Source: Pleurocapsa sp. FMAR1 (GTDB lineage: Bacteria > Cyanobacteriota > Cyanobacteriia > Cyanobacteriales > Xenococcaceae). Taken from it: 64,000 nt of DNA. Where the stretch lies: NCBI RefSeq assembly GCF_963665995.1, contig NZ_OY762512.1:806001-870000 (forward strand), in the 5' to 3' direction. The translations under genes were made by a program, and so were the position numbers. Shown here one piece after another: positions 1 to 64,000 of the stretch; the stretch's first letter is position 1; every line of letters starts with the position of its first letter. The notes beneath the pieces were generated by a model, which had not been told where the DNA came from, did not search any database, and worked only from the letters and a program-made list of their open reading frames with translations.

Positions 1-83
1 ATGGAAATGTTGATAGACAAAAGCAATCTTGGTTTTGGTATGCGTTCTTGGCGTTATTCTATGCTAGTTAAAGTTATGAAAAC
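1..83 (+). pseudogene. Remnant of a second peroxiredoxin gene (3' part only)
   Basis: The open frame from the window edge reads residues closely matching about positions 114-140 of the intact peroxiredoxin at 2690-3220, including the shared core NLGFG-RSWRYSM. The DNA is also very similar to 3031-3117. Homology stops near base 80, and the frame then runs through unrelated sequence to a stop at 121-123. The peroxidatic cysteine region would lie outside the window. No catalytic part is present here, so this is a fragment left by duplication and rearrangement. It abuts a fragment of another gene on the opposite strand. Confidence 0.75.
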
Positions 84-267
84 TAATATTGGAAGTATTG
101 TCTTTAGCCGTAACCACCCCTAATTTCCCTGCTTGATAGGTAAAAAAAAAGAGAGTGATTCCCAAATGATTAAGGATGCTAGCTAGATTATTGCTGTATT
201 CATAACGCACCTCTGGCAGCTTCTCTTCTTGAGCATTAGAGTTAGCTTCATTTTCAATTTGAACCAT
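64..267 (-). pseudogene. N-terminal fragment of a TIGR03032-family protein
   Basis: A 67-residue frame with an acidic leader followed by YEYSNNLASIL and the signature TYQAGKL. This resembles the N-terminus of the TIGR03032 (DUF4915) beta-propeller-like family, members of which run to several hundred residues. The match seems to continue to the last residues (HNFN) and is cut off exactly where the peroxiredoxin remnant begins. It is therefore a truncated gene. Family assignment rests on remembered motif similarity; no function is established for the family. It lies upstream of, and in the same direction as, nothing it could form an operon with. Confidence 0.6.
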
Positions 268-358
268 TGGTAGTTAAAAAATTATAATAAAATCAAAAAT
301 TAATTAGCCTTAAATGATTGAGGAAGTTTAGCAGATTTAAACCTCCTCAAATAAATCA

Positions 359-2305
359 TTAGATTAGGTCAAAATCAGCAGCCGTTAGTTGTTCGGTATC
401 GACCCCAGTAAAAGTTGCCAAGACTTGATCACCAACTTTTAGCGTATTTCCAGTCAGAGTTAAGTCATTGAACTCTAAACCAGCCGAACCAAGTCGCTCC
501 GAAAAATATACGGTTACGGAATCACTTCCTAATTTAAAATCGGTAATACTATCTTTCCCTTCACCACATCTCAGCACAAAGATATCTTCGCCAGCACCTC
601 CAGTCAAGATATCTTTACCCTTACCGCCATCTAGGAGATCGTTACCAGCACCTCCAGTCAAGATATCTTTACCATTACCGCCAAGGAGAGTATCATTTCC
701 AGCACATCCAGTCAAAATATCTTTACCGTTACCTCCATCTAAGAGATCGTTGCCAGCACCTCCAGTTAAGATATCTTTGCCATTACCGCCAAGGAGAGTA
801 TCATTTCCCCCACTGCCGTCTAAAGTATCCTTACCGTTACCGCCTTCAATTTGGTCTGCACCATCTGTACCAACAAGGTTGTCAGAGCCATTCGTACCAG
901 TAATGATATTAGTAGTAGTTGAATCATCAACAACTAGCTTAAATAGTTCCCTGCCATTTTCACCATCGTCAGCACTAAAATACAGCTGGTCGTTAAACTC
1001 TCTCAAGTCTAAGGGACCAAAACCGTTACTACCAGGATTAATATCTTCAACTAATTGAGTACCTTCTGTTGTGCCGTCGCTGACCCATAGCTCGTAGCCA
1101 TTTTCACCATCTCTAGCCGTAAAATACAGCTTATCGTTAAACTCTCTCAAGTTATTGGGATAAGAACTGTTACTACCAGGATTAATATCTGCAACTAATT
1201 GAGTACCCTCTGCTGTACCGTCGCTGACCCATAGCTCGTAGCCATTTTCACCATCGTCAGCGGTGAAATATAGCTGGTTGTTAAACTCGGTAAAGTCAGA
1301 GGGAAAAGAACTATCACTACCAGGATTAATATCTGCAACTAATTGAGTACCTTCTGTTGTGCCATCGCTGACCCATAACTCTTTGCCATTTTCACCATCG
1401 TCAGCGGTGAAATATAGCTGGTTGTTAAACTCGGTCACCTTAGACGGATTAGAACCATCACTACCAGGATTAATATCTTTAACTAATTGAGTACCCTCTG
1501 CTGTGCCATCGCTGACCCAGAGTTCTGCGCCATTTTCACCATCTCTAGCCGTAAAATACAGCTGGTTGTTGAACTCGGTTAAGTAGCTGGGAAAAGAATC
1601 ACCATAAGGACCACTACCAGGATTAATATCTTTAACTAATTGAGTACCCTCTGCTGTGCCGTCGCTGACCCATAGCTCGTCGCCATTTTCACCATCATCA
1701 GCCGTAAAATATAGCTGGTTGTTGAACTCGGTTAAGTTACCGGGATAAGAATACTTAGGATAACCGTAAGCAGTACTATATTCATAATAACCAAAAGGAC
1801 CACGACCAGGATAAATATCTTTAACTAATTGAGTACCTTCGGTTGTGCCATCGCTGACCCAGAGTTCGTTGCCATTTTTTTCATCGAAAGCCGTGAAATA
1901 CAGCTGGTCGTTTGACTCGGTAAAGTTATCAGGACCAGAACTGTTACTACCAGGATTAATATCTTTAACCAATTGAGTACCATCGCTTGTGCCGTCGCTG
2001 ACCCAGAGTTCTGCGCCATTTTCACCATCGAAAGGCGTAAAATATAACTTGTTGTTAAACTCGCTCAAGTCATAAGGAGAAGAACCAATACTACCAGGAA
2101 AAACATCTTTAACTAATTGAGTCCCAGTAGCTGTGCCGTCGCTGACCCAGAGTTCTCTGCCATTTTCACCATCGTTTGCCGAAAAATACAGCTGGTTGTT
2201 AAACTCGGTCAAGTTCCTGGGATAAGAACTATTAGCACTACCGTAATCACCAATACCAGGATAAATATCTTTAACTAGTACAACTTGACTTGAATTGTTT
2301 TCCAT
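359..2305 (-). CDS. Secreted ELWVSDGT-repeat protein with C-terminal RTX calcium-binding repeats
   Basis: 648 residues with no evident Sec signal peptide. Residues ~10-460 hold about nine units of roughly 50-60 residues, each with a [16 protein letters not shown] core followed by GTQLV-DI-PGS; the last unit degenerates to ELFKL. These units are common in large bacterial surface proteins and probably form a beta-propeller or solenoid. Residues ~475-590 are glycine-rich nonapeptides of the GG-GNDTL type that bind calcium (hemolysin-type, RTX). The C-terminus ends with a SITDF-LGSD segment typical of type I secreted proteins. Export through a TolC-type system is inferred; no transporter gene is nearby. 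DNA repeats are near identical, suggesting recent unit duplication. Substrate unknown. Confidence 0.85.
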
Positions 2306-2614
2306 CGATCTAATCTATGCCTCTGCGATATGTATAGTTGTTAACTGTTTGAGTTGTATCAAATAAGCTCATCGAAACGATAAGTCTTTCCCGCCAAGAA
2401 CAGTTGTTTTAATTTAAATTTTCTTTACCCTGTTCGGTTAACAAGTCGAGATTATGTATATGTGATGTCCAAATCTGAGGGAATTTATCAGCAAATTGTC
2501 ATAACTTCTTTTGAAACCATTTTTAGGCTAAATTTCGCTCAAAACTAATACATTACTTATTTATAATTATCATATTTTTGTCACGAGATCGCTCATATTA
2601 GTAGAAAAATTTAC
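2306..2614. other. Intergenic region between divergent genes
   Basis: AT-rich spacer separating the RTX gene (leftward) from the peroxiredoxin gene (rightward). It should hold the promoter of the RTX gene, but I see no convincing -35/-10 pair on that strand and no small coding frame. The peroxiredoxin promoter begins at its right edge. Confidence 0.5.
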
Positions 2615-2644
2615 TTGACAACTCATAGTCGTTATGAGTATGAT
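2615..2644 (+). promoter_or_regulatory. Peroxiredoxin promoter with overlapping palindromic operator
   Basis: A consensus -35 TTGACA (2615-2620) is followed 18 bp later by -10 TATGAT (2639-2644). Between them, 2621-2639 forms a 19-bp interrupted palindrome with arms ACTCATA and TATGAGT around GTCGT. A palindrome filling the spacer is where a dimeric repressor would block RNA polymerase. Which regulator binds is unknown; a Fur/PerR-type or other redox-sensing repressor is a guess from the product. The ribosome site AGGAG (2674-2678) precedes the ATG at 2690. Confidence 0.6.
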
Positions 2645-2689
2645 TTATTTATAAGAAATTTAAACTCACAATTAGGAGCAAGTTAAACA

Positions 2690-3220
2690 ATGAGAGATAC
2701 AGTACCAAGCGTAATCTTCAAAACTAGAGTTCGTGATGAATCCGTTGAAGGATCAAATCCTTTCCGCTGGCAAGATGTAAACACAGAAGAGATTTTCAAA
2801 GGTAAAAAAGTAATTGTATTTTCTCTTCCTGGTGCATTCACTCCTACCTGTTCTTCGACTCATTTACCTGGATACGAAAAGTACTACGATGAATTTAAGT
2901 CATTGGGTGTAGATCAAATTGTCTGTATTTCAGTTAATGATGCTTTTGTAATGTTCCAGTGGGGTAAACAGCAAGGAGTCGAAAACGTATTCTTGCTTCC
3001 TGATGGCAATGGCGAATTTACGCGCAAGATGGGAATGTTGGTTAGTAAAGATAATCTTGGCTTTGGTTCGCGTTCCTGGCGTTATTCTATGATAGTTAAC
3101 GACATGAAACTTGAAAAAATCTTTATCGAACCAGATTTTGGTGATAACTGTCCTACTGACCCCTTTGAAGTTTCTGATGCCGATACTATGTTGGCGTATC
3201 TCAAGGGAGAAAAAAATTAG
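2690..3220 (+). CDS. Peroxiredoxin (Prx5/type II, AhpC-TSA superfamily)
   Basis: 176 residues of the atypical Prx5 group, which reduces hydrogen and alkyl peroxides with glutaredoxin or thioredoxin electrons in the cytosol. The peroxidatic cysteine is C54 in [15 protein letters not shown]; further cysteines are C79 and C154. The C-terminal RSWRYSM segment that completes the active site is present. An AGGAG ribosome site supports the start. Its own promoter carries a palindromic operator, and a hairpin separates it from the ZIP gene downstream. Dps and glutathione reductase nearby make a peroxide-defence block. A truncated second copy lies at the left edge of the window. Confidence 0.92.
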
Positions 3221-3230
3221 CCTAATCAAG

Positions 3231-3259
3231 GTAGGAACATTTAAATATTATGTTCCTAC
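3231..3259 (+). repeat. Inverted repeat between peroxiredoxin and ZIP genes
   Basis: Perfect 10-bp arms GTAGGAACAT and ATGTTCCTAC with a 9-nt AT-rich loop. No T-run follows, so it is not a standard terminator. It may be an intercistronic hairpin that tunes the ZIP message, or an operator. Confidence 0.5.
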
Positions 3260-3271
3260 TCACAAAAAAAC

Positions 3272-4045
3272 ATGGGAACAATATATCTCGGTACTATAGC
3301 TAGCTTACTAGCAGGTTTAGCCACTGCCGTCGGCGCACTACCCATCTTATTTACTGCCAACATAAGCAAGAAATCGCAAGGAGTTATGTTGGGACTTGGT
3401 GGGGGTGTAATGCTAGCTGCAACCGCATTTTCTTTGATTATCCCAGGACAAGAAGCTGCCGTAGATTTAGGTTATTCTCGGACAAATTCTGCTTTAATCG
3501 TCAGTGTCGGCATGGCTTTAGGTGCTATTTTGCTGTTGTTAATGCACAATTACTTTCCCCACGAACATTTTAATAAAGGTGCAGAAGGAAAGATTACCGA
3601 GAACTTTGAACGTATTTGGTTATTTGTAATTGCGATTACAATACACAACTTTCCTGAAGGTTTAGCGGTTGGTGTTGGCTTTGGTGATGGAAGTATTAGT
3701 CATGGACTACCTCTAGCATTGGGTATTGCTTTACAAAATATGCCCGAAGGTTTGATAGTTGCTTTAGCATTAAGAGAGTTAGATTATTCCATCAAGTATG
3801 CTTTAGGAATTTCTTTGCTAACTGGCTTAGTTGAGCCTATTGGAGGTTTTGTTGGGGCAAGCATCGTCAATTTTGGACAAGCTTTTTTACCTTGGGGAAT
3901 GGCGATCGCAGCAGGTTCAATGCTATTTGTAATTGTTGATGAGATTATTCCCGAAATAGATAGAGAAAGCAATGCCCAAGAAGGCACGCTAGGAGTTATG
4001 ACTGGTTTTGTGGCAATGATGTTTTTAGATATTGCCTTTGGGTGA
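3272..4045 (+). CDS. ZIP-family metal transporter
   Basis: 257-residue integral membrane protein with about eight hydrophobic segments. The ZIP metal-binding helices are clear: HNFPEG near residues 124-129 in TM4 and the partner QNMPEG in TM5. A short His-containing loop (HNYFPHEH) precedes them. ZIP proteins bring divalent cations (zinc, iron, manganese) into the cytoplasm; the substrate cannot be read from sequence. The gene starts 51 bp after the peroxiredoxin stop with no strong ribosome site, so it is probably co-transcribed. A link between metal import, Dps and the Mn catalase at 15.1 kb is plausible but inferred. Confidence 0.88.
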   Translation: MGTIYLGTIASLLAGLATAVGALPILFTANISKKSQGVMLGLGGGVMLAATAFSLIIPGQEAAVDLGYSRTNSALIVSVGMALGAILLLLMHNYFPHEHFNKGAEGKITENFERIWLFVIAITIHNFPEGLAVGVGFGDGSISHGLPLALGIALQNMPEGLIVALALRELDYSIKYALGISLLTGLVEPIGGFVGASIVNFGQAFLPWGMAIAAGSMLFVIVDEIIPEIDRESNAQEGTLGVMTGFVAMMFLDIAFG

Positions 4046-4137
4046 ATCAATAAACAATTATCAATTATCAGTAACAATTGCTTAAATCTTAAAGGCTGAA
4101 TTTTTTAAACTTAGTAAACGTCAAGGAGAACTAAATT

Positions 4138-4638
4138 ATGATTTCTACTATTTCTCAAGAAAAGCTATACACTACTCGGATCGATTTATCAGAAGATGTT
4201 CGAGTTAAAGTAATCGAGACTTTGAATCAAACTCTCGCGGCAACACTAGACCTAAAAACCCAGACTAAACAGGCGCACTGGAACGTTAAGGGGATGGATT
4301 TCTATCAGCTACACCTACTGTTTGATGAAATGGCAGGGGAATTAGAAGAATATGTTGATATGGTTGCCGAGAGAGTCACTGCTTTAGGTGGTGTGGCTAT
4401 GGGAACAGCCCGTATTGCTGCTAGCGATTCTATTTTGCCTGAATATGACTTAAATGCGGTTACAGGAATTGAACACGTAACGGCTTTAGCCGATCGCTTT
4501 AGTGCTTATGCTAAACACGTCCGTGAAGCAATTGATAGTACCGATAAATTAGGCGATCTTGATACAGCAGATTTATATACTGAAATTTCTCGCACTATCG
4601 ATAAGCGTCTTTGGTTCTTAGAAGCACATTTGGTTTAA
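4138..4638 (+). CDS. dps: Dps family ferritin-like DNA-protection protein
   Basis: 166 residues. The ferroxidase residues keep the exact spacing of E. coli Dps: H47, H59, D63, D74 and E78 (E. coli H51, H63, D67, D78, E82). Dps dodecamers oxidise Fe(II) with hydrogen peroxide, store iron and protect DNA. The N-terminus is short and lacks a long lysine-rich tail, so DNA binding is uncertain. AGGAG lies 5' of the ATG and a hairpin terminator follows. Its place between peroxiredoxin and glutathione reductase fits peroxide defence. Confidence 0.93.
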   Translation: MISTISQEKLYTTRIDLSEDVRVKVIETLNQTLAATLDLKTQTKQAHWNVKGMDFYQLHLLFDEMAGELEEYVDMVAERVTALGGVAMGTARIAASDSILPEYDLNAVTGIEHVTALADRFSAYAKHVREAIDSTDKLGDLDTADLYTEISRTIDKRLWFLEAHLV

Positions 4639-4645
4639 ATTGTCT

Positions 4646-4683
4646 GCTAGTCATTGTTGATATTTCGGTGATGACTGGCTTTT
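4646..4683 (+). terminator. Hairpin terminator after dps
   Basis: Arms GCTAGTCAT (4646-4654) and ATGACTGGC (4671-4679), one G-U pair, followed by TTTT. Confidence 0.6.
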
Positions 4684-4772
4684 AGCTATCAGCTTACCTT
4701 CGGTACAAATTATAGTTTTATACTTGGTTCAAGCTGCAAGATAAGCATTGCATATTTCAAGAGAGCAAAATT

Positions 4773-5054
4773 ATGACAGATACAAAAGGTGCAGACGCGG
4801 TAGACAAGGCGATCGCCCAAGGCAAAGATCTAGATGGTTCTCCCATTCCTGAGCATAAATTGTCACTATATAACAAGGTAATGGGATTTGAAGCAGGAAG
4901 ACAAAGAAGCGGAGTTACTAATACCATGCGATCGCGCATCGTCAGAATAGGTGCAAAGCATCTTTCCCAAGCTGAACTAAATCAGATGTTATTAGATGCA
5001 GAGTTTCCGCCTTTAAAAGACAAGGAAATTGCTTTTTATTACGGTGGAAAGTAG
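4773..5054 (+). CDS. Small conserved-looking protein of unknown function
   Basis: 93 residues, soluble, mixed charge, no membrane segment and no cysteine. I do not recognise a family. A ribosome site (GAGAGC) lies a few bases upstream of the ATG and composition matches its neighbours, so it is probably real. It sits between dps and gor, 90 bp before gor, in the same direction. A stress-linked role is only guilt by association. The C-terminal half (AKHLSQAELNQMLLDA followed by IAFYYGGK) looks like a compact helical domain. Confidence 0.7.
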   Translation: MTDTKGADAVDKAIAQGKDLDGSPIPEHKLSLYNKVMGFEAGRQRSGVTNTMRSRIVRIGAKHLSQAELNQMLLDAEFPPLKDKEIAFYYGGK

Positions 5055-5144
5055 AAAAATCACTGAATTGAGGGGAAAGTTATCCCTTCAATTGCGAAGC
5101 TTCAAGCTTAATGCTTAAAGCTATAAAAAAGGAGTATAAGAAAA

Positions 5145-6554
5145 ATGAGTTATGATTTTGATTTATTTGTGATTGGTGCGGGTTCAGGCGGTATTGCTAC
5201 TGCTAGACGTGCTGCTCAATATGGAGCAAAAGTAGGAATTGTCGAAAGCGATCGCCTGGGAGGAACTTGCGTTAACCGTGGTTGTGTACCCAAAAAGCTG
5301 ATGGTATATGCTTCTCACTTCCCTGCTGGATTTGAAGAGTCGGCAGGATATGGCTGGACAGTGGGAGAAAGTAGCTTTGATTGGTTAAAAATGATTACTG
5401 CTGTCAACGACGAGGTGACTCGACTTAACGGTATTTATCAGCGAATGCTGGATACTTCTGAAGTAAAGCTATACGAGGGTTATGGTAAATTTATTGACGC
5501 GCACACTATCGAAATCGGCGATAACCTCGACAGTCCCTACAACGCGGGGAACCCGCGCAACGGGCTGTCTCGCAAAGTTACCGCCGAGAAAATTTTAATT
5601 GCTGTAGGTGGTAAACCTGTCAAGCCAAAAAATATTAAGGGAATCGAACACGCCATCACTTCTAGAGAAATTTTTAATGTCAAAGAACAGCCAAAGCGTA
5701 TGGTGATTATCGGCGGTGGTTATATTGGTGTAGAGTTTGCCTGTATCTTGAACGGTTTAGGCACAGAAGTCACCGTAGTTATTCGGGGAGACAAAATCTT
5801 GCGTGGTTTTGACGAAGATATCCGCGACGAGATCCAGACTGGAATGCAGAATCACGGCATTAAGTTTGTTACTGGTTGCAATTGCGATCGCATGGTGATT
5901 GACAAAACCGATTCTGGCTTAAAAATTACCGTACCTACTAATGACGGCAAAGAAGAAACTATCGTCGCTGATGCTGCTAGTTTAGCTGCTACAGGAAGAA
6001 AACCTGATTTAGCTAATTTAGGCTTAGAAAATACGCAAGTAGAAGTAGTAAAGGGTGCAGTAGCAGTAGATGAATATAATAAAACTGCGGAAGATAATAT
6101 TTATGCAGTAGGTGACTGTACAGATCGCATTAATCTGACTCCTGTAGCCATTAACGAAGGTAGAGCTTTTGCCGACACCCATTTTGGCGGACAATCTCGA
6201 CAAATGAGCTATGAAAACGTTCCTTCGGCTGTATTTACTACCCCTGAAGCAGCTACAGTTGGCTTGAGCGAAGCCGAAGCCAAGGAAAAATATGGTGATG
6301 CTGTTAAAGTCTATCGTAGTAAATTCCGTCCCATGTACTATACTCTGCCAGACAAACAGGAAAAAACTATGATGAAGTTAATTGTGGATACCAACACCGA
6401 TAAGGTAGTTGGCGCACATATGGTAGGGGATGGCGCAGCCGAAATTATTCAAGGTGTGGCGGTAGCCGTTAAAATGGGCGCAACTAAAGCCAACTTTGAT
6501 GCCACCGTGGGTATTCATCCTAGTTCTGCGGAGGAGTTTGTGACTATGCGATAA
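5145..6554 (+). CDS. gor: Glutathione-disulfide reductase
   Basis: 469-residue flavoprotein that reduces GSSG to GSH with NAD(P)H. It shows the FAD Rossmann motif GAGSGG (11-16), the redox disulfide C42/C47 in GGTCVNRGCVPKKLM, a second dinucleotide motif IGGGYIGVEFA, the second FAD motif (AVGDCTD) and the C-terminal HPSSAEE with catalytic H458/E463. Ribosome site AAGGAG precedes the ATG. Residues ~127-143 look like an extra in-frame segment compared with other cyanobacterial enzymes. The DNA there (5525-5566) is a copy of an interspersed repeat found at 31269-31310. Function is probably kept because the insert lies in a surface loop before KILIAVGG. Confidence 0.95.
   Translation: MSYDFDLFVIGAGSGGIATARRAAQYGAKVGIVESDRLGGTCVNRGCVPKKLMVYASHFPAGFEESAGYGWTVGESSFDWLKMITAVNDEVTRLNGIYQRMLDTSEVKLYEGYGKFIDAHTIEIGDNLDSPYNAGNPRNGLSRKVTAEKILIAVGGKPVKPKNIKGIEHAITSREIFNVKEQPKRMVIIGGGYIGVEFACILNGLGTEVTVVIRGDKILRGFDEDIRDEIQTGMQNHGIKFVTGCNCDRMVIDKTDSGLKITVPTNDGKEETIVADAASLAATGRKPDLANLGLENTQVEVVKGAVAVDEYNKTAEDNIYAVGDCTDRINLTPVAINEGRAFADTHFGGQSRQMSYENVPSAVFTTPEAATVGLSEAEAKEKYGDAVKVYRSKFRPMYYTLPDKQEKTMMKLIVDTNTDKVVGAHMVGDGAAEIIQGVAVAVKMGATKANFDATVGIHPSSAEEFVTMR
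5525..5566 (+). repeat. Interspersed GC-rich repeat inside gor
   Basis: 42 bp matching the reverse complement of 31269-31310 at 39 of 42 positions. The core is the palindrome-like GCGGGGAACCCGCGCAACGG. It keeps the gor reading frame and adds codons for about 17 residues rich in Asn, Gly and Pro. Confidence 0.8.
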
Positions 6555-6573
6555 TCTGATTATCTAATAGTAA

Positions 6574-6589
6574 AAGAGCGATCGCTCTT
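6574..6589. repeat. HIP1-centred palindrome after gor
   Basis: AAGAGCGATCGCTCTT, a perfect 16-bp palindrome built on the cyanobacterial HIP1 octamer, 19 bp after the gor stop. It could end transcription, though the following run is not T-rich. Confidence 0.45.
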
Positions 6590-6639
6590 AAGAGAAAGGC
6601 GATCGCTTACTATATAAATCATGGAAGAAATACTAGAAT

Positions 6640-6656
6640 TATAGTCATTCTAAATA
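6640..6656 (+). mobile_element. Left terminal inverted repeat of a split IS630 element
   Basis: TATAGTCATTCTAAATA here and again at 53678-53694. In each place the sequence reads from outside into a transposase fragment, as terminal inverted repeats must. The outer TA fits the TA target duplication of IS630 elements. Confidence 0.8.
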
Positions 6657-6670
6657 GGAAACATATGGAA

Positions 6671-6703
6671 TAATAGGATTGAGTTGAAAAATCAATCCTA
6701 TTA
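6671..6703 (+). repeat. Hairpin just before the transposase start
   Basis: Perfect 12-bp arms TAATAGGATTGA and TCAATCCTATTA with a 9-nt loop, ending one base before the ATG at 6705. It would occlude the start in transcripts entering from outside, a common way for insertion sequences to limit their own expression. Confidence 0.6.
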
Positions 6704-6704
6704 G

Positions 6705-7245
6705 ATGACTTATAGTGTAGATTTACGAAAACGAGTAGTTGACTTTGTAGCGACGGGAGGCTCAAAGGCAGAAGCATCAAGAAGATATGAGGTAAGTTTG
6801 TGGTGTGTGAATGATTGGTGTCAAAGAAAGAATTTAACTCCAACACCACAACTAGGAAGAAAGCGAAAACTAGATTGGAAAGCACTTATCCAACATATTC
6901 AAGAAAATCCAGACGCTCTTTTGAGAGAGCGGGCGCAACATTTTGGAGTCCATACGAGTGCGATTGGATCTGCTCAAAAACAAATGAAATTGACTCGTAA
7001 AAAAAACTCTGAAATATAGTGAACGTAAGCATGGTCAACGAATCGCTTTTCTGAGAAATTTGCGTGAGATTGTTGTTTTAGATGGTTCAAATAACTTAGT
7101 TTACTTGGATGAATCGGGCTTTGAAGAATATGTTTATCGCCCATATGGATGGTCAAAACGAGGACAAAAAACCTATGGCGAGCGCAATGGCAAAAGAGGA
7201 ACGAGAACAAGCTTAATAGCAGGAAAAAGAGGCAAAGAATTATTA
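6705..7245 (+). pseudogene. IS630 transposase, N-terminal half (split by inversion)
   Basis: Frame 6705-7019 encodes the helix-turn-helix domain (MTYSVDLRKRVVDF, SRRYEVSLWCVNDW, ERAQHFGVHTSAIG). The rest, KYSERKHGQRIAFLRN then VYLDESGF with the first catalytic Asp, continues in the +1 frame. The frames meet at a run of eight A (6999-7006); loss of one A restores a single frame. This is either a mutation or the slippage used by many IS630 elements. Coding ends after GKRGKELL at 7245, where sequence switches to a restriction-modification gene. The remaining half, with the other two catalytic acids, is at 53683-53988 on the opposite strand. Confidence 0.85.
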
Positions 7246-7833
7246 TTCCATAATCATTATTGTAAGGGCGATTCGCGTTGTAAGGGCGAACGGCCGTTCA
7301 CCCCTACGAAATTGGATATCTTTCATTACACCTACGCTGTTTTACACAACCCTGCATATAGAGAAAAATACGAACTTAATCTAAAACGAGAATTTCCGCG
7401 TATTCCTTTTTATGATAACTTCCGCCAGTGGACGGCTTGGGGAAAACAGCTAATGGATTTGCATATTAACTACGAAACTATCGAACCCTATACCTTGAAA
7501 CGAATTGATATTCCTACTGCCGATAAAAATGCTAAATTTCCCAAAGTAAAACTACAGGCAGATAAAGATAAAGGAGTTATTACCCTAGACACCGATACGA
7601 GTCTACATAATATTCCCCCTGAAGCTTGGGAGTATAAACTAGGCAACCGTAGTGCATTGGAATGGATTTTAGATCAATACAAAGAAAAGAAACCTAAAGA
7701 TCAAACAATTGCCGAGAAATTTAATACCTATCGCTTTGCTGACTACAAAGAACAAGTAACTGATTTACTTCAGCGTGTCTGTACTGTCAGTGTGGAAACA
7801 ATGAAAATTATTGAAGCAATGGAAAAATACTAA
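7246..7833 (+). pseudogene. Type ISP-like restriction-modification enzyme, C-terminal part
   Basis: 195 residues fused in frame to the transposase half. From LDIFHYTYAVLHNPAYR through FPRIPFYDNFRQWTAWGKQL, LHINYETIEPY, AWEYKLGNRSALEWILDQY and FNTYRFADY it is the conserved C-terminal specificity region of Type ISP-like single-chain enzymes. The first five residues (FHNHY) fit directly after the last residues (GLQQ) of the N-terminal part at 53989-56451. It has no start of its own. Residues after FHNHY (CKGDSRCKG...PFTP) are encoded by a palindromic repeat and replace family residues. The fragment alone cannot methylate or cut DNA. Confidence 0.88.
7260..7308 (+). repeat. Palindromic GTAAGGGCGA-type repeat in coding sequence
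   Basis: Two copies of TTGTAAGGGCGA (7260-7271 and 7278-7289). The second opens a near-palindrome AGGGCGAACGG/CCGTTCACCCCT. Related palindromes occur at 7903-7931 and 17853-17882. Here it lies in frame inside the restriction enzyme fragment. Confidence 0.7.
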
Positions 7834-7902
7834 GTTCTCTTTTTATAAGTTAATTGATGCTGATTTATACCATTAGGTTTTTAAGTTATAACATCGGGTT
7901 TA

Positions 7903-7931
7903 TGTAGAGGCTGTTGGTCAACAGCCCTACA
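7903..7931. repeat. Palindromic intergenic repeat (possible shared terminator)
   Basis: Arms TGTAG-GGCTGTTG and CAACAGCC-CTACA around GT. It lies between the rightward restriction enzyme fragment and the leftward membrane-protein gene, so it could terminate both. It belongs by form to the TGTA-GGGC...GCCC-TACA repeat family. Confidence 0.6.
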
Positions 7932-7945
7932 ATATCTATCTAGAT

Positions 7946-8611
7946 TTATCTAGCGAGATTTTCAGGTGTTTGAGGTTCAGGAACTGTTCCTGTACGAACA
8001 GGTCTAGGTTTTTTCGCTCCAACAGAAGCACCAATCAAAGATGCAGCTAGCCCTAGCAGCGAACCAATAATGAAAGACCAAGCTGCTTTGGCAGAATTTC
8101 CTGCTACCTCCTGTAACTTGTCCATTGGCACGCTGGGGACTTGGTTAGGAACGTCTGGTCCACCTGGTTTCTGTACCTGACTTAAAACGTCTCCTGCATT
8201 GGAAGCTGCCAGCCCAAAAGCTCCCGATACGCCACTAGCAAGTAACCAAGCACTAAGAGCTAAAGTTGTCGCCCAAAGAATTAGTCCGTGCAGCATTGCT
8301 GTTTTACCGTTCATAGGACTACAGCCAGAAGCAGTTACCCAACTACCAATAAATAAGGAAATTAATAAACTAACCACCGCCCAAATACCCACGCCAATGC
8401 CAACTGCACCAGCCTCGCTTCCTGATGCGCCGACAGTCAGACCGATCGCAGCACCCAAGGCACTAAGAATCAACTGCGTGGCGATCGCTACAAAAATCCC
8501 CGCAATAATTGGTCCCCACCTAATTCGATCTCGATCGTCCGCCATAGTAAATGTTTCTAATACTGTGTTTCTGTTTCCGGCTCTGTTTCCGACTGGATCT
8601 GTATAAGCCAT
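7946..8611 (-). CDS. Multi-pass membrane protein of unknown function
   Basis: 221 residues with four or five hydrophobic segments: ~33-60 (GPIIAGIFVAIATQLILSALGAA), ~68-92, ~108-135 and ~178-198. It has a polar N-terminal tail and a basic, proline-rich C-terminus (KKPRPVRTG). Small residues (Gly, Ala, Ser) dominate the helices, as in other YrzE-like or DUF-type inner-membrane proteins, but I cannot name the family with certainty. The neighbouring leftward genes are stress-type (YflT-like, CbpA/CbpM), suggesting a stress-induced membrane protein. Confidence 0.75.
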   Translation of the reverse strand: MAYTDPVGNRAGNRNTVLETFTMADDRDRIRWGPIIAGIFVAIATQLILSALGAAIGLTVGASGSEAGAVGIGVGIWAVVSLLISLFIGSWVTASGCSPMNGKTAMLHGLILWATTLALSAWLLASGVSGAFGLAASNAGDVLSQVQKPGGPDVPNQVPSVPMDKLQEVAGNSAKAAWSFIIGSLLGLAASLIGASVGAKKPRPVRTGTVPEPQTPENLAR

Positions 8612-8914
8612 AATAATTTGTTCCTTACGTTGAATTTTGTTTGGTTAAGTATAGTTAAAAGGCATTCCCACACCAGTTAAAAATTGTTAATTATCTGCTT
8701 TTCTAATTACCCTTATTTAACTACAAAAGGTTTTTGTGTATGTATTAAAGATTAAGTAGTAATAAGAAAGTTAAATAATCTTTTTGAAGATTAAAGCTGT
8801 AAATATGGCAGTTTAAATATTAAAGCAATTTTCATCGCCATAATTTTATGAGTGATGAGTACGGCGATCGACAATAATCACTTCGGGATGATCCGAAACA
8901 ATTTTGTAAATAAC
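8612..8914. other. Intergenic region, no feature recognised
   Basis: 303 bp, very AT-rich, between two leftward genes. It should carry the promoter of the membrane-protein gene. No hairpin, repeat or small frame stands out. Confidence 0.4.
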
Positions 8915-9316
8915 CTACTCTCGAACACCACAGCCAGTTAAGATCTTCTCAGCACCTAATAGATCGGCTGTGTTACCTTCAACCATGAGCAGATACTCAC
9001 CATGAGCAACCAAATCGTTATAGATCCGTGCAGTATCAACAGGAATATCTAGGTGAATTAAGGCATTAGCCAGACTCATTACAGTTTCATCTCCAGTAAT
9101 ATTCGAGTCTTGAGCAACGCTGCTAATACGAGTATTAAAGCGAGCGCGCAATGATTCGCATAGTTGAGTATCTACTATTTTCTCTTCTTTCTCTGTATTG
9201 CGAGCAATCACAAAAACTTGCTCTAGAGAAAAGTGTGACTTGTCTAGCTTTTTTAGTGCAGCTTCAGTATCTAAAGCATTCTCAAAGATGCCAATTGCCC
9301 TTTGCTGTTCTGTCAT
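8915..9316 (-). CDS. YflT-like (general stress protein 17M) domain protein, short form
   Basis: 133 residues. The N-terminus (AIGIFENALDTEAALKKLDK then QVFVIARN) and the C-terminus (IPVDTARIYNDLVAHGEYLLMVEG then EKILTGCGV) match the outer parts of the paralogues at 11857 and 25845. The central glycine-zipper membrane segment of those proteins is missing, leaving a soluble version. Such proteins accumulate under salt, heat or desiccation in several bacteria; the molecular role is unknown. AACAGAAA-type sequence rather than a strong ribosome site precedes the ATG. Confidence 0.75.
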   Translation of the reverse strand: MTEQQRAIGIFENALDTEAALKKLDKSHFSLEQVFVIARNTEKEEKIVDTQLCESLRARFNTRISSVAQDSNITGDETVMSLANALIHLDIPVDTARIYNDLVAHGEYLLMVEGNTADLLGAEKILTGCGVRE

Positions 9317-9494
9317 ATTTATTTCTGCCCAATCTTAAAACATTCATCCAAAATGAGAATGATGAAGATGATGACTGTATCTTCTTCATTTTTTAAGCTT
9401 TTTCTATCCAGCAAAGGACAGATCTTTATTTATGGTCAAAAACCTAGATTGCTTACCGCACAAGGCATTTGGCTGTTTTAATCATAAATACTTC

Positions 9495-9788
9495 TCAAGG
9501 CTGACGTAAAGCATTTAATTGCGATCGCAAGCGGTGATTTTCTTCTGTAAGCTCTAATACCATTGCTGCACCTATTAAATTTAAGCCTAAGTCTCTTCGC
9601 AGACGCATAATTTTTATTACTCGCAAAGTATCTTCTTGTCTTAACATTGAGCCTTCTGGTTCAATTACTCCCAGCCGAATAAAACACTGAATTGTAGTAA
9701 CCGAAGTTTGGGTAATAGTAGCGACGCGCTCAAAACTAATTAAATCGTCGCCTTGTTGGGAAATTACATCGCGGGACAAACTACTCAT
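9495..9788 (-). CDS. cbpM: Chaperone modulator CbpM-like protein
   Basis: 97 residues with a MerR-like winged-helix core: [30 protein letters not shown], then [24 protein letters not shown] and a C-terminal leucine-rich coil. CbpM binds the J domain of CbpA and restrains its DnaK-stimulating activity. The start overlaps the cbpA stop by 4 bp, so the two are translationally coupled, as in other cbpAM operons. Confidence 0.82.
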
Positions 9789-10768
9789 AATTTAATATTC
9801 TCCAAACTTTTGCGGGGTTTATAGCTACTAGCTTGCTGAATCTTCTGATAATATTCTCTTTCTGTATCGCTGATATCTTTGGGAGTAACAATTTTTAATT
9901 TCACCAGCAAATCGCTACGCTGTTGGTTAAGTTTGCGCCAGCCTTTACCTTTCAACTTCAGAGATTGTCCTGAATTTACTCCCGCAGGAACTTTCATCGT
10001 TACTTTGCCATCTGGAGTCGGAACAATAATATCTGTACCCAATACAGCTTCTTCTGGGGTAATGGGGATTTCGGCAACTAAGTTATCGCCCTTAAACTTA
10101 AACAAGGAATGAGGTTGCAGTTCAATATTAAGATATAAGTCTCCTCGCTGTCCTGAAAAAGAACTAGGTTGTCCTTTACCTTTAATTCGTAAACGACTGC
10201 CTGTTTTAGCCCCAGCAGGAATGCGAACTTTGACTGTTTCGTTGCCAATGCGAAACTGTTTCTGTGTCCCATTAAAGGCTTCCGAAAAAGTAAGGACAAT
10301 TCCAGCTTCACTATCTTGGGCGGGCATATCACTGTAGCCATCAGCAAAACCACCAAAGCCACCAGGAGAAGTACGATAATTATAGCTGTTGCTACTTTTG
10401 CTGCCAGCAGTGCGACCTAATATATCATTAACAAAGTCTTCAAAGTTTCCATATTGACCAAAATCAAAACCTCCTACATCTACATTAACTCCAGCACCAG
10501 TATTTCCTGGCGGTGGAGTGCCTCCTTGTCCCATCTGTTGCGAATATTGTCCGTATCGATCGTATTTGGAACGTTTTTCAGAATTTGATAATACCTCTTG
10601 CGCTTCATTAATCTCTTTAAAACGATCTTCGGCTTTTTTATCTCCAGGGTTAAGATCGGGATGATATTTTCGCGCCAGTTTACGATAGGCTTTTTTAATC
10701 TCCTCAGCAGAAGCGTCTTTACTTATACCCAGTACTTGGTAATAGTCTTTAAAGTCGGTTGCAGCCAT
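9785..10768 (-). CDS. cbpA: CbpA-type DnaJ co-chaperone
   Basis: 327 residues. An N-terminal J domain ([26 protein letters not shown] at ~37-39) stimulates DnaK ATPase. A Gly/Gln/Asn-rich linker (~80-150) lacks the zinc-finger repeats of true DnaJ. Two DnaJ C-terminal substrate-binding domains follow ([19 protein letters not shown] and [19 protein letters not shown]-type motifs) from ~155 onward. First gene of a leftward operon with cbpM, divergent from the SRPBCC gene. Confidence 0.92.
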
Positions 10769-11088
10769 TTTTTAAATTGAACAATAAACATTTATCATTG
10801 AGCATTGTCCAGTCACTTCTTTAATTGTGTAACTAGAGTTAATACTGCCGAATCAATCTCTTCTACTAGGATAATTAAAAAGATCAATCGAGTGCATCTA
10901 TATTTAGCTATAAAATTTCAGCGATTAACAATTTAATTGAGCTTGATTTTCCGTTTAACTGTATAAATCCTAAGCTCTGTCTTTAGATTGAAGCTAAATT
11001 AATCAAATTGTCGAAAGATAATTCTATAGCTATTGCGATCTTATTAAGATAAGTGGGTTTGGGTACATTTTTAGCACAGATAAATATT

Positions 11089-11757
11089 ATGGAAAGAGTC
11101 GAGCGGACAAACTCAGTGAATGAAGCAATTACTAGCAAGGAAATTATCAATAGTTCATTGGTAATTAGAAATTTGCAGCAGCAGTCTTTAAAAGAGGTTT
11201 TAGCTGATTATAGCGATCGCCATCAGCTTTCAGAGACAAGTTTAATCGATCGCGCTACAGAGGCCATTGGTCTAACACCCAATCTTCAGGTAGAAAAAAC
11301 CGTAACAATCGATCGCCCTGCATCTGAACTATACAGTTACTGGCGTAACTTAACCAACTTACCCAACTTTATGGGACATTTAAAGTCGGTAACCAATAAA
11401 GATGAAGAAGGTAAAATAACTCACTGGGTAGCTGATGCACCTTTAGGTCTTTGGGTTGAATGGGATGCCGAAATTATCAAAGATGAACCCGAGCGCTTAA
11501 TTGCTTGGAATGCTCTTGAAAATGCAGACATCGATAACTGTGGTTTTGTGCGTTTTCAACCCGCTACGGGCGATCGCGGTACTCAAGTCAAGGTAGTTTT
11601 AGAATATCAGCCACCAGGAGGCGCATTAACTAATGCGCTCGCTAAACTTTTTGGTGAGTCACCCCAAGAGCAAATTGGCGATGAGCTAAATCGTTTTAAA
11701 CAGCTAATGGAAACTGGTGAAATTGCTACCACAAAAGGACAGCCAAAAGGTTCTTGA
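11089..11757 (+). CDS. SRPBCC-fold (polyketide cyclase/dehydrase-like) protein
   Basis: 222 residues from the ATG at 11089; a GTG at 11053 would add 12. Residues ~70-215 form a START/SRPBCC ligand-binding domain: VEKTVTIDRPASELYSYWRN, LPNFMGHLKSV, WEWDAEI-like strands and a long C-terminal helix (EQIGDELNRFKQLMETGE). In bacteria this subfamily occurs beside stress and envelope genes; ligand and reaction are unknown. The N-terminal ~65 residues are polar and not part of the fold. It is transcribed toward the glycine-zipper stress protein 100 bp downstream. Confidence 0.8.
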   Translation: MERVERTNSVNEAITSKEIINSSLVIRNLQQQSLKEVLADYSDRHQLSETSLIDRATEAIGLTPNLQVEKTVTIDRPASELYSYWRNLTNLPNFMGHLKSVTNKDEEGKITHWVADAPLGLWVEWDAEIIKDEPERLIAWNALENADIDNCGFVRFQPATGDRGTQVKVVLEYQPPGGALTNALAKLFGESPQEQIGDELNRFKQLMETGEIATTKGQPKGS

Positions 11758-11856
11758 TTATAAAAATCAAATATCACTCGACACCTACAACTTTTGGGTG
11801 ATGAATAAATATGAGATGGATCGAAGAATGTAGATGTCGTTTATCAAGAGGAAATA

Positions 11857-12744
11857 ATGAATAATTATAAGCGTTCAGTAGGTTTATTTTATAGTCGTGA
11901 GGAAGCAGAAAAAGCTTTGCGCGCTCTTAAAGATGACGGTTTTGACATGAACCGAGTCAACGTCATTGCTAAAGATGCAGACCAAGTAACACAATCGGCT
12001 GGGGTAGATACAGCTTACGATGAAGGTAACAACGCAGCCGAGGGTGCTGGTGCTGGTGCAAGTTCTGGTGCTGTATTGGGCGGTATCGGTGGTTTATTAG
12101 TCGGTTTAGGTACTTTAGCCATTCCTGGCATTGGTCCGATTATTGTGGCGGGACAGGCTGCAACTACTATTGCAACTACCCTGGCTGGTGCGGGTATTGG
12201 TGCAGTAGCAGGGGGAATTATTGGCGGTTTGGTAGGTTTGGGTATTCCTGAAGACAAAGCCAAAATCTATAGCGATCGCGTTAGTGGCGGAAGTTATTTA
12301 GTTATGGTCAATGGTACGGATAATGACATTAGCCGTGCAGAGAGAATCTTGCACGACAATGGTATTGAAGAGTATGGCGTATACGATGCTCATGACATTG
12401 GCGATGACACGTATAATACAGCCCCTAGTACCAATCGCGTAAATACTAACCAGTCTGTAACTAGTATGGGAGATATAGATCGCTCTATGGTGCTTGAACC
12501 TAATACTACAGGTAAGGTTATGGATACTCGTACTGATGCTATTGACCCAACTACCCGTACAAGCGATCGCACTACTACTACAGATAGCGATGCTGATGTA
12601 ATTGTGCTCGAGCCTAATACTACAGGTAAGGTTATGGATACTCGTACCGATGCTATTGACCCAACTACCCGTACAAGCGATCGCACTGCTACTACAGACA
12701 GCGATGCTGATGTAATTGTGGTCGAACCGCGAGACAATGTATAA
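11857..12744 (+). CDS. YflT-like stress protein with glycine zipper and duplicated C-terminal repeat
   Basis: 295 residues. An N-terminal YflT-like domain (SVGLFYSREEAEKALRALKDDGFDMNRVNVIA split by short loops) precedes a long Gly/Ala zipper (~60-130) able to insert in a membrane. A second half-domain follows (VSGGSYLVMVNGTDNDI to RILHDNGIEEYGVYDA). The tail carries two tandem 38-residue units, VLEPNTTGKVMDTRTD to DSDADVI, from a 114-bp DNA duplication. AGAGG precedes the ATG. Paralogues are at 8915 and 25845. Expression under envelope or osmotic stress is inferred from the family. Confidence 0.85.
   Translation: MNNYKRSVGLFYSREEAEKALRALKDDGFDMNRVNVIAKDADQVTQSAGVDTAYDEGNNAAEGAGAGASSGAVLGGIGGLLVGLGTLAIPGIGPIIVAGQAATTIATTLAGAGIGAVAGGIIGGLVGLGIPEDKAKIYSDRVSGGSYLVMVNGTDNDISRAERILHDNGIEEYGVYDAHDIGDDTYNTAPSTNRVNTNQSVTSMGDIDRSMVLEPNTTGKVMDTRTDAIDPTTRTSDRTTTTDSDADVIVLEPNTTGKVMDTRTDAIDPTTRTSDRTATTDSDADVIVVEPRDNV
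12490..12717 (+). repeat. Two tandem 114-bp units in coding sequence
   Basis: Units 12490-12603 and 12604-12717 differ at only a few positions and keep the reading frame (38 codons each). Copy number could vary by slippage. Confidence 0.85.
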
Positions 12745-12828
12745 AGTAATTCTCCCGCGTTTCTAACCAATCTATTTCTAGTTAGTCACATTAGCCGAAC
12801 AACTAACACTAATTAGAAATATAAAAAT

Positions 12829-12895
12829 AAATGTAGCAGCAATTGGATTTTATTTGGCAAAAATTAGCACACGATTTATAGTTGCTGCTACATTT
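12829..12895 (+). repeat. Long-loop inverted repeat in intergenic region
   Basis: Perfect 14-bp arms AAATGTAGCAGCAA (12829-12842) and TTGCTGCTACATTT (12882-12895) with a 39-nt AT-rich loop. It lies in the 361-bp gap between the stress protein and the alcohol dehydrogenase gene. It may be a terminator stem or a tiny non-autonomous element. The rest of the gap shows nothing further. Confidence 0.6.
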
Positions 12896-13105
12896 GAAAT
12901 TTAAAGCAAATTTGCTCAACTAAAACATTAGTAAATCAGATTTTACAACTGTCTATCGCTTTCTCTTCACCGAAAAATCAGTTCTAAAATTTAGTTCAGT
13001 TCAGCTATTTCAGGCTATCTAATAACTAACCTTGTTATTGGACATCAACAATAAAGTCATCAATAGCACAGAACAAATCTCCACACCTTAAAAACAAAAT
13101 TAATT

Positions 13106-14275
13106 ATGAAAGCTGTATGTTGGCATAGTGCCCAAGATGTACGAGTTGAAACCGTACCAGATCCAAAAATTCTCAATCCTCGCGATGCCATTATCAAAGT
13201 GACTTCCACGGCGATCTGTGGTTCAGATTTGCACCTATACGAAGGTAATATCCCGACAATGGAGTCTGGAGACATCCTAGGTCACGAATTTATGGGGGAA
13301 ATAGTTGAAACTGGCAAGGAAGTAAAGAATCTGCAAAAAGGCGATCGCGTTGTTGTTCCCTTTACCATTGCCTGTGGTGGCTGTTTCTTTTGTCAAAAAG
13401 ATTTGTGGTCGCTGTGCGATAATTCTAACCCTAATAGTTGGATGGCAGAGAAATTCTATGGACATTCCCCATCAGGTATTTATGGTTATTCCCATCTGCT
13501 TGGAGGCTATGCAGGAGGACAAGCTGAATACGTCCGCATTCCCTATGCTGATGTTGGTCCTTTAAAAGTACCTGATGGTTTAGAAGACGATAAGGTTTTA
13601 TTTCTCACTGATATTTTCCCCACAGGCTATATGGCTGCGGAAAATGCTGATATCGAACCAGGAGACACCGTAGCAGTTTGGGGTTGTGGTCCAGTAGGTC
13701 AGTTTGCCATTAAAAGTGCCTATATGCTGGGTGCAGAACGAGTAATTGCCATCGATCGCTTTCCCGAACGCTTACAGATGGCAAAAGAACAGGGGAATGC
13801 GGAAATAATCAACTATGAAGAAATCGATCCAGGTGAAGCATTAAAAGAAATGACTGGCGGTAGAGGACCAGATCGCTGTATTGATGCCGTTGGCATGGAG
13901 GCACATGGTACAGATGCGATGGCAGCCTACGATAAGGTCAAACAGGGAGTCAAGCTAGAAACAGGTAGACCTACAGCTTTAAGACAGGCTATAGTTGCTT
14001 GTCGCAAGGGGGGAACGGTTTCTATTCCTGGGGTTTATGGCGGTTTTGTCGATAAAGTACCGTTAGGCGCAATTGTCAATAAAGCATTGACCTTGCGATC
14101 GGGACAAACTCACGTCCATAAATATTTGCAACCTTTACTCGAACGTATTCAACAAGGAGAAATCGATCCTTCTTATGTCATTTCCCACCACATGAGTATT
14201 GACGATGCACCCAAAGGCTACAAAATGTTCCGCAATAAAGAAGACAACTGCACCAAAGTTGTTCTTAAACCTTAG
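13106..14275 (+). CDS. Zinc-dependent alcohol dehydrogenase (formaldehyde-dehydrogenase-like MDR)
   Basis: 389 residues, class of medium-chain dehydrogenases. Catalytic zinc ligands are C38 (CGSDLH), H60 and E61 (GHEFMGE). Structural zinc cysteines are C90, C93, C96 and C104. The NAD(P)-binding motif is [15 protein letters not shown]. An insertion after the structural zinc ([20 protein letters not shown]) and length match the glutathione-independent formaldehyde dehydrogenase-like group that lacks the usual loop. The true substrate is unknown. It is flanked by stress genes, and its wide spacer upstream suggests a separate promoter. Confidence 0.87.
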
Positions 14276-14424
14276 AGGGAATGCGCGAGGGAAGCAGTTG
14301 AAAATATACTCCAAAAGATTGAAGGAATATCTAACTGTTAGCCGAGACATCAATTTAAGCGATTTGGCAAGCTAGGAGTAAGAACCAATAAATTTTCAAA
14401 TTTATTTTAGAAAGGAGAATTGAA

Positions 14425-14751
14425 ATGGGAATAGATGATATTTTCAAAGGTGTTAAACGCGATATAGAACAAAGGGTTAGTGGCGATCGCTATAATGATG
14501 ACGAACGCCGTTACCGTGATGATGATGAACGCCGTTACCGCAATCGCGATGATGACCGAGAGTATCGTAGACGTGACGATGATGACGATGACGATAAAAG
14601 ACGCAGCTACCGTGATGACGATGAACGGCGCAGCTACCGCAGACGCGATGACGATGACGATGATGAACGCCGTAATTATCGTGACCGTGATTATGAAGAA
14701 CGTAGCTACCGCGATCGCGATGACGATGACGATGACGACGATGATGATTAA
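14425..14751 (+). CDS. Asp/Arg-rich low-complexity protein
   Basis: 108 residues. After a short helical start (MGIDDIFKGVKRDIEQRVSG) the protein is almost only Asp, Arg, Tyr and Glu, with blocks such as RRYRDDDER, RRRDDDDDDD and RRSYRDDDER, ending in ten Asp. A good ribosome site (AAAGGAG) and a terminator downstream argue it is expressed. Such chains are disordered and could bind metal or nucleic acid or act in desiccation; none of this is shown. Neighbour of Mn catalase and stress proteins. The codon repeats (GATGAC) make the tract prone to length change. Confidence 0.75.
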   Translation: MGIDDIFKGVKRDIEQRVSGDRYNDDERRYRDDDERRYRNRDDDREYRRRDDDDDDDKRRSYRDDDERRSYRRRDDDDDDERRNYRDRDYEERSYRDRDDDDDDDDDD

Positions 14752-14781
14752 AAGCTTAAATAAATCTTTTTGAAGTAGTTT

Positions 14782-14810
14782 GGCGTTAGTTCTAATCGCT
14801 AACGCCTTTC
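14782..14810 (+). terminator. Hairpin terminator after the Asp/Arg-rich gene
   Basis: Arms GGCGTTAG (14782-14789) and CTAACGCC (14799-14806) with a 9-nt loop, then TTTC. The remaining spacer to the Mn catalase gene (to 15055) shows no other feature. Confidence 0.75.
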
Positions 14811-15055
14811 TTACCTAAATTATTAATCTTTTACTGCTTGTTTCTTATCAGACTAGCCAAAGCAGTTAATTAATACTCCATCAAAAAAAATTTGCTAACC
14901 TTTCTAGTTTGATAAGAGCAGCACTATATAACGTCGAACATTTGTTCAATGATTATTGAAAAAAGTGTTCCTCTTATCAAACTTGGGAGGATAGGAGTCT
15001 GGACAACCACTATTTCCTACCCAAGATCAAGATTTTTCAATCTCAAAAGAATTAT

Positions 15056-15907
15056 ATGTTTTATCACAAAAAAAGGCTACAGTATTTCACCAAACCAGAA
15101 AAACCCGATCCGATTCTGGCAAAAAAAATGCAGGAATTAATCGGTGGTCCTTTCGGGGAAATGACTGTCATGATGCAGTATTTCTTCCAAGGCTGGAACT
15201 GTCGTGGCCCTGCTAAATATAAAGACATGATGCTCGATATTGCCACCGAAGAAATCGGACATATTGAGATGCTAGCAACTACCATGGCTTATCTATTAGA
15301 TAATGCACCAGTAGAACAAAAAGAAGAAGCAGTCAAAGACCCCATTATGCAGGGTGTTATGGGCGGTATGAAAGCCGAAGATATCATCATGTCAAGCATG
15401 AATCCGCAACACGCTACCGTTACTGGTGGGGGCGCACTACCTGCCGATAGTACGGGTTATCCTTGGAATGGTCGCTATGTAATCGCTTCTGGCAATTTGA
15501 TGGCTGATTTTTATTCTAATGTTCAGGCAGAAGCACAAGGACGCTTACAGGCAGTCAGAATCTATGAAATGGCAAAAGATCCTGGGGTTAAAGATACTCT
15601 AGCTTATATGATTGCCCGCGATACCATGCACCAAAATCAATGGTTAGCTGCAATTGAAGAATTAAAAGCTGATGGTTTAGAAGATTTACCTATTCCTAGT
15701 TCTTTCCCTCAAGAACAAGAAAAACAACACGCTTCCTATCAATTCTGGAACTTATCTGAAGGAACAGAGAGTAAAGAAGGCCGCTGGGCGAAAGGACCTG
15801 CCCCCGATGGGAAAGGAGAATTTGAATATCTGGAAAATCCTGAAGGCGAGTCGGAAATGCCCGATCCTCCAGCACCCGATCCAAGATTTCACAGTACAGG
15901 GAAGTAA
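15056..15907 (+). CDS. Manganese catalase
   Basis: 283 residues. It dismutates hydrogen peroxide with a di-manganese centre in the ferritin-like fold. Ligands line up with the Lactobacillus enzyme: E35, E66 and H69 (TEEIGHIEM), E159 (NVQAEAQGR) and H192 (RDTMHQNQ). The long C-terminal tail is proline- and acid-rich (ENPEGESEMPDPPAPDPRF), typical of the group. No strong ribosome site is seen before the ATG. It may draw on the Mn that a ZIP transporter could supply; that link is inferred. Confidence 0.94.
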   Translation: MFYHKKRLQYFTKPEKPDPILAKKMQELIGGPFGEMTVMMQYFFQGWNCRGPAKYKDMMLDIATEEIGHIEMLATTMAYLLDNAPVEQKEEAVKDPIMQGVMGGMKAEDIIMSSMNPQHATVTGGGALPADSTGYPWNGRYVIASGNLMADFYSNVQAEAQGRLQAVRIYEMAKDPGVKDTLAYMIARDTMHQNQWLAAIEELKADGLEDLPIPSSFPQEQEKQHASYQFWNLSEGTESKEGRWAKGPAPDGKGEFEYLENPEGESEMPDPPAPDPRFHSTGK

Positions 15908-15916
15908 ATAAACCTT

Positions 15917-15940
15917 TGGGACGAAAACCATTCGTCCTAA
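15917..15940 (+). terminator. Hairpin after Mn catalase
   Basis: Arms GGACGAA (15919-15925) and TTCGTCC (15931-15937) close to the stop codon, with a weak T content afterward. It resembles the GGGCGAA/TTCGCCC repeat family. Confidence 0.45.
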
Positions 15941-16000
15941 TCTCAACTTTCAAAATCAAACAAACAAATTAACCATCAACACAATAGAGGTAACAAAATT

Positions 16001-16447
16001 ATGCAACGTAACTGTGCATTAGCTTTAGGTATCATTTTTCTATTATTAGGCATAGCTGGCTTTATTCCTGGCTTTACTACCTTGCCTGGAGAAAGTTTCA
16101 ATTCTGGTGTTCCTTTGAATGCCGACACTATTTATGCCAAAGGATTTAGCTTGCTGTTTGGTGCCTTTCCCACCAATTTTATCCATAATCTCGTTCATCT
16201 TTCTGTTGGAATTTTAGGTATTGCTGCTGCTACCACTGGCAATGCCAAGCTTTATAACCGAGGTTTTGCAATTAGCTATGCTTTGATTTTTGCAATGGGT
16301 TTGATACCCTTCAGCAAAACTGTCTTTGGGATTATGCCCATTTTTGGTAATAACATTTGGTTTAATGGATTAAGCGGTGCGATCGCAGGTTACTATGGTT
16401 TCTTTGGTAAAGGCGAGACAACTTCGACAGACCGAATTAATGCTTAA
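16001..16447 (+). CDS. DUF4383 membrane protein
   Basis: 148 residues with four hydrophobic segments: ~5-24, ~58-80 (NFIHNLVHLSVGILGIAAA), ~90-108 and ~118-135. The arrangement and the NFIHNLVHL motif fit the DUF4383 family. Role unknown. AGAGG lies upstream of the ATG. It follows Mn catalase by 93 bp and is probably in the same unit; a terminator hairpin follows. Confidence 0.75.
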   Translation: MQRNCALALGIIFLLLGIAGFIPGFTTLPGESFNSGVPLNADTIYAKGFSLLFGAFPTNFIHNLVHLSVGILGIAAATTGNAKLYNRGFAISYALIFAMGLIPFSKTVFGIMPIFGNNIWFNGLSGAIAGYYGFFGKGETTSTDRINA

Positions 16448-16457
16448 CAACTTATAT

Positions 16458-16506
16458 CAGTCTTTAGTAATCTGTAATCAATTTACGGGCTGCTAAAGAC
16501 TGTTTT
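16458..16506 (+). terminator. Hairpin terminator after the DUF4383 gene
   Basis: Perfect 10-bp arms CAGTCTTTAG and CTAAAGACTG with a 25-nt loop, followed directly by TTTT. Confidence 0.65.
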
Positions 16507-16614
16507 ATAACTTGCGCGATCGCTCTTCTTTGCTTTTGATTCTTTAGATAGAAGCACTAACATAGCTTTGATTGCGACAATATAATTGAATTTAATTATT
16601 AAAGGAGAAGGGAC

Positions 16615-17832
16615 ATTACTACCCAACTATTCTCTAAAGCAGCACCGAATCAGAATTTATCCTTAGAAGCGATTGCGAAGCTAGTCGAAGACATCGCGCT
16701 TGAAGCTAAAAAAATAGCAGATTTTGCAGCAATTAATGCAGATCTGCTAGATAAGCAAGGGGTTTTTCCCGTCGAAGAGTTTCAGCAGATTGCAGCAGCA
16801 GGTTTATTGACTGCCCCTTTAAGTCGTCCCTTGGATGGGCTGGGGTTGGGTTTTGAAACGGGTTATACGGAGGAGTTATTGATGCTTCTTCAAGAAATTG
16901 GACGTGGAAATTTAGTTATTGGGCGTATTTATGAAGGTCATGTTAATGCTCTGCAACTGATACAAACCTTTGGCACTTCTGAACAAATCGAGGCTTATGC
17001 TACCGATGCCAAAGAAAATAAGATATTTGGGGTATGGAATGCCGAAGCGGAAGATGGAGTAAAGATTATCCCTTTAAATAATGGCAGGTATCGATTAGAA
17101 GGTAGTAAAACTTTTTGTACGGGCTGCGGTTATGTAAAGCGTCCCTTTGTAAATGGTAAATTACCTGACGGTAGTTGGCAAATGTGCATCGTGCCAATGG
17201 ATGAAGTCGAAACGGTAGTAGATCCTGACTGGTGGCAACCCGCAGGAATGCGGGCTACGGTAAGTTATAAAGTAGACTTTACGGGCGTAGAAGTAGAAGC
17301 AAAATCTTTGATTGGTAAACCTGGAGACTATTTTCGTCAGCCTTGGTTGAGTGGTGGTGTAATTCGCTTTGCTGCGGTACAGCTAGGTGGTGCAGAAGCT
17401 CTATTCAACGCTAGTCGTCGATATTTACAGAAACTCGATCGCTGTGGACATCCTCAACAGCAAGAACGTTTTGGTAAAATGGCGATCGCCATTGAAAGCG
17501 GTAAGCTTTGGCTTCAAGGTGCAGCGCAGCTAGTAGACAACTATGCCCCCGTTTTTGGCGGTTATCCTCAAGATAACCAAGAACAAGCCCTAAAACTAGT
17601 AGCTTATGCCAACATGGTGCGAACGGCGATTGAACAAATTTGCGTAGATACGATTCAACTAAGTCAACGCTCTATCGGTACTTTAGGATTGCTACCACCC
17701 GAACCAATGGAACGTCTAATTAGGGATCTAAGTTTGTATCTGCGTCAACCTGCTTTTGATGCAGCCCTTACTGATGTCGGAAAATATGTTCTTACCGAAA
17801 CAGCATCTGCCAGTCAACTTTGGTCATTTTAG
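16615..17832 (+). CDS. Acyl-CoA dehydrogenase-family protein with an apparent ATT start
   Basis: 405 residues when read from ATT at 16615. The ribosome site AAAGGAG (16601-16607) stands at ideal distance from this ATT, and the first 60 residues (from TTQLFSKAA) form the expected N-terminal helices. The first ordinary start downstream (TTG 16807) would remove them. The rest has acyl-CoA dehydrogenase features: FGVWNAEAEDGV, a flavin-proximal TFCTGCGY, and C-terminal helical bundle. The usual catalytic Glu is not obvious. It heads a run with PIG-L deacetylase, NodS-like methyltransferase and GT2, so it may desaturate or oxidise a carrier-bound acyl group for a glycolipid; this is inference. Confidence 0.82.
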   Translation: MTTQLFSKAAPNQNLSLEAIAKLVEDIALEAKKIADFAAINADLLDKQGVFPVEEFQQIAAAGLLTAPLSRPLDGLGLGFETGYTEELLMLLQEIGRGNLVIGRIYEGHVNALQLIQTFGTSEQIEAYATDAKENKIFGVWNAEAEDGVKIIPLNNGRYRLEGSKTFCTGCGYVKRPFVNGKLPDGSWQMCIVPMDEVETVVDPDWWQPAGMRATVSYKVDFTGVEVEAKSLIGKPGDYFRQPWLSGGVIRFAAVQLGGAEALFNASRRYLQKLDRCGHPQQQERFGKMAIAIESGKLWLQGAAQLVDNYAPVFGGYPQDNQEQALKLVAYANMVRTAIEQICVDTIQLSQRSIGTLGLLPPEPMERLIRDLSLYLRQPAFDAALTDVGKYVLTETASASQLWSF

Positions 17833-17852
17833 TAGCAATAGACAACAGTTTA

Positions 17853-17882
17853 TGTAAGGGCGAATAGCTATTCGTCCCTGCG
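17853..17882. repeat. Palindromic GTAAGGGCGAA-type repeat
   Basis: Near-perfect palindrome AGGGCGAATAG/CTATTCGTCCCT between the acyl-CoA dehydrogenase and PIG-L genes. Same family as 7278-7308. Not followed by a T-run. Confidence 0.65.
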
Positions 17883-17925
17883 TATTGCCTGACTCTATTC
17901 AAACAAAAATTATTGCTTGCTGTAT

Positions 17926-18753
17926 ATGACTGCTACAAGAGATCGCTCTTTTTTTAATACTCCAGAGTCTATACCTCTATTGCTAATAGAGGATCTGGTA
18001 AATAAGAATTCTTCTATATTAATAGTCGCACCTCATCCCGATGATGAAACCTTGGGTTGCGGGGGCGCGATCGCTTTATTACGCCAATTAAATATAGTGG
18101 TAAAAGTATTAGTTGTTAGTGACGGAACAAAATCTCATCCTAATTCTAAAACCTATCCACCTCCAACACTGAAGAAATTACGAGAACAAGAAAGTTTGGC
18201 TGCTTTGGCTGTTTTAGGAGTTGCACCCGAAGCAGTTACTTTTTTAGGTATGCCTGATGGTGCAGTTCCGTCTGTAAATTTGAATAGCAATGAAATAGTA
18301 GAGATAGACAAGGGGATAGGGAGACAGGGGGACAAGGAGACAAAAGAAAGAGGACAGGAATATCAAGATGCAATTTCACTTTGTCATCAGTATTTAAAAA
18401 ACACGACACCTTCAATTGTCTTGCTTCCTTGGCGTAGAGATCCTCACCCAGATCACCGCGCTAGTTGGCAATTGTTTACAGCAGCTATTAAGAATTTAAT
18501 TAACCTTCCGCGTCTGATCGAGTATCCTATTTGGGATTGGGACACTAAACAAAGGCAAGATTTTTCTGAGTCTGTAGATGCTTGGCGATTAGATATTAGT
18601 AGTGTCTTAGAATTAAAACGACAGGCGATCGCTCAATATCGTTCCCAAATTAGCGATTTAATCGACGATGACCCCGAAGGTTTCCGTTTAACACCCGAAA
18701 TGCTATTAAATTTTACTCAGCCTTGGGAAATATATTTAGAAGTTAAATTATGA
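17926..18753 (+). CDS. PIG-L family deacetylase
   Basis: 275 residues from ATG 17926 (TTG at 17917 possible). The zinc-binding motif PHPDDETLGCGG and the distal HPDHRA are present, as in LmbE/PIG-L enzymes that remove acetyl groups from GlcNAc-type sugars. Residues after EIVEIDKGI (18301-18360) are encoded by a purine-rich GACAAGGGG-type repeat and look like an in-frame insert in a surface loop. The stop overlaps the methyltransferase start by 4 bp (ATGA), so the two are coupled. Likely deacetylates a sugar made by the neighbouring glycosyltransferase; substrate unknown. Confidence 0.88.
   Translation: MTATRDRSFFNTPESIPLLLIEDLVNKNSSILIVAPHPDDETLGCGGAIALLRQLNIVVKVLVVSDGTKSHPNSKTYPPPTLKKLREQESLAALAVLGVAPEAVTFLGMPDGAVPSVNLNSNEIVEIDKGIGRQGDKETKERGQEYQDAISLCHQYLKNTTPSIVLLPWRRDPHPDHRASWQLFTAAIKNLINLPRLIEYPIWDWDTKQRQDFSESVDAWRLDISSVLELKRQAIAQYRSQISDLIDDDPEGFRLTPEMLLNFTQPWEIYLEVKL
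18301..18360 (+). repeat. Purine-rich GACAAGGGG/GACAGGGGG repeat within the PIG-L gene
   Basis: Degenerate tandem of GACAAGGGGAT, GGGAGACAGG and GGGACAAGGAGAC, entirely purine-rich on the coding strand. Similar tracts are usually intergenic in cyanobacteria. Here it keeps the frame and encodes about 20 charged residues. Confidence 0.65.
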
Positions 18754-19331
18754 ATAAGCCTAAAAATTCTTTACCGCCGAGTTATTTTGAAGATATGTAT
18801 CGAGAAAATCCCGATCCTTGGGATTTTGAAACTAGTGATTATGAAGCTCAAAAATATCAGACGACTATAGCAACCTTACCCCAGTCTCGTTACGCTAACG
18901 CTTTAGAAATAGGTGGTTCGATTGGAGTGCTAACGGCTTTGTTGGCTCAACGCTGCGACTCTTTGCTTTCGATTGATGTTTCGGAAATAGCTCAAAAAAA
19001 GGCGATCGCTCGTTGTCAAGATTTACCCCAGGTACGCTTTAAAATTGCTCAAGTGCCACAAGACTATCCTGATGAAATGTTCGATCTAACGTTGGTATCA
19101 GAAGTTGGCTATTACCTGAGTTGGGACGATCTCAAAAAAACTCAGCAATTGATTCTCAAGCATCTCCAGATAGGAGGACATCTTCTGCTGGTTCACTGGA
19201 CGCTATTTGCCAAAGATTATCCCCTTACAGGCGATGAAGTTCACGATTCTTTTCTACAACTTACTGGTTTAAAACATTTAAACAGACTGCGGGAGGAGCG
19301 ATATCGGCTCGATTTGTTCGAGCGAGTTTAG
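18750..19331 (+). CDS. NodS-like SAM-dependent methyltransferase
   Basis: 193 residues. The N-terminal YFEDMYRENPDPWDFETSDYE is typical of the NodS family, followed by SAM motif I (ALEIGGSIGVLTALLA), an acidic motif II (LLSIDVSE) and motif IV (FDLTLVSEVGYYLS). NodS N-methylates the deacetylated amine of rhizobial Nod-factor precursors; by analogy this enzyme could methylate the amine exposed by the adjacent PIG-L deacetylase. Start overlaps that gene; the end overlaps the convergent GT2 gene by 54 bp. Confidence 0.85.
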   Translation: MNKPKNSLPPSYFEDMYRENPDPWDFETSDYEAQKYQTTIATLPQSRYANALEIGGSIGVLTALLAQRCDSLLSIDVSEIAQKKAIARCQDLPQVRFKIAQVPQDYPDEMFDLTLVSEVGYYLSWDDLKKTQQLILKHLQIGGHLLLVHWTLFAKDYPLTGDEVHDSFLQLTGLKHLNRLREERYRLDLFERV

Positions 19332-20603
19332 ACTTGAATAATAATTAGTTTGTTTTCTTAAATGATGGCGATCAATGTAAGTTTGGTTAATTAAAGCCTG
19401 TAAATCCACAATTGCCTGTTGAATCGTGACTTTTTGTGCGTATTTACTGTATAAATCGGCATTTTGTTCTTGATATTGTCCAATCTGCTCGACAACCAAT
19501 CCAAAACTAGGCGATAAGCCTATCGACATGGCTTGGCTACGCCAGATAATTTCTGTTAGTAAGTCTTTATTTATGCCCAGCTTTTGAGCCACAATTGCCA
19601 TTTTAACTGCCGAAGTTTTACCCGTTAAAGTTGTGTGCCACAAATAACGTAGCTGACGACGTAGACGAAAACGGGCTTCGGTGGTCAAAGCCGACTCGAC
19701 CCACAAACACTGTTGCTGTTGACCTATAGTCTTTAACTGAGACAATCGATCTGCTAGCCCAGCTTTTGCTCTTCCTAAATCTCTAGCACTAGTAACTACC
19801 CGCACTGTTGGACTGTGGCGAAAACAAGCATCTACACGCATCAAAGCATTGTAAAGAGCCAAATCTTCAGAGGAAGGTAAGGGGGGTAAACCGCCAACTT
19901 TAGCGTACATTCGCGCAGTTATGGCAAAACTTGCGCCGTAATGATGATGATGTCGGGGAAGCGGATCGAAATAGGGATCGAGAAAAGCTTCTAGCTGTGA
20001 GGTTAAATAGCCATAACGCAGGTAGCGTAAAAAATATAGTCTGGTAGTCTTGTCTAGTTTACTTCTTTCTCTACTGTTGGTAATAATGCGACCGCCAACA
20101 GCATCAGCCCCAGCCTTAATTTCCGCTAAAGTTGCAGCAATCCATGTAGAAGAAACTCGCGTATCTCCATCGGTAGAGGCAATTACGCCAAAGTCGCGCT
20201 CAATCGATTTTAATCGTCTGTATGCCTCATCCATCAAGAGCTTTCGCACCCAGCCAATGTGAGCGCGATCGCTTTCTATAGTCATTTCTACAATATGAAG
20301 TATCAAACTTGGGTAAGTTCGCGCAAAACGCCTAGCTACTTCTGCGGAATTATCAGTGCAGTTATTAGCCAAAACGATAATTTCGTAGCGGTTTTTGTCT
20401 AAAGGCTTACCTGTTAAATCTACTTGATTTGTCAAAGCCAAAAGCGTAGCTTCAATATTGTCCGCTTCATCCCGCACGGGAACGATTACGCAAACTTCAC
20501 AGCTAATTAAAGGCGATCGACTGATTAATGGTTGTAAATCGGCATCATAGTCTGTTTGTCCTGCTATAGGCTGAAGCAGATTTACAGCAGCAATTTGTAG
20601 CAT
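19278..20603 (-). CDS. Family 2 glycosyltransferase
   Basis: 441 residues. GT-A fold: VIVPVRDEADNIEATLLAL, NNCTDNSAEVA, and the metal-binding TDGDTRV. The acceptor-side motif SSEDLALYNAL is like the ED motif of processive or ceramide/polyprenol-linked GT2 enzymes. Helical C-terminal third without clear membrane spans. It faces the methyltransferase gene and overlaps its end, a convergent layout kept with the acyl-CoA dehydrogenase, PIG-L and NodS genes; I infer one pathway. The sugar and acceptor are unknown. Confidence 0.87.
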   Translation of the reverse strand: MLQIAAVNLLQPIAGQTDYDADLQPLISRSPLISCEVCVIVPVRDEADNIEATLLALTNQVDLTGKPLDKNRYEIIVLANNCTDNSAEVARRFARTYPSLILHIVEMTIESDRAHIGWVRKLLMDEAYRRLKSIERDFGVIASTDGDTRVSSTWIAATLAEIKAGADAVGGRIITNSRERSKLDKTTRLYFLRYLRYGYLTSQLEAFLDPYFDPLPRHHHHYGASFAITARMYAKVGGLPPLPSSEDLALYNALMRVDACFRHSPTVRVVTSARDLGRAKAGLADRLSQLKTIGQQQQCLWVESALTTEARFRLRRQLRYLWHTTLTGKTSAVKMAIVAQKLGINKDLLTEIIWRSQAMSIGLSPSFGLVVEQIGQYQEQNADLYSKYAQKVTIQQAIVDLQALINQTYIDRHHLRKQTNYYSSLNSLEQIEPISLLPQSV

Positions 20604-21171
20604 TAATTTTTTTTATTATGTAGTGAGGTAGTTACATTTTTGCTTACTTATATCTTGCTTTGCTTCTTCACAAAGATAGACTTATATCATTAATCAGAAC
20701 TTTAATTTATCTCTAAAAAAGTAGATGTTTTTGGCGATCTTTTTAATTTTTAATGTTGATAGCAAACAAGTATTAATATCTCTCTAATGGCTGAATACTT
20801 TTTAGCTAGGATGTAGATAGTTTTATTGGTATTAACTACCACACAGTAATTATAGTTAATAAGTATGTAAATGTAGTATGTGTTTACATCTAGTCAATTG
20901 TTTTTTTCGCATCTTAAAAGCGGATTATAAAATTTTAACTCACGCGATCGCTATTTATCTTTAGCCAAACTTATAGCATTAAACAGCTATTAAAATCTTA
21001 ATTTTTTATTATAAAATGCTTCATCTTGCTGGCTATAAAAATTGTTTTCCTGACTTGTATAAAAACAATTTGCTATCTTTAGAATTAAGGTAGAATAGCT
21101 TTTTCTGTATTAAATAAAAGCTCGAATTTTATTACCAAAAAATAGTCATTGCAACCTTAAAACACTTACTC
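20604..21171. other. Long intergenic region
   Basis: 568 bp, strongly AT-rich, between the divergent GT2 and DUF2243 genes. The only structure seen is an inverted repeat ATGTAAA (20865-20871) and TTTACAT (20883-20889), a possible operator. No coding frame is convincing. Confidence 0.45.
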
Positions 21172-21663
21172 ATGTCAACAACTAATACTATTAACAACAA
21201 TCGCCCTTTAATTATTGCTGGAATCCTACTCGGTTTAGGACAAGCTGGTTTTTTTGACGGGATCTTTTTTCACCAACTGCTACAGTGGCATCATATGTTT
21301 ACCAATATTGAAAGTGGCAATACTGTTGCAGGTTTAGAATTAAATACTTTAGGCGATGGTTTATTTCATGTTTTTGACTGGATAATGACCCTGGCTGGCA
21401 TAATAACCCTATGGCTAGCAGTTAAGCGCAATGACGTATTACTATCTACATCGGTTTTAATTGGTGCTTTTTGTATCGGTGCGGGTATGTTTAATGTAGT
21501 CGAAGGTATCCTCAGCCATCATATTTTTCAGATTCACCATGTCAAGCCAGGAGCGCATCAGCTTGCTTGGGATTTAAGCTTTATCGGTGCGGGTATTCTA
21601 TCCATAGCAGTTGGCTGGTTTATTTTGAATCGCAATAAGCCATCTAATATAGTAAGTGATTGA
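21172..21663 (+). CDS. DUF2243 membrane protein
   Basis: 163 residues with four hydrophobic segments (~13-32, ~68-86, ~92-112, ~132-154). Histidines flank the helices (HQLLQWHHM, HHIFQIHHVKPGAHQ), a feature of DUF2243, suggesting metal or haem contact. Function unknown. Monocistronic by context. Confidence 0.8.
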   Translation: MSTTNTINNNRPLIIAGILLGLGQAGFFDGIFFHQLLQWHHMFTNIESGNTVAGLELNTLGDGLFHVFDWIMTLAGIITLWLAVKRNDVLLSTSVLIGAFCIGAGMFNVVEGILSHHIFQIHHVKPGAHQLAWDLSFIGAGILSIAVGWFILNRNKPSNIVSD

Positions 21664-21734
21664 AATTTATAACAACATTAAGCTGACAGCTATAGTAATT
21701 CCAATTAATTTCCGCAGGTTTATTTGTAGTGAAA

Positions 21735-21771
21735 GGCAGAGGGCAGAGGGCAGAGGGCAGAAGGCAGAAGG
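21735..21771. repeat. Tandem heptamer (GGCAGAG)n
   Basis: Five 7-bp units GGCAGAG or GGCAGAA in a 368-bp intergenic gap. Simple-sequence array of no known function; a similar heptamer is at 52577-52618. Confidence 0.8.
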
Positions 21772-21861
21772 TTTACGCTTAACTGCTACAGCTTTCATTA
21801 TCCATCTGGTGTCTATTTGAAATAACTATATCTAAAAAATAAATTAGATAATTATCTCGTG

Positions 21862-21925
21862 CAAAGCGGTGAGACCCCGCGTCGGCGAAAGACGCAAGAC
21901 AAAGGGCTTGCCCGCATGTACGCTC
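21862..21925. repeat. GC-rich interspersed repeat fragments
   Basis: Contains GACCCCGCGTCG, also in the riboswitch insert near 39502, and ACAAAGGGCTTGCCCGCAT, also near 31107-31125. It contrasts sharply with AT-rich surroundings. Marks a mobile repeat family. Confidence 0.65.
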
Positions 21926-22031
21926 ACAAAGACAGAGGCAGAGAGATTAATAAATATAAATGTCCTGACCTATAAATTCGATTGCTGTACCTAAAGATTT
22001 AGCTTTCTAACGGTAGGTCTTTTGATGTTGC

Positions 22032-22301
22032 CTAAGATTTATTTGAGCCTATTTTAAACCAGTTAAATCGATTTTTTGGTTGATAAACAGTATTGCTTCT
22101 TTGCAAACGCCGTAAATAAAACTGAGTTGGTAATTGAACCACGTAAGTCATAAAACTGACAACATTAATTAGAGTTTGTCGCTTACTTTGATATTTCAGA
22201 AACAAAGGTAAAATATCTTGTTCTTGAAAGCCAAACTCATTTTTAATCGAAGCATGAAGCAAAGTTTCTTTGAAAATAATAGAGCGATCGCTTTTGAGCA
22301 T
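22032..22301 (-). CDS. Hypothetical small protein
   Basis: 89 residues, basic, with a central hydrophobic stretch (LINVVSFMTYVVQL). No family recognised and no clear ribosome site. The frame is bounded by repeats on its downstream side. It may be real or chance. Confidence 0.35.
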   Translation of the reverse strand: MLKSDRSIIFKETLLHASIKNEFGFQEQDILPLFLKYQSKRQTLINVVSFMTYVVQLPTQFYLRRLQRSNTVYQPKNRFNWFKIGSNKS

Positions 22302-22425
22302 GATAAATTCTCTAGTGTTGTCTGACTAATGATTACTAAGGCGATCGATTAGCCAGACAATTTTATTTAATAAAGCGCGTTGCACGGTTAACATAAATGC
22401 TATTAACTATGCAATGTCCAGATGA

Positions 22426-22749
22426 TTAACTAGCTGCTGCTTGAGAATCAGTTTCGACATCAACATTGTCGGCTGATGGCTCACCTGAACCGTGGGTGTC
22501 CAGTTGTTCTTTGGCAGAAACATCCGAGGTACCGCCTTCTTTTGATTGTGATTTAGAGTTGCCAGAATCATCGGGTACAGTATTAACGTTTTCTGGTGAC
22601 TTACCTGTCTCATTGGTGTTCAATACATCTTTGACATCAACCTGAGAACTACCACCTGTAGTACTAGTTTCACCACCACTACTAGATTCGCGAGAACCTG
22701 GTTGTGCTTTGGAACTGATGTCATCTTGCTGAGTGTTATTAGAAGTCAT
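22426..22749 (-). CDS. Disordered Ser/Gly/Asp-rich small protein
   Basis: 107 residues from the ATG at 22749 (MTSNNTQQDDISSK). An upstream ATG would add 39 lysine-rich residues of different character and is less likely. Composition is Ser, Gly, Thr, Asp and Glu with loosely repeated segments (DVKDVLNTNETGKSPENVNT and DVSAKEQLDTHGSGEPSADN). This indicates internal duplication. No fold or family recognised. Such hydrophilic proteins are often stress-induced. Confidence 0.6.
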   Translation of the reverse strand: MTSNNTQQDDISSKAQPGSRESSSGGETSTTGGSSQVDVKDVLNTNETGKSPENVNTVPDDSGNSKSQSKEGGTSDVSAKEQLDTHGSGEPSADNVDVETDSQAAAS

Positions 22750-23151
22750 GATTAGTTTAATATTCTTGTTGTTTGATTTTTGAACGTTGCTGAATTGTAA
22801 TGCTATGAAGCATTCTTTCTTAGTCTTTAAAGTTTTATAAAACAGTATTTCAAAAGGCTGCTCCAAACATAACTATTCATTTTAGGGATCTCTTATTAAG
22901 AGAGACTTAAACGAATAAACTATTTAAGAAATGCCACTTATATAGCGCGTCAAATTATTAAATAGTTATCAGGCTTATAAATAAAATTTATCAGCCAACA
23001 ATGTTGATTTAATCTTTCTTTGGTCTGATAAAAAATCAAAGTAAAAGTCTATACTTTGGCTAGTTGCTGTTATGGATTTTATATATTGTCAAAATATATT
23101 CTGTAAATAAAAGATGCGATCGCAAAAACTTACCACAATGGCGATCGCGGT
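22750..23151. other. Intergenic region
   Basis: About 400 bp, AT-rich, between two leftward genes. HIP1 sites lie near the right end. No further structure recognised. Confidence 0.35.
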
Positions 23152-23652
23152 TTAGGCATTAATTATGGACTCTATTAAACTGTGAGGGGCAGAAGAAACT
23201 ATCGTCGAAGGGTAAATACAATTACCCCAAAGCGGATGAACGATTAAAGAGCAATTTTTATAGCTAATTACGGGATAATTTAGTAGTGCTTTGACTACCG
23301 CATTGTCATCTAGCTTTAATGCCCCTGGACGAGTCAACAGAGGATAACCAGTACGAGGATCGAAAAGATCGCTTTTGTATCCTCGATCCTGTAAAGCAAA
23401 AATTAAATTGCAGCCAAAACGAATAAACTCCTGTCTTAAAATATCTTTTTCCTGAGCAACTTCTGGGCTAGATTCTTGGAGAGAAATAGACGATCGCTGT
23501 AAAAATAGAATTAAGTTGGCTGGGGAGAGATCCCAATCAGGTAAAAGCTGCTGATGATGAGCGATTATAAACTGATGAGGAACACAAATGTAAACCTGTA
23601 CTTCTTTACCTGCTTGTTTTTGCCAAGTTTTAAGGTTGATTGGCGATCGCAT
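23152..23652 (-). CDS. MMADHC-like (methylmalonic aciduria and homocystinuria type D) protein
   Basis: 166 residues resembling the small cyanobacterial proteins named after human MMADHC, which traffics cobalamin. Recognisable parts are [53 protein letters not shown] and [11 protein letters not shown]. The bacterial role is not established; a nitroreductase-like fold is known for the human C-terminal domain. It diverges from thiOG, sharing a ~77-bp promoter region. Confidence 0.75.
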
Positions 23653-23729
23653 ACTTTTTTTTAGGGATATATTCCATACTAAAGTTAAGGGGGTTTCGCG
23701 GTAAAGTTATAGGGATGGGGGTTAAGGAG

Positions 23730-25718
23730 ATGAAAACAACCAAAAATATTCTGATTATTGGCGGCGGCATAATAAGTCTATCGATCGCTATTGAGTTAAA
23801 ACGTCAGGGAGCCAAAGTTACTGTAGTTAGCAAAGATTTTATGCAGGCAGCTTCTCATGCAGCAGCAGGAATGTTAGCACCAATGGCAGAAAAACTAACT
23901 TCTGCTGCCATGTTTGACTTATGCTCTAGATCCCGTTGGCTATATCCTGAGTGGACGCAAAAGTTGGAAGAGTTAACAGGAGTAGACACTGGCTATCTAT
24001 CCTGTGGTATTCTTGCCCCTGTTTACGCTCAACCAGAATCAATCGCCGAAGACAACAGCGCAGTTTGGTTAGATAAACAGGCAATTCACCTCTATCAACC
24101 AGGATTGAGCGATCGCGTGATGGGCGGTTGGTGGTATCCTGAAGACGGTCAGGTAGATAATCGCTGTTTAATGCGATCGCTGTTGCAGGCTGCTCAAACT
24201 TTAGGAGTAGAGATTAAAGAAGGAGTTGCAGTCAAAGCAATACAGCAAAAGCAGGGCAGGGTAAACGGGGTTTTAACCGATATAGGACAGCTAGAAGCAG
24301 AGGAATACGTTCTGGCTGCGGGTTCATGGTCTAGTCAACTATTACCATTGCCAGTGCGTCCAGTTAAAGGACAAATGTTGTCTCTGAGGATGCCTCAAAA
24401 GCCACATCAGCCTTTTCCTCTCCAGCGAGTCTTATACGGGGAGGATATTTACCTTGTACCGAGACAAGACGGTAGACTGGTTATCGGTGCAACGGTAGAA
24501 GAAGTAGAATGGACTCCTTTTAATACTCCTTCTGGTATACAAAGTTTGTTAGATCGAGCTACTGAACTATATCCTGCGATCGCCGATTGGCAGATTGAAG
24601 AATTTTGGTGGGGTTTTCGTCCTGGTACTCCTGATGAATTGCCCATTTTGGGTCGTAGTGCCTGTGATAATCTATATTTGGCAACAGGACATTATCGCAA
24701 TGGTATTTTGCTTGCTCCCGTCACCGCTTCTCTGCTTAGCGATTTAATTCTCGAACAAAAATCTGACCCTCTCTTGGCAGAATTTAGCTATCAACGTTTT
24801 TACAATTCAACCAGCATGACTTCTTTTAGCAACTTAAGCAATAGTCCTCAAAAATCTTTTCAGATAGCATCACCTCAAGCTCCCTTGCCTCCTGCTTCTG
24901 CTTTACCCAATCAAACAATTGTTGAAGATCTAAACCAGCTAACTATCGCTGGACGAACCTTCAATTCTCGTTTAATGACTGGTACAGGCAAATATTCTAG
25001 CATCGAAGCGATGCAGCAAAGCGTAGCTGCTAGCGGTTGTCAAATAGTTACCGTAGCGGTGAGAAGAGTCCAAACCAAAGCTCCAGGACATGAAGGTTTA
25101 GCTGAAGCTTTAGACTGGGATAAAATCTGGATGCTACCTAATACCGCAGGCTGTAAAACTGCGGAAGAAGCCGTGCGAGTTGCTCGGCTTGGTAGAGAGA
25201 TGGCGAAATTACTAGGACAAGAAGACAATAATTTTATTAAGTTAGAGGTCATTCCCGATGCTAAATACCTGTTACCCGATCCTATCGGTACTCTAGAAGC
25301 AGCAGAACAGTTAGTTAAAGAAGGCTTTGCTGTTTTACCCTATATCAATGCCGATCCGCTTTTAGCCAAACGTTTAGAAGAAGTTGGCTGTGCCACAGTT
25401 ATGCCTCTAGGTTCACCAATTGGTTCAGGACAAGGAATTAATAACGCAGCTAATATCGCTATTATCATCGAAGAAGCCAGTGTTCCAGTGGTGGTCGATG
25501 CGGGTATAGGCACACCTAGCGAAGCTGCCCTAGCAATGGAAATGGGTGCAGATGCTTTGCTAGTTAATAGTGCGATCGCCCTAGCACAAAACCCCGCAGC
25601 CATGGGACGAGCAATGGGTTTGGCAGCAGAAGCAGGAAGGCTAGCTTATCTATCAGGTAGAATTCCTGTCAAGCAATATGCTACTGCTAGTTCTCCTTTG
25701 ACTGGCACAATTAGCTAG
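23730..25718 (+). CDS. thiO/thiG: Bifunctional glycine oxidase / thiazole synthase (ThiO-ThiG)
   Basis: 662 residues from the ATG at 23730; ATG 23715 is an alternative. The N-terminal ~370 residues are a FAD amine oxidase ([40 protein letters not shown]) that turns glycine into dehydroglycine. After a linker near residue 390, ThiG ([71 protein letters not shown], split across loops) makes the thiazole carboxylate phosphate of thiamine. ThiO-ThiG fusion is typical of cyanobacteria. Lysine in IKLEV forms the Schiff base. Confidence 0.93.
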
Positions 25719-25844
25719 TTATAAAAAACAACTTAATTTTTAAGAATACTGACACTAATTTGACACGAAGCCGACATGAGTGCTGCTTATATTGTGATCG
25801 TTAAATCAAAGAAAACAATTTTTACCTAAATAGGAGAAAGATTG

Positions 25845-26816
25845 ATGACTAAGCAATATCAAGCATCAGGTGTTTTTGCCAATCGTAGAGAAACCGAAAC
25901 AGCATTGAGAGAACTAATCAAAAAACATAGTTTTTCAGCAGACCAAATATCCGTTGTCGCCCAAAATCGAGAACAATCTGATATCAATGATTTGGATTAT
26001 CAAAGAACAGAATATGCTAATGAAGCTCCAGTAGGTGCTGCCACAACTGGTAGTTTAACTGGCGGTACTTTAGGCGGATTAACTGGATTACTTGTTGGTC
26101 TGGGTACTATTGCTATTCCTGGAATTGGACCAATAATGTTAGCAGGAGCAACTGCTACCGCGATCGCCACTACTATCGCTGGCGGGGCAATTGGTGCAGC
26201 TACAGGGACTTTAGTAGGTGGATTAGTTGGCTTGGGTATTCCCCAGTCAAAAGTCAAAACCCATCGTGCCAAAGTAGCCGAGGGCGATTATCTAATTATC
26301 CTCGAAGGTACGCTAGATGAAATTCAATTGGCAGAAGAAATCCTAAGCCAGCACAGTATAGATGAGTGGGAAGTTTATGATGCTTTTGAAACCGAGGCAA
26401 TTAAACCAAATGAAGATCATTACCTGCACATCATGGGAACTTTTCCTCATCTGAGTGAAGCCAAAACTGCTCTGATTGAACTAATTGATATAGGTTATCC
26501 TTTAAATCAAGTAACTCTATTTATCAGTGATGACGATCGCCATGACTGGTTTCCTAATTTAAAAGTTGGCGATAGTCTCGATCGCATCTTTGCTCTATTA
26601 CCAGAAGATAGAAAACTATATTTCCAAGATAGTTTCGCTCTCGGTCAATACATCGTGATGGTTACAGGGAATGAATCAGAAATGCATCGTGCCGAAACTG
26701 TTTTAAGACTTAGAGGAATGCAGGGATTCTATACTTACGCTCCTCACAATCAAGAAATCTATACAAATAGTATTCTCTCTACTGCATCCCGTCCATTGGT
26801 CGAAATTAGCAATTAG
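25845..26816 (+). CDS. Large YflT-like stress protein with glycine zipper
   Basis: 323 residues from ATG 25845, supported by AGGAG at 25832-25836. The order is YflT-like domain (GVFANRRETETALRELIKK), Gly/Ala zipper (~60-130, two membrane-type stretches separated by IPGIGPIM), conserved KVAEGDYLIILEG, then a second YflT-like domain (HIMGTFPHLSEAKTALIELIDIG to GQYIVMVTGNESEMHRAETVL). It is thus a two-domain paralogue of 11857-12744. Possible membrane-associated stress protein; mechanism unknown. Confidence 0.83.
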   Translation: MTKQYQASGVFANRRETETALRELIKKHSFSADQISVVAQNREQSDINDLDYQRTEYANEAPVGAATTGSLTGGTLGGLTGLLVGLGTIAIPGIGPIMLAGATATAIATTIAGGAIGAATGTLVGGLVGLGIPQSKVKTHRAKVAEGDYLIILEGTLDEIQLAEEILSQHSIDEWEVYDAFETEAIKPNEDHYLHIMGTFPHLSEAKTALIELIDIGYPLNQVTLFISDDDRHDWFPNLKVGDSLDRIFALLPEDRKLYFQDSFALGQYIVMVTGNESEMHRAETVLRLRGMQGFYTYAPHNQEIYTNSILSTASRPLVEISN

Positions 26817-26870
26817 GCTTGGCAAGAGCGATCGCCGTATTTAATTAAATCAAAGGTAATTTTATCGAAC

Positions 26871-28149
26871 TCACATTTTGTCTGGAGAATTTGTCGCCGT
26901 AAAAACTTGTTGTACAGAGCGATCGCGCCAGATATAATCTTTTAACCAAGCACCCAAAAGTTTAACGCGGTTTGACAATCCTGGTAAATAGTAAACATGG
27001 ATGCCCAACCACAAAAGCCAAGCCAAAAAACCGCTCAAGGGAATCTTGCCCAGTAGATAGATTACTCCTGCATTACGAGCAATAATAGCTGCTCTGCCCT
27101 TATTAAAGTAGTTAAATGCTGTTGGGGCTTTCCCTCTTAGCTGTAGCTTGATATTTTTGGCGATCGCTCCTCCTAACTGTAAAGCTTCTGGGGCAACTCC
27201 AATTAAGGGTTTACCGTTTTGTTCGACATAAGCTGCATCTCCCGCAACATAAACATGAGGATATTTTGGTAGCTGTAGTGTAGTTAAAACTTCAATCTTA
27301 TTTTTACTAGCTGTAGCCACAGCTTCTTTTGGTTCGGGAAAATTGGCTTCTACTCCTGCTGTCCAGATGATAGTAGAAGTAGCAATCCTGGTGTTATCTT
27401 CTAGAACTACCTCTGTCGGGGAAACTGCCTTAACTCGGTTATTAAAATGTACCTTCACACCGCGATCGCGTAATTGACGCAAGGTATATTTAGATAGACT
27501 TTGTGGATAGGTACTAAGTAAACTCGACCCTGACTGTAATAGAATCACTTTGGCTTGGCGCAAGTCTAATTGAGGATAATCTTTAATTAAACAATCGTGG
27601 ATTAATTCCTGCAACGCTCCCGCCATCTCTACCCCAGTCGGGCCGCCGCCAACGATTATAAAAGTCAGCTTTTGAGCCATATCTTCACCGCTTTGTTTTA
27701 CAGCCTGCTCAAAACAGTAAATAATATGGTTGCGTAAAGTTACAGCATTTTCCAAGGTTCTCAAAGGAAAAGTGTGCTGCGGTGCGCCAGACACTTGCAA
27801 AAAGTTAGCTTGGCTTCCTGTAGCAATAACCAAATAATCGTAGGTTATCGAACAACCGTCTGTAATTAACGTCTTGCTTTCTAAGTCAATTTGTTTAACC
27901 TCTGCCATCAAAAAATCAACGTTACTAAAATTTCGTAACGCTTTACGCAGAGGGTAAGCGATTAATTCTGGTTCAATAAAACCTGTAGCTACCTGATAGA
28001 GAAGAGGAATAAAAGTATGATAATTATGGCGATCGATTAATAGTATTTCTGCTTTAGCATCTGCTAAATGTCTGACGGCTCTTAAACCCGCAAAACCTGC
28101 TCCAACAACTACAACTTTTGGAATAGCGGTTATCTCTTTTTTTTTCCAT
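26871..28149 (-). CDS. Type II NADH dehydrogenase (NDH-2) with N-terminus across an A9 run
   Basis: The uninterrupted frame from ATG 27911 lacks the FAD motif. In the same frame, upstream sequence encodes IPKVVVVGAGFAGL and LIDRHNYHTFIPLLYQVATG, the true N-terminus. No ATG, GTG or TTG lies in frame ahead of it. An ATG at 28149 (MEKK...) would fit if the run of nine A (28137-28145) were read as eight. Thus slippage, a frameshift mutation or a sequencing error must be involved. The rest has a second Rossmann motif (FIIVGGGPTGVEMAGAL), FAD motif VYVAGDAAY and C-terminal membrane anchor (GFLAWLLWLGIHVYYLPG). NDH-2 oxidises NAD(P)H and reduces plastoquinone without pumping protons. The start overlaps the doxX end. 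Confidence 0.85.
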
Positions 28150-28510
28150 CGATACTCAATGCACCAGAACCAGCATAAATAAGCATCAATAATCCACCAA
28201 TTAAACCAATATTCTTGAGAAAGTCATTGATCTGACTCGGATCGGCAATAGGGTTATGAAATACCAAAGAAGCAGGAATCAGAAAAATAATTAATAAAAT
28301 TGAACCAATCTCGATTTTATAACCGATTAATAAAGAAACTGCTCCCAAAAGCTGAAAAAACACTGTTCCTGCTGCCAATACACTAGCCAGAGGTAATCCT
28401 TGACTACTTATAGTCTTGATCAACCCGCTAAAACCCGTAATGTGGCTGATGCCTGCCTTAAAAAAAATCAAACAAAGACAAATACGGGCAGCTAATGCTA
28501 TATATTCCAT
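28130..28510 (-). CDS. DoxX family membrane protein
   Basis: 126 residues with four hydrophobic segments, starting ALAARICLCLIFFKAGISHITG, typical of DoxX. DoxX-like proteins associate with quinone/redox enzymes and oxidative stress. Its last codons, including the A9 run, overlap the NDH-2 start by 20 bp, so it is the first gene of a coupled pair. Confidence 0.83.
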   Translation of the reverse strand: MEYIALAARICLCLIFFKAGISHITGFSGLIKTISSQGLPLASVLAAGTVFFQLLGAVSLLIGYKIEIGSILLIIFLIPASLVFHNPIADPSQINDFLKNIGLIGGLLMLIYAGSGALSIDGKKKR

Positions 28511-28708
28511 AAAAATAATTATTTGCTTATTCGATATTAGTTATTACTATTTCCCAATTATAGAGAATCCTTTGACTGCGTTGAGAACTAAACCTCATCT
28601 ACAGCGCGATCGCGCTCTGATTACGTAAATTCTTCAACGCTAAAGATGCTTTAGTTAGAATATTATTTAAGCTAACAACAATACTACTTTATAAGTTAAT
28701 TAATAAAA

Positions 28709-30997
28709 TTGATAGAAAAAAAGATTATAGATAATACAAATAAAACCACTACTGTCAAAGGGATGGAGCGACCCTGGGCAATCACTGTCGTGTTTAGCCT
28801 ATTTTTTATTTCGGGCTTTACAGCACTGCTTTATCAGGTAGCTTGGCAGCGGATGTTGGGATTATTTTCAGGTTCGGATGTTCGCTCAGTGACGGTGGTA
28901 ATTGCTTCGTATTTACTTGGATTAGGATTGGGAAATCTAATTAGTAGTTACAATTGCGATCGCCTAAATAATCGCCAGTGTGTTCAAGTTTATGGCTTGT
29001 GTAATTTGGGCATTGCTATTTTTGCTGTTTTAAGTCGTTTCTTATTTTATGATCTACTATTTCTCAGGTTGCAATATTTAGCTCAATCTGGTCTATTGAT
29101 GCTAGCGATCGTGTTTGTGAGCCTTTTGATACCCACTACCCTAATGGGTTTATCTCTGCCTTTGTTATCCAAAGCAATCAATCGTGGTGTAGAAAACGCA
29201 GCTTCTCGAATTGGTTGGCTATACGGCGTAAATACTTTAGGTTCGGGATTAGGTACTTTAGTTTCTGGCTGGTATCTAATTGGAACTTTTGGCTATGAAA
29301 AAACGGTGTATTTGGGAGCGACATTTAGTAGTTTAGTTTGTTTAACTGCCCTAATTATTGCTCGACAATTTAAAAATACAAATCTTAGTCGGCAAAAAGA
29401 TAGGGCGGATTTTGCTACTTCAGTACCAAAGCAGCAAAAATCTATTCGAGAATGGTATTTACTGGTTTTTCTCTCAGGTTTTACGGCGATCTCTTGGGAA
29501 ATTATTTGGTTTCGGATTTTAGATATTGCTTTACAGTCAAATGCCTATACCTACGGTCATTTGTTGGCTTTTGTACTCGTTAGTAATGGTTTGGGCAGTA
29601 TGTTGGGGTCAAAAACAATCCAGCATATTCGTCGCCCCAAAAAAACGTTTTTATTAATTCAAGGTATGGTAGCGATTTACTCAGCGATCGCTATTTGGGT
29701 TATTGCTCTTGTTTGGCAAACTTATCCTAATTTACGCTCAGATGGTGGCTATATCAACCTTGATAACATTGACTTTCCTTTAGTTTTTAAATATTTAATT
29801 GTACCTTCGGTGATGATGATAGTGCCTAATCTGCTGCTGGGCTTTTATTTTCCTTTGGTACAAAAAGCAGTTCAAAGCCAAGAACAGTCTATCGGCAAAC
29901 GAGTTGGTTCGATTTTGGTTGCCAATATTCTTGGTAACGTCATGGGAAGTCTATTGACGGGTTTGGTTTTATTAAATTTATTAGGAACTTCAGGCTCGAT
30001 TAAACTACTCTGTTGTCTAGGATTAGGTTTTCTGGTGGCAATTCGCCCCCGCTGGATTAAAGCTAAATTTACCAGTATTTTAGCGGTTATTGCTCTGGTG
30101 GTAATTATTGCTTTTCCTCAAAACAGCCAGTTTTGGGCAGCCTTGCAAGGAATTAACAAAAACGCCTATTTTATTGTGGCAGAAGATTCTACTAGCGTCG
30201 CTGCCATCACACAAGCAAATAAAAAGGGACGACTATTAGCCAGTGGACAGGTGCAGGCTAATTTTCCCTATCTGCACATTCATGGGCTTTTAGGGAGCAT
30301 TCCTGCTTTGCTTCATCCCCATCCCACCAACGTCATGATTATTGGACTGGGTTCGGGAGGAACACCCCATAGCATCGGTGCAAATCCTCTGACTAAACAA
30401 ATTAAAGTTGTTGAACTTTTGGGTGCAGAGTTAAGCGTACTCAAAAAATATGCTCAAACCCCTGTAGGCAAACCATTAAAAAACTTATTTGCCGATCCTC
30501 GTTACCAAATTATTGTTGGTGATGGACGTAGAGAATTAGCCCTCTCCGACCAAAAGTTTGACATTATTGAAGCAGATGCTATTCAGCCTTGGCGATCGCG
30601 TGCGGGAATGCTTTATTCCCAAGAATTTTTTCGAGAAGTACGGCAAAAACTCAAGCCAAGCGGTTTTTTTGTGGAGTGGAACGTTGGTTCGGGTACACAG
30701 AAAACCATGCTTAGTGTATTTCCTCACGTTACCAGTGTCGGTCTTGGCAAAAACAAAAATCTTTGGATTTTGATTGGTAGCGATCGCCCTGTTGAATTTG
30801 ACCGACAGAAACTACTTGCCAAGCTAGATTTACCGCCAGTCATTAATTTTCTCTCAGAAAAAGTAGGTCTTGATGTGGCAAAAGTTCGTAACGATGTCCG
30901 AACAGCCAAGGTACAAATGTATTCTCAGGTATCAAAAGGTATACCCAAGCAGGTAAATACAGATTTATTCCCGCGAGGTGAATATTATCTCAATTGA
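28709..30997 (+). CDS. Membrane-fused spermidine-synthase-like protein
   Basis: 762 residues from TTG 28709; ATG 28763 is an alternative. The first ~470 residues contain about twelve hydrophobic segments in a transporter-like layout (FFISGFTALLYQVAWQRMLG at the start, a family hallmark). The last ~270 residues are a spermidine synthase-type Rossmann domain: VMIIGLGSGG, VVELLGAELSVLKKY, IIVGDGRREL, FDIIEADAI. The aminopropyl acceptor and membrane substrate are unknown. Many bacteria carry such fusions. No operon partner. Confidence 0.85.
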   Translation: MIEKKIIDNTNKTTTVKGMERPWAITVVFSLFFISGFTALLYQVAWQRMLGLFSGSDVRSVTVVIASYLLGLGLGNLISSYNCDRLNNRQCVQVYGLCNLGIAIFAVLSRFLFYDLLFLRLQYLAQSGLLMLAIVFVSLLIPTTLMGLSLPLLSKAINRGVENAASRIGWLYGVNTLGSGLGTLVSGWYLIGTFGYEKTVYLGATFSSLVCLTALIIARQFKNTNLSRQKDRADFATSVPKQQKSIREWYLLVFLSGFTAISWEIIWFRILDIALQSNAYTYGHLLAFVLVSNGLGSMLGSKTIQHIRRPKKTFLLIQGMVAIYSAIAIWVIALVWQTYPNLRSDGGYINLDNIDFPLVFKYLIVPSVMMIVPNLLLGFYFPLVQKAVQSQEQSIGKRVGSILVANILGNVMGSLLTGLVLLNLLGTSGSIKLLCCLGLGFLVAIRPRWIKAKFTSILAVIALVVIIAFPQNSQFWAALQGINKNAYFIVAEDSTSVAAITQANKKGRLLASGQVQANFPYLHIHGLLGSIPALLHPHPTNVMIIGLGSGGTPHSIGANPLTKQIKVVELLGAELSVLKKYAQTPVGKPLKNLFADPRYQIIVGDGRRELALSDQKFDIIEADAIQPWRSRAGMLYSQEFFREVRQKLKPSGFFVEWNVGSGTQKTMLSVFPHVTSVGLGKNKNLWILIGSDRPVEFDRQKLLAKLDLPPVINFLSEKVGLDVAKVRNDVRTAKVQMYSQVSKGIPKQVNTDLFPRGEYYLN

Positions 30998-31009
30998 TAA
31001 TTGCAAGAC

Positions 31010-31345
31010 AGTTACGTTGCGGAGGGGCTGTGGGCGTGATTGCATCGCGCCCAGGCAAGACTTGCGTATGCTGAAATAAATTCGTGCCGAGCTTCCTTGC
31101 CCTTTACAAAGGGCTTGCCCGCATATAGCCCCGTGGTCTGTGACCCGTTGCGAGACAAAACTGTTGCGGTGAGGCAGTTGCGTTGGGCGGGTTCCCCGAC
31201 TTGAGCAAAGGCACGAACCCGAAGGGGGGTTTCCCCCGTTGCGAGAAAGGACGCTTCGTCCGCATCTGAGTCCGTTGCGCGGGTTCCCCGCGTTGAAGGA
31301 ACTGTCGAGGGCGAGGTACCTGCGGGGGGTACCTCTTGGTTGTCG
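31010..31345. repeat. Cluster of GC-rich interspersed repeat units
   Basis: About 335 bp, far richer in GC than its neighbours, made of overlapping short palindromes. They include GTTGCGCGGGTTCCCCGCGTTG split by small changes (31274-31295 and near 31166-31190), GAGGTACC/GGTACCTC (31313-31335) and ACAAAGGGCTTGCCCGCAT (31107-31125). 31269-31310 is the source-type copy of the gor insert. No real gene is present; a 110-residue frame across it is repeat-derived. Confidence 0.75.
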
Positions 31346-31559
31346 AGGGTGAGTAAACTGTCGAGGTTGTTAATTGTTGAATGCTTTTGTCACTGTTAAT
31401 TGATCGATTGCCAACTCCGTAAAACCTCGGCAACACTGCAAGTCTGAGAAAAACAACCTCTAGATAGAAATAAAAATAAATAGTATTAAGAAAAAAGGAT
31501 AATAATATTACAATAATGGTTATTGTAAAAATTTGACAATTTTAATTGGCATTAAGCTT

Positions 31560-31901
31560 ATGACAGATACTATTTTCGGTAAGATTATTCGTCGTGAGAT
31601 TCCTGCCGATATTGTCTACGAAGATGATTTAACTTTGGCGTTTAAAGACGTTAGCCCTCAAGCACCAACTCATATTTTAGTAATTCCCAAAAAGCCTATC
31701 CCTCGACTGTCAGAAGCGAGTCCAGAAGATGCAGCACTGATGGGACATTTGTTAATGACGGTTAAAAAGATTGCTGAACAGGTAAAGCTTAGTAATGGCT
31801 ATCGGGTAGTAATTAATAATGGTGTAGATGCAAGACAAAGCGTAGATCATCTGCATCTGCATATTCTAGGCGATCGCACTATGAACTGGCCACCTGGATA
31901 A
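31560..31901 (+). CDS. HIT-family (histidine triad) nucleotide-binding protein
   Basis: 113 residues from ATG 31560. The nucleotide-binding histidine triad is [10 protein letters not shown] near residue 95-104, with the N-terminal [18 protein letters not shown] typical of HINT/PKCI-type hydrolases that cleave adenosine phosphoramidates. C-terminal MNWPPG is conserved. A standalone housekeeping gene. Confidence 0.93.
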
Positions 31902-31936
31902 GTAGGAAGTAAAATTCTATCTTTATCCCCGATCCT

Positions 31937-32494
31937 TTAAGGATTTGGGGGTGTTGGGGGATTGGGGAAAGGATCGACGGCACCAGGTAATCCTGGTAAG
32001 GCGGGATTGACTCCTGGAGTGGGTGCGACTTTGGGTGCTTCTGAACCTTCGGGTAAAGTTGCTAAAGCAACGCGATCGCCTCCTACTTCACGGAGTGTGT
32101 CTAATACCTCTACTACCTCTCTATAGGTTGAATTTTTAGCTGCATAGAGAGTCATCAAGCCATCGGGATTAGCCTGATTATATTTTTTGATTTCCCAGGC
32201 TAAATCACTACGACTAACGAGGTCTTTATCGACATATAGCTGACCAAGATCATCGATGGTCACAATTAAAATATTTTGTAGCTGAGGCGCACCTGTTTTG
32301 GCTTTAGGTAAATCTAAGCTGATTGCTTGTTGGCGGGAAAAACTGACCGCTGCCAAGATAAAAAAGGTTAAAATGCAGAATATAACGTCAATTAACGGCA
32401 GAATTTGAATATTTGCATCACTGGTTTCACTATCGTCTTCCCAGAGCTTAAAAGGTTGTAAAGGCTTTGGCTGATAGTTTCTTTTACGACTCAT
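31937..32494 (-). CDS. exbD: ExbD/TolR family biopolymer transport protein
   Basis: 185 residues. A short cytoplasmic N-terminus, one transmembrane helix with the proton-relay Asp (LPLIDVIFCILTFFILAA), then a periplasmic domain (ISLDLPKAKTG, ALATLPEG). The tail is proline-rich. It works with ExbB to energise outer-membrane transport through TonB. It follows the exbB gene by 102 bp on the same strand. Confidence 0.9.
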   Translation of the reverse strand: MSRKRNYQPKPLQPFKLWEDDSETSDANIQILPLIDVIFCILTFFILAAVSFSRQQAISLDLPKAKTGAPQLQNILIVTIDDLGQLYVDKDLVSRSDLAWEIKKYNQANPDGLMTLYAAKNSTYREVVEVLDTLREVGGDRVALATLPEGSEAPKVAPTPGVNPALPGLPGAVDPFPNPPTPPNP

Positions 32495-32596
32495 AAAAAT
32501 ATGATTATTAATATTAATTAGTGAATACTTTTGGTGGGCATTATTAGGGATTTTTTCAAATTAAGAACATAACTGTTTTTCTGCCCACCCTACAAT

Positions 32597-33304
32597 TCAT
32601 TGTTCATTGAGTGGTGGTTTAATATTAACAAAAGTATATCCTTCATTATCCACTACAATATTTTTGGGTTGATCATCGTCTTCCTGCATCCAGCGATCGC
32701 GATACATTACTTCTAAACGACTACCAGTACGGCGCAATACTCTAATTTGATTTGACCAAAAAGCCTGAAACAAACGATAAAAACTCAAGCTAATGATGGC
32801 AATCAAAAGTCCCACAGCAGTAGAAATCAAAGATTCACCAATACCTAAAGTTACTCCAGAAGTATCGGCTGTGCCTAAATCGCTAATTTTAATCGAACTC
32901 AACGCTTGAATTAGACCCCAAACCGTACCAAATAAGCCAAGTAGAGGCGAAAGAGCAATAATTGCCTCTAAGGTCTTATCTCCCTTACGCATCCGCGCTA
33001 GCTGTTCTTCTGCTGCGGATTCTAAAGCAATATGAAACATATCAGGGTCAGGATTAGATAATCTAAAAGGAGAATAAACAAAATTTCCTAAAGGATGGTT
33101 AATATGTTCCTGAGCAATTTTGCCGACTAGATCCCAATTGCGATCGGCAGCTTCCATCAGGCGATTAAATATTTTTCTCTCTTTAAAAACTACCCTAGAC
33201 CAAAACCAAAGTCGCTCTAGAATTGTCGCAATAGATAACACTGACAACAAAAGCAAGGGATACATAGACGGACCACCCTTATCAATAATCTCTAGAAAGT
33301 TCAC
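32597..33304 (-). CDS. exbB: MotA/TolQ/ExbB proton channel protein
   Basis: 235 residues. Three hydrophobic segments: ~15-35 ([20 protein letters not shown]), ~115-135 ([19 protein letters not shown]) and ~155-180 ([18 protein letters not shown]). The middle pair carries the conserved Gly/Pro/Thr channel residues. The C-terminus is acidic. First gene of the exbBD pair; no tonB or receptor is nearby. Confidence 0.92.
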
Positions 33305-33757
33305 GGTAGCTAATTACCTCCAATAGAATTTTTAATTAAAATTAACTTACAAACAGCTTCGGTTATTTTGGTTTCAATATATAGATATAGATAACACAGG
33401 TTCGAGCAAAATCTAAGTCAATAAAATTTTTCTAACACGGGTTTGAATTGATGTCTAAAATTAGCAAGTTACTATAGTTTGTTCAAGGAAACACTTTTTA
33501 AAGTTTCGCAATAACGATATGATTATTGCTAGTAGTTGAGTTACTTTTCTTGGTAATCTATTCTGATTTTTGACTCTGTTTTTTAACTTTTCCTGGCATA
33601 ATACGGGCTAATATGTCCTAAGAACTATTATATTTAGGTTGATGGAAACAGAGAATAGTAGTGACTCTAGCTTAAATCACGGGTTTTGTTAATCAAGTAG
33701 GTGACGATCTACACTCTCTAAGGTACGAGGTTGGGTAAACCAAAAACGAAGTGCGAC
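33305..33757. other. Intergenic region between divergent exbB and usp
   Basis: About 450 bp, AT-rich, carrying promoters for both directions. No clear palindrome or small frame identified. Confidence 0.4.
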
Positions 33758-34618
33758 ATGAAAAAAATTCTTTTATGCACCGATGGTTCTGCGTATTCTC
33801 AAGTAAGCTATGAGTATGCAGCATGGCTGGCACAACGCAAGCCATTTGCTATTGAAATCCTTTATGTAACCGATCACCGTGGAGAACAAGCGACCCAGGC
33901 TGCCGATTTCTCTGGTAGTATCGGTGTTGATTCCTATCAGCAGCTTTTAAGTGAGTTGGTAGAGTTAGAATCAGCTAAAGCTAAGGTTAATCATCAAAGA
34001 GCGAAAATTATCCTCGAAGAAGCCAAGCAGTTTTTTAGCGATCGCCATATAGATGAGGTTAAACTGACTCACGAAACAGGTTTTTTGGTTGATTTATTTC
34101 ACAAGCTAGAAACTAATAGTGATTTAATCATCTTAGGCAAGCGGGGAGAAAACGCTAACTTTGCCACCGAACATCTAGGCGCAAACATGGAACGTATTGT
34201 GCGCGCTAGTCATAAACCCTGCTTAGTTACTCCTAAAAAATTTAAACCAATCAAGCGCATTTTATTAGCTTACGACGGAGGTCAAAGCTGTCAAAAAGCT
34301 TTAGATTATTTGGCTAAAATGTCTGAGTTTAGCGACTTAGAATTACATATAATTTGTGTGACTAAGCGCGACCAAGAAACCGCCAGAAAACACTTATCAA
34401 CCGCCTCAGAAATAGTAAAGGCAGGCGGATTTAATCCTATATGTGAAGTGCTACAGGGCAACCCAGAACCAGAAATGGAAAAGTATGTCGCCGAGAAAAA
34501 CATTGATTTTCTCTTAATGGGTGCTTATGGTCATAGTCGTATTCGTCATTTAGTTATTGGCAGCACTACGGCTCAAATGCTTCGCAGTTCCCATATACCT
34601 GTTGTTTTATTTAGGTAG
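33758..34618 (+). CDS. Tandem universal stress protein
   Basis: 286 residues from ATG 33758; an upstream TTG adds nine. Two UspA domains: MKKILLCTDGSAYSQVSYEYA onward, and KRILLAYDGGQSCQKALDYLA onward. Both end in the ATP-binding GxxG-type motif (ILGKRGENA in the first and LMGAYGHSRIRHLVIGSTTAQML in the second); the second matches the ATP-binding consensus better. Adenine-nucleotide binding stress proteins; specific role unknown. A terminator-like hairpin follows. Confidence 0.9.
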   Translation: MKKILLCTDGSAYSQVSYEYAAWLAQRKPFAIEILYVTDHRGEQATQAADFSGSIGVDSYQQLLSELVELESAKAKVNHQRAKIILEEAKQFFSDRHIDEVKLTHETGFLVDLFHKLETNSDLIILGKRGENANFATEHLGANMERIVRASHKPCLVTPKKFKPIKRILLAYDGGQSCQKALDYLAKMSEFSDLELHIICVTKRDQETARKHLSTASEIVKAGGFNPICEVLQGNPEPEMEKYVAEKNIDFLLMGAYGHSRIRHLVIGSTTAQMLRSSHIPVVLFR

Positions 34619-34626
34619 TTCTTAAG

Positions 34627-34680
34627 AAACAAATTAATCATCTTTTAGGACTGGTTAAAGAGTAAAAGATTAATTTGTTT
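34627..34680 (+). terminator. Long-stem hairpin after usp
   Basis: Perfect 13-bp arms AAACAAATTAATC (34627-34639) and GATTAATTTGTTT (34668-34680) with a 28-nt loop. AT-rich, ends in TTT. Confidence 0.55.
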
Positions 34681-34903
34681 ATCATTGCAGTTCGTTGAAA
34701 CTAATGATTTTTCGTCTTGCTGCGTAAGGTCAGTTAGATAACATAAAAATATTTACCCTGCTTGATGCTCTAAAAATATATCTGAGTGGGTAGTGTAAAA
34801 TCGCCTTGACAAGAGAAAATAAGATTAAGCCAACAACTTAAATAGCATAACTCAGCAAAATTAAGAGTAGATCTAAAGATTTAAAGATAAAAACTATAAC
34901 TGT

Positions 34904-36076
34904 ATGCAGATTTATTTAGACAACAGCGCGACAACTAAACCGCGTCCAGAAGCGATCGCCCTAGCCCAAACTGTATTGCAGCAGCAATGGGGTAATCCTT
35001 CTAGTCTGCATAATTGGGGACAAAGAGCCGCTACAGTTATCGAAACGGCTAGATTACAGGTAGCTAGCTTACTTAATGCTCGTGATCCAGAATCGATTGT
35101 TTTTACCTCTGGAGGAACTGAAGCCAATAATTTAGCTATCTTAGGAGTTGCTAGGCAATATTCTACTCCCCAGCATCTAATAATTTCTAGCGTTGAGCAT
35201 TCAGCAATTAACGAACCTGCCAAGCTTCTAGAGAAATGGGGTTGGCAGATAACAAGATTGCCCGTTAACCAATATGGTAGAGTCAATCCTCTAGATTTAC
35301 AGGCTTCTCTGCAAAAAAATACAGTTTTAGTCTCAATTATCTATGGACAAAGTGAAGTTGGTACGCTGCAACCGATAGAACGATTAGCCAAAATAACGAG
35401 AGATCACGGTAGCTTGTTTCATACTGATGCAGTGCAGGTTGCAGGGCGTTTGCCTATTGACGTAGAGCGGTTGGGAGTAGATTTATTATCTCTTTCCTCT
35501 CACAAAATTTATGGTATCCAGGGCGCAGGGGCGTTATATATTCGTCGTGGTATTCAGCTTGTACCTTTATTGGGTGGCGGTGGACAAGAAAAGAATATTC
35601 GTTCGGGAACTCAGGCTTTACCTGCGATCGCCGCTTTAGGAATTGCAGCAGAATTAGCAGCAGCAGAAATGTCCGTAGAAATTTCTCGTTTGCAGAGATT
35701 ACGCGATCGCCTATTTGACTTATTGGCTGACTATCCTTGCCTAGAAATTACAGGCGATAGACTATACAGGCTGCCTCACCATGTCAGTTTAATTTTAAGC
35801 GATCGCTTTGCTGCCAAAGCCAAAGACGTGACGGGAAAAACAATTGTGCGTCAGCTAAACATGGCAGGAATTGGCATTAGTGCAGGTTCTGCTTGTCATA
35901 GTGGCAAACTTAATCCCAGTCCCATTTTATTAGCAATGGGTTATGATGCTGCTGCTGCTAAAAGAGGCATCCGTTTAACCTTGGGCAAAGATACCACCGA
36001 GGCAGACATCGACTGGACAGCCATGGTTCTAAAACAAGTTATTTGCCGTCTGATGCCGCCTTTAGTGTGCTGCTAA
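34904..36076 (+). CDS. Cysteine desulfurase (NifS/IscS family)
   Basis: 390 residues. PLP lysine K201 in SLSSHK, with H98 (VEHSA), D175 (TDAVQ) and catalytic C331 in ISAGSACHSG. N-terminal YLDNSATTKP is diagnostic. The active-site loop length fits class I (IscS/NifS). It supplies sulfane sulfur for Fe-S clusters, thiamine thiazole or thionucleosides. No isc partners are adjacent. BioB, an Fe-S enzyme, lies 1.8 kb downstream. Confidence 0.93.
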   Translation: MQIYLDNSATTKPRPEAIALAQTVLQQQWGNPSSLHNWGQRAATVIETARLQVASLLNARDPESIVFTSGGTEANNLAILGVARQYSTPQHLIISSVEHSAINEPAKLLEKWGWQITRLPVNQYGRVNPLDLQASLQKNTVLVSIIYGQSEVGTLQPIERLAKITRDHGSLFHTDAVQVAGRLPIDVERLGVDLLSLSSHKIYGIQGAGALYIRRGIQLVPLLGGGGQEKNIRSGTQALPAIAALGIAAELAAAEMSVEISRLQRLRDRLFDLLADYPCLEITGDRLYRLPHHVSLILSDRFAAKAKDVTGKTIVRQLNMAGIGISAGSACHSGKLNPSPILLAMGYDAAAAKRGIRLTLGKDTTEADIDWTAMVLKQVICRLMPPLVCC

Positions 36077-36139
36077 TATACGTAAAATTTAGCTGCGATC
36101 GCCTTATTATCAAACTCAATTTGATTAGGAAATGACGTT

Positions 36140-36703
36140 ATGGTTACAACTCCCTCTAAACTCATCACTTTAGAAAATTTTTTGGCATTACCAGAAACTA
36201 AACCTGCCAGAGAATATATCGACGGCAAAATTATTCAAAAACCAATGCCTCAAGGCGAACATAGTACGATACAAGCAGAATTAATTATTGCTCTTAATGG
36301 CACGCTTAAACCCCAAAAGATTGCTAGAGCCTTTCCCGAGTTAAGATGTACATTTGCTGGGCGTTCTACTGTACCTGATGTCACTATATTTACTTGGGAT
36401 CGAATTCCACGCCAGGACAATGGCAAAATAGCAAATGTTTTTAACTTGGAACCAGATTGGACAATCGAAATTTTATCTCCTGGTCAAAGTCATACAAAAG
36501 TAGTCAAAAATATTCTTCATTGTTTGGATAACGGTACACAGTTAGGCTGGTTAATCGATCCTGACGAGCAGTTAATCTTAGTCTATTTTCCCCAGCAAAA
36601 GCCCGCGTTTTTTGAAGCAGCAACAGACGTTTTACCCGTACCAGATTTTGCCAAAGCTTTTGAGCTAACTTTAGGAGAATTATTTGGCTGGCTAATGGAA
36701 TAG
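36140..36703 (+). CDS. Uma2 family (DUF820) nuclease-fold protein
   Basis: 187 residues of the PD-(D/E)XK-like family greatly expanded in cyanobacteria: FLALPETKPAREYIDGKI, ELRCTFAGRSTVPDVTIF, LEPDWTIEILSPGQS and GTQLGWLIDPDEQLILVY. The acidic residues D (VPDVT), E (IEILS) align with the nuclease core. No established biological role; often linked with mobile DNA. Short spacer after cysteine desulfurase. Confidence 0.85.
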   Translation: MVTTPSKLITLENFLALPETKPAREYIDGKIIQKPMPQGEHSTIQAELIIALNGTLKPQKIARAFPELRCTFAGRSTVPDVTIFTWDRIPRQDNGKIANVFNLEPDWTIEILSPGQSHTKVVKNILHCLDNGTQLGWLIDPDEQLILVYFPQQKPAFFEAATDVLPVPDFAKAFELTLGELFGWLME

Positions 36704-36711
36704 GGTACAAG

Positions 36712-36787
36712 TATCGCAGTACGTTGATCGGTTAGGACAGAAAATTTGATTGCTCGTAAGTAAAAAGTAATAAGTGTCCTAATATAA
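36712..36787. repeat. Dispersed repeat with terminal inverted octamers (copy A)
   Basis: Matches 53583-53676 over both ends. Shared TATCGCAGTACGTTGA, TTAGGACAGAAAA, TGCTCGTAAG and AAGTGTCC-AATATAA. The octamers TTAGGACA and TGTCCTAA are inverted, as in the ends of an IS-derived miniature element. Confidence 0.65.
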
Positions 36788-36841
36788 ATGCGTATTGCTA
36801 TATTTTGCCAGCCAGATTTTTTGTCAAAGCTGTTAAAGTGA

Positions 36842-37327
36842 TTAACAATGCTGATTTAATAAAGATGTGACTAAGGCAAAACCATTAGACTGAGTTTGGA
36901 CTGCATAAGCTTCTTTTTCTACAGCTTGACTATAAGTATCAACATATCTTTTAAAAAAAGGTTGAGCTTGTTTGATGGGTTCAATATCCAAGCCGATAGG
37001 TTGTATGTTGCTATTTCCCGCGCAAAATTGTGCTGCATGAGTAGCTTCGTGAATCAAAACCCGATTGCTAATGCCTAAGTCAAAAACAATTGGGTTAATC
37101 CAAATAGATTTATTAGCAGCATTTAATACACCATAAGGTTTTCTCAGTCTTCGCCTCTGAAAGTCTATTTGCTGATTGGGTAGCCTGAAACTGGGTGGAA
37201 TAGCTAGATTAACTTTAAATCCATAGCTTTCTAACTGAGTTTTTAGCTGGGTAAATTGAGGATCGGGTTTTGGTAACTGAGCAATGAGAATTGTAGAACT
37301 AAGTAATATAGATTCAAGCATTAACAA
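36842..37327 (-). CDS. Small exported protein with HExxH zinc motif
   Basis: 161 residues with a short hydrophobic N-terminus (LESILLSSTILIAQ) suggesting export. VLIHEATHAAQ supplies a metalloprotease-like HExxH (H93, E94, H97), though no third ligand is certain. I do not recognise the family; similar short HEATHAAQ proteins occur in cyanobacteria. Could be a small secreted metalloprotease or a metal-binding protein. Confidence 0.65.
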   Translation of the reverse strand: MLMLESILLSSTILIAQLPKPDPQFTQLKTQLESYGFKVNLAIPPSFRLPNQQIDFQRRRLRKPYGVLNAANKSIWINPIVFDLGISNRVLIHEATHAAQFCAGNSNIQPIGLDIEPIKQAQPFFKRYVDTYSQAVEKEAYAVQTQSNGFALVTSLLNQHC

Positions 37328-37443
37328 TTATAATTTACGTCTAGTGTGTGAATTGAAAATTTCTTTTAACTTTGCGCTGCTGTGACCATTGGTCAATACA
37401 AAAAATTGAGGTTATCTTTTATAAAAAACAATTAATTTAACTG

Positions 37444-37779
37444 ATGAGCATCAGTAGCTTAGAATTTGAGTTCGATCTCTTATGGTCAGAATTATTTCCC
37501 GATTTAGATTTGGAAACAGAAGTACGGCTAATTCCCAAGCGTCGCTTTAAGTTTGATTATGTTAATTTCTCTGCCAAGGTAGCAATCGAAATTAATGGAC
37601 AAATTTGGCATCAAGGTGGACACACTACAGGCAAAAGCCTTATGCGAGATTATGAAAAGCTCAATTTAGCGCAGCAACAAGGCTATTGTGTATTTCAACT
37701 ATCAAAGGAAATGATTACCGAAACTTGGCTACAGGCGATCGCTGATACCATTCGCGATCGCCTTAGTCAGCCAGCCTGA
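37444..37779 (+). CDS. Small PD-(D/E)XK/Vsr-DUF559-like nuclease-fold protein
   Basis: 111 residues. KRRFKFDYVNFSAKVAIEINGQIWH followed by MRDYEKLNLAQQQGYCVFQLSKEM, read with a break at G-H-T, fits the compact DUF559-like endonuclease fold: D38, E49 then a basic helix. Such single-domain proteins are common in phages and cyanobacteria. Activity is unproven; the usual lysine of ExK is replaced. Confidence 0.7.
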   Translation: MSISSLEFEFDLLWSELFPDLDLETEVRLIPKRRFKFDYVNFSAKVAIEINGQIWHQGGHTTGKSLMRDYEKLNLAQQQGYCVFQLSKEMITETWLQAIADTIRDRLSQPA

Positions 37780-37887
37780 TATTTTTTAGCTAACTCTACT
37801 AAGCTATGGCAAGGAATGATAACTAGTAATTAATCACTGATTTTCGTGGTAAAACAATAAAGTTCTCTGCAATAAAGTTTAATTGCC

Positions 37888-38913
37888 ATGACTAAAATTG
37901 ACTACGATGCCATCGCTAAACTTTCTTTGGCAGGAGAGTTAATCGATCGCACCACTGCCAAAAGCATTCTAACAGCCCCAGATTTGGTTTTATTAGAGCA
38001 ATTAGCAGCAGCTTACAAGGTTCGTTATCATTATTGGTCAAATCGCGTCAGACTTCACTTTTTACTCAATGCTCAAAGTGGCTTATGTCCCGAAGACTGC
38101 AACTATTGTTCTCAATCAAAAATTTCAACCGCCGAGATTGAGAAATATCCTTTGATAGCCCAAGCAAGAATTGTCCAGGCAGCAGATAAGGCAGCAGATT
38201 TAAAAGCAGGTACGTTTTGCATGGCTATTTCAGGGCGATCGCCTTCGGAATCTGTCTTTAACAACGTATTAGATGCCTTTAAAGCCGTCAAAGAGAAACA
38301 CGACTTAAAGATCTGTGCCTGTTTGGGGTTACTCAATGAATCTCAAACCCAACGTTTAGCTGAAGTGGGAGTAGATCGAGTTAACCATAATCTCAATACT
38401 TCAGAAAATCACCACGAGAATATTTGTAGCACTCATACTTTTCGCGATCGCGTGGCAACAATTAAAAACGTCCAAAAAGCAGGTATTACGACTTGTTCAG
38501 GGGGAATTCTGGGCATGAATGAAACCGATGAAGATATTATCGACTTGGCTTATTCTTTGCGAGAGTTAGACGTTACCAGCGTGCCAGTTAACTTTCTAAT
38601 TCCCATTGCTGGCACACCTTTAAGCGACGTTAATCAGCTAAATCCCCGTCGCTGTTTACGAATCTTAAGCCTATTTAGATTTATTCTGCCTAAGCAAGAA
38701 ATCAGAATTGCGGGGGGGAGAGAAGTCCACTTGCGATCGCTACAGGTAATGGGTTTATATCCTGCTAACTCTATTTTTGTCGGCGACTATCTTACCACCA
38801 CTGGACAATCAGAAGACGCTGATTTAGCTATGATTCGCGATGGGGGATTTGTCTTAGAAAACCCCGATGGTTCAATTTTAAACGTAGAAGACAATATCAT
38901 CTTAACCCGTTAA
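37888..38913 (+). CDS. bioB: Biotin synthase
   Basis: 341 residues, radical SAM enzyme inserting sulfur into dethiobiotin. The 4Fe-4S cluster ligands are C67, C71 and C74 ([12 protein letters not shown]). It also has [28 protein letters not shown] and [13 protein letters not shown], all BioB signatures. The start lies close to the small nuclease gene. The operon partner bioF/D is absent. Confidence 0.95.
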
Positions 38914-39021
38914 CCCGAACTGACGTTCAAAACTATTAGAAAGTTATTTTGTAAATCTATTGCAACAAAAATTTATATTAATTACAATAGTAAGTGATAT
39001 ATCTTAACAAGGTCACAACTA

Positions 39022-39165
39022 ATGGAAAACCAAGGAAATAAATTCGGCTTTACTAAATTCGCAGAAGACTGGAATGGTCGCCTAGCTATGTTAGGCTTTG
39101 TCATTGGTGTTGCTGTAGAGTACTTTACTGGTCAGGGAATTCTTAGCCAAATTGGAATCATGTAG
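39022..39165 (+). CDS. hli: High-light-inducible one-helix protein (HLIP)
   Basis: 47 residues, too short for most gene-finders. FTKFAEDWNGRLAMLGFVIGVAVEYFTG is the chlorophyll a/b-binding motif (E, N, R ligands) in one transmembrane helix. HLIPs bind chlorophyll and carotenoid near photosystem assembly intermediates and quench excess light. A strong terminator follows, so it is its own transcription unit. Confidence 0.93.
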   Translation: MENQGNKFGFTKFAEDWNGRLAMLGFVIGVAVEYFTGQGILSQIGIM

Positions 39166-39222
39166 TTCTCTCCAGAGACTATCAACTGCAATCATACATA
39201 AATCAAATAGATTCTAATCACT

Positions 39223-39270
39223 AAAGGAGTTTGGTACAACAAGCAATTGTTGTACCAAACTCCTTTATTT
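39223..39270 (+). terminator. Strong intrinsic terminator after hli
   Basis: A perfect 20-bp stem (39223-39242 with 39247-39266) capped by a GCAA tetraloop, then ATTTT. One of the best hairpins in the window. Confidence 0.92.
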
Positions 39271-39395
39271 TGGTGTCTGAAGCCAAGTTTATGTTTAGAC
39301 ATCGCCAGAAACTTCGATTTTTGGTTAACAGCTTATTTTGGCTATACAAGTCTTAATTTAAGCTAAATTCCTGATTTACTTGAATATGACTAAGA

Positions 39396-39590
39396 GTATG
39401 ATCGAGATAAGTCGGTTCTAATGGGAAACAGTCATTAGAAGTAATGGGGAAAGACTGGTGTAAATCCAACACTGTCCCGCAACTGTGATGAGGTTGACGA
39501 GCGACCCCGCGTCGCCGTTAGGCGCAAGGGAATGCGCAAGTTAAATAGTCAACAATCTCTAAGTCAGAATACCCGCCGCTCAAAATAGTT
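39396..39590 (+). ncRNA. Cobalamin (B12) riboswitch
   Basis: Diagnostic parts in order: a GGGAAACAG-type 5' stem, GGTGTAAATCCAACACTGTCCCGCAACTGTGAT read across 39458-39488 (core), and the B12 box AGTCAGAATACCCGCC (39562-39577). A peripheral stem GTTGAC (39493-39498)/GTCAAC (39548-39553) carries a GC-rich repeat insert with GACCCCGCGTCG. It lies 30-40 bp before cbiX and would repress it when adenosylcobalamin is plentiful. Confidence 0.93.
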
Positions 39591-39619
39591 AACCTAATTA
39601 ACAAATCTGCGAGGTACAG

Positions 39620-40612
39620 ATGGTTTTTGTCAATTCTTCTCTGCAATCGAGTATTAATCAACTTAAATTACAGCCATTGCCTTATCAAAGACCTTTATTA
39701 ATGATTGGTCATGGTACAAAAAATGAACGAGGTAGACAAACCTTTATTGATTTTGTCGAAGCTTATAAAAAATTGGATACTTCTCGTCCTGTTATTCCTG
39801 GCTTTTTAGAGCTTACTCAGCCGACAATTCAAGAAGCTGTAATAGCTTGCGTTGAACAAGGCTATACAGAAATTACAGCTTTGCCAATTTTGTTGTTTGC
39901 TGCCAGACACAATAAATTTGATGTTACCAACGAGCTAGACCGATCGCGATCGCCCTATCCTCAGTTAAGCTTTAATTATGGTCGCCATTTTGGGATTACT
40001 CCTAAAATTATCGAGCTATGGCGCGATCGCTTGGCAGAGTTGGACAAGCCAGAATATAACCCCCGTAATATTGACCGCGAAGATACTGTACTGCTATTTG
40101 TCGGCAGGGGTTCGAGCGATCCTGATGCTAATGGTGATGTGTACAAACTAGCTCGCATAATCTGGGAAGGTAGTGGCTACAAAACAGTAGAAACCTGCTT
40201 TATTGGTATTACTCATCCTCGTTTAGAACCAGGTTTTAGTCGGGCATATTTGCATCAGGCTAAACGGGTAATTGTCCTGCCCTATTTCATGTTTACAGGC
40301 ACGTTAATGGAAAAAATTTTTGATATTACTGCCCAACAAGAAGAACGACATCCTGAGATTGATTTTGCTTGCTTACCAGAAATGGGAATTGCCCCTCAGC
40401 TATTGGAGGTAATTAGAGAAAGAGAAATTGAGGCGCAGCTAGGTCAAGTGGCGATGAACTGTGAAATGTGTAAGTTTCGTCTGGCAGCAGTAGATGAACA
40501 TGGACATGGACACGGACACGGACATGAACATGGACATCACCATCATCACGACAATAGCGATCCTTATGCCAAGGTAAAAGATTATCATCAACGTATCTGG
40601 AAAACACCCTAG
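39620..40612 (+). CDS. cbiX: Sirohydrochlorin cobaltochelatase CbiX with His-rich tail
   Basis: 330 residues with two chelatase repeats: [17 protein letters not shown] (active His) and [20 protein letters not shown], and a metal-binding set ([24 protein letters not shown]). The C-terminus holds a His-rich stretch, [15 protein letters not shown], able to store or donate cobalt or nickel. Inserts Co2+ into sirohydrochlorin for cobalamin. Directly under a B12 riboswitch. CobH/CbiC lies far right at 60617. Confidence 0.93.
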
Positions 40613-40617
40613 ATTAG

Positions 40618-41880
40618 TTATTGTTTGTTAGCTTTAGCTTTGATTAGCGGATTTGAATCATCAGCTACCATTGACCAGCAAGGAGCTTTTAGCTGTTCTA
40701 AGGCTAACAGACAAGCATATTTAAGCTCAAAAATTGGCGTATTTAAAGTTTCTTTTAGTAAGGAAATTGCTTGAGTTGCTTGAAGATTTGCTAAAGCGAT
40801 CGCTGCTGCTGCGCGGGATTTTTGAAACTGAGGCGAGGTATTGTGTAGGGCTTCTACAATTAGCTCGTAACTAGGCTGGTAATTAAGTAAACCCAACAGC
40901 TTAACCACATGGAAATGTGCGCCATAGTCGTTATGCGCTTCTTCTTGGTAGGTTTGCAATAAAGCTTGGGGTGCAAGCTCAGGGTAAACTTCTAAAAGGG
41001 TTTTTCCTGCCAGATAGCACCTGCCAAAATCGGTATGGTAAAGTTCTCTAATTAAAAACTCTATCGATGGTGGCTGATCGTACTCGTGTACCATTTCAAT
41101 GTCTTGAGGGCGATCGCGGATTACTCGATCTAAGCTAGGTTCAATTTCAGCAAAAGTTATTTTACCCGCAGCTATACCCGCAGCAGCAAGTAATCTCATG
41201 CCTCGTAAGCGAAATGCTATAGAGATAGGTGCAAAAGCGATCGCGGAAATTGCCTGATAGTATTCTGTATCAATTAAATCTTGAATGCAGGCGCGTCTGG
41301 CGTTAATATCATCGTGTTGCAAAAACTCGACAACCCGATCCATCTGGCTATAGTCATTAGTCAAACGAGCTAAAGTAGCGATCGCAGCACTGGCGGTTGG
41401 TGGATCGTCGCTGCTAGTAAATGGTTTAATTCTATCTATAGCTGGCTGGTAATTAAACTTAGCTAAGGTGTGCAGAATAACGCGATAGGTTTGATTAGGC
41501 TTAGTTAGTAGTTGGGCGATCGCTTCGAGGATAGATCGATCTTCTGTGCCAATTTCGCCAATTGCCCACACCGCATTTTCTACCGTTAGGACATCTGCAT
41601 CGTCTAAACAAGATGTTAGGGTTGGTAAAGCTGTTTCAGCTTTTAAACGTCCTAAACTCTCAGCTGCTTTACGCCTGGCAATACGATTTTCCAAAACAGG
41701 ATCGCGATCTTCTATGGCTTCAACTAGAGCTTGAATCGATCTTTCGGTGGGAAAATTAATTAGATGTGCTGCACCAACATAACGCTCTGATGTGCCATCT
41801 TCTGTATTTAAGGGCTTTTTTAATAAGGCGATCGCCTGGTCTTCAGTTAAATTAAATATATTAGAAAATCTATTATCCAT
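40618..41880 (-). CDS. cpeY: CpeY-like phycobilin lyase (HEAT repeats)
   Basis: 420 residues of HEAT/Armadillo helices. FSNIFNLTEDQAIALL, YVGAAHLINFPTERSIQAL, NRIARRKAAESLGRL, ENAVWAIGEIGT, LYHTDFGRCYLA and EEAHNDYGAHFHVVKLLG resemble the CpcE/CpeY lyase family. CpeY attaches phycoerythrobilin to alpha-phycoerythrin. No phycoerythrin or cpeZ gene is in the window. CpcE-related function on another phycobiliprotein is an alternative. Convergent with cbiX, 5 bp apart. Confidence 0.65.
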   Translation of the reverse strand: MDNRFSNIFNLTEDQAIALLKKPLNTEDGTSERYVGAAHLINFPTERSIQALVEAIEDRDPVLENRIARRKAAESLGRLKAETALPTLTSCLDDADVLTVENAVWAIGEIGTEDRSILEAIAQLLTKPNQTYRVILHTLAKFNYQPAIDRIKPFTSSDDPPTASAAIATLARLTNDYSQMDRVVEFLQHDDINARRACIQDLIDTEYYQAISAIAFAPISIAFRLRGMRLLAAAGIAAGKITFAEIEPSLDRVIRDRPQDIEMVHEYDQPPSIEFLIRELYHTDFGRCYLAGKTLLEVYPELAPQALLQTYQEEAHNDYGAHFHVVKLLGLLNYQPSYELIVEALHNTSPQFQKSRAAAAIALANLQATQAISLLKETLNTPIFELKYACLLALEQLKAPCWSMVADDSNPLIKAKANKQ

Positions 41881-41957
41881 TACTCAAACTATCTTTTTTA
41901 TATTCAATAGTTTATAACTTTCTGGGCTACATCTAATTTTATAGTCAAGTAGCCACA

Positions 41958-42656
41958 CTAATCATTTATAGCATCTAAGATTTCATCAGCAGTAGGATTA
42001 TAGTTAGGCTCAGACAACTGTATATTCTCTTTCCAAATATAGTAAACTTCTTCTAATGTTCCATCGTGATGACTCCAAGATCCTGTATAGTCCTTAAAAT
42101 TTAGCTTTACTAATAGCCATTCTTGCTGGGAAGTATCTAATGGTTTGGTTGTAAAAATAAATCCAGCTTCATCACCATGATATTCATATAATTCTAGAGA
42201 ATACAAAGATCCTTGCCAGCCATATTCTCCTGAAACTGTTGCTTCAATTGCTGCTTTTTCTGTATCATTTTTAGGAGTAAAAATAAAAGCTTCTTTAGGT
42301 CTGACAGAGTAAATCATAGGCGACCAGCTAAACTTATTAAGCATAAATTCAGATAATTTTTCTAGGGCTTGCCTATCGGTAGTCATCAGCCAAATTTCAT
42401 CTTCAGTTTGACTACTAATTGTCCATTTAATTTTGCTTTTAAATTTATGTGCAACTCCAGCAAAGGCATTGTCATAAGCTAATTTATGATCTATGCCTAC
42501 ATATCCTTCTTCTAAAAGTTCGTCAATAGTTTTTTGTGAAGGAAAAGGCTTTTTGTAAGAAAAATCATAGTGTCTCGGTCTTGCCTGAAGACAAGACTTG
42601 ACGTAGTTTTGGCTACGCTTTAGATTAACAGCTTGGTTATTTTGCATGATTAACAC
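41958..42656 (-). CDS. Hypothetical soluble protein
   Basis: 232 residues (ATG 42647 is an equally likely start). Acidic and aromatic-rich with no membrane span; I do not recognise the family. Residues ~12-27 are encoded beside small palindromes (GTCTTG/CAAGAC and GTAG/CTAC), so the N-terminus may include inserted repeat. The body (GTLEEVYYIWKEN at the end) looks like a folded beta-rich domain. Confidence 0.6.
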   Translation of the reverse strand: MLIMQNNQAVNLKRSQNYVKSCLQARPRHYDFSYKKPFPSQKTIDELLEEGYVGIDHKLAYDNAFAGVAHKFKSKIKWTISSQTEDEIWLMTTDRQALEKLSEFMLNKFSWSPMIYSVRPKEAFIFTPKNDTEKAAIEATVSGEYGWQGSLYSLELYEYHGDEAGFIFTTKPLDTSQQEWLLVKLNFKDYTGSWSHHDGTLEEVYYIWKENIQLSEPNYNPTADEILDAIND

Positions 42657-43335
42657 TATTTTCCAGAGAACTTGTACTTATTGTTCCCTAAAAAATTACT
42701 AAACGTATAGTTATGCTCTATAAAAGATGAGATCGCTTACTAGGACATAATTACATTTATTTTTTTAGGTTCTATTAGCTTCTATCAAGTTTAAATAAGT
42801 AGTTAATGAGATTTATTAGCCAAGCAAGTTAAGCGTTTTCGCGGAAAGTAATGTAAAAGCAATTTATATATAGATATAAACTATATGCTTAACTATAAAA
42901 GTTGATTTTAAACTGTTTTTTCTTACCACCAGCGTAGTTATTATTTTCTTATCAAGTGTGCTATTGTACAAAAAAAATATTTTTATTAAACATATTAATT
43001 TTTACTAAGACAACTGAGACTAAATCAATCAAAAAAATGCTGTTATGTAAAACATCATCTTTTAAACCTTCCTGGAATTTAGAGTCAATCAGGATTACTA
43101 TCTTTACCTATATGCGTGTTAGCCCTTTGTACTGTCTTTTAATTTTGTCGAACCCACGTTATTCCAAGTTATTAGCAGGTAAGAGAAAGATACTCTAAAA
43201 ATTATGGTCTTTTAAAGCATCTTTTCTTGATAATAGGCTAAACACTCAAATTGCGATCGCAATAGTACCAGACGGCGAAAGTGGTCAAAGGAAGTATGTA
43301 GAATATCTTTGTCAAGCTCGCGTAGATAAATTGTT
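42657..43335. other. Long intergenic region
   Basis: 679 bp, AT-rich with poly-A and poly-T runs. An 80-codon frame at 42956-43198 has no start signal, odd composition and no recognisable domain, so I do not count it as a gene. Possible decayed DNA. Confidence 0.45.
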
Positions 43336-44565
43336 TTACTTTTTAAGTTTCTGACCAATTTCTAACAAATTACCCTTAAATAAGGTTCTATCAAGACGTT
43401 TAATCATGCCTTTCAAATCTTGTTCATGGTATCGCTTGCTAATTTGCTTAATGCCATCAACTAAATCTAGGCGATTTATGTCGGTTAAAGGTTTAATCAA
43501 TTCACGATAACAATTTTCTTCATAGTTATCGCTGAGATAACAAGTATTAACTAACTTTTCTTTGGAGACATCTTTTTCTTTAAAGGTAGAAATTTGCTCT
43601 AGCAATCCTAAAGATAAAAATGCCGTCATTGTCCTGACGCACTTTTCACATTTGCCACAGTTATAGTTACCCTGGCTATAGCTCTGTTTTTCATTACAAA
43701 CTCTCAGATGTTTTAAAGCTACATCCCATTCTCCAACTAGCTTTGTTTTTTCTAACCTAGATAAAGCAGCATTTTCATGGCGTATTTGTAAACTAGTAGT
43801 GCTATATAAAGGATCGAGCAGAGGATGAGAACCCCAAGGTTCTAGGTTGGCAAAGTCATAGGTAGAGGCAATTGAAGCAACGCTTAGTCGAGTCACAAAG
43901 GCATGAGCGATCGCCGCGAGAAAAGAACCATGATATTCAAATCGCCAAAAGCTAAAGTCAGGATCTAAATCGCGAAAATGAGCATAGGCATTGGTATAAA
44001 CTTGAATGAGTTTAATCCCTGCATCTTCTGCCATTGCGCTTACGGCATTAATTACGTTTTGAAAACTAGGATCTTGCTCGTTTTCTCCTTGCAAAACCCC
44101 ATAAACTAAGATGCCATCTTTAATGTGTCGGGGGTGATCTTTGGCAAAATTGAGATGATTATCTCTTACCATCGCTAAAGCATCAATGCCACCCGAAAAT
44201 AATGCGCCTGCTCTAGGTGGCTTATCGGTAAACAAAACTTCTGTTTCAATAGGAGCTTCGATCTCGATTACCTGACGACCTTGACCGTGCCAATCGATCA
44301 GGCACTTCATTGAGTTTATTAAACCATCTTTAATCTCAGGAGAAATCGGCGCATCAATGGCAATTCGCTTTTCTCCATAGCGCATGGCAGGTAGAGCGCA
44401 GGCTAGTAAAAAAGAGTTGGGATTAAGAAAAAGAGCGTCACCAAATTCACTGGTCGTTTCAAAATAAACATCTTGACTAGGGCGATCGCAATTTTCCCAA
44501 ATTACCTTGGCGATTATTCTGACTCGATCTGCGTTATTCTCTTTTCTAAGATTTTCAATTTTCAT
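43336..44565 (-). CDS. PP-loop ATP-pyrophosphatase-like protein with zinc-binding Cys cluster
   Basis: 409 residues. ALFSGGIDALAMVRDN (SGGID at 124-128) is the PP-loop motif of adenine-nucleotide alpha hydrolases such as QueC. A cluster CGKCEKCVRTM near residue 305 resembles the QueC zinc site. The N-terminal ~115 residues are a separate beta-rich domain not found in QueC. No queuosine or 7-deazaguanine neighbours. It probably adenylates a carbonyl or carboxyl group; substrate unknown. Confidence 0.7.
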   Translation of the reverse strand: MKIENLRKENNADRVRIIAKVIWENCDRPSQDVYFETTSEFGDALFLNPNSFLLACALPAMRYGEKRIAIDAPISPEIKDGLINSMKCLIDWHGQGRQVIEIEAPIETEVLFTDKPPRAGALFSGGIDALAMVRDNHLNFAKDHPRHIKDGILVYGVLQGENEQDPSFQNVINAVSAMAEDAGIKLIQVYTNAYAHFRDLDPDFSFWRFEYHGSFLAAIAHAFVTRLSVASIASTYDFANLEPWGSHPLLDPLYSTTSLQIRHENAALSRLEKTKLVGEWDVALKHLRVCNEKQSYSQGNYNCGKCEKCVRTMTAFLSLGLLEQISTFKEKDVSKEKLVNTCYLSDNYEENCYRELIKPLTDINRLDLVDGIKQISKRYHEQDLKGMIKRLDRTLFKGNLLEIGQKLKK

Positions 44566-44637
44566 AAGTTTATGTTTCCAATAAAATTAGGAGTTAGATA
44601 AGTCTGCTATATAGTGTTCCCTTTTTTTAATTGTTTA

Positions 44638-44874
44638 TTAGTTGGTATAGTCATTAACTAGCAAACCTTGGGCAAAAATTTCTAATTGCTCTATTACAGC
44701 CCTATCTGCATCCCTATGATCATGATTACTTTTTGCTACTTGAGTGTCCTTGGCACGTTGAGAGGCAACCCAATTGGCTTGAGAAGTCTTAATTGATGCT
44801 CGTGCTACTAATCCACCTAAGCTAAAGATATTAATCAGGAACGTAGCTAAAATAGCTTTATCTAAAAAGTTCAT
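44638..44874 (-). CDS. Hypothetical small protein with N-terminal membrane helix
   Basis: 78 residues. One hydrophobic helix near the N-terminus (KAILATFLINIFSLGGLVA) then a polar tail. Unknown family. 72 bp upstream of and in line with the PP-loop gene, so possibly in the same transcript. Confidence 0.55.
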   Translation of the reverse strand: MNFLDKAILATFLINIFSLGGLVARASIKTSQANWVASQRAKDTQVAKSNHDHRDADRAVIEQLEIFAQGLLVNDYTN

Positions 44875-44950
44875 AAGTGTTCAATTTTTGTTGGACAACT
44901 TACTTTAGAAATAAAATATCAGGAACTTTATAAGATTTAAGCAAAAATTA

Positions 44951-44988
44951 CTCCTTCATGTTTTTGAGAGTGGCAACGGATGAAGGAG
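44951..44988. repeat. Inverted repeat in intergenic region
   Basis: Arms CTCCTTCAT and ATGAAGGAG with a 20-nt loop, in the gap between divergent genes. The remaining gap has an AT-rich promoter-like stretch. Confidence 0.45.
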
Positions 44989-45150
44989 AGATTCGATTAA
45001 GGTATCTGAAGATCCAATATTTTAAATATATTTACGTAATTTTCTTGCAAACTTCTTGACATTTTTTACTTATTTTGAAAAGTAGATTAGATAAGTAGCC
45101 TTGGTACATATCTAATCTACATTTTATATTTTAAGTAAAAGAAACCCATC

Positions 45151-45228
45151 ATGCTTAAACCAATAATTACAACTGTTGCGATCGCGCTTTTAACTCTACC
45201 AGTTAGCGCACTGCTTATGTCAGCATAG
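45151..45228 (+). CDS. Possible hydrophobic micro-peptide
   Basis: 25 codons (MLKPIITTVAIALLTLPVS then a short tail), like a bare signal peptide. Just 37 bp before the PAP2 gene. No strong ribosome site. It may be a leader peptide or chance. Confidence 0.3.
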   Translation: MLKPIITTVAIALLTLPVSALLMSA

Positions 45229-45265
45229 AAGTTCAATTTTTTGTGTAGAGTAGTTTACTTTCATT

Positions 45266-45952
45266 ATGCAACCATGGTTACACAAGCTAGCTAGTTTTTG
45301 GCTTCAAAAAGTCAACCCTCAAATAGTTTCTTTAATTGCCACGATTGGCACGCTGGGACTGTTGATCTGCTTGGCAATTATTTATATATTAGCCAAACTG
45401 TCCGAAGATGTATTAGAACGAGAAGCTTTTGGTTTTGATAAAGCTATTCTGCTCTGGATACATCAATTTGCCAATCCAACATTAGATAGGATAATGCTAA
45501 ACGTTACACGCTTGGGCAATCCAGGTACAGTGGTATTTATTGCCTTACTTACTTTGGGGATATTATGGTGGCGACGTTACCATCAAGAAGCTAAAATTTT
45601 CTTGCTCAACTGTTTGGGTGGTGCAGTTCTCAGTTACGGATTAAAGTTAGCTTTTAGCAGACCTCGCCCTCAACTTTGGAAGTTGCTAATATCCGAAACT
45701 TCTTATAGTTATCCCAGCGGTCATGCCTTGGGTTCGATTGTGCTGTATGGTTTTTTAGCTTATCTGCTAGGAATCCATTATCCGCGATATGTCAAAGTCT
45801 TCTACTGTATGGCTGCAATATTAATAGTCGCGATTGGTTTGAGTAGACTTTACTTAGGTGTACATTGGCCGACAGATGTGGTTGCTGGCTACAGCGTAGG
45901 ATTTTTATGGATTACTTTCAACATTACAATGCTGAAATTACAAAAAGCTTAA
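45266..45952 (+). CDS. PAP2-family phosphatase
   Basis: 228 residues with five or six membrane helices. Catalytic motifs: KLAFSRPRP (C1), YPSGHALG (C2) and SRLYLGVHWPTDV (C3). Hydrolyses phosphatidic acid, undecaprenyl diphosphate or related lipid phosphates at the membrane surface. N-terminal amphipathic segment. Promoter lies in the upstream gap. Confidence 0.92.
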   Translation: MQPWLHKLASFWLQKVNPQIVSLIATIGTLGLLICLAIIYILAKLSEDVLEREAFGFDKAILLWIHQFANPTLDRIMLNVTRLGNPGTVVFIALLTLGILWWRRYHQEAKIFLLNCLGGAVLSYGLKLAFSRPRPQLWKLLISETSYSYPSGHALGSIVLYGFLAYLLGIHYPRYVKVFYCMAAILIVAIGLSRLYLGVHWPTDVVAGYSVGFLWITFNITMLKLQKA

Positions 45953-46096
45953 TAAGCATACATTATTTTGCCAGCACACTAAGTACACTACTTTAATACT
46001 TTCAAGCGATCGCTCTATCAAAAAGCACCTTGAGAATCCAAAAATAAAACCTGTACACTGAAAGCTTTTGAAATGATTGTGTCAAACAGCCAGCAT

Positions 46097-47155
46097 TTAA
46101 ATAAGTGTTGCAGTTTTTGCACCCATTTGTAGCTGAGTAAGTTTGGCTGCAACTTCTCCTGTAGACAATATTTTTTCGGCTAACTCAAAAGCAGATTCTA
46201 AACTAGAAGCTTGTTTAAAACGCCATAAATAAAAACCACCGTTGAGGATGGCAGCAGGAAATAGTTTACTGTTATCTCCTTGAATAACTGCTTTAATTAA
46301 AGCGATCGCCTGCTCTGTGGATTCTAAGGGAATATCAGAACCATTCAAGTCGTAGTCTTTTGGGTCAAGTAAAAGGCGTTCAAAGCTTTTTTCTGAGCTA
46401 CTCATAGCAATAATTCCTGTACGACTACAAGCAAGATCGCAGCTACCTTCTAAACCCTTAACTAAAGTAAAGTCTTTAGTCTGACGAAGCTTAAAAGTTG
46501 AGCGAAAACGCTCTTCGGTTGGTGGATGGACAAACCCAGCTACCAAATGACAATCTCCCGTTACAGGACTCCAGACTAATTCCGCAGTGGCGAAAGGAGG
46601 ACGCTTGCCGATTTGTTCACGAAAGGTCACAAAATCATGAGCAGCCTGGAAGTGTTGTGGCAGGTAAATAAAGCCCACGTTGCTTTGGTTATAGATCTTC
46701 TGAGCTTGAGCTAGGTTGAACTCAGAAAAATCTACTCCTAGCTGTTGCCAAATTTCGCTCAGGGGAATGCCATATTTGGTGGGCATACAGTCTCCTCCGT
46801 GCATGACGACAGGGATGTCCGCAGCAGCTAAAATTAAGGCGGTAATTGTGGTAACTGGCACAGTTCGCGATCGCCCATCATAAGGAGTGCCTAACACCAC
46901 TGGCTTATAAGAGTGTTTTGGGTTGATTTCTATCTTTGAACTTAATGGATCGAAAGCGTCGAGGATTCCCGCTAATTCTTCTGGAGTTGGACGCTTGATT
47001 CGATGAGCAATCATAAAAGCTCCAATTTGCGCAGGAGTCGCTTCTTGCAACAACATCATCTTAGTAGCTTTTGCGGCTTCAGCACGAGTAAGATTTTTGC
47101 TCGTATGAGTACCGCTACCAACTCTTTTTAATAATTCTCGAAACTCATCGCTCAT
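46097..47155 (-). CDS. TrpD-like anthranilate phosphoribosyltransferase-family protein (YbiB/TrpD2 type)
   Basis: 352 residues. The overall plan and helical N-terminus (LTRAEAAKATKMMLLQEATPAQIGAFMIAHRIKRPTPEELAGI, in parts) match the TrpD family. The diagnostic GTGGD/ NIST PRPP motifs of true TrpD are replaced by VVLGTPYDGRSRTVPVTT. HGGDCMPTKYGIPL is present. So it is probably a TrpD2/YbiB-like nucleic-acid-binding or other relative, not the tryptophan enzyme. It lies downstream of the NtcB-like regulator. Confidence 0.78.
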   Translation of the reverse strand: MSDEFRELLKRVGSGTHTSKNLTRAEAAKATKMMLLQEATPAQIGAFMIAHRIKRPTPEELAGILDAFDPLSSKIEINPKHSYKPVVLGTPYDGRSRTVPVTTITALILAAADIPVVMHGGDCMPTKYGIPLSEIWQQLGVDFSEFNLAQAQKIYNQSNVGFIYLPQHFQAAHDFVTFREQIGKRPPFATAELVWSPVTGDCHLVAGFVHPPTEERFRSTFKLRQTKDFTLVKGLEGSCDLACSRTGIIAMSSSEKSFERLLLDPKDYDLNGSDIPLESTEQAIALIKAVIQGDNSKLFPAAILNGGFYLWRFKQASSLESAFELAEKILSTGEVAAKLTQLQMGAKTATLI

Positions 47156-47237
47156 GATCTGTCTGGGTTCATTTTTAAATTGAGAATGATTTTGTTTTAA
47201 GCTCTAAGCTATAAGCTTTTTGACCCTGTTAGTTTAA

Positions 47238-48200
47238 TTACTTACTGATTAGCTGCATAGTAGACTGGTTGGCAGATTTTGCCATATCTTTGACTAGTTG
47301 GTAAAAGTGAGCAATGGGAGGAATCATCAGGCGATCGCGAGTTGTCACCATCACTACCTGGCGGGTTAAAACTGCATCTATTTCTCCAGTGATGCTTGTG
47401 GCTATATCAGGTTGAGAAATAGGTCTGATGGCTAGGGTGGGGTCATTATAGGAATCGATCAGAGCTTTGTTGGGCAAAAGAGCAATCATTTCTCCCTGGC
47501 GAATTACTCCTCGAAAAGCATCAAGAGTATTTAACTCCATAGCAGTTTTAACTTGCACATTTTGCTCTTTAAACCAGTCTTGAACTAATCTTTGCATACC
47601 ATAGCCATCTTTAAACACGATCTGGGGGTACTTAACTAATTCCAAAAGGGGAATAGTTGTTAGCTTGCTCAAAGGATGGTCGGCAGCCATCAAAACATCT
47701 ATCTCTTCTTCGTAAAGTACAGTCAATTCAACTTCAGCAGAAGCAGTGAGAAAACGATTGTTCATCACAATTGCCAAATCAATCAAGCCATCCCGCAAAA
47801 CCTTTAAAGCGCGATCGCTACCTAGAGCCGTAACTCTCAACTGGACTTCAGGGTAGTCTTGACAAAATTGTTGCAGAATTGGCGGTAAATAATGAGCGCA
47901 AACCGAATGAATAGCTGCAACACAGAGTTCAGGCTGCTTACCAGCAATTAAATCTGCACATTCATTAGTAGCTTTGCTCCATTCCTGGCAAATTTTTTGC
48001 GCCCTAGGCAACAACTTTTCCCCGCCTAAGGTTAACTTGGCTTGGGTGCTACGGTGAAATAAGGATAAACCCAAATCTTGTTCTAATGACTGTATTTGAC
48101 GGCTAATAGTAGACTGGGTAATGCCACATCTTTTAGCTGCATGCCCAAAATTTCCTGTTTCTGTAATCGCAATAAATGCTTGCAACTGCTCAATTCGCAT
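47238..48200 (-). CDS. ntcB: LysR-type regulator, NtcB-like
   Basis: 320 residues. N-terminal winged helix (MRIEQLQAFIAITETGNFGHAAKRCGITQSTISRQIQSL in segments). The effector domain is close to NtcB of cyanobacteria: AGKQPELCVAAIHSVCAHYLPP, VTALGSDRALKVLRDGL, LAIVMNNRFLT and MELNTLDAFRGVIRQGEM. NtcB activates nitrate-assimilation genes when nitrite is present. No nir/nrt genes are inside the window, so assignment rests on the sequence alone. Gene ends 82 bp before the TrpD-like one. Confidence 0.75.
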   Translation of the reverse strand: MRIEQLQAFIAITETGNFGHAAKRCGITQSTISRQIQSLEQDLGLSLFHRSTQAKLTLGGEKLLPRAQKICQEWSKATNECADLIAGKQPELCVAAIHSVCAHYLPPILQQFCQDYPEVQLRVTALGSDRALKVLRDGLIDLAIVMNNRFLTASAEVELTVLYEEEIDVLMAADHPLSKLTTIPLLELVKYPQIVFKDGYGMQRLVQDWFKEQNVQVKTAMELNTLDAFRGVIRQGEMIALLPNKALIDSYNDPTLAIRPISQPDIATSITGEIDAVLTRQVVMVTTRDRLMIPPIAHFYQLVKDMAKSANQSTMQLISK

Positions 48201-48343
48201 ACTTATCTAAACGCAAGCAACCATACTTTACTGTTGACTTACCACTCTAAATGAAGATAGCTGATTTGCTCAGCAACTTTTCGTATAAAAGACGACATTA
48301 ATTGATTACAGATTATATTGGGAATTTCTAAGCATGAACAGAT

Positions 48344-49348
48344 TTATGTACGTCGAGGAAAAGTAGGTAAATCAACCGCTGCTAAAGACTGTGGTTTTTT
48401 GCTTAAAGAAGACTTAGCTGCTGTTTTGGGTTTAGCTACTTGCTGCGAGGTTGATGCTGACCAAGTTGCAATTTCTGCTGCCGTCTTAACGGTTTGATTA
48501 GCTATTACCGAAGGCTTAGTTTGAGGTAAAGAAAGTTTCGTTTCTGAGGTAGCGTAAGCTGTCCAAGGCTTGATGGATTTACGATGCAAATCAGTTTGAT
48601 TAGAATCAACTACTGGATTTTGATCGACGCTCTGATTAGACTCAGCAACTTTTTCGGTATAGTGTTTTAGTTCGGCTTTATGCTGAATTGTATGACGCTG
48701 TTGCTGACTAAGTTTTGCCTTTAAATCTTTTATTTCTTCATCTTTAGCAGTTAATTCATAGGCTTGATTATTGCAGCTTTCCTGTAACAAAGTACATTCT
48801 CTTTCTAACTGAGCAGTTTGTTGTTGAAATAATTCATTTTGCTGAACTAAATTATCAATAACAGCTTTTTTCTTTTCTGTTGTTTGTAGAAATCCCGATA
48901 ATTTCTGGGTAATTTGTTGATTTAAATCGGCTATCTTTACCTGATAGGTTTCAATTTCTTCCGCCTGTTGGGCTACAAGTAAATCGCTACTACGAGCTTT
49001 TTCAATCTGTTTACTAAACTTATTATTTATATCTGCTAATTCTTGTTCAAGTCGAAATACGTTTTTTAATAAATTACGAGAATATTCTCGTAATTTGTGA
49101 GCAACTTTTTGCCAGTTCATTTTTGTTTGCGAAGATTTCTGCTGCTCTACAGAGTTGCTCTTGAGTGGATAATGCTCGTCCTGGTTAAAATTACTATCAG
49201 ATGAATTAGAATCATTTTCGATAGCTTGGCTACTGTCTATTTGCCTTACTTTATTGCGATCCTCTGCTGGATAATCATCTGTAAAGTAAATAAATTCAAC
49301 ATCAGATTCTGAGTTGACTGAAGCAGCATTATTGTTAACTTCGCTCAT
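48344..49348 (-). CDS. Coiled-coil protein of unknown function
   Basis: 334 residues from ATG 49348 (MSEVNNNAASVNSES). Upstream ATG adds 20 non-matching residues. The N-terminal ~90 residues are acidic and Ser-rich. Residues ~95-235 form long heptad coils (LEQELADINNKFSKQIEK, QQTAQLERECTLLQES). The C-terminal ~90 are Ser/Thr/Pro-rich, ending LPTFPRRT. No catalytic motif. Scaffold or cell-envelope role is a guess; csaB is the next gene upstream on the same strand. Confidence 0.65.
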   Translation of the reverse strand: MSEVNNNAASVNSESDVEFIYFTDDYPAEDRNKVRQIDSSQAIENDSNSSDSNFNQDEHYPLKSNSVEQQKSSQTKMNWQKVAHKLREYSRNLLKNVFRLEQELADINNKFSKQIEKARSSDLLVAQQAEEIETYQVKIADLNQQITQKLSGFLQTTEKKKAVIDNLVQQNELFQQQTAQLERECTLLQESCNNQAYELTAKDEEIKDLKAKLSQQQRHTIQHKAELKHYTEKVAESNQSVDQNPVVDSNQTDLHRKSIKPWTAYATSETKLSLPQTKPSVIANQTVKTAAEIATWSASTSQQVAKPKTAAKSSLSKKPQSLAAVDLPTFPRRT

Positions 49349-49573
49349 AATATTTATATCTAGGTTGGTCAAAATATTGCAGCCATAAAATCTAAATAAC
49401 CTAAGCAATTACTCATAGATGAGTATGCCATAATTGTTGGCTAGACAATCATTGCTGTTTTGTTATTTTCTAAACTTTAGTATAAATGTCAATTAATGAT
49501 GTTTATTGGTTTACTTAGCTTTAGATTTAGCTAAATATAGCTTAAACGTTGCGCTAAAAAATGCCAAGGTTCG

Positions 49574-50626
49574 TTAACTATTAGTAATCACTTGACTCAA
49601 CAATTGCTGATGAATTAATGAGCGATCGATTATCGATTGAATTTGAACCCTATCTAAAGCTTCTCCATGATCATAGTGTTCTTGCCAAGTACGGCTAATT
49701 TCTTGAGGATCGTCAGGTAGATTAGTTAACTCATATCCTGGTAAATCGATCTCAGACATTAAGTAGCTGACTTTGGGATCATAGCTGAGGGCAAAACAGT
49801 TACAGCCTTCTGCTGCTGCCATGATTAAACTATGTAAGCGCATACCGATCGCCATTTTTACTTGCTTAAATAATCCTTTTAATTCTTGAGGATCGGCAAT
49901 TGACATTACTGTATAATTTTGCTCTAGCTGTGTTGCAATTTTATCGGCGATCGCCCGATCTTGAACAGGCTGGAAGGGAATTAGTAATATAAAGCTATTA
50001 GTTTGCTTCTGAAAGTCTCCCAAAGCCTCGATTAAAGTTTGTAAACGGTTGGCTGTCAGTAGAGGATGCGATCGCAAAACAACTGCTACTTTTGGCTGGG
50101 ATACATCTTTTAAACTGGTTACTGGCTTACTTTGCAATGCCCATACAGGATCGGGGGCGATTACAGAATTTATTTGCCAACTGCTGAGTAATTTTGCAGA
50201 AGCTGTATCCCGAACGCTAATCGCATCACAGCCCAATAATGTTTGTTTTGTCAGCCAGCGAGTCAAGGACTTATTTAATGGCCCAATTCCTTGCGCCCAG
50301 GCGATCGTTTTTAAGCCTTTTTGTTGAGCTAGAGCCATTAAGCCTGCATAATATATGGGGCTAGCAATACTAGTAGAGTCCTGCATCAGACTGCCACCAC
50401 CCCAAATAAAGATATCAGATTGTTTTAGAATATTAAGAATCGCCAAGGTTGACTTACGACGATAGCTAAGAACTCCGTATTGTTTTTTGGTTGCCTGGGG
50501 ATTTCCTGATAAGACAATAGGCTCAACTGATTTGGGCAGCATTTGTAACAAAGACATTAGTAATGCTTCGTCTCCCGCATTACCCATGCCATAATATCCA
50601 CACAATACTGCTCTAGTCTGATTCAT
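49574..50626 (-). CDS. csaB: Polysaccharide pyruvyl transferase CsaB
   Basis: 350 residues, GT-B-like fold: AVLCGYYGMGNAGDEALL, IFIWGGGSLMQDSTS, AWAQGIGPLNKSL, KMAIGMRLHSLIMAAAEG. It transfers pyruvate from phosphoenolpyruvate to a secondary cell-wall polysaccharide, the anchor for S-layer homology domains on the outer side of the wall. Divergent from the dynamin-like gene. Confidence 0.9.
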   Translation of the reverse strand: MNQTRAVLCGYYGMGNAGDEALLMSLLQMLPKSVEPIVLSGNPQATKKQYGVLSYRRKSTLAILNILKQSDIFIWGGGSLMQDSTSIASPIYYAGLMALAQQKGLKTIAWAQGIGPLNKSLTRWLTKQTLLGCDAISVRDTASAKLLSSWQINSVIAPDPVWALQSKPVTSLKDVSQPKVAVVLRSHPLLTANRLQTLIEALGDFQKQTNSFILLIPFQPVQDRAIADKIATQLEQNYTVMSIADPQELKGLFKQVKMAIGMRLHSLIMAAAEGCNCFALSYDPKVSYLMSEIDLPGYELTNLPDDPQEISRTWQEHYDHGEALDRVQIQSIIDRSLIHQQLLSQVITNS

Positions 50627-50765
50627 TATTTTTAGCTAATGTTACTGTTTTAGATATAGTTGATTTTGACATAGCTAATTTTAAATGTACTGAATTGAAA
50701 ATGTTCAGTTTTAGTAGATTATAAAAGATTAATACTTATTATTTATTACTTATTACTTCTGCAAA

Positions 50766-52484
50766 ATGGACGATCTTATTGTTAATCAGGAATTGGCTCA
50801 ATATCAATCAGGCTTAGATAGTTTATTAAGTCAGCTACAGGTTTTTGCCACAGATATAAATAATCAGCGATTACAAATAACGGTTCGTAATCTACAGGCA
50901 AACATCAACGAGCCATTTTTGTTTGTGGTGGTGGGAGAAGTTAAGGCGGGAAAAAGCAGTTTTATTAACGCCTTACTTCAGTCAGATATCTGTAAAACCG
51001 CAGCCGATCCCTGTACGGATATTATTCAGCAGATTATCTATAGTGAAAAGAGGTTTGAGCAGCCGATTAATCAATATCTACGTAAAATTGGCTTACCTAA
51101 CGAAATTCTAAAAACCTTATCTGTTGTAGATACTCCTGGGACAAATACTGTTGTTGATAATCATCAGGAGATTACTCAGGAATTTATTCCTAATAGCGAT
51201 CTAATCTTTTTTGTTTTCTTTGCCAAAAATCCTTATACTCGCAGCGCGTGGGAATTGTTAGATTATGTTAATACCGAGTGGCGCAAAAAAGTCGTGTTTG
51301 TACTGCAACAGGCGGATTTAGCTAAACCCGAAGAATTAGCCAAGAACAAAGAAAAGCTGACAGAGTTGGCATTGCAAAAGGGTATTAGATACCCGATGGT
51401 CTTTGCTACTTCAGTCGAGTTGGAAGTAAATGGAGATCAGCAGCATAGTGGCTTTACAGAAGTAAGAAACTATATTCAGCAGACGCTTCAAGATGGCGGG
51501 ACTAAAAGGCTTAAGCTACAGGGAGTAGCAAAAACTAGCGATAAAATTATTGATTTACTAGGAAAAGACTTGTTAGCGATTGAGCAGCAATTAGTTAAAG
51601 ATCGACTAGTAGTCGGCAAAATCAAAGCCAAATTACAGCAAAATAAAAGACAGTCAGGTTTTGAACTGGAATCTTTAATCAATCGTCTACTGACTAAATA
51701 CGATTCAATCACCGCCAAAGTAAAAGCAGACTTCCGTGAAAAACTATCTCTATTAACGATGGTTAAAGGTTCTTTTGCTGTTTTGTTTCGGACTAAAAAA
51801 TCTGCGCCAAGCTGGATGGATGAATTAAAACAAAGCTGCGAAAACGAGCTAAAAGTTTCTTTAGGAGAAATATCCCAAGATGGCATCAAGCATTTTGTCG
51901 GCGGAATCAAAAGACTTTTGCAAAGCCTAGTCAATGATTTACATGATATAAAAGTCAATCAGATTAGCACCAATACGATTAATGTTAGTACTCTTGAAAG
52001 TCGTCAAGAGATTGTTGAGGAAGTACAGCAAAAAGTAGCTACCTTACTTAATGACAAAACCTTTCTTTATTCAATCGAATCACTTAATGCTTGTGTTGCT
52101 CCTAGGCTTGTGGGTGCTGGTGCAGCTACGGTTGCGGGTACGGCGATCGCAGCTTTAACCGAGATTGTATTATTAGATATCATTGGCACGGCTTTTGCAG
52201 GGGTGGGTATTCTCTTTGCTGGCGGAACATTGGTGTTCAAAAAACGCAAAATGATTCGTCGATTTGAAGACCAACTCGATCGGGAAAAGGCTCGTTTTAA
52301 AAGGGAATTATCGGCTAAATTGAATTCTAAATTGGATATTATTTATGAAGAAATTGAGCGTAATTTTGCCAACATTTATGATTATGTGGAAAATGAAGAA
52401 CAAAAGATATCGCCTTTAATTAATCGGTTTGAACAAATTGAACTAAAACAAAAGCAATTGGCGGATAACAAAGCTATCAAATAA
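50766..52484 (+). CDS. Bacterial dynamin-like GTPase
   Basis: 572 residues. GTPase motifs: G1 GEVKAGKSSF (57-66), G2 threonine in DPCTDII, G3 DTPG (122-125), G4-like QQAD. A helical middle follows, then a hydrophobic hairpin (AGAATVAGTAIAAL, VLLDIIGTAFAGVGILFAGGTLVF) that can enter the membrane, and a C-terminal coil (EQIELKQKQLADNK). Matches bacterial dynamin-like/BDLP relatives that remodel or protect membranes. Single copy here; many such genes occur in pairs. Confidence 0.88.
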   Translation: MDDLIVNQELAQYQSGLDSLLSQLQVFATDINNQRLQITVRNLQANINEPFLFVVVGEVKAGKSSFINALLQSDICKTAADPCTDIIQQIIYSEKRFEQPINQYLRKIGLPNEILKTLSVVDTPGTNTVVDNHQEITQEFIPNSDLIFFVFFAKNPYTRSAWELLDYVNTEWRKKVVFVLQQADLAKPEELAKNKEKLTELALQKGIRYPMVFATSVELEVNGDQQHSGFTEVRNYIQQTLQDGGTKRLKLQGVAKTSDKIIDLLGKDLLAIEQQLVKDRLVVGKIKAKLQQNKRQSGFELESLINRLLTKYDSITAKVKADFREKLSLLTMVKGSFAVLFRTKKSAPSWMDELKQSCENELKVSLGEISQDGIKHFVGGIKRLLQSLVNDLHDIKVNQISTNTINVSTLESRQEIVEEVQQKVATLLNDKTFLYSIESLNACVAPRLVGAGAATVAGTAIAALTEIVLLDIIGTAFAGVGILFAGGTLVFKKRKMIRRFEDQLDREKARFKRELSAKLNSKLDIIYEEIERNFANIYDYVENEEQKISPLINRFEQIELKQKQLADNKAIK

Positions 52485-52576
52485 GCGTTGTCTTTTTGCA
52501 GTCTGATTTTAGGTTATCTGCTGGGCAACCCCGTTATACTAAATCTTGTTCGTATAGGTAAGTTATTTATTTTAGA

Positions 52577-52618
52577 GGTCAGGGGTCAGAGGTCAGAGGT
52601 CAGAGGTCAGAGGTCAGA
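52577..52618. repeat. Tandem heptamer (GGTCAGA)n
   Basis: Six 7-bp units; the first is GGTCAGG. Intergenic, between convergent genes. Compare the (GGCAGAG)n array at 21735. Confidence 0.85.
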
Positions 52619-52653
52619 AAGTTGATAACTACCTTTGTCAATCGGATTTAGCA

Positions 52654-53568
52654 TTATCTGGCTAGCTTCAAGATTTCCTCAGCCGTAATTTGGGGCTGTT
52701 CTAAATGGGGAACATGACCACAATTATCAATCCAGATAAGCTGGCTGTCAGGAATAGCCTGGGCAAACTTAGCAGCGTCTTTTGTACCCAAGATTTTGTC
52801 TTGCTTACCCCATAAAATCAAAGTTGGCTGCTGTATCTGGGATATTCGAGTTGCAAATGAACCATAGCCACCGTTTTTAGTAAAGGCAATTAAAGACTTA
52901 TTCCAGTTAGCGCATTTTAAATGAAGTGCAGCACACGCTTGAGCATCTAAACTGGCAAAGTTTTTATCAAAATAAGCTGCACGACTAATGCTTTGACGAA
53001 TTTTGGGATTACGCAGAAACTCGGTGGCAAAATAATCTAGAGGAGAAAACATAAACTTGCCCATAGCTGGCTGCTTGGCTAAACCTGCACTGTCTATCAA
53101 GACCAGTTTTTTTACCGCTTCAGGATAGGTCAGGGTAAAATCTATTGCTGCTGCACCACCCATAGATGCACCTACCAAGATAACAGGCTGCTTGATAAAA
53201 GTCTGCCAGAAGTGATATAAATGGATTTTAATGTTTTGGGGATTGAGGGGAATATCTAAATTTCGTTGGGTAAAGCCAAATCCTAATAAATCTACCGCCC
53301 AAGTTGACTGTTGTTTTGCTAGCAAAGGTAGTAAGCGGCGAAACTCGAATAAAGAGCTATCAAAGCCGTGGATTAATAATATTGGTGTGCCACCCTGTCC
53401 TAGATTTGTATACGTAGTTGCAATACTATCTTTGGATAAAGGTGTGGAGATAGAGTCTTGTTGAATCTGTTTTGCCAAAGCGATCGAGGTTGATTCAGTT
53501 AAACTACTAGCGTTAGAAGGTAACCAACTGGGAAACATGAACAAGAGATAATTGAATGGTAAATGCAA
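52654..53568 (-). CDS. Alpha/beta-fold hydrolase
   Basis: 304 residues. Nucleophile S135 in VGASMGGAA, catalytic His H285 in CGHVPHLEQP and Asp in LWGKQDKI. HGFDSS is the oxyanion hole. Substrate unknown; esterase or C-C hydrolase type. Now next to the IS right end; before the inferred inversion it followed gor and the IS element. Confidence 0.9.
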   Translation of the reverse strand: MHLPFNYLLFMFPSWLPSNASSLTESTSIALAKQIQQDSISTPLSKDSIATTYTNLGQGGTPILLIHGFDSSLFEFRRLLPLLAKQQSTWAVDLLGFGFTQRNLDIPLNPQNIKIHLYHFWQTFIKQPVILVGASMGGAAAIDFTLTYPEAVKKLVLIDSAGLAKQPAMGKFMFSPLDYFATEFLRNPKIRQSISRAAYFDKNFASLDAQACAALHLKCANWNKSLIAFTKNGGYGSFATRISQIQQPTLILWGKQDKILGTKDAAKFAQAIPDSQLIWIDNCGHVPHLEQPQITAEEILKLAR

Positions 53569-53582
53569 TGCTCTACTCTAAT

Positions 53583-53676
53583 TATCGCAGTACGTTGACT
53601 GGTTAGGACAGAAAAATGAACTGCTCGTAAGCAACGGCGGCGAACTCCAGTTCGCGTAGCAAGTGTCCCAATATAA
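53583..53676. repeat. Dispersed repeat with terminal inverted octamers (copy B)
   Basis: Same outer sequences as copy A (36712-36787) with TTAGGACA and TGTCCCAA ends. Its middle carries an additional GC-rich hairpin GCGAACTCCAGTTCGC. The right end of the IS630 element touches its edge, so the IS landed beside it. Confidence 0.65.
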
Positions 53677-53677
53677 G

Positions 53678-53694
53678 TATAGTCATTCTAAATA
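53678..53694 (-). mobile_element. Right terminal inverted repeat of the split IS630 element
   Basis: Same TATAGTCATTCTAAATA as 6640-6656, reading inward to the transposase C-half on the minus strand. It includes the transposase stop codon (53683-53685). Confidence 0.8.
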
Positions 53695-53988
53695 ATTTGC
53701 GTATGATTTAAGGATGTCATCCAAAGAAGTACCAGGAGCGGAATAAATACGTCTTTTTTTGAGGATGGCAAAGTCTTGTTCGATACGATTAAAATCGGCT
53801 GAATAGGGCGGTAAAAACAAAACTTTATGACCCGCTTGTTCGGCAATACGAAATACATCATTTTGCCGATGAAATGCTGCATTATCAAGAATAAGAGTAG
53901 AGTTCGGATTCAATTCGGGAATGAGATGCTCTTCAAGCCACTGATTAAACCATAAAGCGTTAGTACTTCCTTTAAAAAGAACTGGTGC
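53683..53988 (-). pseudogene. IS630 transposase, C-terminal half (split by inversion)
   Basis: 101 residues starting APVLFKGST. Contains the second and third catalytic acids of the DDE triad: TLILDNAAFH and NRIEQDFAILKKRR, with LFLPPYS between. The first Asp is in the left half at ~7108. In the present DNA this half is translated only as the tail of the restriction enzyme fusion. Joined to 6705-7245 it would give a normal ~330-residue IS630 transposase. Confidence 0.88.
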
Positions 53989-56451
53989 TTGTTGTAATCC
54001 CCAGTCAGTGATGTTTTCAATGCGATTTCCTAAGTCATCGTAGCTGTAAAGAGGAAGGCATTGAGTTTTTTCAAGAGTGTCTAAGCCAATTAGTAGATTT
54101 GATACTAGGCAATGAAAAGGTTTATTAGAGTTTATACCTGAAAACGCAATAACCAAATTGTTCTTTCTAAGATTTTTTGAAAACATTTCGTAATGGTTAT
54201 TTGTAAGTCTGTGATTAAATAACTTTTCAGTATAGTGATTTAATTTCACATAAGGTCTATAAAGCGATTTTAAGATTAAATCGTTATTGCAATCAGCTTT
54301 TATTCCTTTCTTAAAATAAGATTCTAAAGAAGAACTCCACTTTATTGAATAATCTTTTTTCTTATCTTTTACAGAAGAATTATAAATTTTGGTAAAATAT
54401 GAAATTTTGTCTAATAAAAATAGCCTATCAAAATCATATATCCATTCATCTCTATTTGTAGTTACACCTAATGAGTACAACTTTAATATTGATTTCTCAG
54501 ATTTACCAGCTTTAACATCTTTATCAATCAACGGTAACAGTTCATCAAAATCATTATCAGTTTGATTAATCCAATTATTTTGTTTATCGGGTATCGTATG
54601 AATAAAATCTACATCAGTAAATTTAGTGGTAGACAGAAACTCTAATTTATCCCTTGCAACTTCCAATTCTGGACGACGAGAATAAAATATTTTACAAGGC
54701 GAAGTATTTTTATTTTCTTTCTTGACCATAAAGAAAATAGCGACACCTGTTTGAATACCAAAAACATTATGAGTAGTCCCTGATAATTTAGGATTAGCTC
54801 GTACATCTCCACCTAAATCTAGTATATAAAGATCGCTAAATTCATCTGCAACAACTTTTCTGAATCCGTCGTAAATTCTTTTATCTATATACGATCTATT
54901 GACAATATAAGCTACAATTCCATCATTATTAAGCCTATCTAAAGCCCAACGAAGAAATCGAGTACAAGGATCGTAAACGCTATTCTGATTCTGTGCTGTA
55001 CCGTGTTTAATATACGTCTCTTTTATTCTTTTATCTATGCCGTCTTTATAGCTACGATTGGCATTATCATCATTAAAATTTTCCTGTTTTGCATTATATG
55101 GTGGATTGCCAAGTACTACCGATATATAATTCTTATTTTGTCTGTCAATTCTTTCGGTATTTTCAACACTTAAATGAAATAAATTACCCTGCTTACCTTC
55201 AAAGTAAGTATGCTCAAGAGTATCAACTAAACATATATTATTAAACTCTTCATACTCACCCATTTTTTGCTTATAAGTATATTCAATATTAAGGTTGGCA
55301 ATATAGTAAGGAAGAATTGAAATTTCATTACAGTTAATTTCATTTTGATATTTATGCTTGAGTTTGTGTTTAGGAATATGCTCAATTAGTTCAGTAATGA
55401 AAGTGCCTGTACCGACTGCTGGTTCAATTATATGAACGTCTTTATCTTCAAGTAATTTTCCAAAGTGTTTATGAGTTAAATAATCAACACTATTTACCAT
55501 AAAGCGAACAATTTCATTAGGAGTATAAACTATTCCTAATCTATCCGCAGCCTTTGGATTATAAGCCTGATAAAAATTCTCGTATATAGCTTTTAAAAAT
55601 TTTTGCTTTTCGTGATGGTTAGCAATATTTGCTGCGGTGCGTTTAATTACTTCGTAGTAGCTATTTATTTTAGAAAACGTATTTCTTTTAACATTGCCAG
55701 TGAAAAAAGTATTAACTACTAAATGCAATTCTCTGGCTATATTATTCTCTCTATGAAATTGCGTCTCATTAAAAATGCTAATAAAAATATCTTCAGTCAG
55801 AATATGCTGAATAATCATTTCTCTTATATCGAGTAAACCGATCTCAGGATTAATCGACTGTCGGCAAATAGCTAAAAATTTATCTCTAGCATCGCTAAAT
55901 TGCTGATTTGTTTCTGTTTGTATATCAATTAAATTTCGTAACGCAACTAAAATTTTGGGTATATCTTCCCGAAATGATGCGATCGCCTGACGGAAATTAG
56001 TTACTTCTGGGGGAACATAGTTGACAAATTCACCGATTAAACCATCTAAACCAGACGTATCTTTCATGTCAATACGACCTGTTTCAGATCCATGCTGAAT
56101 TAAAACGGCAGTTAGAGAATCTTCAAACAGAATATTTTTGTCGGGATATCCTTTGGCAAATTTCTTTTCTATTTCTCGGTCTAAATTGTCATATTTATCT
56201 TTCGCTTCCCAATAACCATAATCAAGTCTGATAGCGTCTTTAACTGTGCCATCAGGTCGTATTGTTGTTCCTGTTTTGGTTTTATAATCTAGTTCGGGAA
56301 TTAATAGATAGTCTTTAGGTTTACAATACCCGTTGAGCAAATTTTGAAAAGCCGATCTAGTTGCAGTTTCTTTGCTTTTTCCACCGTACTGAATTAGTTT
56401 TTCTACTTCTTGATGATATTGCGAAACTAAAAGCTTAGACATAATTATCAA
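53989..56451 (-). pseudogene. Type ISP-like restriction-modification enzyme, N-terminal part (nuclease + methyltransferase)
   Basis: 821 residues of the enzyme, continuing in frame into 101 transposase residues. M4 (56442) is the more likely start. Residues ~65-95 hold a PD-(D/E)XK-type nuclease (YWEAKD, E82-x-K84). Residues ~300-460 hold an N6-adenine methyltransferase: YTPNEIVRFMV, motif I EPAVGTGTF (343-351) and motif IV NPPY (449-452). No helicase motor separates them, unlike LlaBIII-type Type ISP. The C-terminal ~195 residues, needed for DNA recognition, are now at 7246-7833. The fusion protein might still bind SAM, but I infer loss of function. Confidence 0.88.
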
Positions 56452-56846
56452 AGAAAGAATATAAAACAGTTTTTATAAACTTATTCTTCCCTTAACAATT
56501 GTCTTTACTGCCCAGCAATTATCCGTAAATGGATGAAGTTTAGGTGAAGATTTACAGATTCAGTTAAATAGTATCAGATTATCAATGATTTTTTATTCAA
56601 CTCCAGATGTAGCGTAAATAATTAAAACGAATACTTTTGCAAATGTTCTCAGTTAATAAAGACGTTAAATCTACCTATATAAATATCAGTAAGCTGATGC
56701 TCATAAGATAAAAAATGCAGTATTATAACTTACGTTTTTTTATTTAAAATACGCTTTGCTCGGTATAATTATTGATTAAAATAGATTGATAATTTGCTTT
56801 GTGTTGATTAAGTAACTGTATTTTTCAAGCTCAATGGCATTGCTCA
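56452..56846. other. Intergenic region
   Basis: 395 bp, AT-rich, upstream of the restriction gene and downstream of the oxidoreductase gene. Should contain the restriction gene promoter. No C-box-like repeat or controller gene seen. Confidence 0.4.
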
Positions 56847-57932
56847 CTACCACTGGCTACGAATGCGATCGACTGCTTCCATAATTTTGAGAGTTTCATT
56901 TAAAGGCATGACTTCACTTTCTAATTGCCCATTTTTAAGGCAGTTCATAACTTCTAATGCTTCATAGTTATAACCATTGCCTGTTATGAGTTCGACTGTT
57001 GTTTGGTCAGACACAAGCAGGCTGGAAATAAACATATACCCGCGCTTAATTAGTCTGTTTTGTTTGGCAGCGGCAACCAACCTCTGTTTAAAATTGGGAG
57101 GTATCAAAGGAGAAGGATAAGATTGAGTCAATTGCGAAAACTTGCTGACAGATATTTTTTCAGGTTTAATAAAGAGTTCGTGAATAATAATTTTGCCCTT
57201 AGTACCCATAATTACTGCTTGGTTAGAACTATAGGTACAAAGGGATTGAGATAAGGTAGCTAGTTTTCCTTGAGGATAATTTAATAAAATTGTAGACTGT
57301 TCATCTACACCAGAAGGAGCGATCGCCCCCTGAGCGACTATCTGTGAAGGCTCTCCAAAAAGATAATAAGCCAAAGACAGTCCATAAACACCGCGATCTA
57401 ATAATGCTCCACCTCCAAATTCTGGTTTAAAAAAGCGACTATCAGGATCGTAAGCAAAAGGATAGCCAAAATCAGCACTCAGCATTTTAAGATCGCCTAT
57501 TTCACCTGATTCAATTTTTCTTTTTACTGCTTGAATCAAAGGCATAAAACGCATCCACATTGCTTCCATGCAAAACAGCTTTTGGCTGCGCGCTACTTGA
57601 ATTATCTCTTGAGTCTCTTGGGCATTAAGAGCAAAAGGCTTTTCACAGAGAACGGGCTTGCCAGCTTTTAAAGCTAAAATACACAAATCCTTATGGGTAT
57701 GATTTGGGGTAGCAACATAAACAACATCAAGATCGGGGTCATTGACTAATTGTTCATAGCTTTCATAAGCTCGTGGTATACCTAATATTTGTGCAAAAGC
57801 TTGAGCTTTAGCCTGTTTTCTAGAAGCTACACCTAATAATTGTGCATTTGGGACAGATCTTAACCCTTTGGCAAATTCTCCTGCTATAAAACCTGTACCT
57901 AATATTCCCCAGCGTATAAATTGTGATGACAT
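56847..57932 (-). CDS. Gfo/Idh/MocA family oxidoreductase
   Basis: 361 residues. N-terminal NAD(P) fold (WGILGTGFIAGEFAKGL), VATPNHTHKDL and EKPFALNAQE motif. C-terminal alpha/beta domain (DFGYPFAYDPDSRFF, GGGALLDRGVYGLSLA). Substrate is probably a sugar or cyclitol; unknown. Follows another family member by 50 bp on the same strand. Confidence 0.9.
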   Translation of the reverse strand: MSSQFIRWGILGTGFIAGEFAKGLRSVPNAQLLGVASRKQAKAQAFAQILGIPRAYESYEQLVNDPDLDVVYVATPNHTHKDLCILALKAGKPVLCEKPFALNAQETQEIIQVARSQKLFCMEAMWMRFMPLIQAVKRKIESGEIGDLKMLSADFGYPFAYDPDSRFFKPEFGGGALLDRGVYGLSLAYYLFGEPSQIVAQGAIAPSGVDEQSTILLNYPQGKLATLSQSLCTYSSNQAVIMGTKGKIIIHELFIKPEKISVSKFSQLTQSYPSPLIPPNFKQRLVAAAKQNRLIKRGYMFISSLLVSDQTTVELITGNGYNYEALEVMNCLKNGQLESEVMPLNETLKIMEAVDRIRSQW

Positions 57933-57982
57933 TACTCAGATTTAAATTGCTTTGTTCAATGCTTTATTTAAAAACTGTTGCT

Positions 57983-59131
57983 TTATTTAGCCCAAGGCAT
58001 GGGTTTAATAGGTTCAAAAGAAGACTTGATTTTGTAAGTGCCATTGGTTTGTCTAGCATCATGTATTGCTAAAGCTAACTCGTTAACATGAAGAGAATAT
58101 CGAGCCGAAAGGCGACAAGGACGATTCTCTCTAATTGCATTGGCTATTTCAGCAATGCCTCTAGCAAAATCCATTTGAAAAGCACCGCGATAGTTGAATT
58201 TTTTGGATTTGTGACTATTTTTAAGCTTGTATTTCTGCTTAATAGGACTTATAAATCTCTTGCGTCGCAGATTAAACATTCGCCTGATATACACAGGAGA
58301 ATTATAAAACCAACAGTCTTTAATGCTGATTATTCCCTCCTCTCCAAAAATTCGCAAACTATGGTCGTGAGGGGCAATAATACTACAGGTCAACCTAACC
58401 ACTACTCCTGAAGCAAATTTGATGCAGGCTACAGAAAAATCGGGGGAGTCTATCTCCAAGGATACATCTGTTCTCTTGTCCTTAATTTGAGTAGAACCAA
58501 AGGCAGTAACGCTTTCTGCTCGTCCAAAAAAGGCAGGAAACCAAGAAAGATAGTAACCAACGTGTTCTAAAGTGCAGCCTACTTCAAATTCGTCTATGTA
58601 TGGCCAAGGAATACCCGACTCACTAACCCAAGATTTGTAGGGCATCTTGTGAATTAATCCATCATCCATCTCAGCATAAACTAAGAAAACTTCCCCTACT
58701 ACTTCTTCTCGTAGTGCCTTCCACATTGTTTGTGCGGTTTCGCTTAAAAGATTGCACGGGGCTGAGGCTAAATATAGTCCTTGTCGTTCGGCGAAATCAA
58801 CCAATTCTTCTGCTTGCTCCATTTCCATTGCCAAAGGTTTTTCTGAGTAAACGTGCTTATTCGCCTTCAGACAAGCAAGGGTTATTTCATAGTGACTTTT
58901 GGGGTTTGTTAAATTGACAACCAGCGTTACATCTTGGTCTTCAAGCAATTCTTCTAATGAGGCGTAAACCCGAAGGCGATGGTATTGAGCAAAATGTTCC
59001 GCTTTGGTTTGCTTCCAATCATATACTCCTGCTATTCTCAATTCTGAATAGTTTTGCAAGGTTTTTAGGTAATAATCAGCTACAAAACCGCATCCAACAA
59101 TGGCAATATTAATGGTATTAGTATCAGGCAT
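57983..59131 (-). CDS. Gfo/Idh/MocA family oxidoreductase (second member)
   Basis: 382 residues. AIVGCGFVADYYLKTLQ nucleotide motif, VNLTNPKSHYEITLACLKANKHVYSEKPLAME catalytic Lys region in parts, and a longer C-terminal domain than its neighbour. The EKP motif is kept. Upstream in the same leftward operon with 56847-57932. Together they may act on consecutive steps of nucleotide-sugar or inositol metabolism; inferred. Confidence 0.88.
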   Translation of the reverse strand: MPDTNTINIAIVGCGFVADYYLKTLQNYSELRIAGVYDWKQTKAEHFAQYHRLRVYASLEELLEDQDVTLVVNLTNPKSHYEITLACLKANKHVYSEKPLAMEMEQAEELVDFAERQGLYLASAPCNLLSETAQTMWKALREEVVGEVFLVYAEMDDGLIHKMPYKSWVSESGIPWPYIDEFEVGCTLEHVGYYLSWFPAFFGRAESVTAFGSTQIKDKRTDVSLEIDSPDFSVACIKFASGVVVRLTCSIIAPHDHSLRIFGEEGIISIKDCWFYNSPVYIRRMFNLRRKRFISPIKQKYKLKNSHKSKKFNYRGAFQMDFARGIAEIANAIRENRPCRLSARYSLHVNELALAIHDARQTNGTYKIKSSFEPIKPMPWAK

Positions 59132-59412
59132 TTTTGAGTTAGTTTCAAATTCTCAGCCTGATTTTAGCTTACAATTGAGAAATTTAGTTCATAATTATAT
59201 AAAATGATGTTAATCTCTTTAAAATGCTCTTTCAATGCTGATTTTTAGAAATTACATTACCAAATTTAGGCGTATCAATCTTTGCTCAATTTTTAGTAAT
59301 GTATGATTTCTTTCAAATTGGCACAAAATAGACTTAACTCATAAGAGCCTTAGACAATCAGGTAAAATAATCAGTAGTTATAAATTTTAAAAAATCTTAA
59401 AGGAGATATTCA

Positions 59413-59508
59413 ATGGGTGGCGTAATTGCTTTTGTATTAATTATTGGCTTGTATACAGGAATTGCTTTAGGTCTATACTTTGGTTTGCGCAAATTTAAAA
59501 TTATTTAA
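59413..59508 (+). CDS. petL: Cytochrome b6f complex subunit PetL-like
   Basis: 31 residues, one hydrophobic helix and a basic end: GVIAFVLIIGLYTGIALGLY then FGLRKFKII. This layout matches PetL, a single-span stabilising subunit of the thylakoid b6f complex. AAAGGAG lies before the ATG (59399-59405). A hairpin follows. Too short for most gene-finders. Confidence 0.72.
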   Translation: MGGVIAFVLIIGLYTGIALGLYFGLRKFKII

Positions 59509-59530
59509 TCTACTCATCAACTGACACATT

Positions 59531-59565
59531 CAAAGCATCGCCAACCATGACGATGCTTTGAAATT
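59531..59565 (+). terminator. Hairpin terminator after petL
   Basis: Arms CAAAGCATCG (59531-59540) and CGATGCTTTG (59551-59560) with a 10-nt loop, then AAATTT. Confidence 0.7.
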
Positions 59566-59798
59566 TAGCTCGAATTCTTTAATTATGACAATGTTGACCA
59601 TACAGCTAGTTATTTTGCTAGCCGATAGGCTAAATTTAACCAAGTCAACCGTTTTCCGCCTTCGGTGGTTACAATTGCACATGGTTTTGTGATCTCATTC
59701 TGCTATTTAAACGGCACAATAAATATATATGAGACTTAATGGTAATAACAGCAATGCTAGTTATTTAACCAAAATAATTGAATCAGAGGTAAGTTAGA

Positions 59799-60581
59799 TT
59801 GGACGAATCATATCAAGACTATATCAACCGAGTTGCTAGGTTAACCTTACCCAGCGCTTGTTCGATGCAATTACAAACTGTTCAACACTCTCCCAAGTAT
59901 ATCGACGGCAAGCCAGTATCATTTCCTGGGTACAGTGTAATTACTCCTCCTGCGAAAGAAGATACAGCCAACGAAGGTTTTTATAAGCAGGTAAAAAACC
60001 TACAGCAGCAATTATCTCAGCAACTAGAGCCTGGCTTTTTTATTCCTTTGCCGTCAACAAGTTTCCATTTTACTTTGGCAGACTTAGTTTGGGATGATAA
60101 TTATCGGCAAATAGCAGCAGCAAATCCTAGTTTCGATCAAGAGTTACGCAATCAAGTAGCTGTTAGTTTTGAGCAGTATAAAGATTCTATATCGGCTAAT
60201 CAATCTCTTTCCTGGCAATTATGGGGAATTATCACCAGACCTAGAGCAATTATGGCTTGTTTAGTCCCTAAAGACCAAGAAAGCTATCAGTTGGTAGTTA
60301 AATTGCGACGCTCTCTTTATCAGAATTCAGGATTGATTGGTTTGGGAATTGAACAGCAGTATGACTTAACGGCTCATATTACTTTAGGATATTTTGGTGA
60401 TATACCTTCTAGTTTAAACCGCGATCGCCTTTGTATTGTTCTATCGCAAATTAACGATTATTTAGTGGAAAGTGAACTACCCGAATTTGTGATTGAACAG
60501 GCACAGCTAAGGAAGTTTGAAGACATGGTTCATTATCATCGTGAACCTGATTGGGCTGCCGTTCAATTCAATGAACAATAA
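59799..60581 (+). CDS. DUF1868 (2H phosphoesterase-like) protein
   Basis: 260 residues from TTG 59799, with AGAGG about 12 bp upstream. Two H-x-T motifs typical of 2H phosphoesterases: FHFTLADLVW and AHITLGYFGD. Family members hydrolyse or ligate 2',5'/cyclic phosphodiesters; this one is uncharacterised. Lies upstream of the precorrin gene and may be co-transcribed. Confidence 0.78.
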   Translation: MDESYQDYINRVARLTLPSACSMQLQTVQHSPKYIDGKPVSFPGYSVITPPAKEDTANEGFYKQVKNLQQQLSQQLEPGFFIPLPSTSFHFTLADLVWDDNYRQIAAANPSFDQELRNQVAVSFEQYKDSISANQSLSWQLWGIITRPRAIMACLVPKDQESYQLVVKLRRSLYQNSGLIGLGIEQQYDLTAHITLGYFGDIPSSLNRDRLCIVLSQINDYLVESELPEFVIEQAQLRKFEDMVHYHREPDWAAVQFNEQ

Positions 60582-60616
60582 CTGTATTAAACAATATTTA
60601 CAATAGTTGAGCAGTA

Positions 60617-61240
60617 TTGAGTTTTAAAATTAAAGAGTTAAATCATCCAATTGTTGAACAAAGTTTTGCCATCATCGACCAGGAGGTAGGAGAGCATAAT
60701 CTTAGTCTAGAAGAATATGCGATCGCTCGTCGGGTAATTCATGCTACTGCGGACTTTGAATATTTGAACCTGTTGCAGTTTAGTCCCAAGGCGATCGCTT
60801 CTGGGATTTCTGCACTCAAAGAAGGTGCGCCAATTGTGACAGATGTAACGATGGTGCAGCGGGGAATTACTAGTTTAGTGGCAAAAACTTTTAAAAACCC
60901 AGTTATTGCTGCTATTGAACAGGTGCAGATAGCCGAATCAGGAAAAACTCGCACCGAAACAGGCTTGCTTAAATGTTGGTCAAAGTATCCCCAGGCTGTG
61001 TATGTTATTGGCAACGCGCCCACCGCCCTGCTTGCTCTTTGTCAGCAGATTGCTAATTCTGCCTCAAAAACCATACCAGCATTAATTATCGGTGTTCCTG
61101 TAGGTTTTGTCTCGGTAATTGAATCTAAACAAGCCCTAACAGAGATAAACGTACCGCAAATTTTAATAAAAGGTAGAAAAGGAGGCTCTCCCGCAGCGGC
61201 TTCTATTTTAAATGCGTTATTGATTTTAGCATCTGAGTAA
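60617..61240 (+). CDS. cobH/cbiC: Precorrin-8X methylmutase
   Basis: 207 residues from TTG 60617. HPIVEQSFAIIDQEVG, the catalytic RRVIHATADFEY, TDVTMVQRGI, VYVIGNAPTALLAL and IIGVPVGFVSVIESK are diagnostic. Moves a methyl group to form hydrogenobyrinic/cobyrinic acid in B12 synthesis. 35 bp after the DUF1868 gene. Confidence 0.93.
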   Translation: MSFKIKELNHPIVEQSFAIIDQEVGEHNLSLEEYAIARRVIHATADFEYLNLLQFSPKAIASGISALKEGAPIVTDVTMVQRGITSLVAKTFKNPVIAAIEQVQIAESGKTRTETGLLKCWSKYPQAVYVIGNAPTALLALCQQIANSASKTIPALIIGVPVGFVSVIESKQALTEINVPQILIKGRKGGSPAAASILNALLILASE

Positions 61241-61279
61241 AAGAGTAGGCTTTAGCGATCGCCCTAAACGATCTAATTT

Positions 61280-61433
61280 CTAAATCACAATCAGGTCATT
61301 TGGACGAGCATTCTTTAACATTTCATCTAGATTAGGACGACTCGGTAAAGCTAAACTAAAAATATCGGCAAAAAATATTGCGCATCCATGCGAATGCAGA
61401 AAATCAACTTGTAAATTTAATCATCCCCTTTCT
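61280..61433 (-). pseudogene. Unrecognised protein fragment, no start codon
   Basis: About 50 codons, continuous on the minus strand, ending [16 protein letters not shown] then [11 protein letters not shown] and a stop. It lacks a start codon and is bounded upstream by a stop. Composition looks protein-like, so it may be the tail of a lost gene, but I cannot name it. Confidence 0.35.
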
Positions 61434-61457
61434 ACTCAGGCACTTAGTAAAGACATA

Positions 61458-62501
61458 ATGACACTTCAAACAATAAAAAAATCAGACAATTCTAAAGTTC
61501 TCTTGGGCAAATCTTTGGCTGAGTTAACCGCTTGGGTAGAAGAACATGGGCAACCTGCCTATAGGGGAAAGCAACTATACCAATGGTTATACCAAAAAGG
61601 AGCGCGATCGCTTTTGGATATTTCTGTATTCCCTAAAAAATGGCGCGAAGAGATGGCTGATTATCCTTTGGGACGCTCTACAATTCATTATCGTAGCGTT
61701 GCTGCCGATGCTACCCGTAAATATCTGCTGCGTCTTGGAGATGGGTTGATTATTGAAGCAGTTGGCATTCCCACCTCTAAACGTTTGACTGTGTGTGTTT
61801 CTTCTCAGGTTGGCTGTCCGATGGACTGCGATTTTTGCGCCACAGGTAAAGGCGGTTTTACTCGCAATCTCAAGGCTTATGAAATCGTCGATCAGGTGCT
61901 GACGGTGCAAGAAGATTTCCAACAGAGAGTAAGTAACGTGGTGTTTATGGGTATGGGAGAACCTATGGCAAATATTGATGAGGTTGTAGCTGCGGTTAAA
62001 TCTCTCAATCAAGATGTCGGAATTGGAGCGCGATCGCTTACTGTCTCTACAGTGGGTATTCCTGGTAAAATCCAACAGTTAGCTCAACATCAACTACAGA
62101 TTGTACTAGCGGTCAGTCTTCATGCCTCTAATCAAGCTTTGCGAGAACAATTAATCCCTAGTGCTAAGAAATACACTTTAGATAATCTATTGGATGAATG
62201 TCGCGATTATGTTCAGGTTACGGGGAGAAGAGTAACCTTTGAATATGTTCTACTGGCAGGAGTTAATGACCTATCAGAAAATGCCAGGGAATTGGTTCAG
62301 TGTCTTAAAGGCTTCCAAGCCCACGTCAACCTTATTCCTTATAATCCCATTTCTGAAGTTGATTATCAAAGACCAGATAAACGCCGCATTCAAGCATTTA
62401 CTGATATTCTAGAAGAGGCAAATATAGCCGTTAGCGTTCGCTATTCTCGTGGCTTGGAAGCAGATGCAGCCTGCGGACAGCTAAGAGCCTCAAAAATTTA
62501 G
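61458..62501 (+). CDS. rlmN: 23S rRNA (adenine-2503-C2) methyltransferase RlmN
   Basis: 347 residues, radical SAM enzyme. Fe-S ligands C120, C124, C127 ([16 protein letters not shown]), and the resolving C339 in AACGQLR near the end. [13 protein letters not shown] and SVGI-like motifs are typical. Also modifies some tRNAs. Overlaps the following minus-strand gene by 4 bp. Confidence 0.95.
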
Positions 62502-62698
62502 GCTGAAACAGAAAAAGAAGAATTGACGCGGTGACATTCGACACCTGGAGCGTAAGCTTCAATCACTTTGCCAGTTTTAGCGCATTGAACTAGCAGATAG
62601 TCACAGCTACGACACGAAATGCGCTTAATCGAATCATTGATAGTTTTTACAGCGCGATCGCCACAGTTAGAGCAAGGAATTATTTGTGTCTTAGTCAT
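62498..62698 (-). CDS. Small zinc-ribbon protein
   Basis: 66 residues. [10 protein letters not shown] and [13 protein letters not shown] give two Cx2C knuckles of a zinc ribbon. Unknown function, common in cyanobacteria beside unrelated genes. Convergent with rlmN. Confidence 0.75.
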
Positions 62699-63042
62699 TT
62701 TTACTTCCCAGAACCTTGAGACTTAAATGATCGAGTCTGAAATTCTGTTTGCAGGTAAAGTTTTAATTTTAGTTTACATAAATAAGTGTAATTACCTTTT
62801 AAGTATTACTCTTCAGTCTTTAGATATATTTTATATCTTTCTATATTGATCCCTGATGACCATAAGTCTAATTCAATCTATATGTTCTGTCTCGAAGGTA
62901 TTTTTAGCTTATTTTCAAATATTAATTATAAAAACACAATTTATCTTTATCTCTTTCTAAGCTTTTATTTTTTCTGCGTCATTATGCTAAATAATGATTT
63001 AATTTTAGAAAACAATTATTTTGCTTTATATGGCAATAATCT
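62699..63042. other. Intergenic region before menB
   Basis: 344 bp, AT-rich. A frame at 62846-63214 runs into menB in another register and is rejected. No repeat seen; it should include the menB promoter. Confidence 0.4.
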
Positions 63043-63876
63043 ATGCAAGTTGAATGGCAGACAGTTAAAAGTTACGAAGATATTTTTTATCAAAAATGGA
63101 ATGGTATTGCCAAAATCACCATTAATCGTCCTCACAAGCGCAATGCGTTTCGACCCAAAACTATATTTGAAATGTATGATGCTTTTATCGACGCTCGCGA
63201 AGACAATACTGTAGGGGTAGTCTTGCTTACAGGTGCAGGACCTCATACAGACGGTAAATATGCTTTTTGTGCTGGTGGCGATCAAAGCATTAGAGGAAAA
63301 GCAGGATATATAGATGAACAAGGCACACCAAGATTAAATGTCTTAGACTTACAGCGTTTGATTCGCTCATTGCCAAAAGTAACCATCGCTTTAGTAGCTG
63401 GTTATGCGATCGGTGGAGGTCATGTACTTCATGTTTTATGCGACTTGACTATTGCAGCAGATAACGCCATTTTTGGACAAACAGGACCAAAAGTAGGTAG
63501 TTTTGACGGTGGATTTGGCTCTAGCTATTTAGCAAGAATTGTCGGTCAAAAAAAAGCTAGAGAAATTTGGTTTTTATGTCGCCAATATAACGCTACAGAA
63601 GCTAGGGAAATGGGCTTAGTTAACTGCGTTGTACCGATAGATCGCCTAGAAGCCGAGGGGATTAAGTGGTCACAAGAGATTCTATCCAAAAGCCCCATTG
63701 CCATTCGCTGTCTAAAAGCTGCCTTTAATGCTGACTGTGATGGACAAGCAGGTTTACAAGAATTGGCTGGCAACGCTACTATGCTCTACTATATGACAGA
63801 AGAAGGAGCAGAAGGAAAACAAGCCTTCTTAGAAAAGCGATCGCCAAATTTTCAACAGTATCCTTGGCTACCTTGA
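63043..63876 (+). CDS. menB: 1,4-dihydroxy-2-naphthoyl-CoA synthase
   Basis: 277 residues of the crotonase fold: [74 protein letters not shown]. Cyclises o-succinylbenzoyl-CoA, the ring-closing step of phylloquinone (vitamin K1) synthesis for photosystem I. Ends just before a strong terminator. Confidence 0.95.
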
Positions 63877-63881
63877 AAAAC

Positions 63882-63918
63882 AAAAGTGCGTCCCCATAAT
63901 CTTAGGACGCACTTTTTT
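63882..63918 (+). terminator. Intrinsic terminator after menB
   Basis: Perfect 12-bp arms AAAAGTGCGTCC (63882-63893) and GGACGCACTTTT (63905-63916) with an 11-nt loop and TT after. Confidence 0.9.
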
Positions 63919-64000
63919 GGTAGGCAAAAAAACATAAATATACCAAATTGCCAAGTTTTAATTAACTCAAAGCTTCATCTTTATTTTTTACAAATTGTGT

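Follow-up and report, generated by a model that had tools for sequence, protein, structure and literature searches.

Results

Two genes with exchanged halves

How could two unrelated genes come to exchange their halves over tens of kilobases and leave every base in place? The question is raised by a 64,000-nucleotide stretch of the genome of Pleurocapsa sp. FMAR1 (hereafter, the window). On the + strand, the open reading frames (ORFs) of an IS630 element run to ...RGKELL and pass directly into FHNHYCKGDSR..., and on the - strand a frame running ...NITDWGLQQ continues as APVLFKGSTNALW...LDNAAFH... (Table 1). The original prediction had interpreted this arrangement as a reciprocal inversion that disrupted a restriction-modification gene and an IS630 transposase together. 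We set the limits of the inverted segment from the frames and from intact IS630 copies, which gave a length of 46,743 bp. Pfam matches were found in 8 of the 9 ORFs scanned inside it, for example DnaJ, ThiG and an aminotransferase.

Table 1. Features of the window at and around the two crossover sites
Feature	Positions	Strand	Content
Left part of IS630 element, with TA flank (6640-6641)	6640..7245	+	HTH_Tnp_IS630; DDE_3 2-45 of 146
Crossover 1	7245..7246	none	Transposase KELL fused in frame to restriction enzyme FHNHY
Restriction-modification enzyme C-part, 195 codons + stop	7246..7833	+	Type_ISP_C 185-342 of 342
In-frame REP-like repeat	7260..7307	+	Two copies of TTGTAAGGGCGA (7260, 7278) and a palindrome
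Inverted segment	7246..53988	none	Chromosomal genes of ordinary appearance
Right part of IS630 element, with TA flank (53678-53679)	53678..53988	-	DDE_3 50-137 of 146
Crossover 2	53988..53989	none	Restriction enzyme GLQQ fused in frame to transposase APVLF
Restriction-modification enzyme N-part, 818 codons	53989..56442	-	ISP_coupler, N6_Mtase, Type_ISP_C 2-177

When the four ends were rejoined crosswise, zero bases were lost or added. Each gene was cut between codons, with the same codon phase at both splits, and the Pfam domains were divided reciprocally (Type_ISP_C at 177/185 and DDE_3 at 45/50), in line with the predicted disruption of both genes. Based on the intact parent sequences, the exact joins, the chance-level similarity of the crossover sites and the lack of an inverted repeat, it is very probable that the segment is a real, recent, single, non-homologous and base-exact reciprocal inversion. 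It looks like a real rearrangement of an ordinary kind with an unusually clean join. Since one pair of break points accounts for both junctions, both joins were presumably made in one event.

The interrupted IS630 element and its sister copies

The left part of the element comprises ORF A (6705-7019) plus the opening half of ORF B; the right part is the closing half of this transposase ORF B, starting APVLF. A run of eight A (6999-7006) in the ORF A/ORF B overlap is a putative frameshift site. The split element carries the IS630-type HTH and DDE_3 transposase domains (Pfam) and is 913 bp long (604 + 309), with the flanking TA counted as target repeat. The 17-bp terminal repeats at 6640-6656 and 53678-53694, noted in the original prediction, are identical.

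The left half had eight matches in the genome, six near-identical over all 606 bases and two weak and short. One of the six is the window's own copy and five lie elsewhere. The right part follows whole, directly behind the left part, in four of these five, which over 917 bases carry 0, 1, 1 and 3 mismatches to the re-joined element and match it at the join; the fifth runs 46 bases past the crossover point and is then cut off by a second IS. TA stands directly outside both ends of the window copy and of all four intact copies. The intact copies that the original prediction had asked to be sought are thus present, and run KELL-APVLF. The second IS family has at least 15 long near-identical matches in the genome (40 of 53 candidates scored). 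These matches, together with the four intact, identical or near-identical IS630 sisters, make IS activity in this genome look recent.

The divided restriction-modification enzyme

The N-part contains a nuclease region, identified by eye, a coupler, an N6 adenine methylase and the N-terminal half of the specificity domain; the C-terminal half of that domain forms the C-part. We searched the two halves separately for the Type IIG profile and for domains. The N-part matched the PADLOC REase_MTase_IIG profile (2.4e-211), and its best solved relative was PDB 7lo5 (6.3e-243), a chain of 1029 residues whose residues 1-832 align with the N-part. LlaBIII and LlaGI matched the enzyme only from query residue 151 onward, and the 922-aa frame matched 5 Pfam families, none of them a helicase. 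The enzyme had been called Type ISP-like. Because the N-part is closest to 7lo5 and LlaBIII and LlaGI align only C-terminally, that name suits the C-terminal specificity domain, and the whole enzyme would be better termed Type IIG or Type IIG-like. Judged from its sequence, the rebuilt enzyme would be a single chain of about 1000 aa with nuclease, N6-adenine methylase and specificity region, as in Type IIG enzymes. We take PDB 7lo5/7lvv (PDB title: "Site-specific DNA-methyltransferase") to be DrdV. Passages of PMC10201449 class DrdV as Type IIG. Since the inversion divides the enzyme's specificity domain as well as the catalytic domain of the transposase, the restriction enzyme and the window's IS630 copy have probably been inactivated. 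The genome also has an intact paralogue of the enzyme, at genome position 384687-387155.

The rebuilt reading was compared with homologues of the enzyme (77 rows, 74 distinct). All 71 rows that span the junction are ungapped from -4 to +5, with Tyr at +5 in 70 and Phe at +1 in 64. In Pleurocapsa sp. CCALA 161 (L036), the counterpart of window 7245-7824 abuts that of 53989 onward at contig position 20082, and the sequence matches ours exactly for 18 bases up to the join and for 19 beyond it. This gene runs GLQQ-FHNHY and is the intact enzyme anticipated for related strains, although the rebuilt length is 1013 residues (818 + 195) rather than the predicted ~1015. With the CCALA 161 gene and the four intact IS630 copies continuous at the joins, the claimed reciprocal inversion without loss of a base was borne out. 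The two pieces of the enzyme gene are without visible decay, as both are open and third codon positions vary most against CCALA 161 (differences at codon positions 1/2/3 of 0.194, 0.128 and 0.359 for the N-part and 0.111, 0.084 and 0.311 for the C-part).

Gene order in relatives

Synteny was read by eye among the matches listed for 10 of 39 relatives (G002, G003, G004, G006, G007, G008, G010, G011, G012 and G019), where draft contig ends could mask neighbours. No match crossed a junction by more than one base among those listed for the 10 relatives, so that the independent chimeric genes which would have spoken against the inversion did not appear there. The glutathione reductase gene (5145-6554) and the hydrolase gene (52654-53568), neighbours with the IS between them if the segment is turned back, were both among the matches listed in 10/10 relatives and never near each other, being on separate draft contigs in eight and more than 1.3 Mb apart in G008 and G010. 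Regions 7946-8611 and 56847-59131 were both among the matches listed in five of the 10, on separate contigs in all five. The window's present gene order was likewise not conserved among the matches listed for these relatives, and synteny is thus uninformative as independent polarity for the inversion. GC skew inside the segment (0.031, against a mean of 0.003, s.d. 0.020 and range -0.047 to 0.037 in equal-sized sliding windows) and the share of ORF bases on the + strand (0.497 to the left, 0.565 inside and 0.409 to the right, over 384 kb) are uninformative guides to the original orientation as well.

Crossover sites without homology

The two crossover sites are identical at 15 of 60 positions, which is chance level, and have one base in common, an A; because of it, each break may lie one base earlier. 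We compared the two breakpoint regions and found no inverted repeat or shared core at the break points. The top match between the two 5-kb regions was the 17-bp IS end (E 0.001), and the remaining listed matches had E of at least 0.31, none at the junctions. This agrees with the predicted crossover sharing at most one base, and with the view that a homologous switch is unlikely. A programmed or site-specific switch flipping the segment to and fro is hardly credible. It would account for both fusions being in frame, but this follows from both genes being cut between codons, and equal codon phase would arise by chance in 1 in 3 cases. Moreover, scanning 9 ORFs inside the segment revealed no recombinase, and the junctions offer such a switch nothing to act on in the way of an inverted repeat or common core.

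Many large bacterial inversions have been traced to repeats or IS copies. Here, the four intact sisters and the abundance of the second IS family would favour an inversion made by the IS630 transposase or by homologous recombination between IS copies. However, the element was broken deep inside, 604 and 309 bp from its ends, with the ends and flanking TA untouched, and the comparison with CCALA 161 places no IS sequence at the ancestral break in the restriction gene. An IS-driven origin is accordingly highly improbable, and the help from the IS transposase suggested in the original prediction was not upheld. We also considered the second IS as a vanished intermediate and rejected it, as two precise excisions would be needed.

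Both junctions are known from the genome assembly alone, a single contig of 5.43 Mb, as would suit an artefact of chimeric molecules or misassembly rather than a state of the chromosome. Yet a false overlap join can form only where sequence is shared, and here a single base is; two separate false joins are not expected as base-exact reciprocals; and the one-contig assembly resolves several near-identical IS copies. We regard an artefact as very unlikely. In particular, a false join made by the assembler is unlikely, and the junctions may stem from chimeric source DNA or from a minority subpopulation.

Proposed mechanism

We found no Ku in the host genome (0/1; among the control genomes 1/14 matched, Bacillus subtilis). 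Two independent double-strand breaks healed by Ku-independent (alternative) end joining, clean by luck on both sides, would be compatible with this and with the single shared A, and breakage is possible anywhere, including near the 7260-7307 repeat. Nevertheless, trimmed ends and longer microhomology are the usual signature of alternative end joining, two free double-strand breaks would generally lose some end sequence on repair, and both joins are exactly conserved here. We consider this route rather unlikely.

A concerted exchange is the mechanism that we tentatively propose. The IS630 element and the Type IIG gene would be cut and their four ends rejoined crosswise by a cut-and-rejoin enzyme, with a gyrase-like type II topoisomerase swapping halves between the two cleaved sites. 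A non-homologous reciprocal exchange with conserved ends is consistent with topoisomerase-mediated illegitimate recombination, which is not proof, and we give gyrase or another type II topoisomerase somewhat less than an even chance of having made it. Parts of PMC11164529 put forward interface swapping by gyrase as a way for non-homologous recombination, inversions included, to arise, and also cite Ikeda's work on gyrase-mediated illegitimate recombination.

The REP-like repeat begins 14 bases from crossover 1, and its palindrome (arms 7280-7294 and 7293-7307) lies 34 bases away; the homologues from CCALA 161 and Hyella carry a related insert. REP-like palindromes of this kind are gyrase targets in Escherichia coli according to passages of PMC3733652. 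A natural, in vivo and base-exact topoisomerase half-exchange between unrelated sequences in a Ku-less bacterium, with the restriction-gene break seeded near this palindrome, is an unlikely version, less probable than the topoisomerase alone because it adds seeding by the repeat. Hairpin folding of five stretches beside the breaks, with the sides folded apart, gave a best z-score of -1.29, for the 7260-7307 repeat, which is weak. REP-associated nicking was considered separately and set aside: the genome has 7 Y1 transposase matches, none tied to the break.

Comparison with known systems

Among the matches listed, searched by titles and abstract openings, we found no published account of this inversion, nor of one that cuts a restriction gene along with an IS630 element. 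Here, a single step presumably broke a mobile element as well as a restriction-modification gene. With both parent sequences in hand, breaks without a repeat and zero bases lost, the locus offers a clean case for studying how unrelated DNA is rejoined when a bacterium has no detectable Ku.

Gyrase-mediated illegitimate recombination, as parts of PMC11164529 describe it, likewise proceeds without homology, with inversions named as a possible outcome; the evidence for it comes from in vitro work and from lambda packaging experiments, whereas the window shows only the product of the exchange, from which we infer the enzyme.

The window enzyme shares coupler, methylase and specificity regions with the Type ISP enzymes LlaBIII (4xqk) and LlaGI (5ffj). 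Their match starts at their residue 713 or 549, and the long N-terminal region before it, which holds nuclease and helicase, has no counterpart of equal length here; Type ISP enzymes carry an ATP-dependent helicase domain within the same chain. The Type IIG enzyme of 7lo5/7lvv is a single chain that aligns with the N-part, but the window enzyme is split within the specificity domain, each piece being joined to half of the transposase.

Like inversions mediated by IS copies or repeats in bacteria, this one is large and has an IS at one end, whereas its break points lack a repeat pair and the IS is cut internally. The element itself has the family traits of IS630, namely HTH_Tnp_IS630, DDE_3, TA flanks, matching 17-bp ends and two frames, and differs in that the window copy is interrupted by the inversion, while four intact sisters remain.

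The two interrupted genes and their intact counterparts

The analyzed window (G000:C1:806001-870000) lies in a genome assembled as one contig (G000; 5,429,540 bases, 99.88% completeness), which has a same-genus relative with a 77% match (G006). The inversion, 46,743 bp long (7246-53988), leaves two chimeric open frames (see table). Pfam analysis revealed that two domains are divided reciprocally between them: Type_ISP_C, with positions 2-177 in one frame and 185-342 in the other, and DDE_3, with positions 2-45 and 50-137, respectively. The IS ends, 17 bp each and located at 6640 and 53678, have the same sequence.

Features of the window (window positions)
Feature	Position	Strand	Basis
Chimeric frame: IS630 ORF B, then restriction enzyme end	7060-7833	+	open frame
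Chimeric frame: restriction enzyme, then ORF B end	56451-53683	-	open frame
REP-like repeat, in-frame insert in restriction gene	7260-7307		
ORF with RTX-type calcium-binding repeats	359-2305		
ORF, FAD-dependent oxidoreductase domain fused to ThiG	23640-25718		
Cobalamin riboswitch, immediately upstream of ORF 39620-40612	39396-39594		

The left half of the IS630 element (6640-7245) gave six near-identical matches in the genome, window copy included. In four of the five other copies the right half followed directly, starting at precisely the base that was predicted; over 917 aligned bases these copies had 0, 1, 1 and 3 mismatches, none at the join. TA flanked both ends in all four intact copies and in the window copy. 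The fifth copy (G000:C1:3757175-3757826; loci L001 and L040) ends 46 bases beyond the crossover point, at the end of an IS of a second family. This family gave 15 long near-identical matches in the genome, the interrupting copy included (40 of 53 candidates scored), and the remaining right part of the fifth copy was not found across the genome (40 of 42 candidates scored).

In Pleurocapsa sp. CCALA 161, the sequences matching 7245-7824 and 53989 onward abut at contig position 20082, with the 18 bases before and the 19 bases after the join identical to the window. The join was also uninterrupted in the G008 and Hyella homologues and in the G000 paralogue, an intact gene (G000:C1:384687-387155; L017, L037) with 73% identity and an open frame of 1027 residues. 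The original description of the rearranged sequence proved correct to the base, with IS copies crossing the join where predicted and the CCALA 161 enzyme continuous.

We have collected 84 loci (4 fetched stretches and 80 others) containing 103 open frames of >600 residues; at E < 1e-50, 77 rows besides the joined protein were retained (74 distinct sequences). The junction was ungapped from -4 to +5 in all 71 of the 77 rows that span it, the other six having no letters there and being left out of the count. In one spanning row (L057) the residues that follow the join differ from the usual ones.

The rejoined enzyme has 1013 residues, and PADLOC assigned both its N-part and its C-part to a Type IIG profile. 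With the N-part as query, the closest solved relative was 7lo5, aligned over residues 1-817 of 818, whereas the alignment of LlaBIII and LlaGI starts only at residue 151. Another genome of the same order (G030) holds 30 matches to the N-part, several near full length. Since its specificity domain is split, the enzyme has presumably been inactivated by the inversion.

The crossover sites

The two crossover sites (7245/7246 and 53988/53989) were identical at 15 of 60 positions and had a single A in common at the join. When the 5-kb regions around the two breakpoints were compared, the IS end itself gave the strongest match; the others among the 30 matches listed had E-values of at least 0.31, none at the junctions. 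The sequence required for homologous or site-specific inversion was absent at the crossover sites, and both routes are considered very unlikely.

The cuts fell between codons in both genes and therefore both fusions are in frame, an outcome that would have a one in three chance for one exchange. The inversion appears recent, as one intact sister matches the IS halves without a mismatch and both parts of the enzyme gene remain open. Neither gene order, among the matches listed for 10 relatives, nor GC skew provided an independent polarity.

Possible origin of the inversion

IS transposases act at IS ends. Here these are undisturbed, so the transposase is a very unlikely agent and its originally suggested help found no support. 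Conservation of both break points to the base points to a concerted cut-and-rejoin step. Alternative end joining is a rather unlikely source of the inversion in our judgement; among joining enzymes the search covered Ku, which was not found in the genome.

We tentatively favor a topoisomerase exchange, rated at slightly short of an even chance. The distance from the restriction-gene break is 14 bases to the start of the REP-like repeat and 34 bases to its palindromic part, and a related insert is found in the CCALA 161 and Hyella homologues. For E. coli, PMC3733652 describes REPs as targets of gyrase. However, the repeat has only a slight folding advantage over its shuffles (z -1.29), and no repeats were found in the 301 bases searched around crossover 2. 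On its IS side, crossover 1 has a direct repeat of 11 bases and a single 10-base arm belonging to a weak inverted pair, but no palindrome. Several homologues (L069, L067, L083, L104) have long variable insertions at the REP-repeat linker.

By our own reasoning, a four-base staggered exchange would leave half of the segregants with junctions conserved to the base. An artefact or other routes take up the remaining probability, all these weightings being judgements. Interface swapping by gyrase has been proposed as a route to non-homologous recombination (PMC11164529). The inversion is very probably real, an unusually clean example of a type of event already known.
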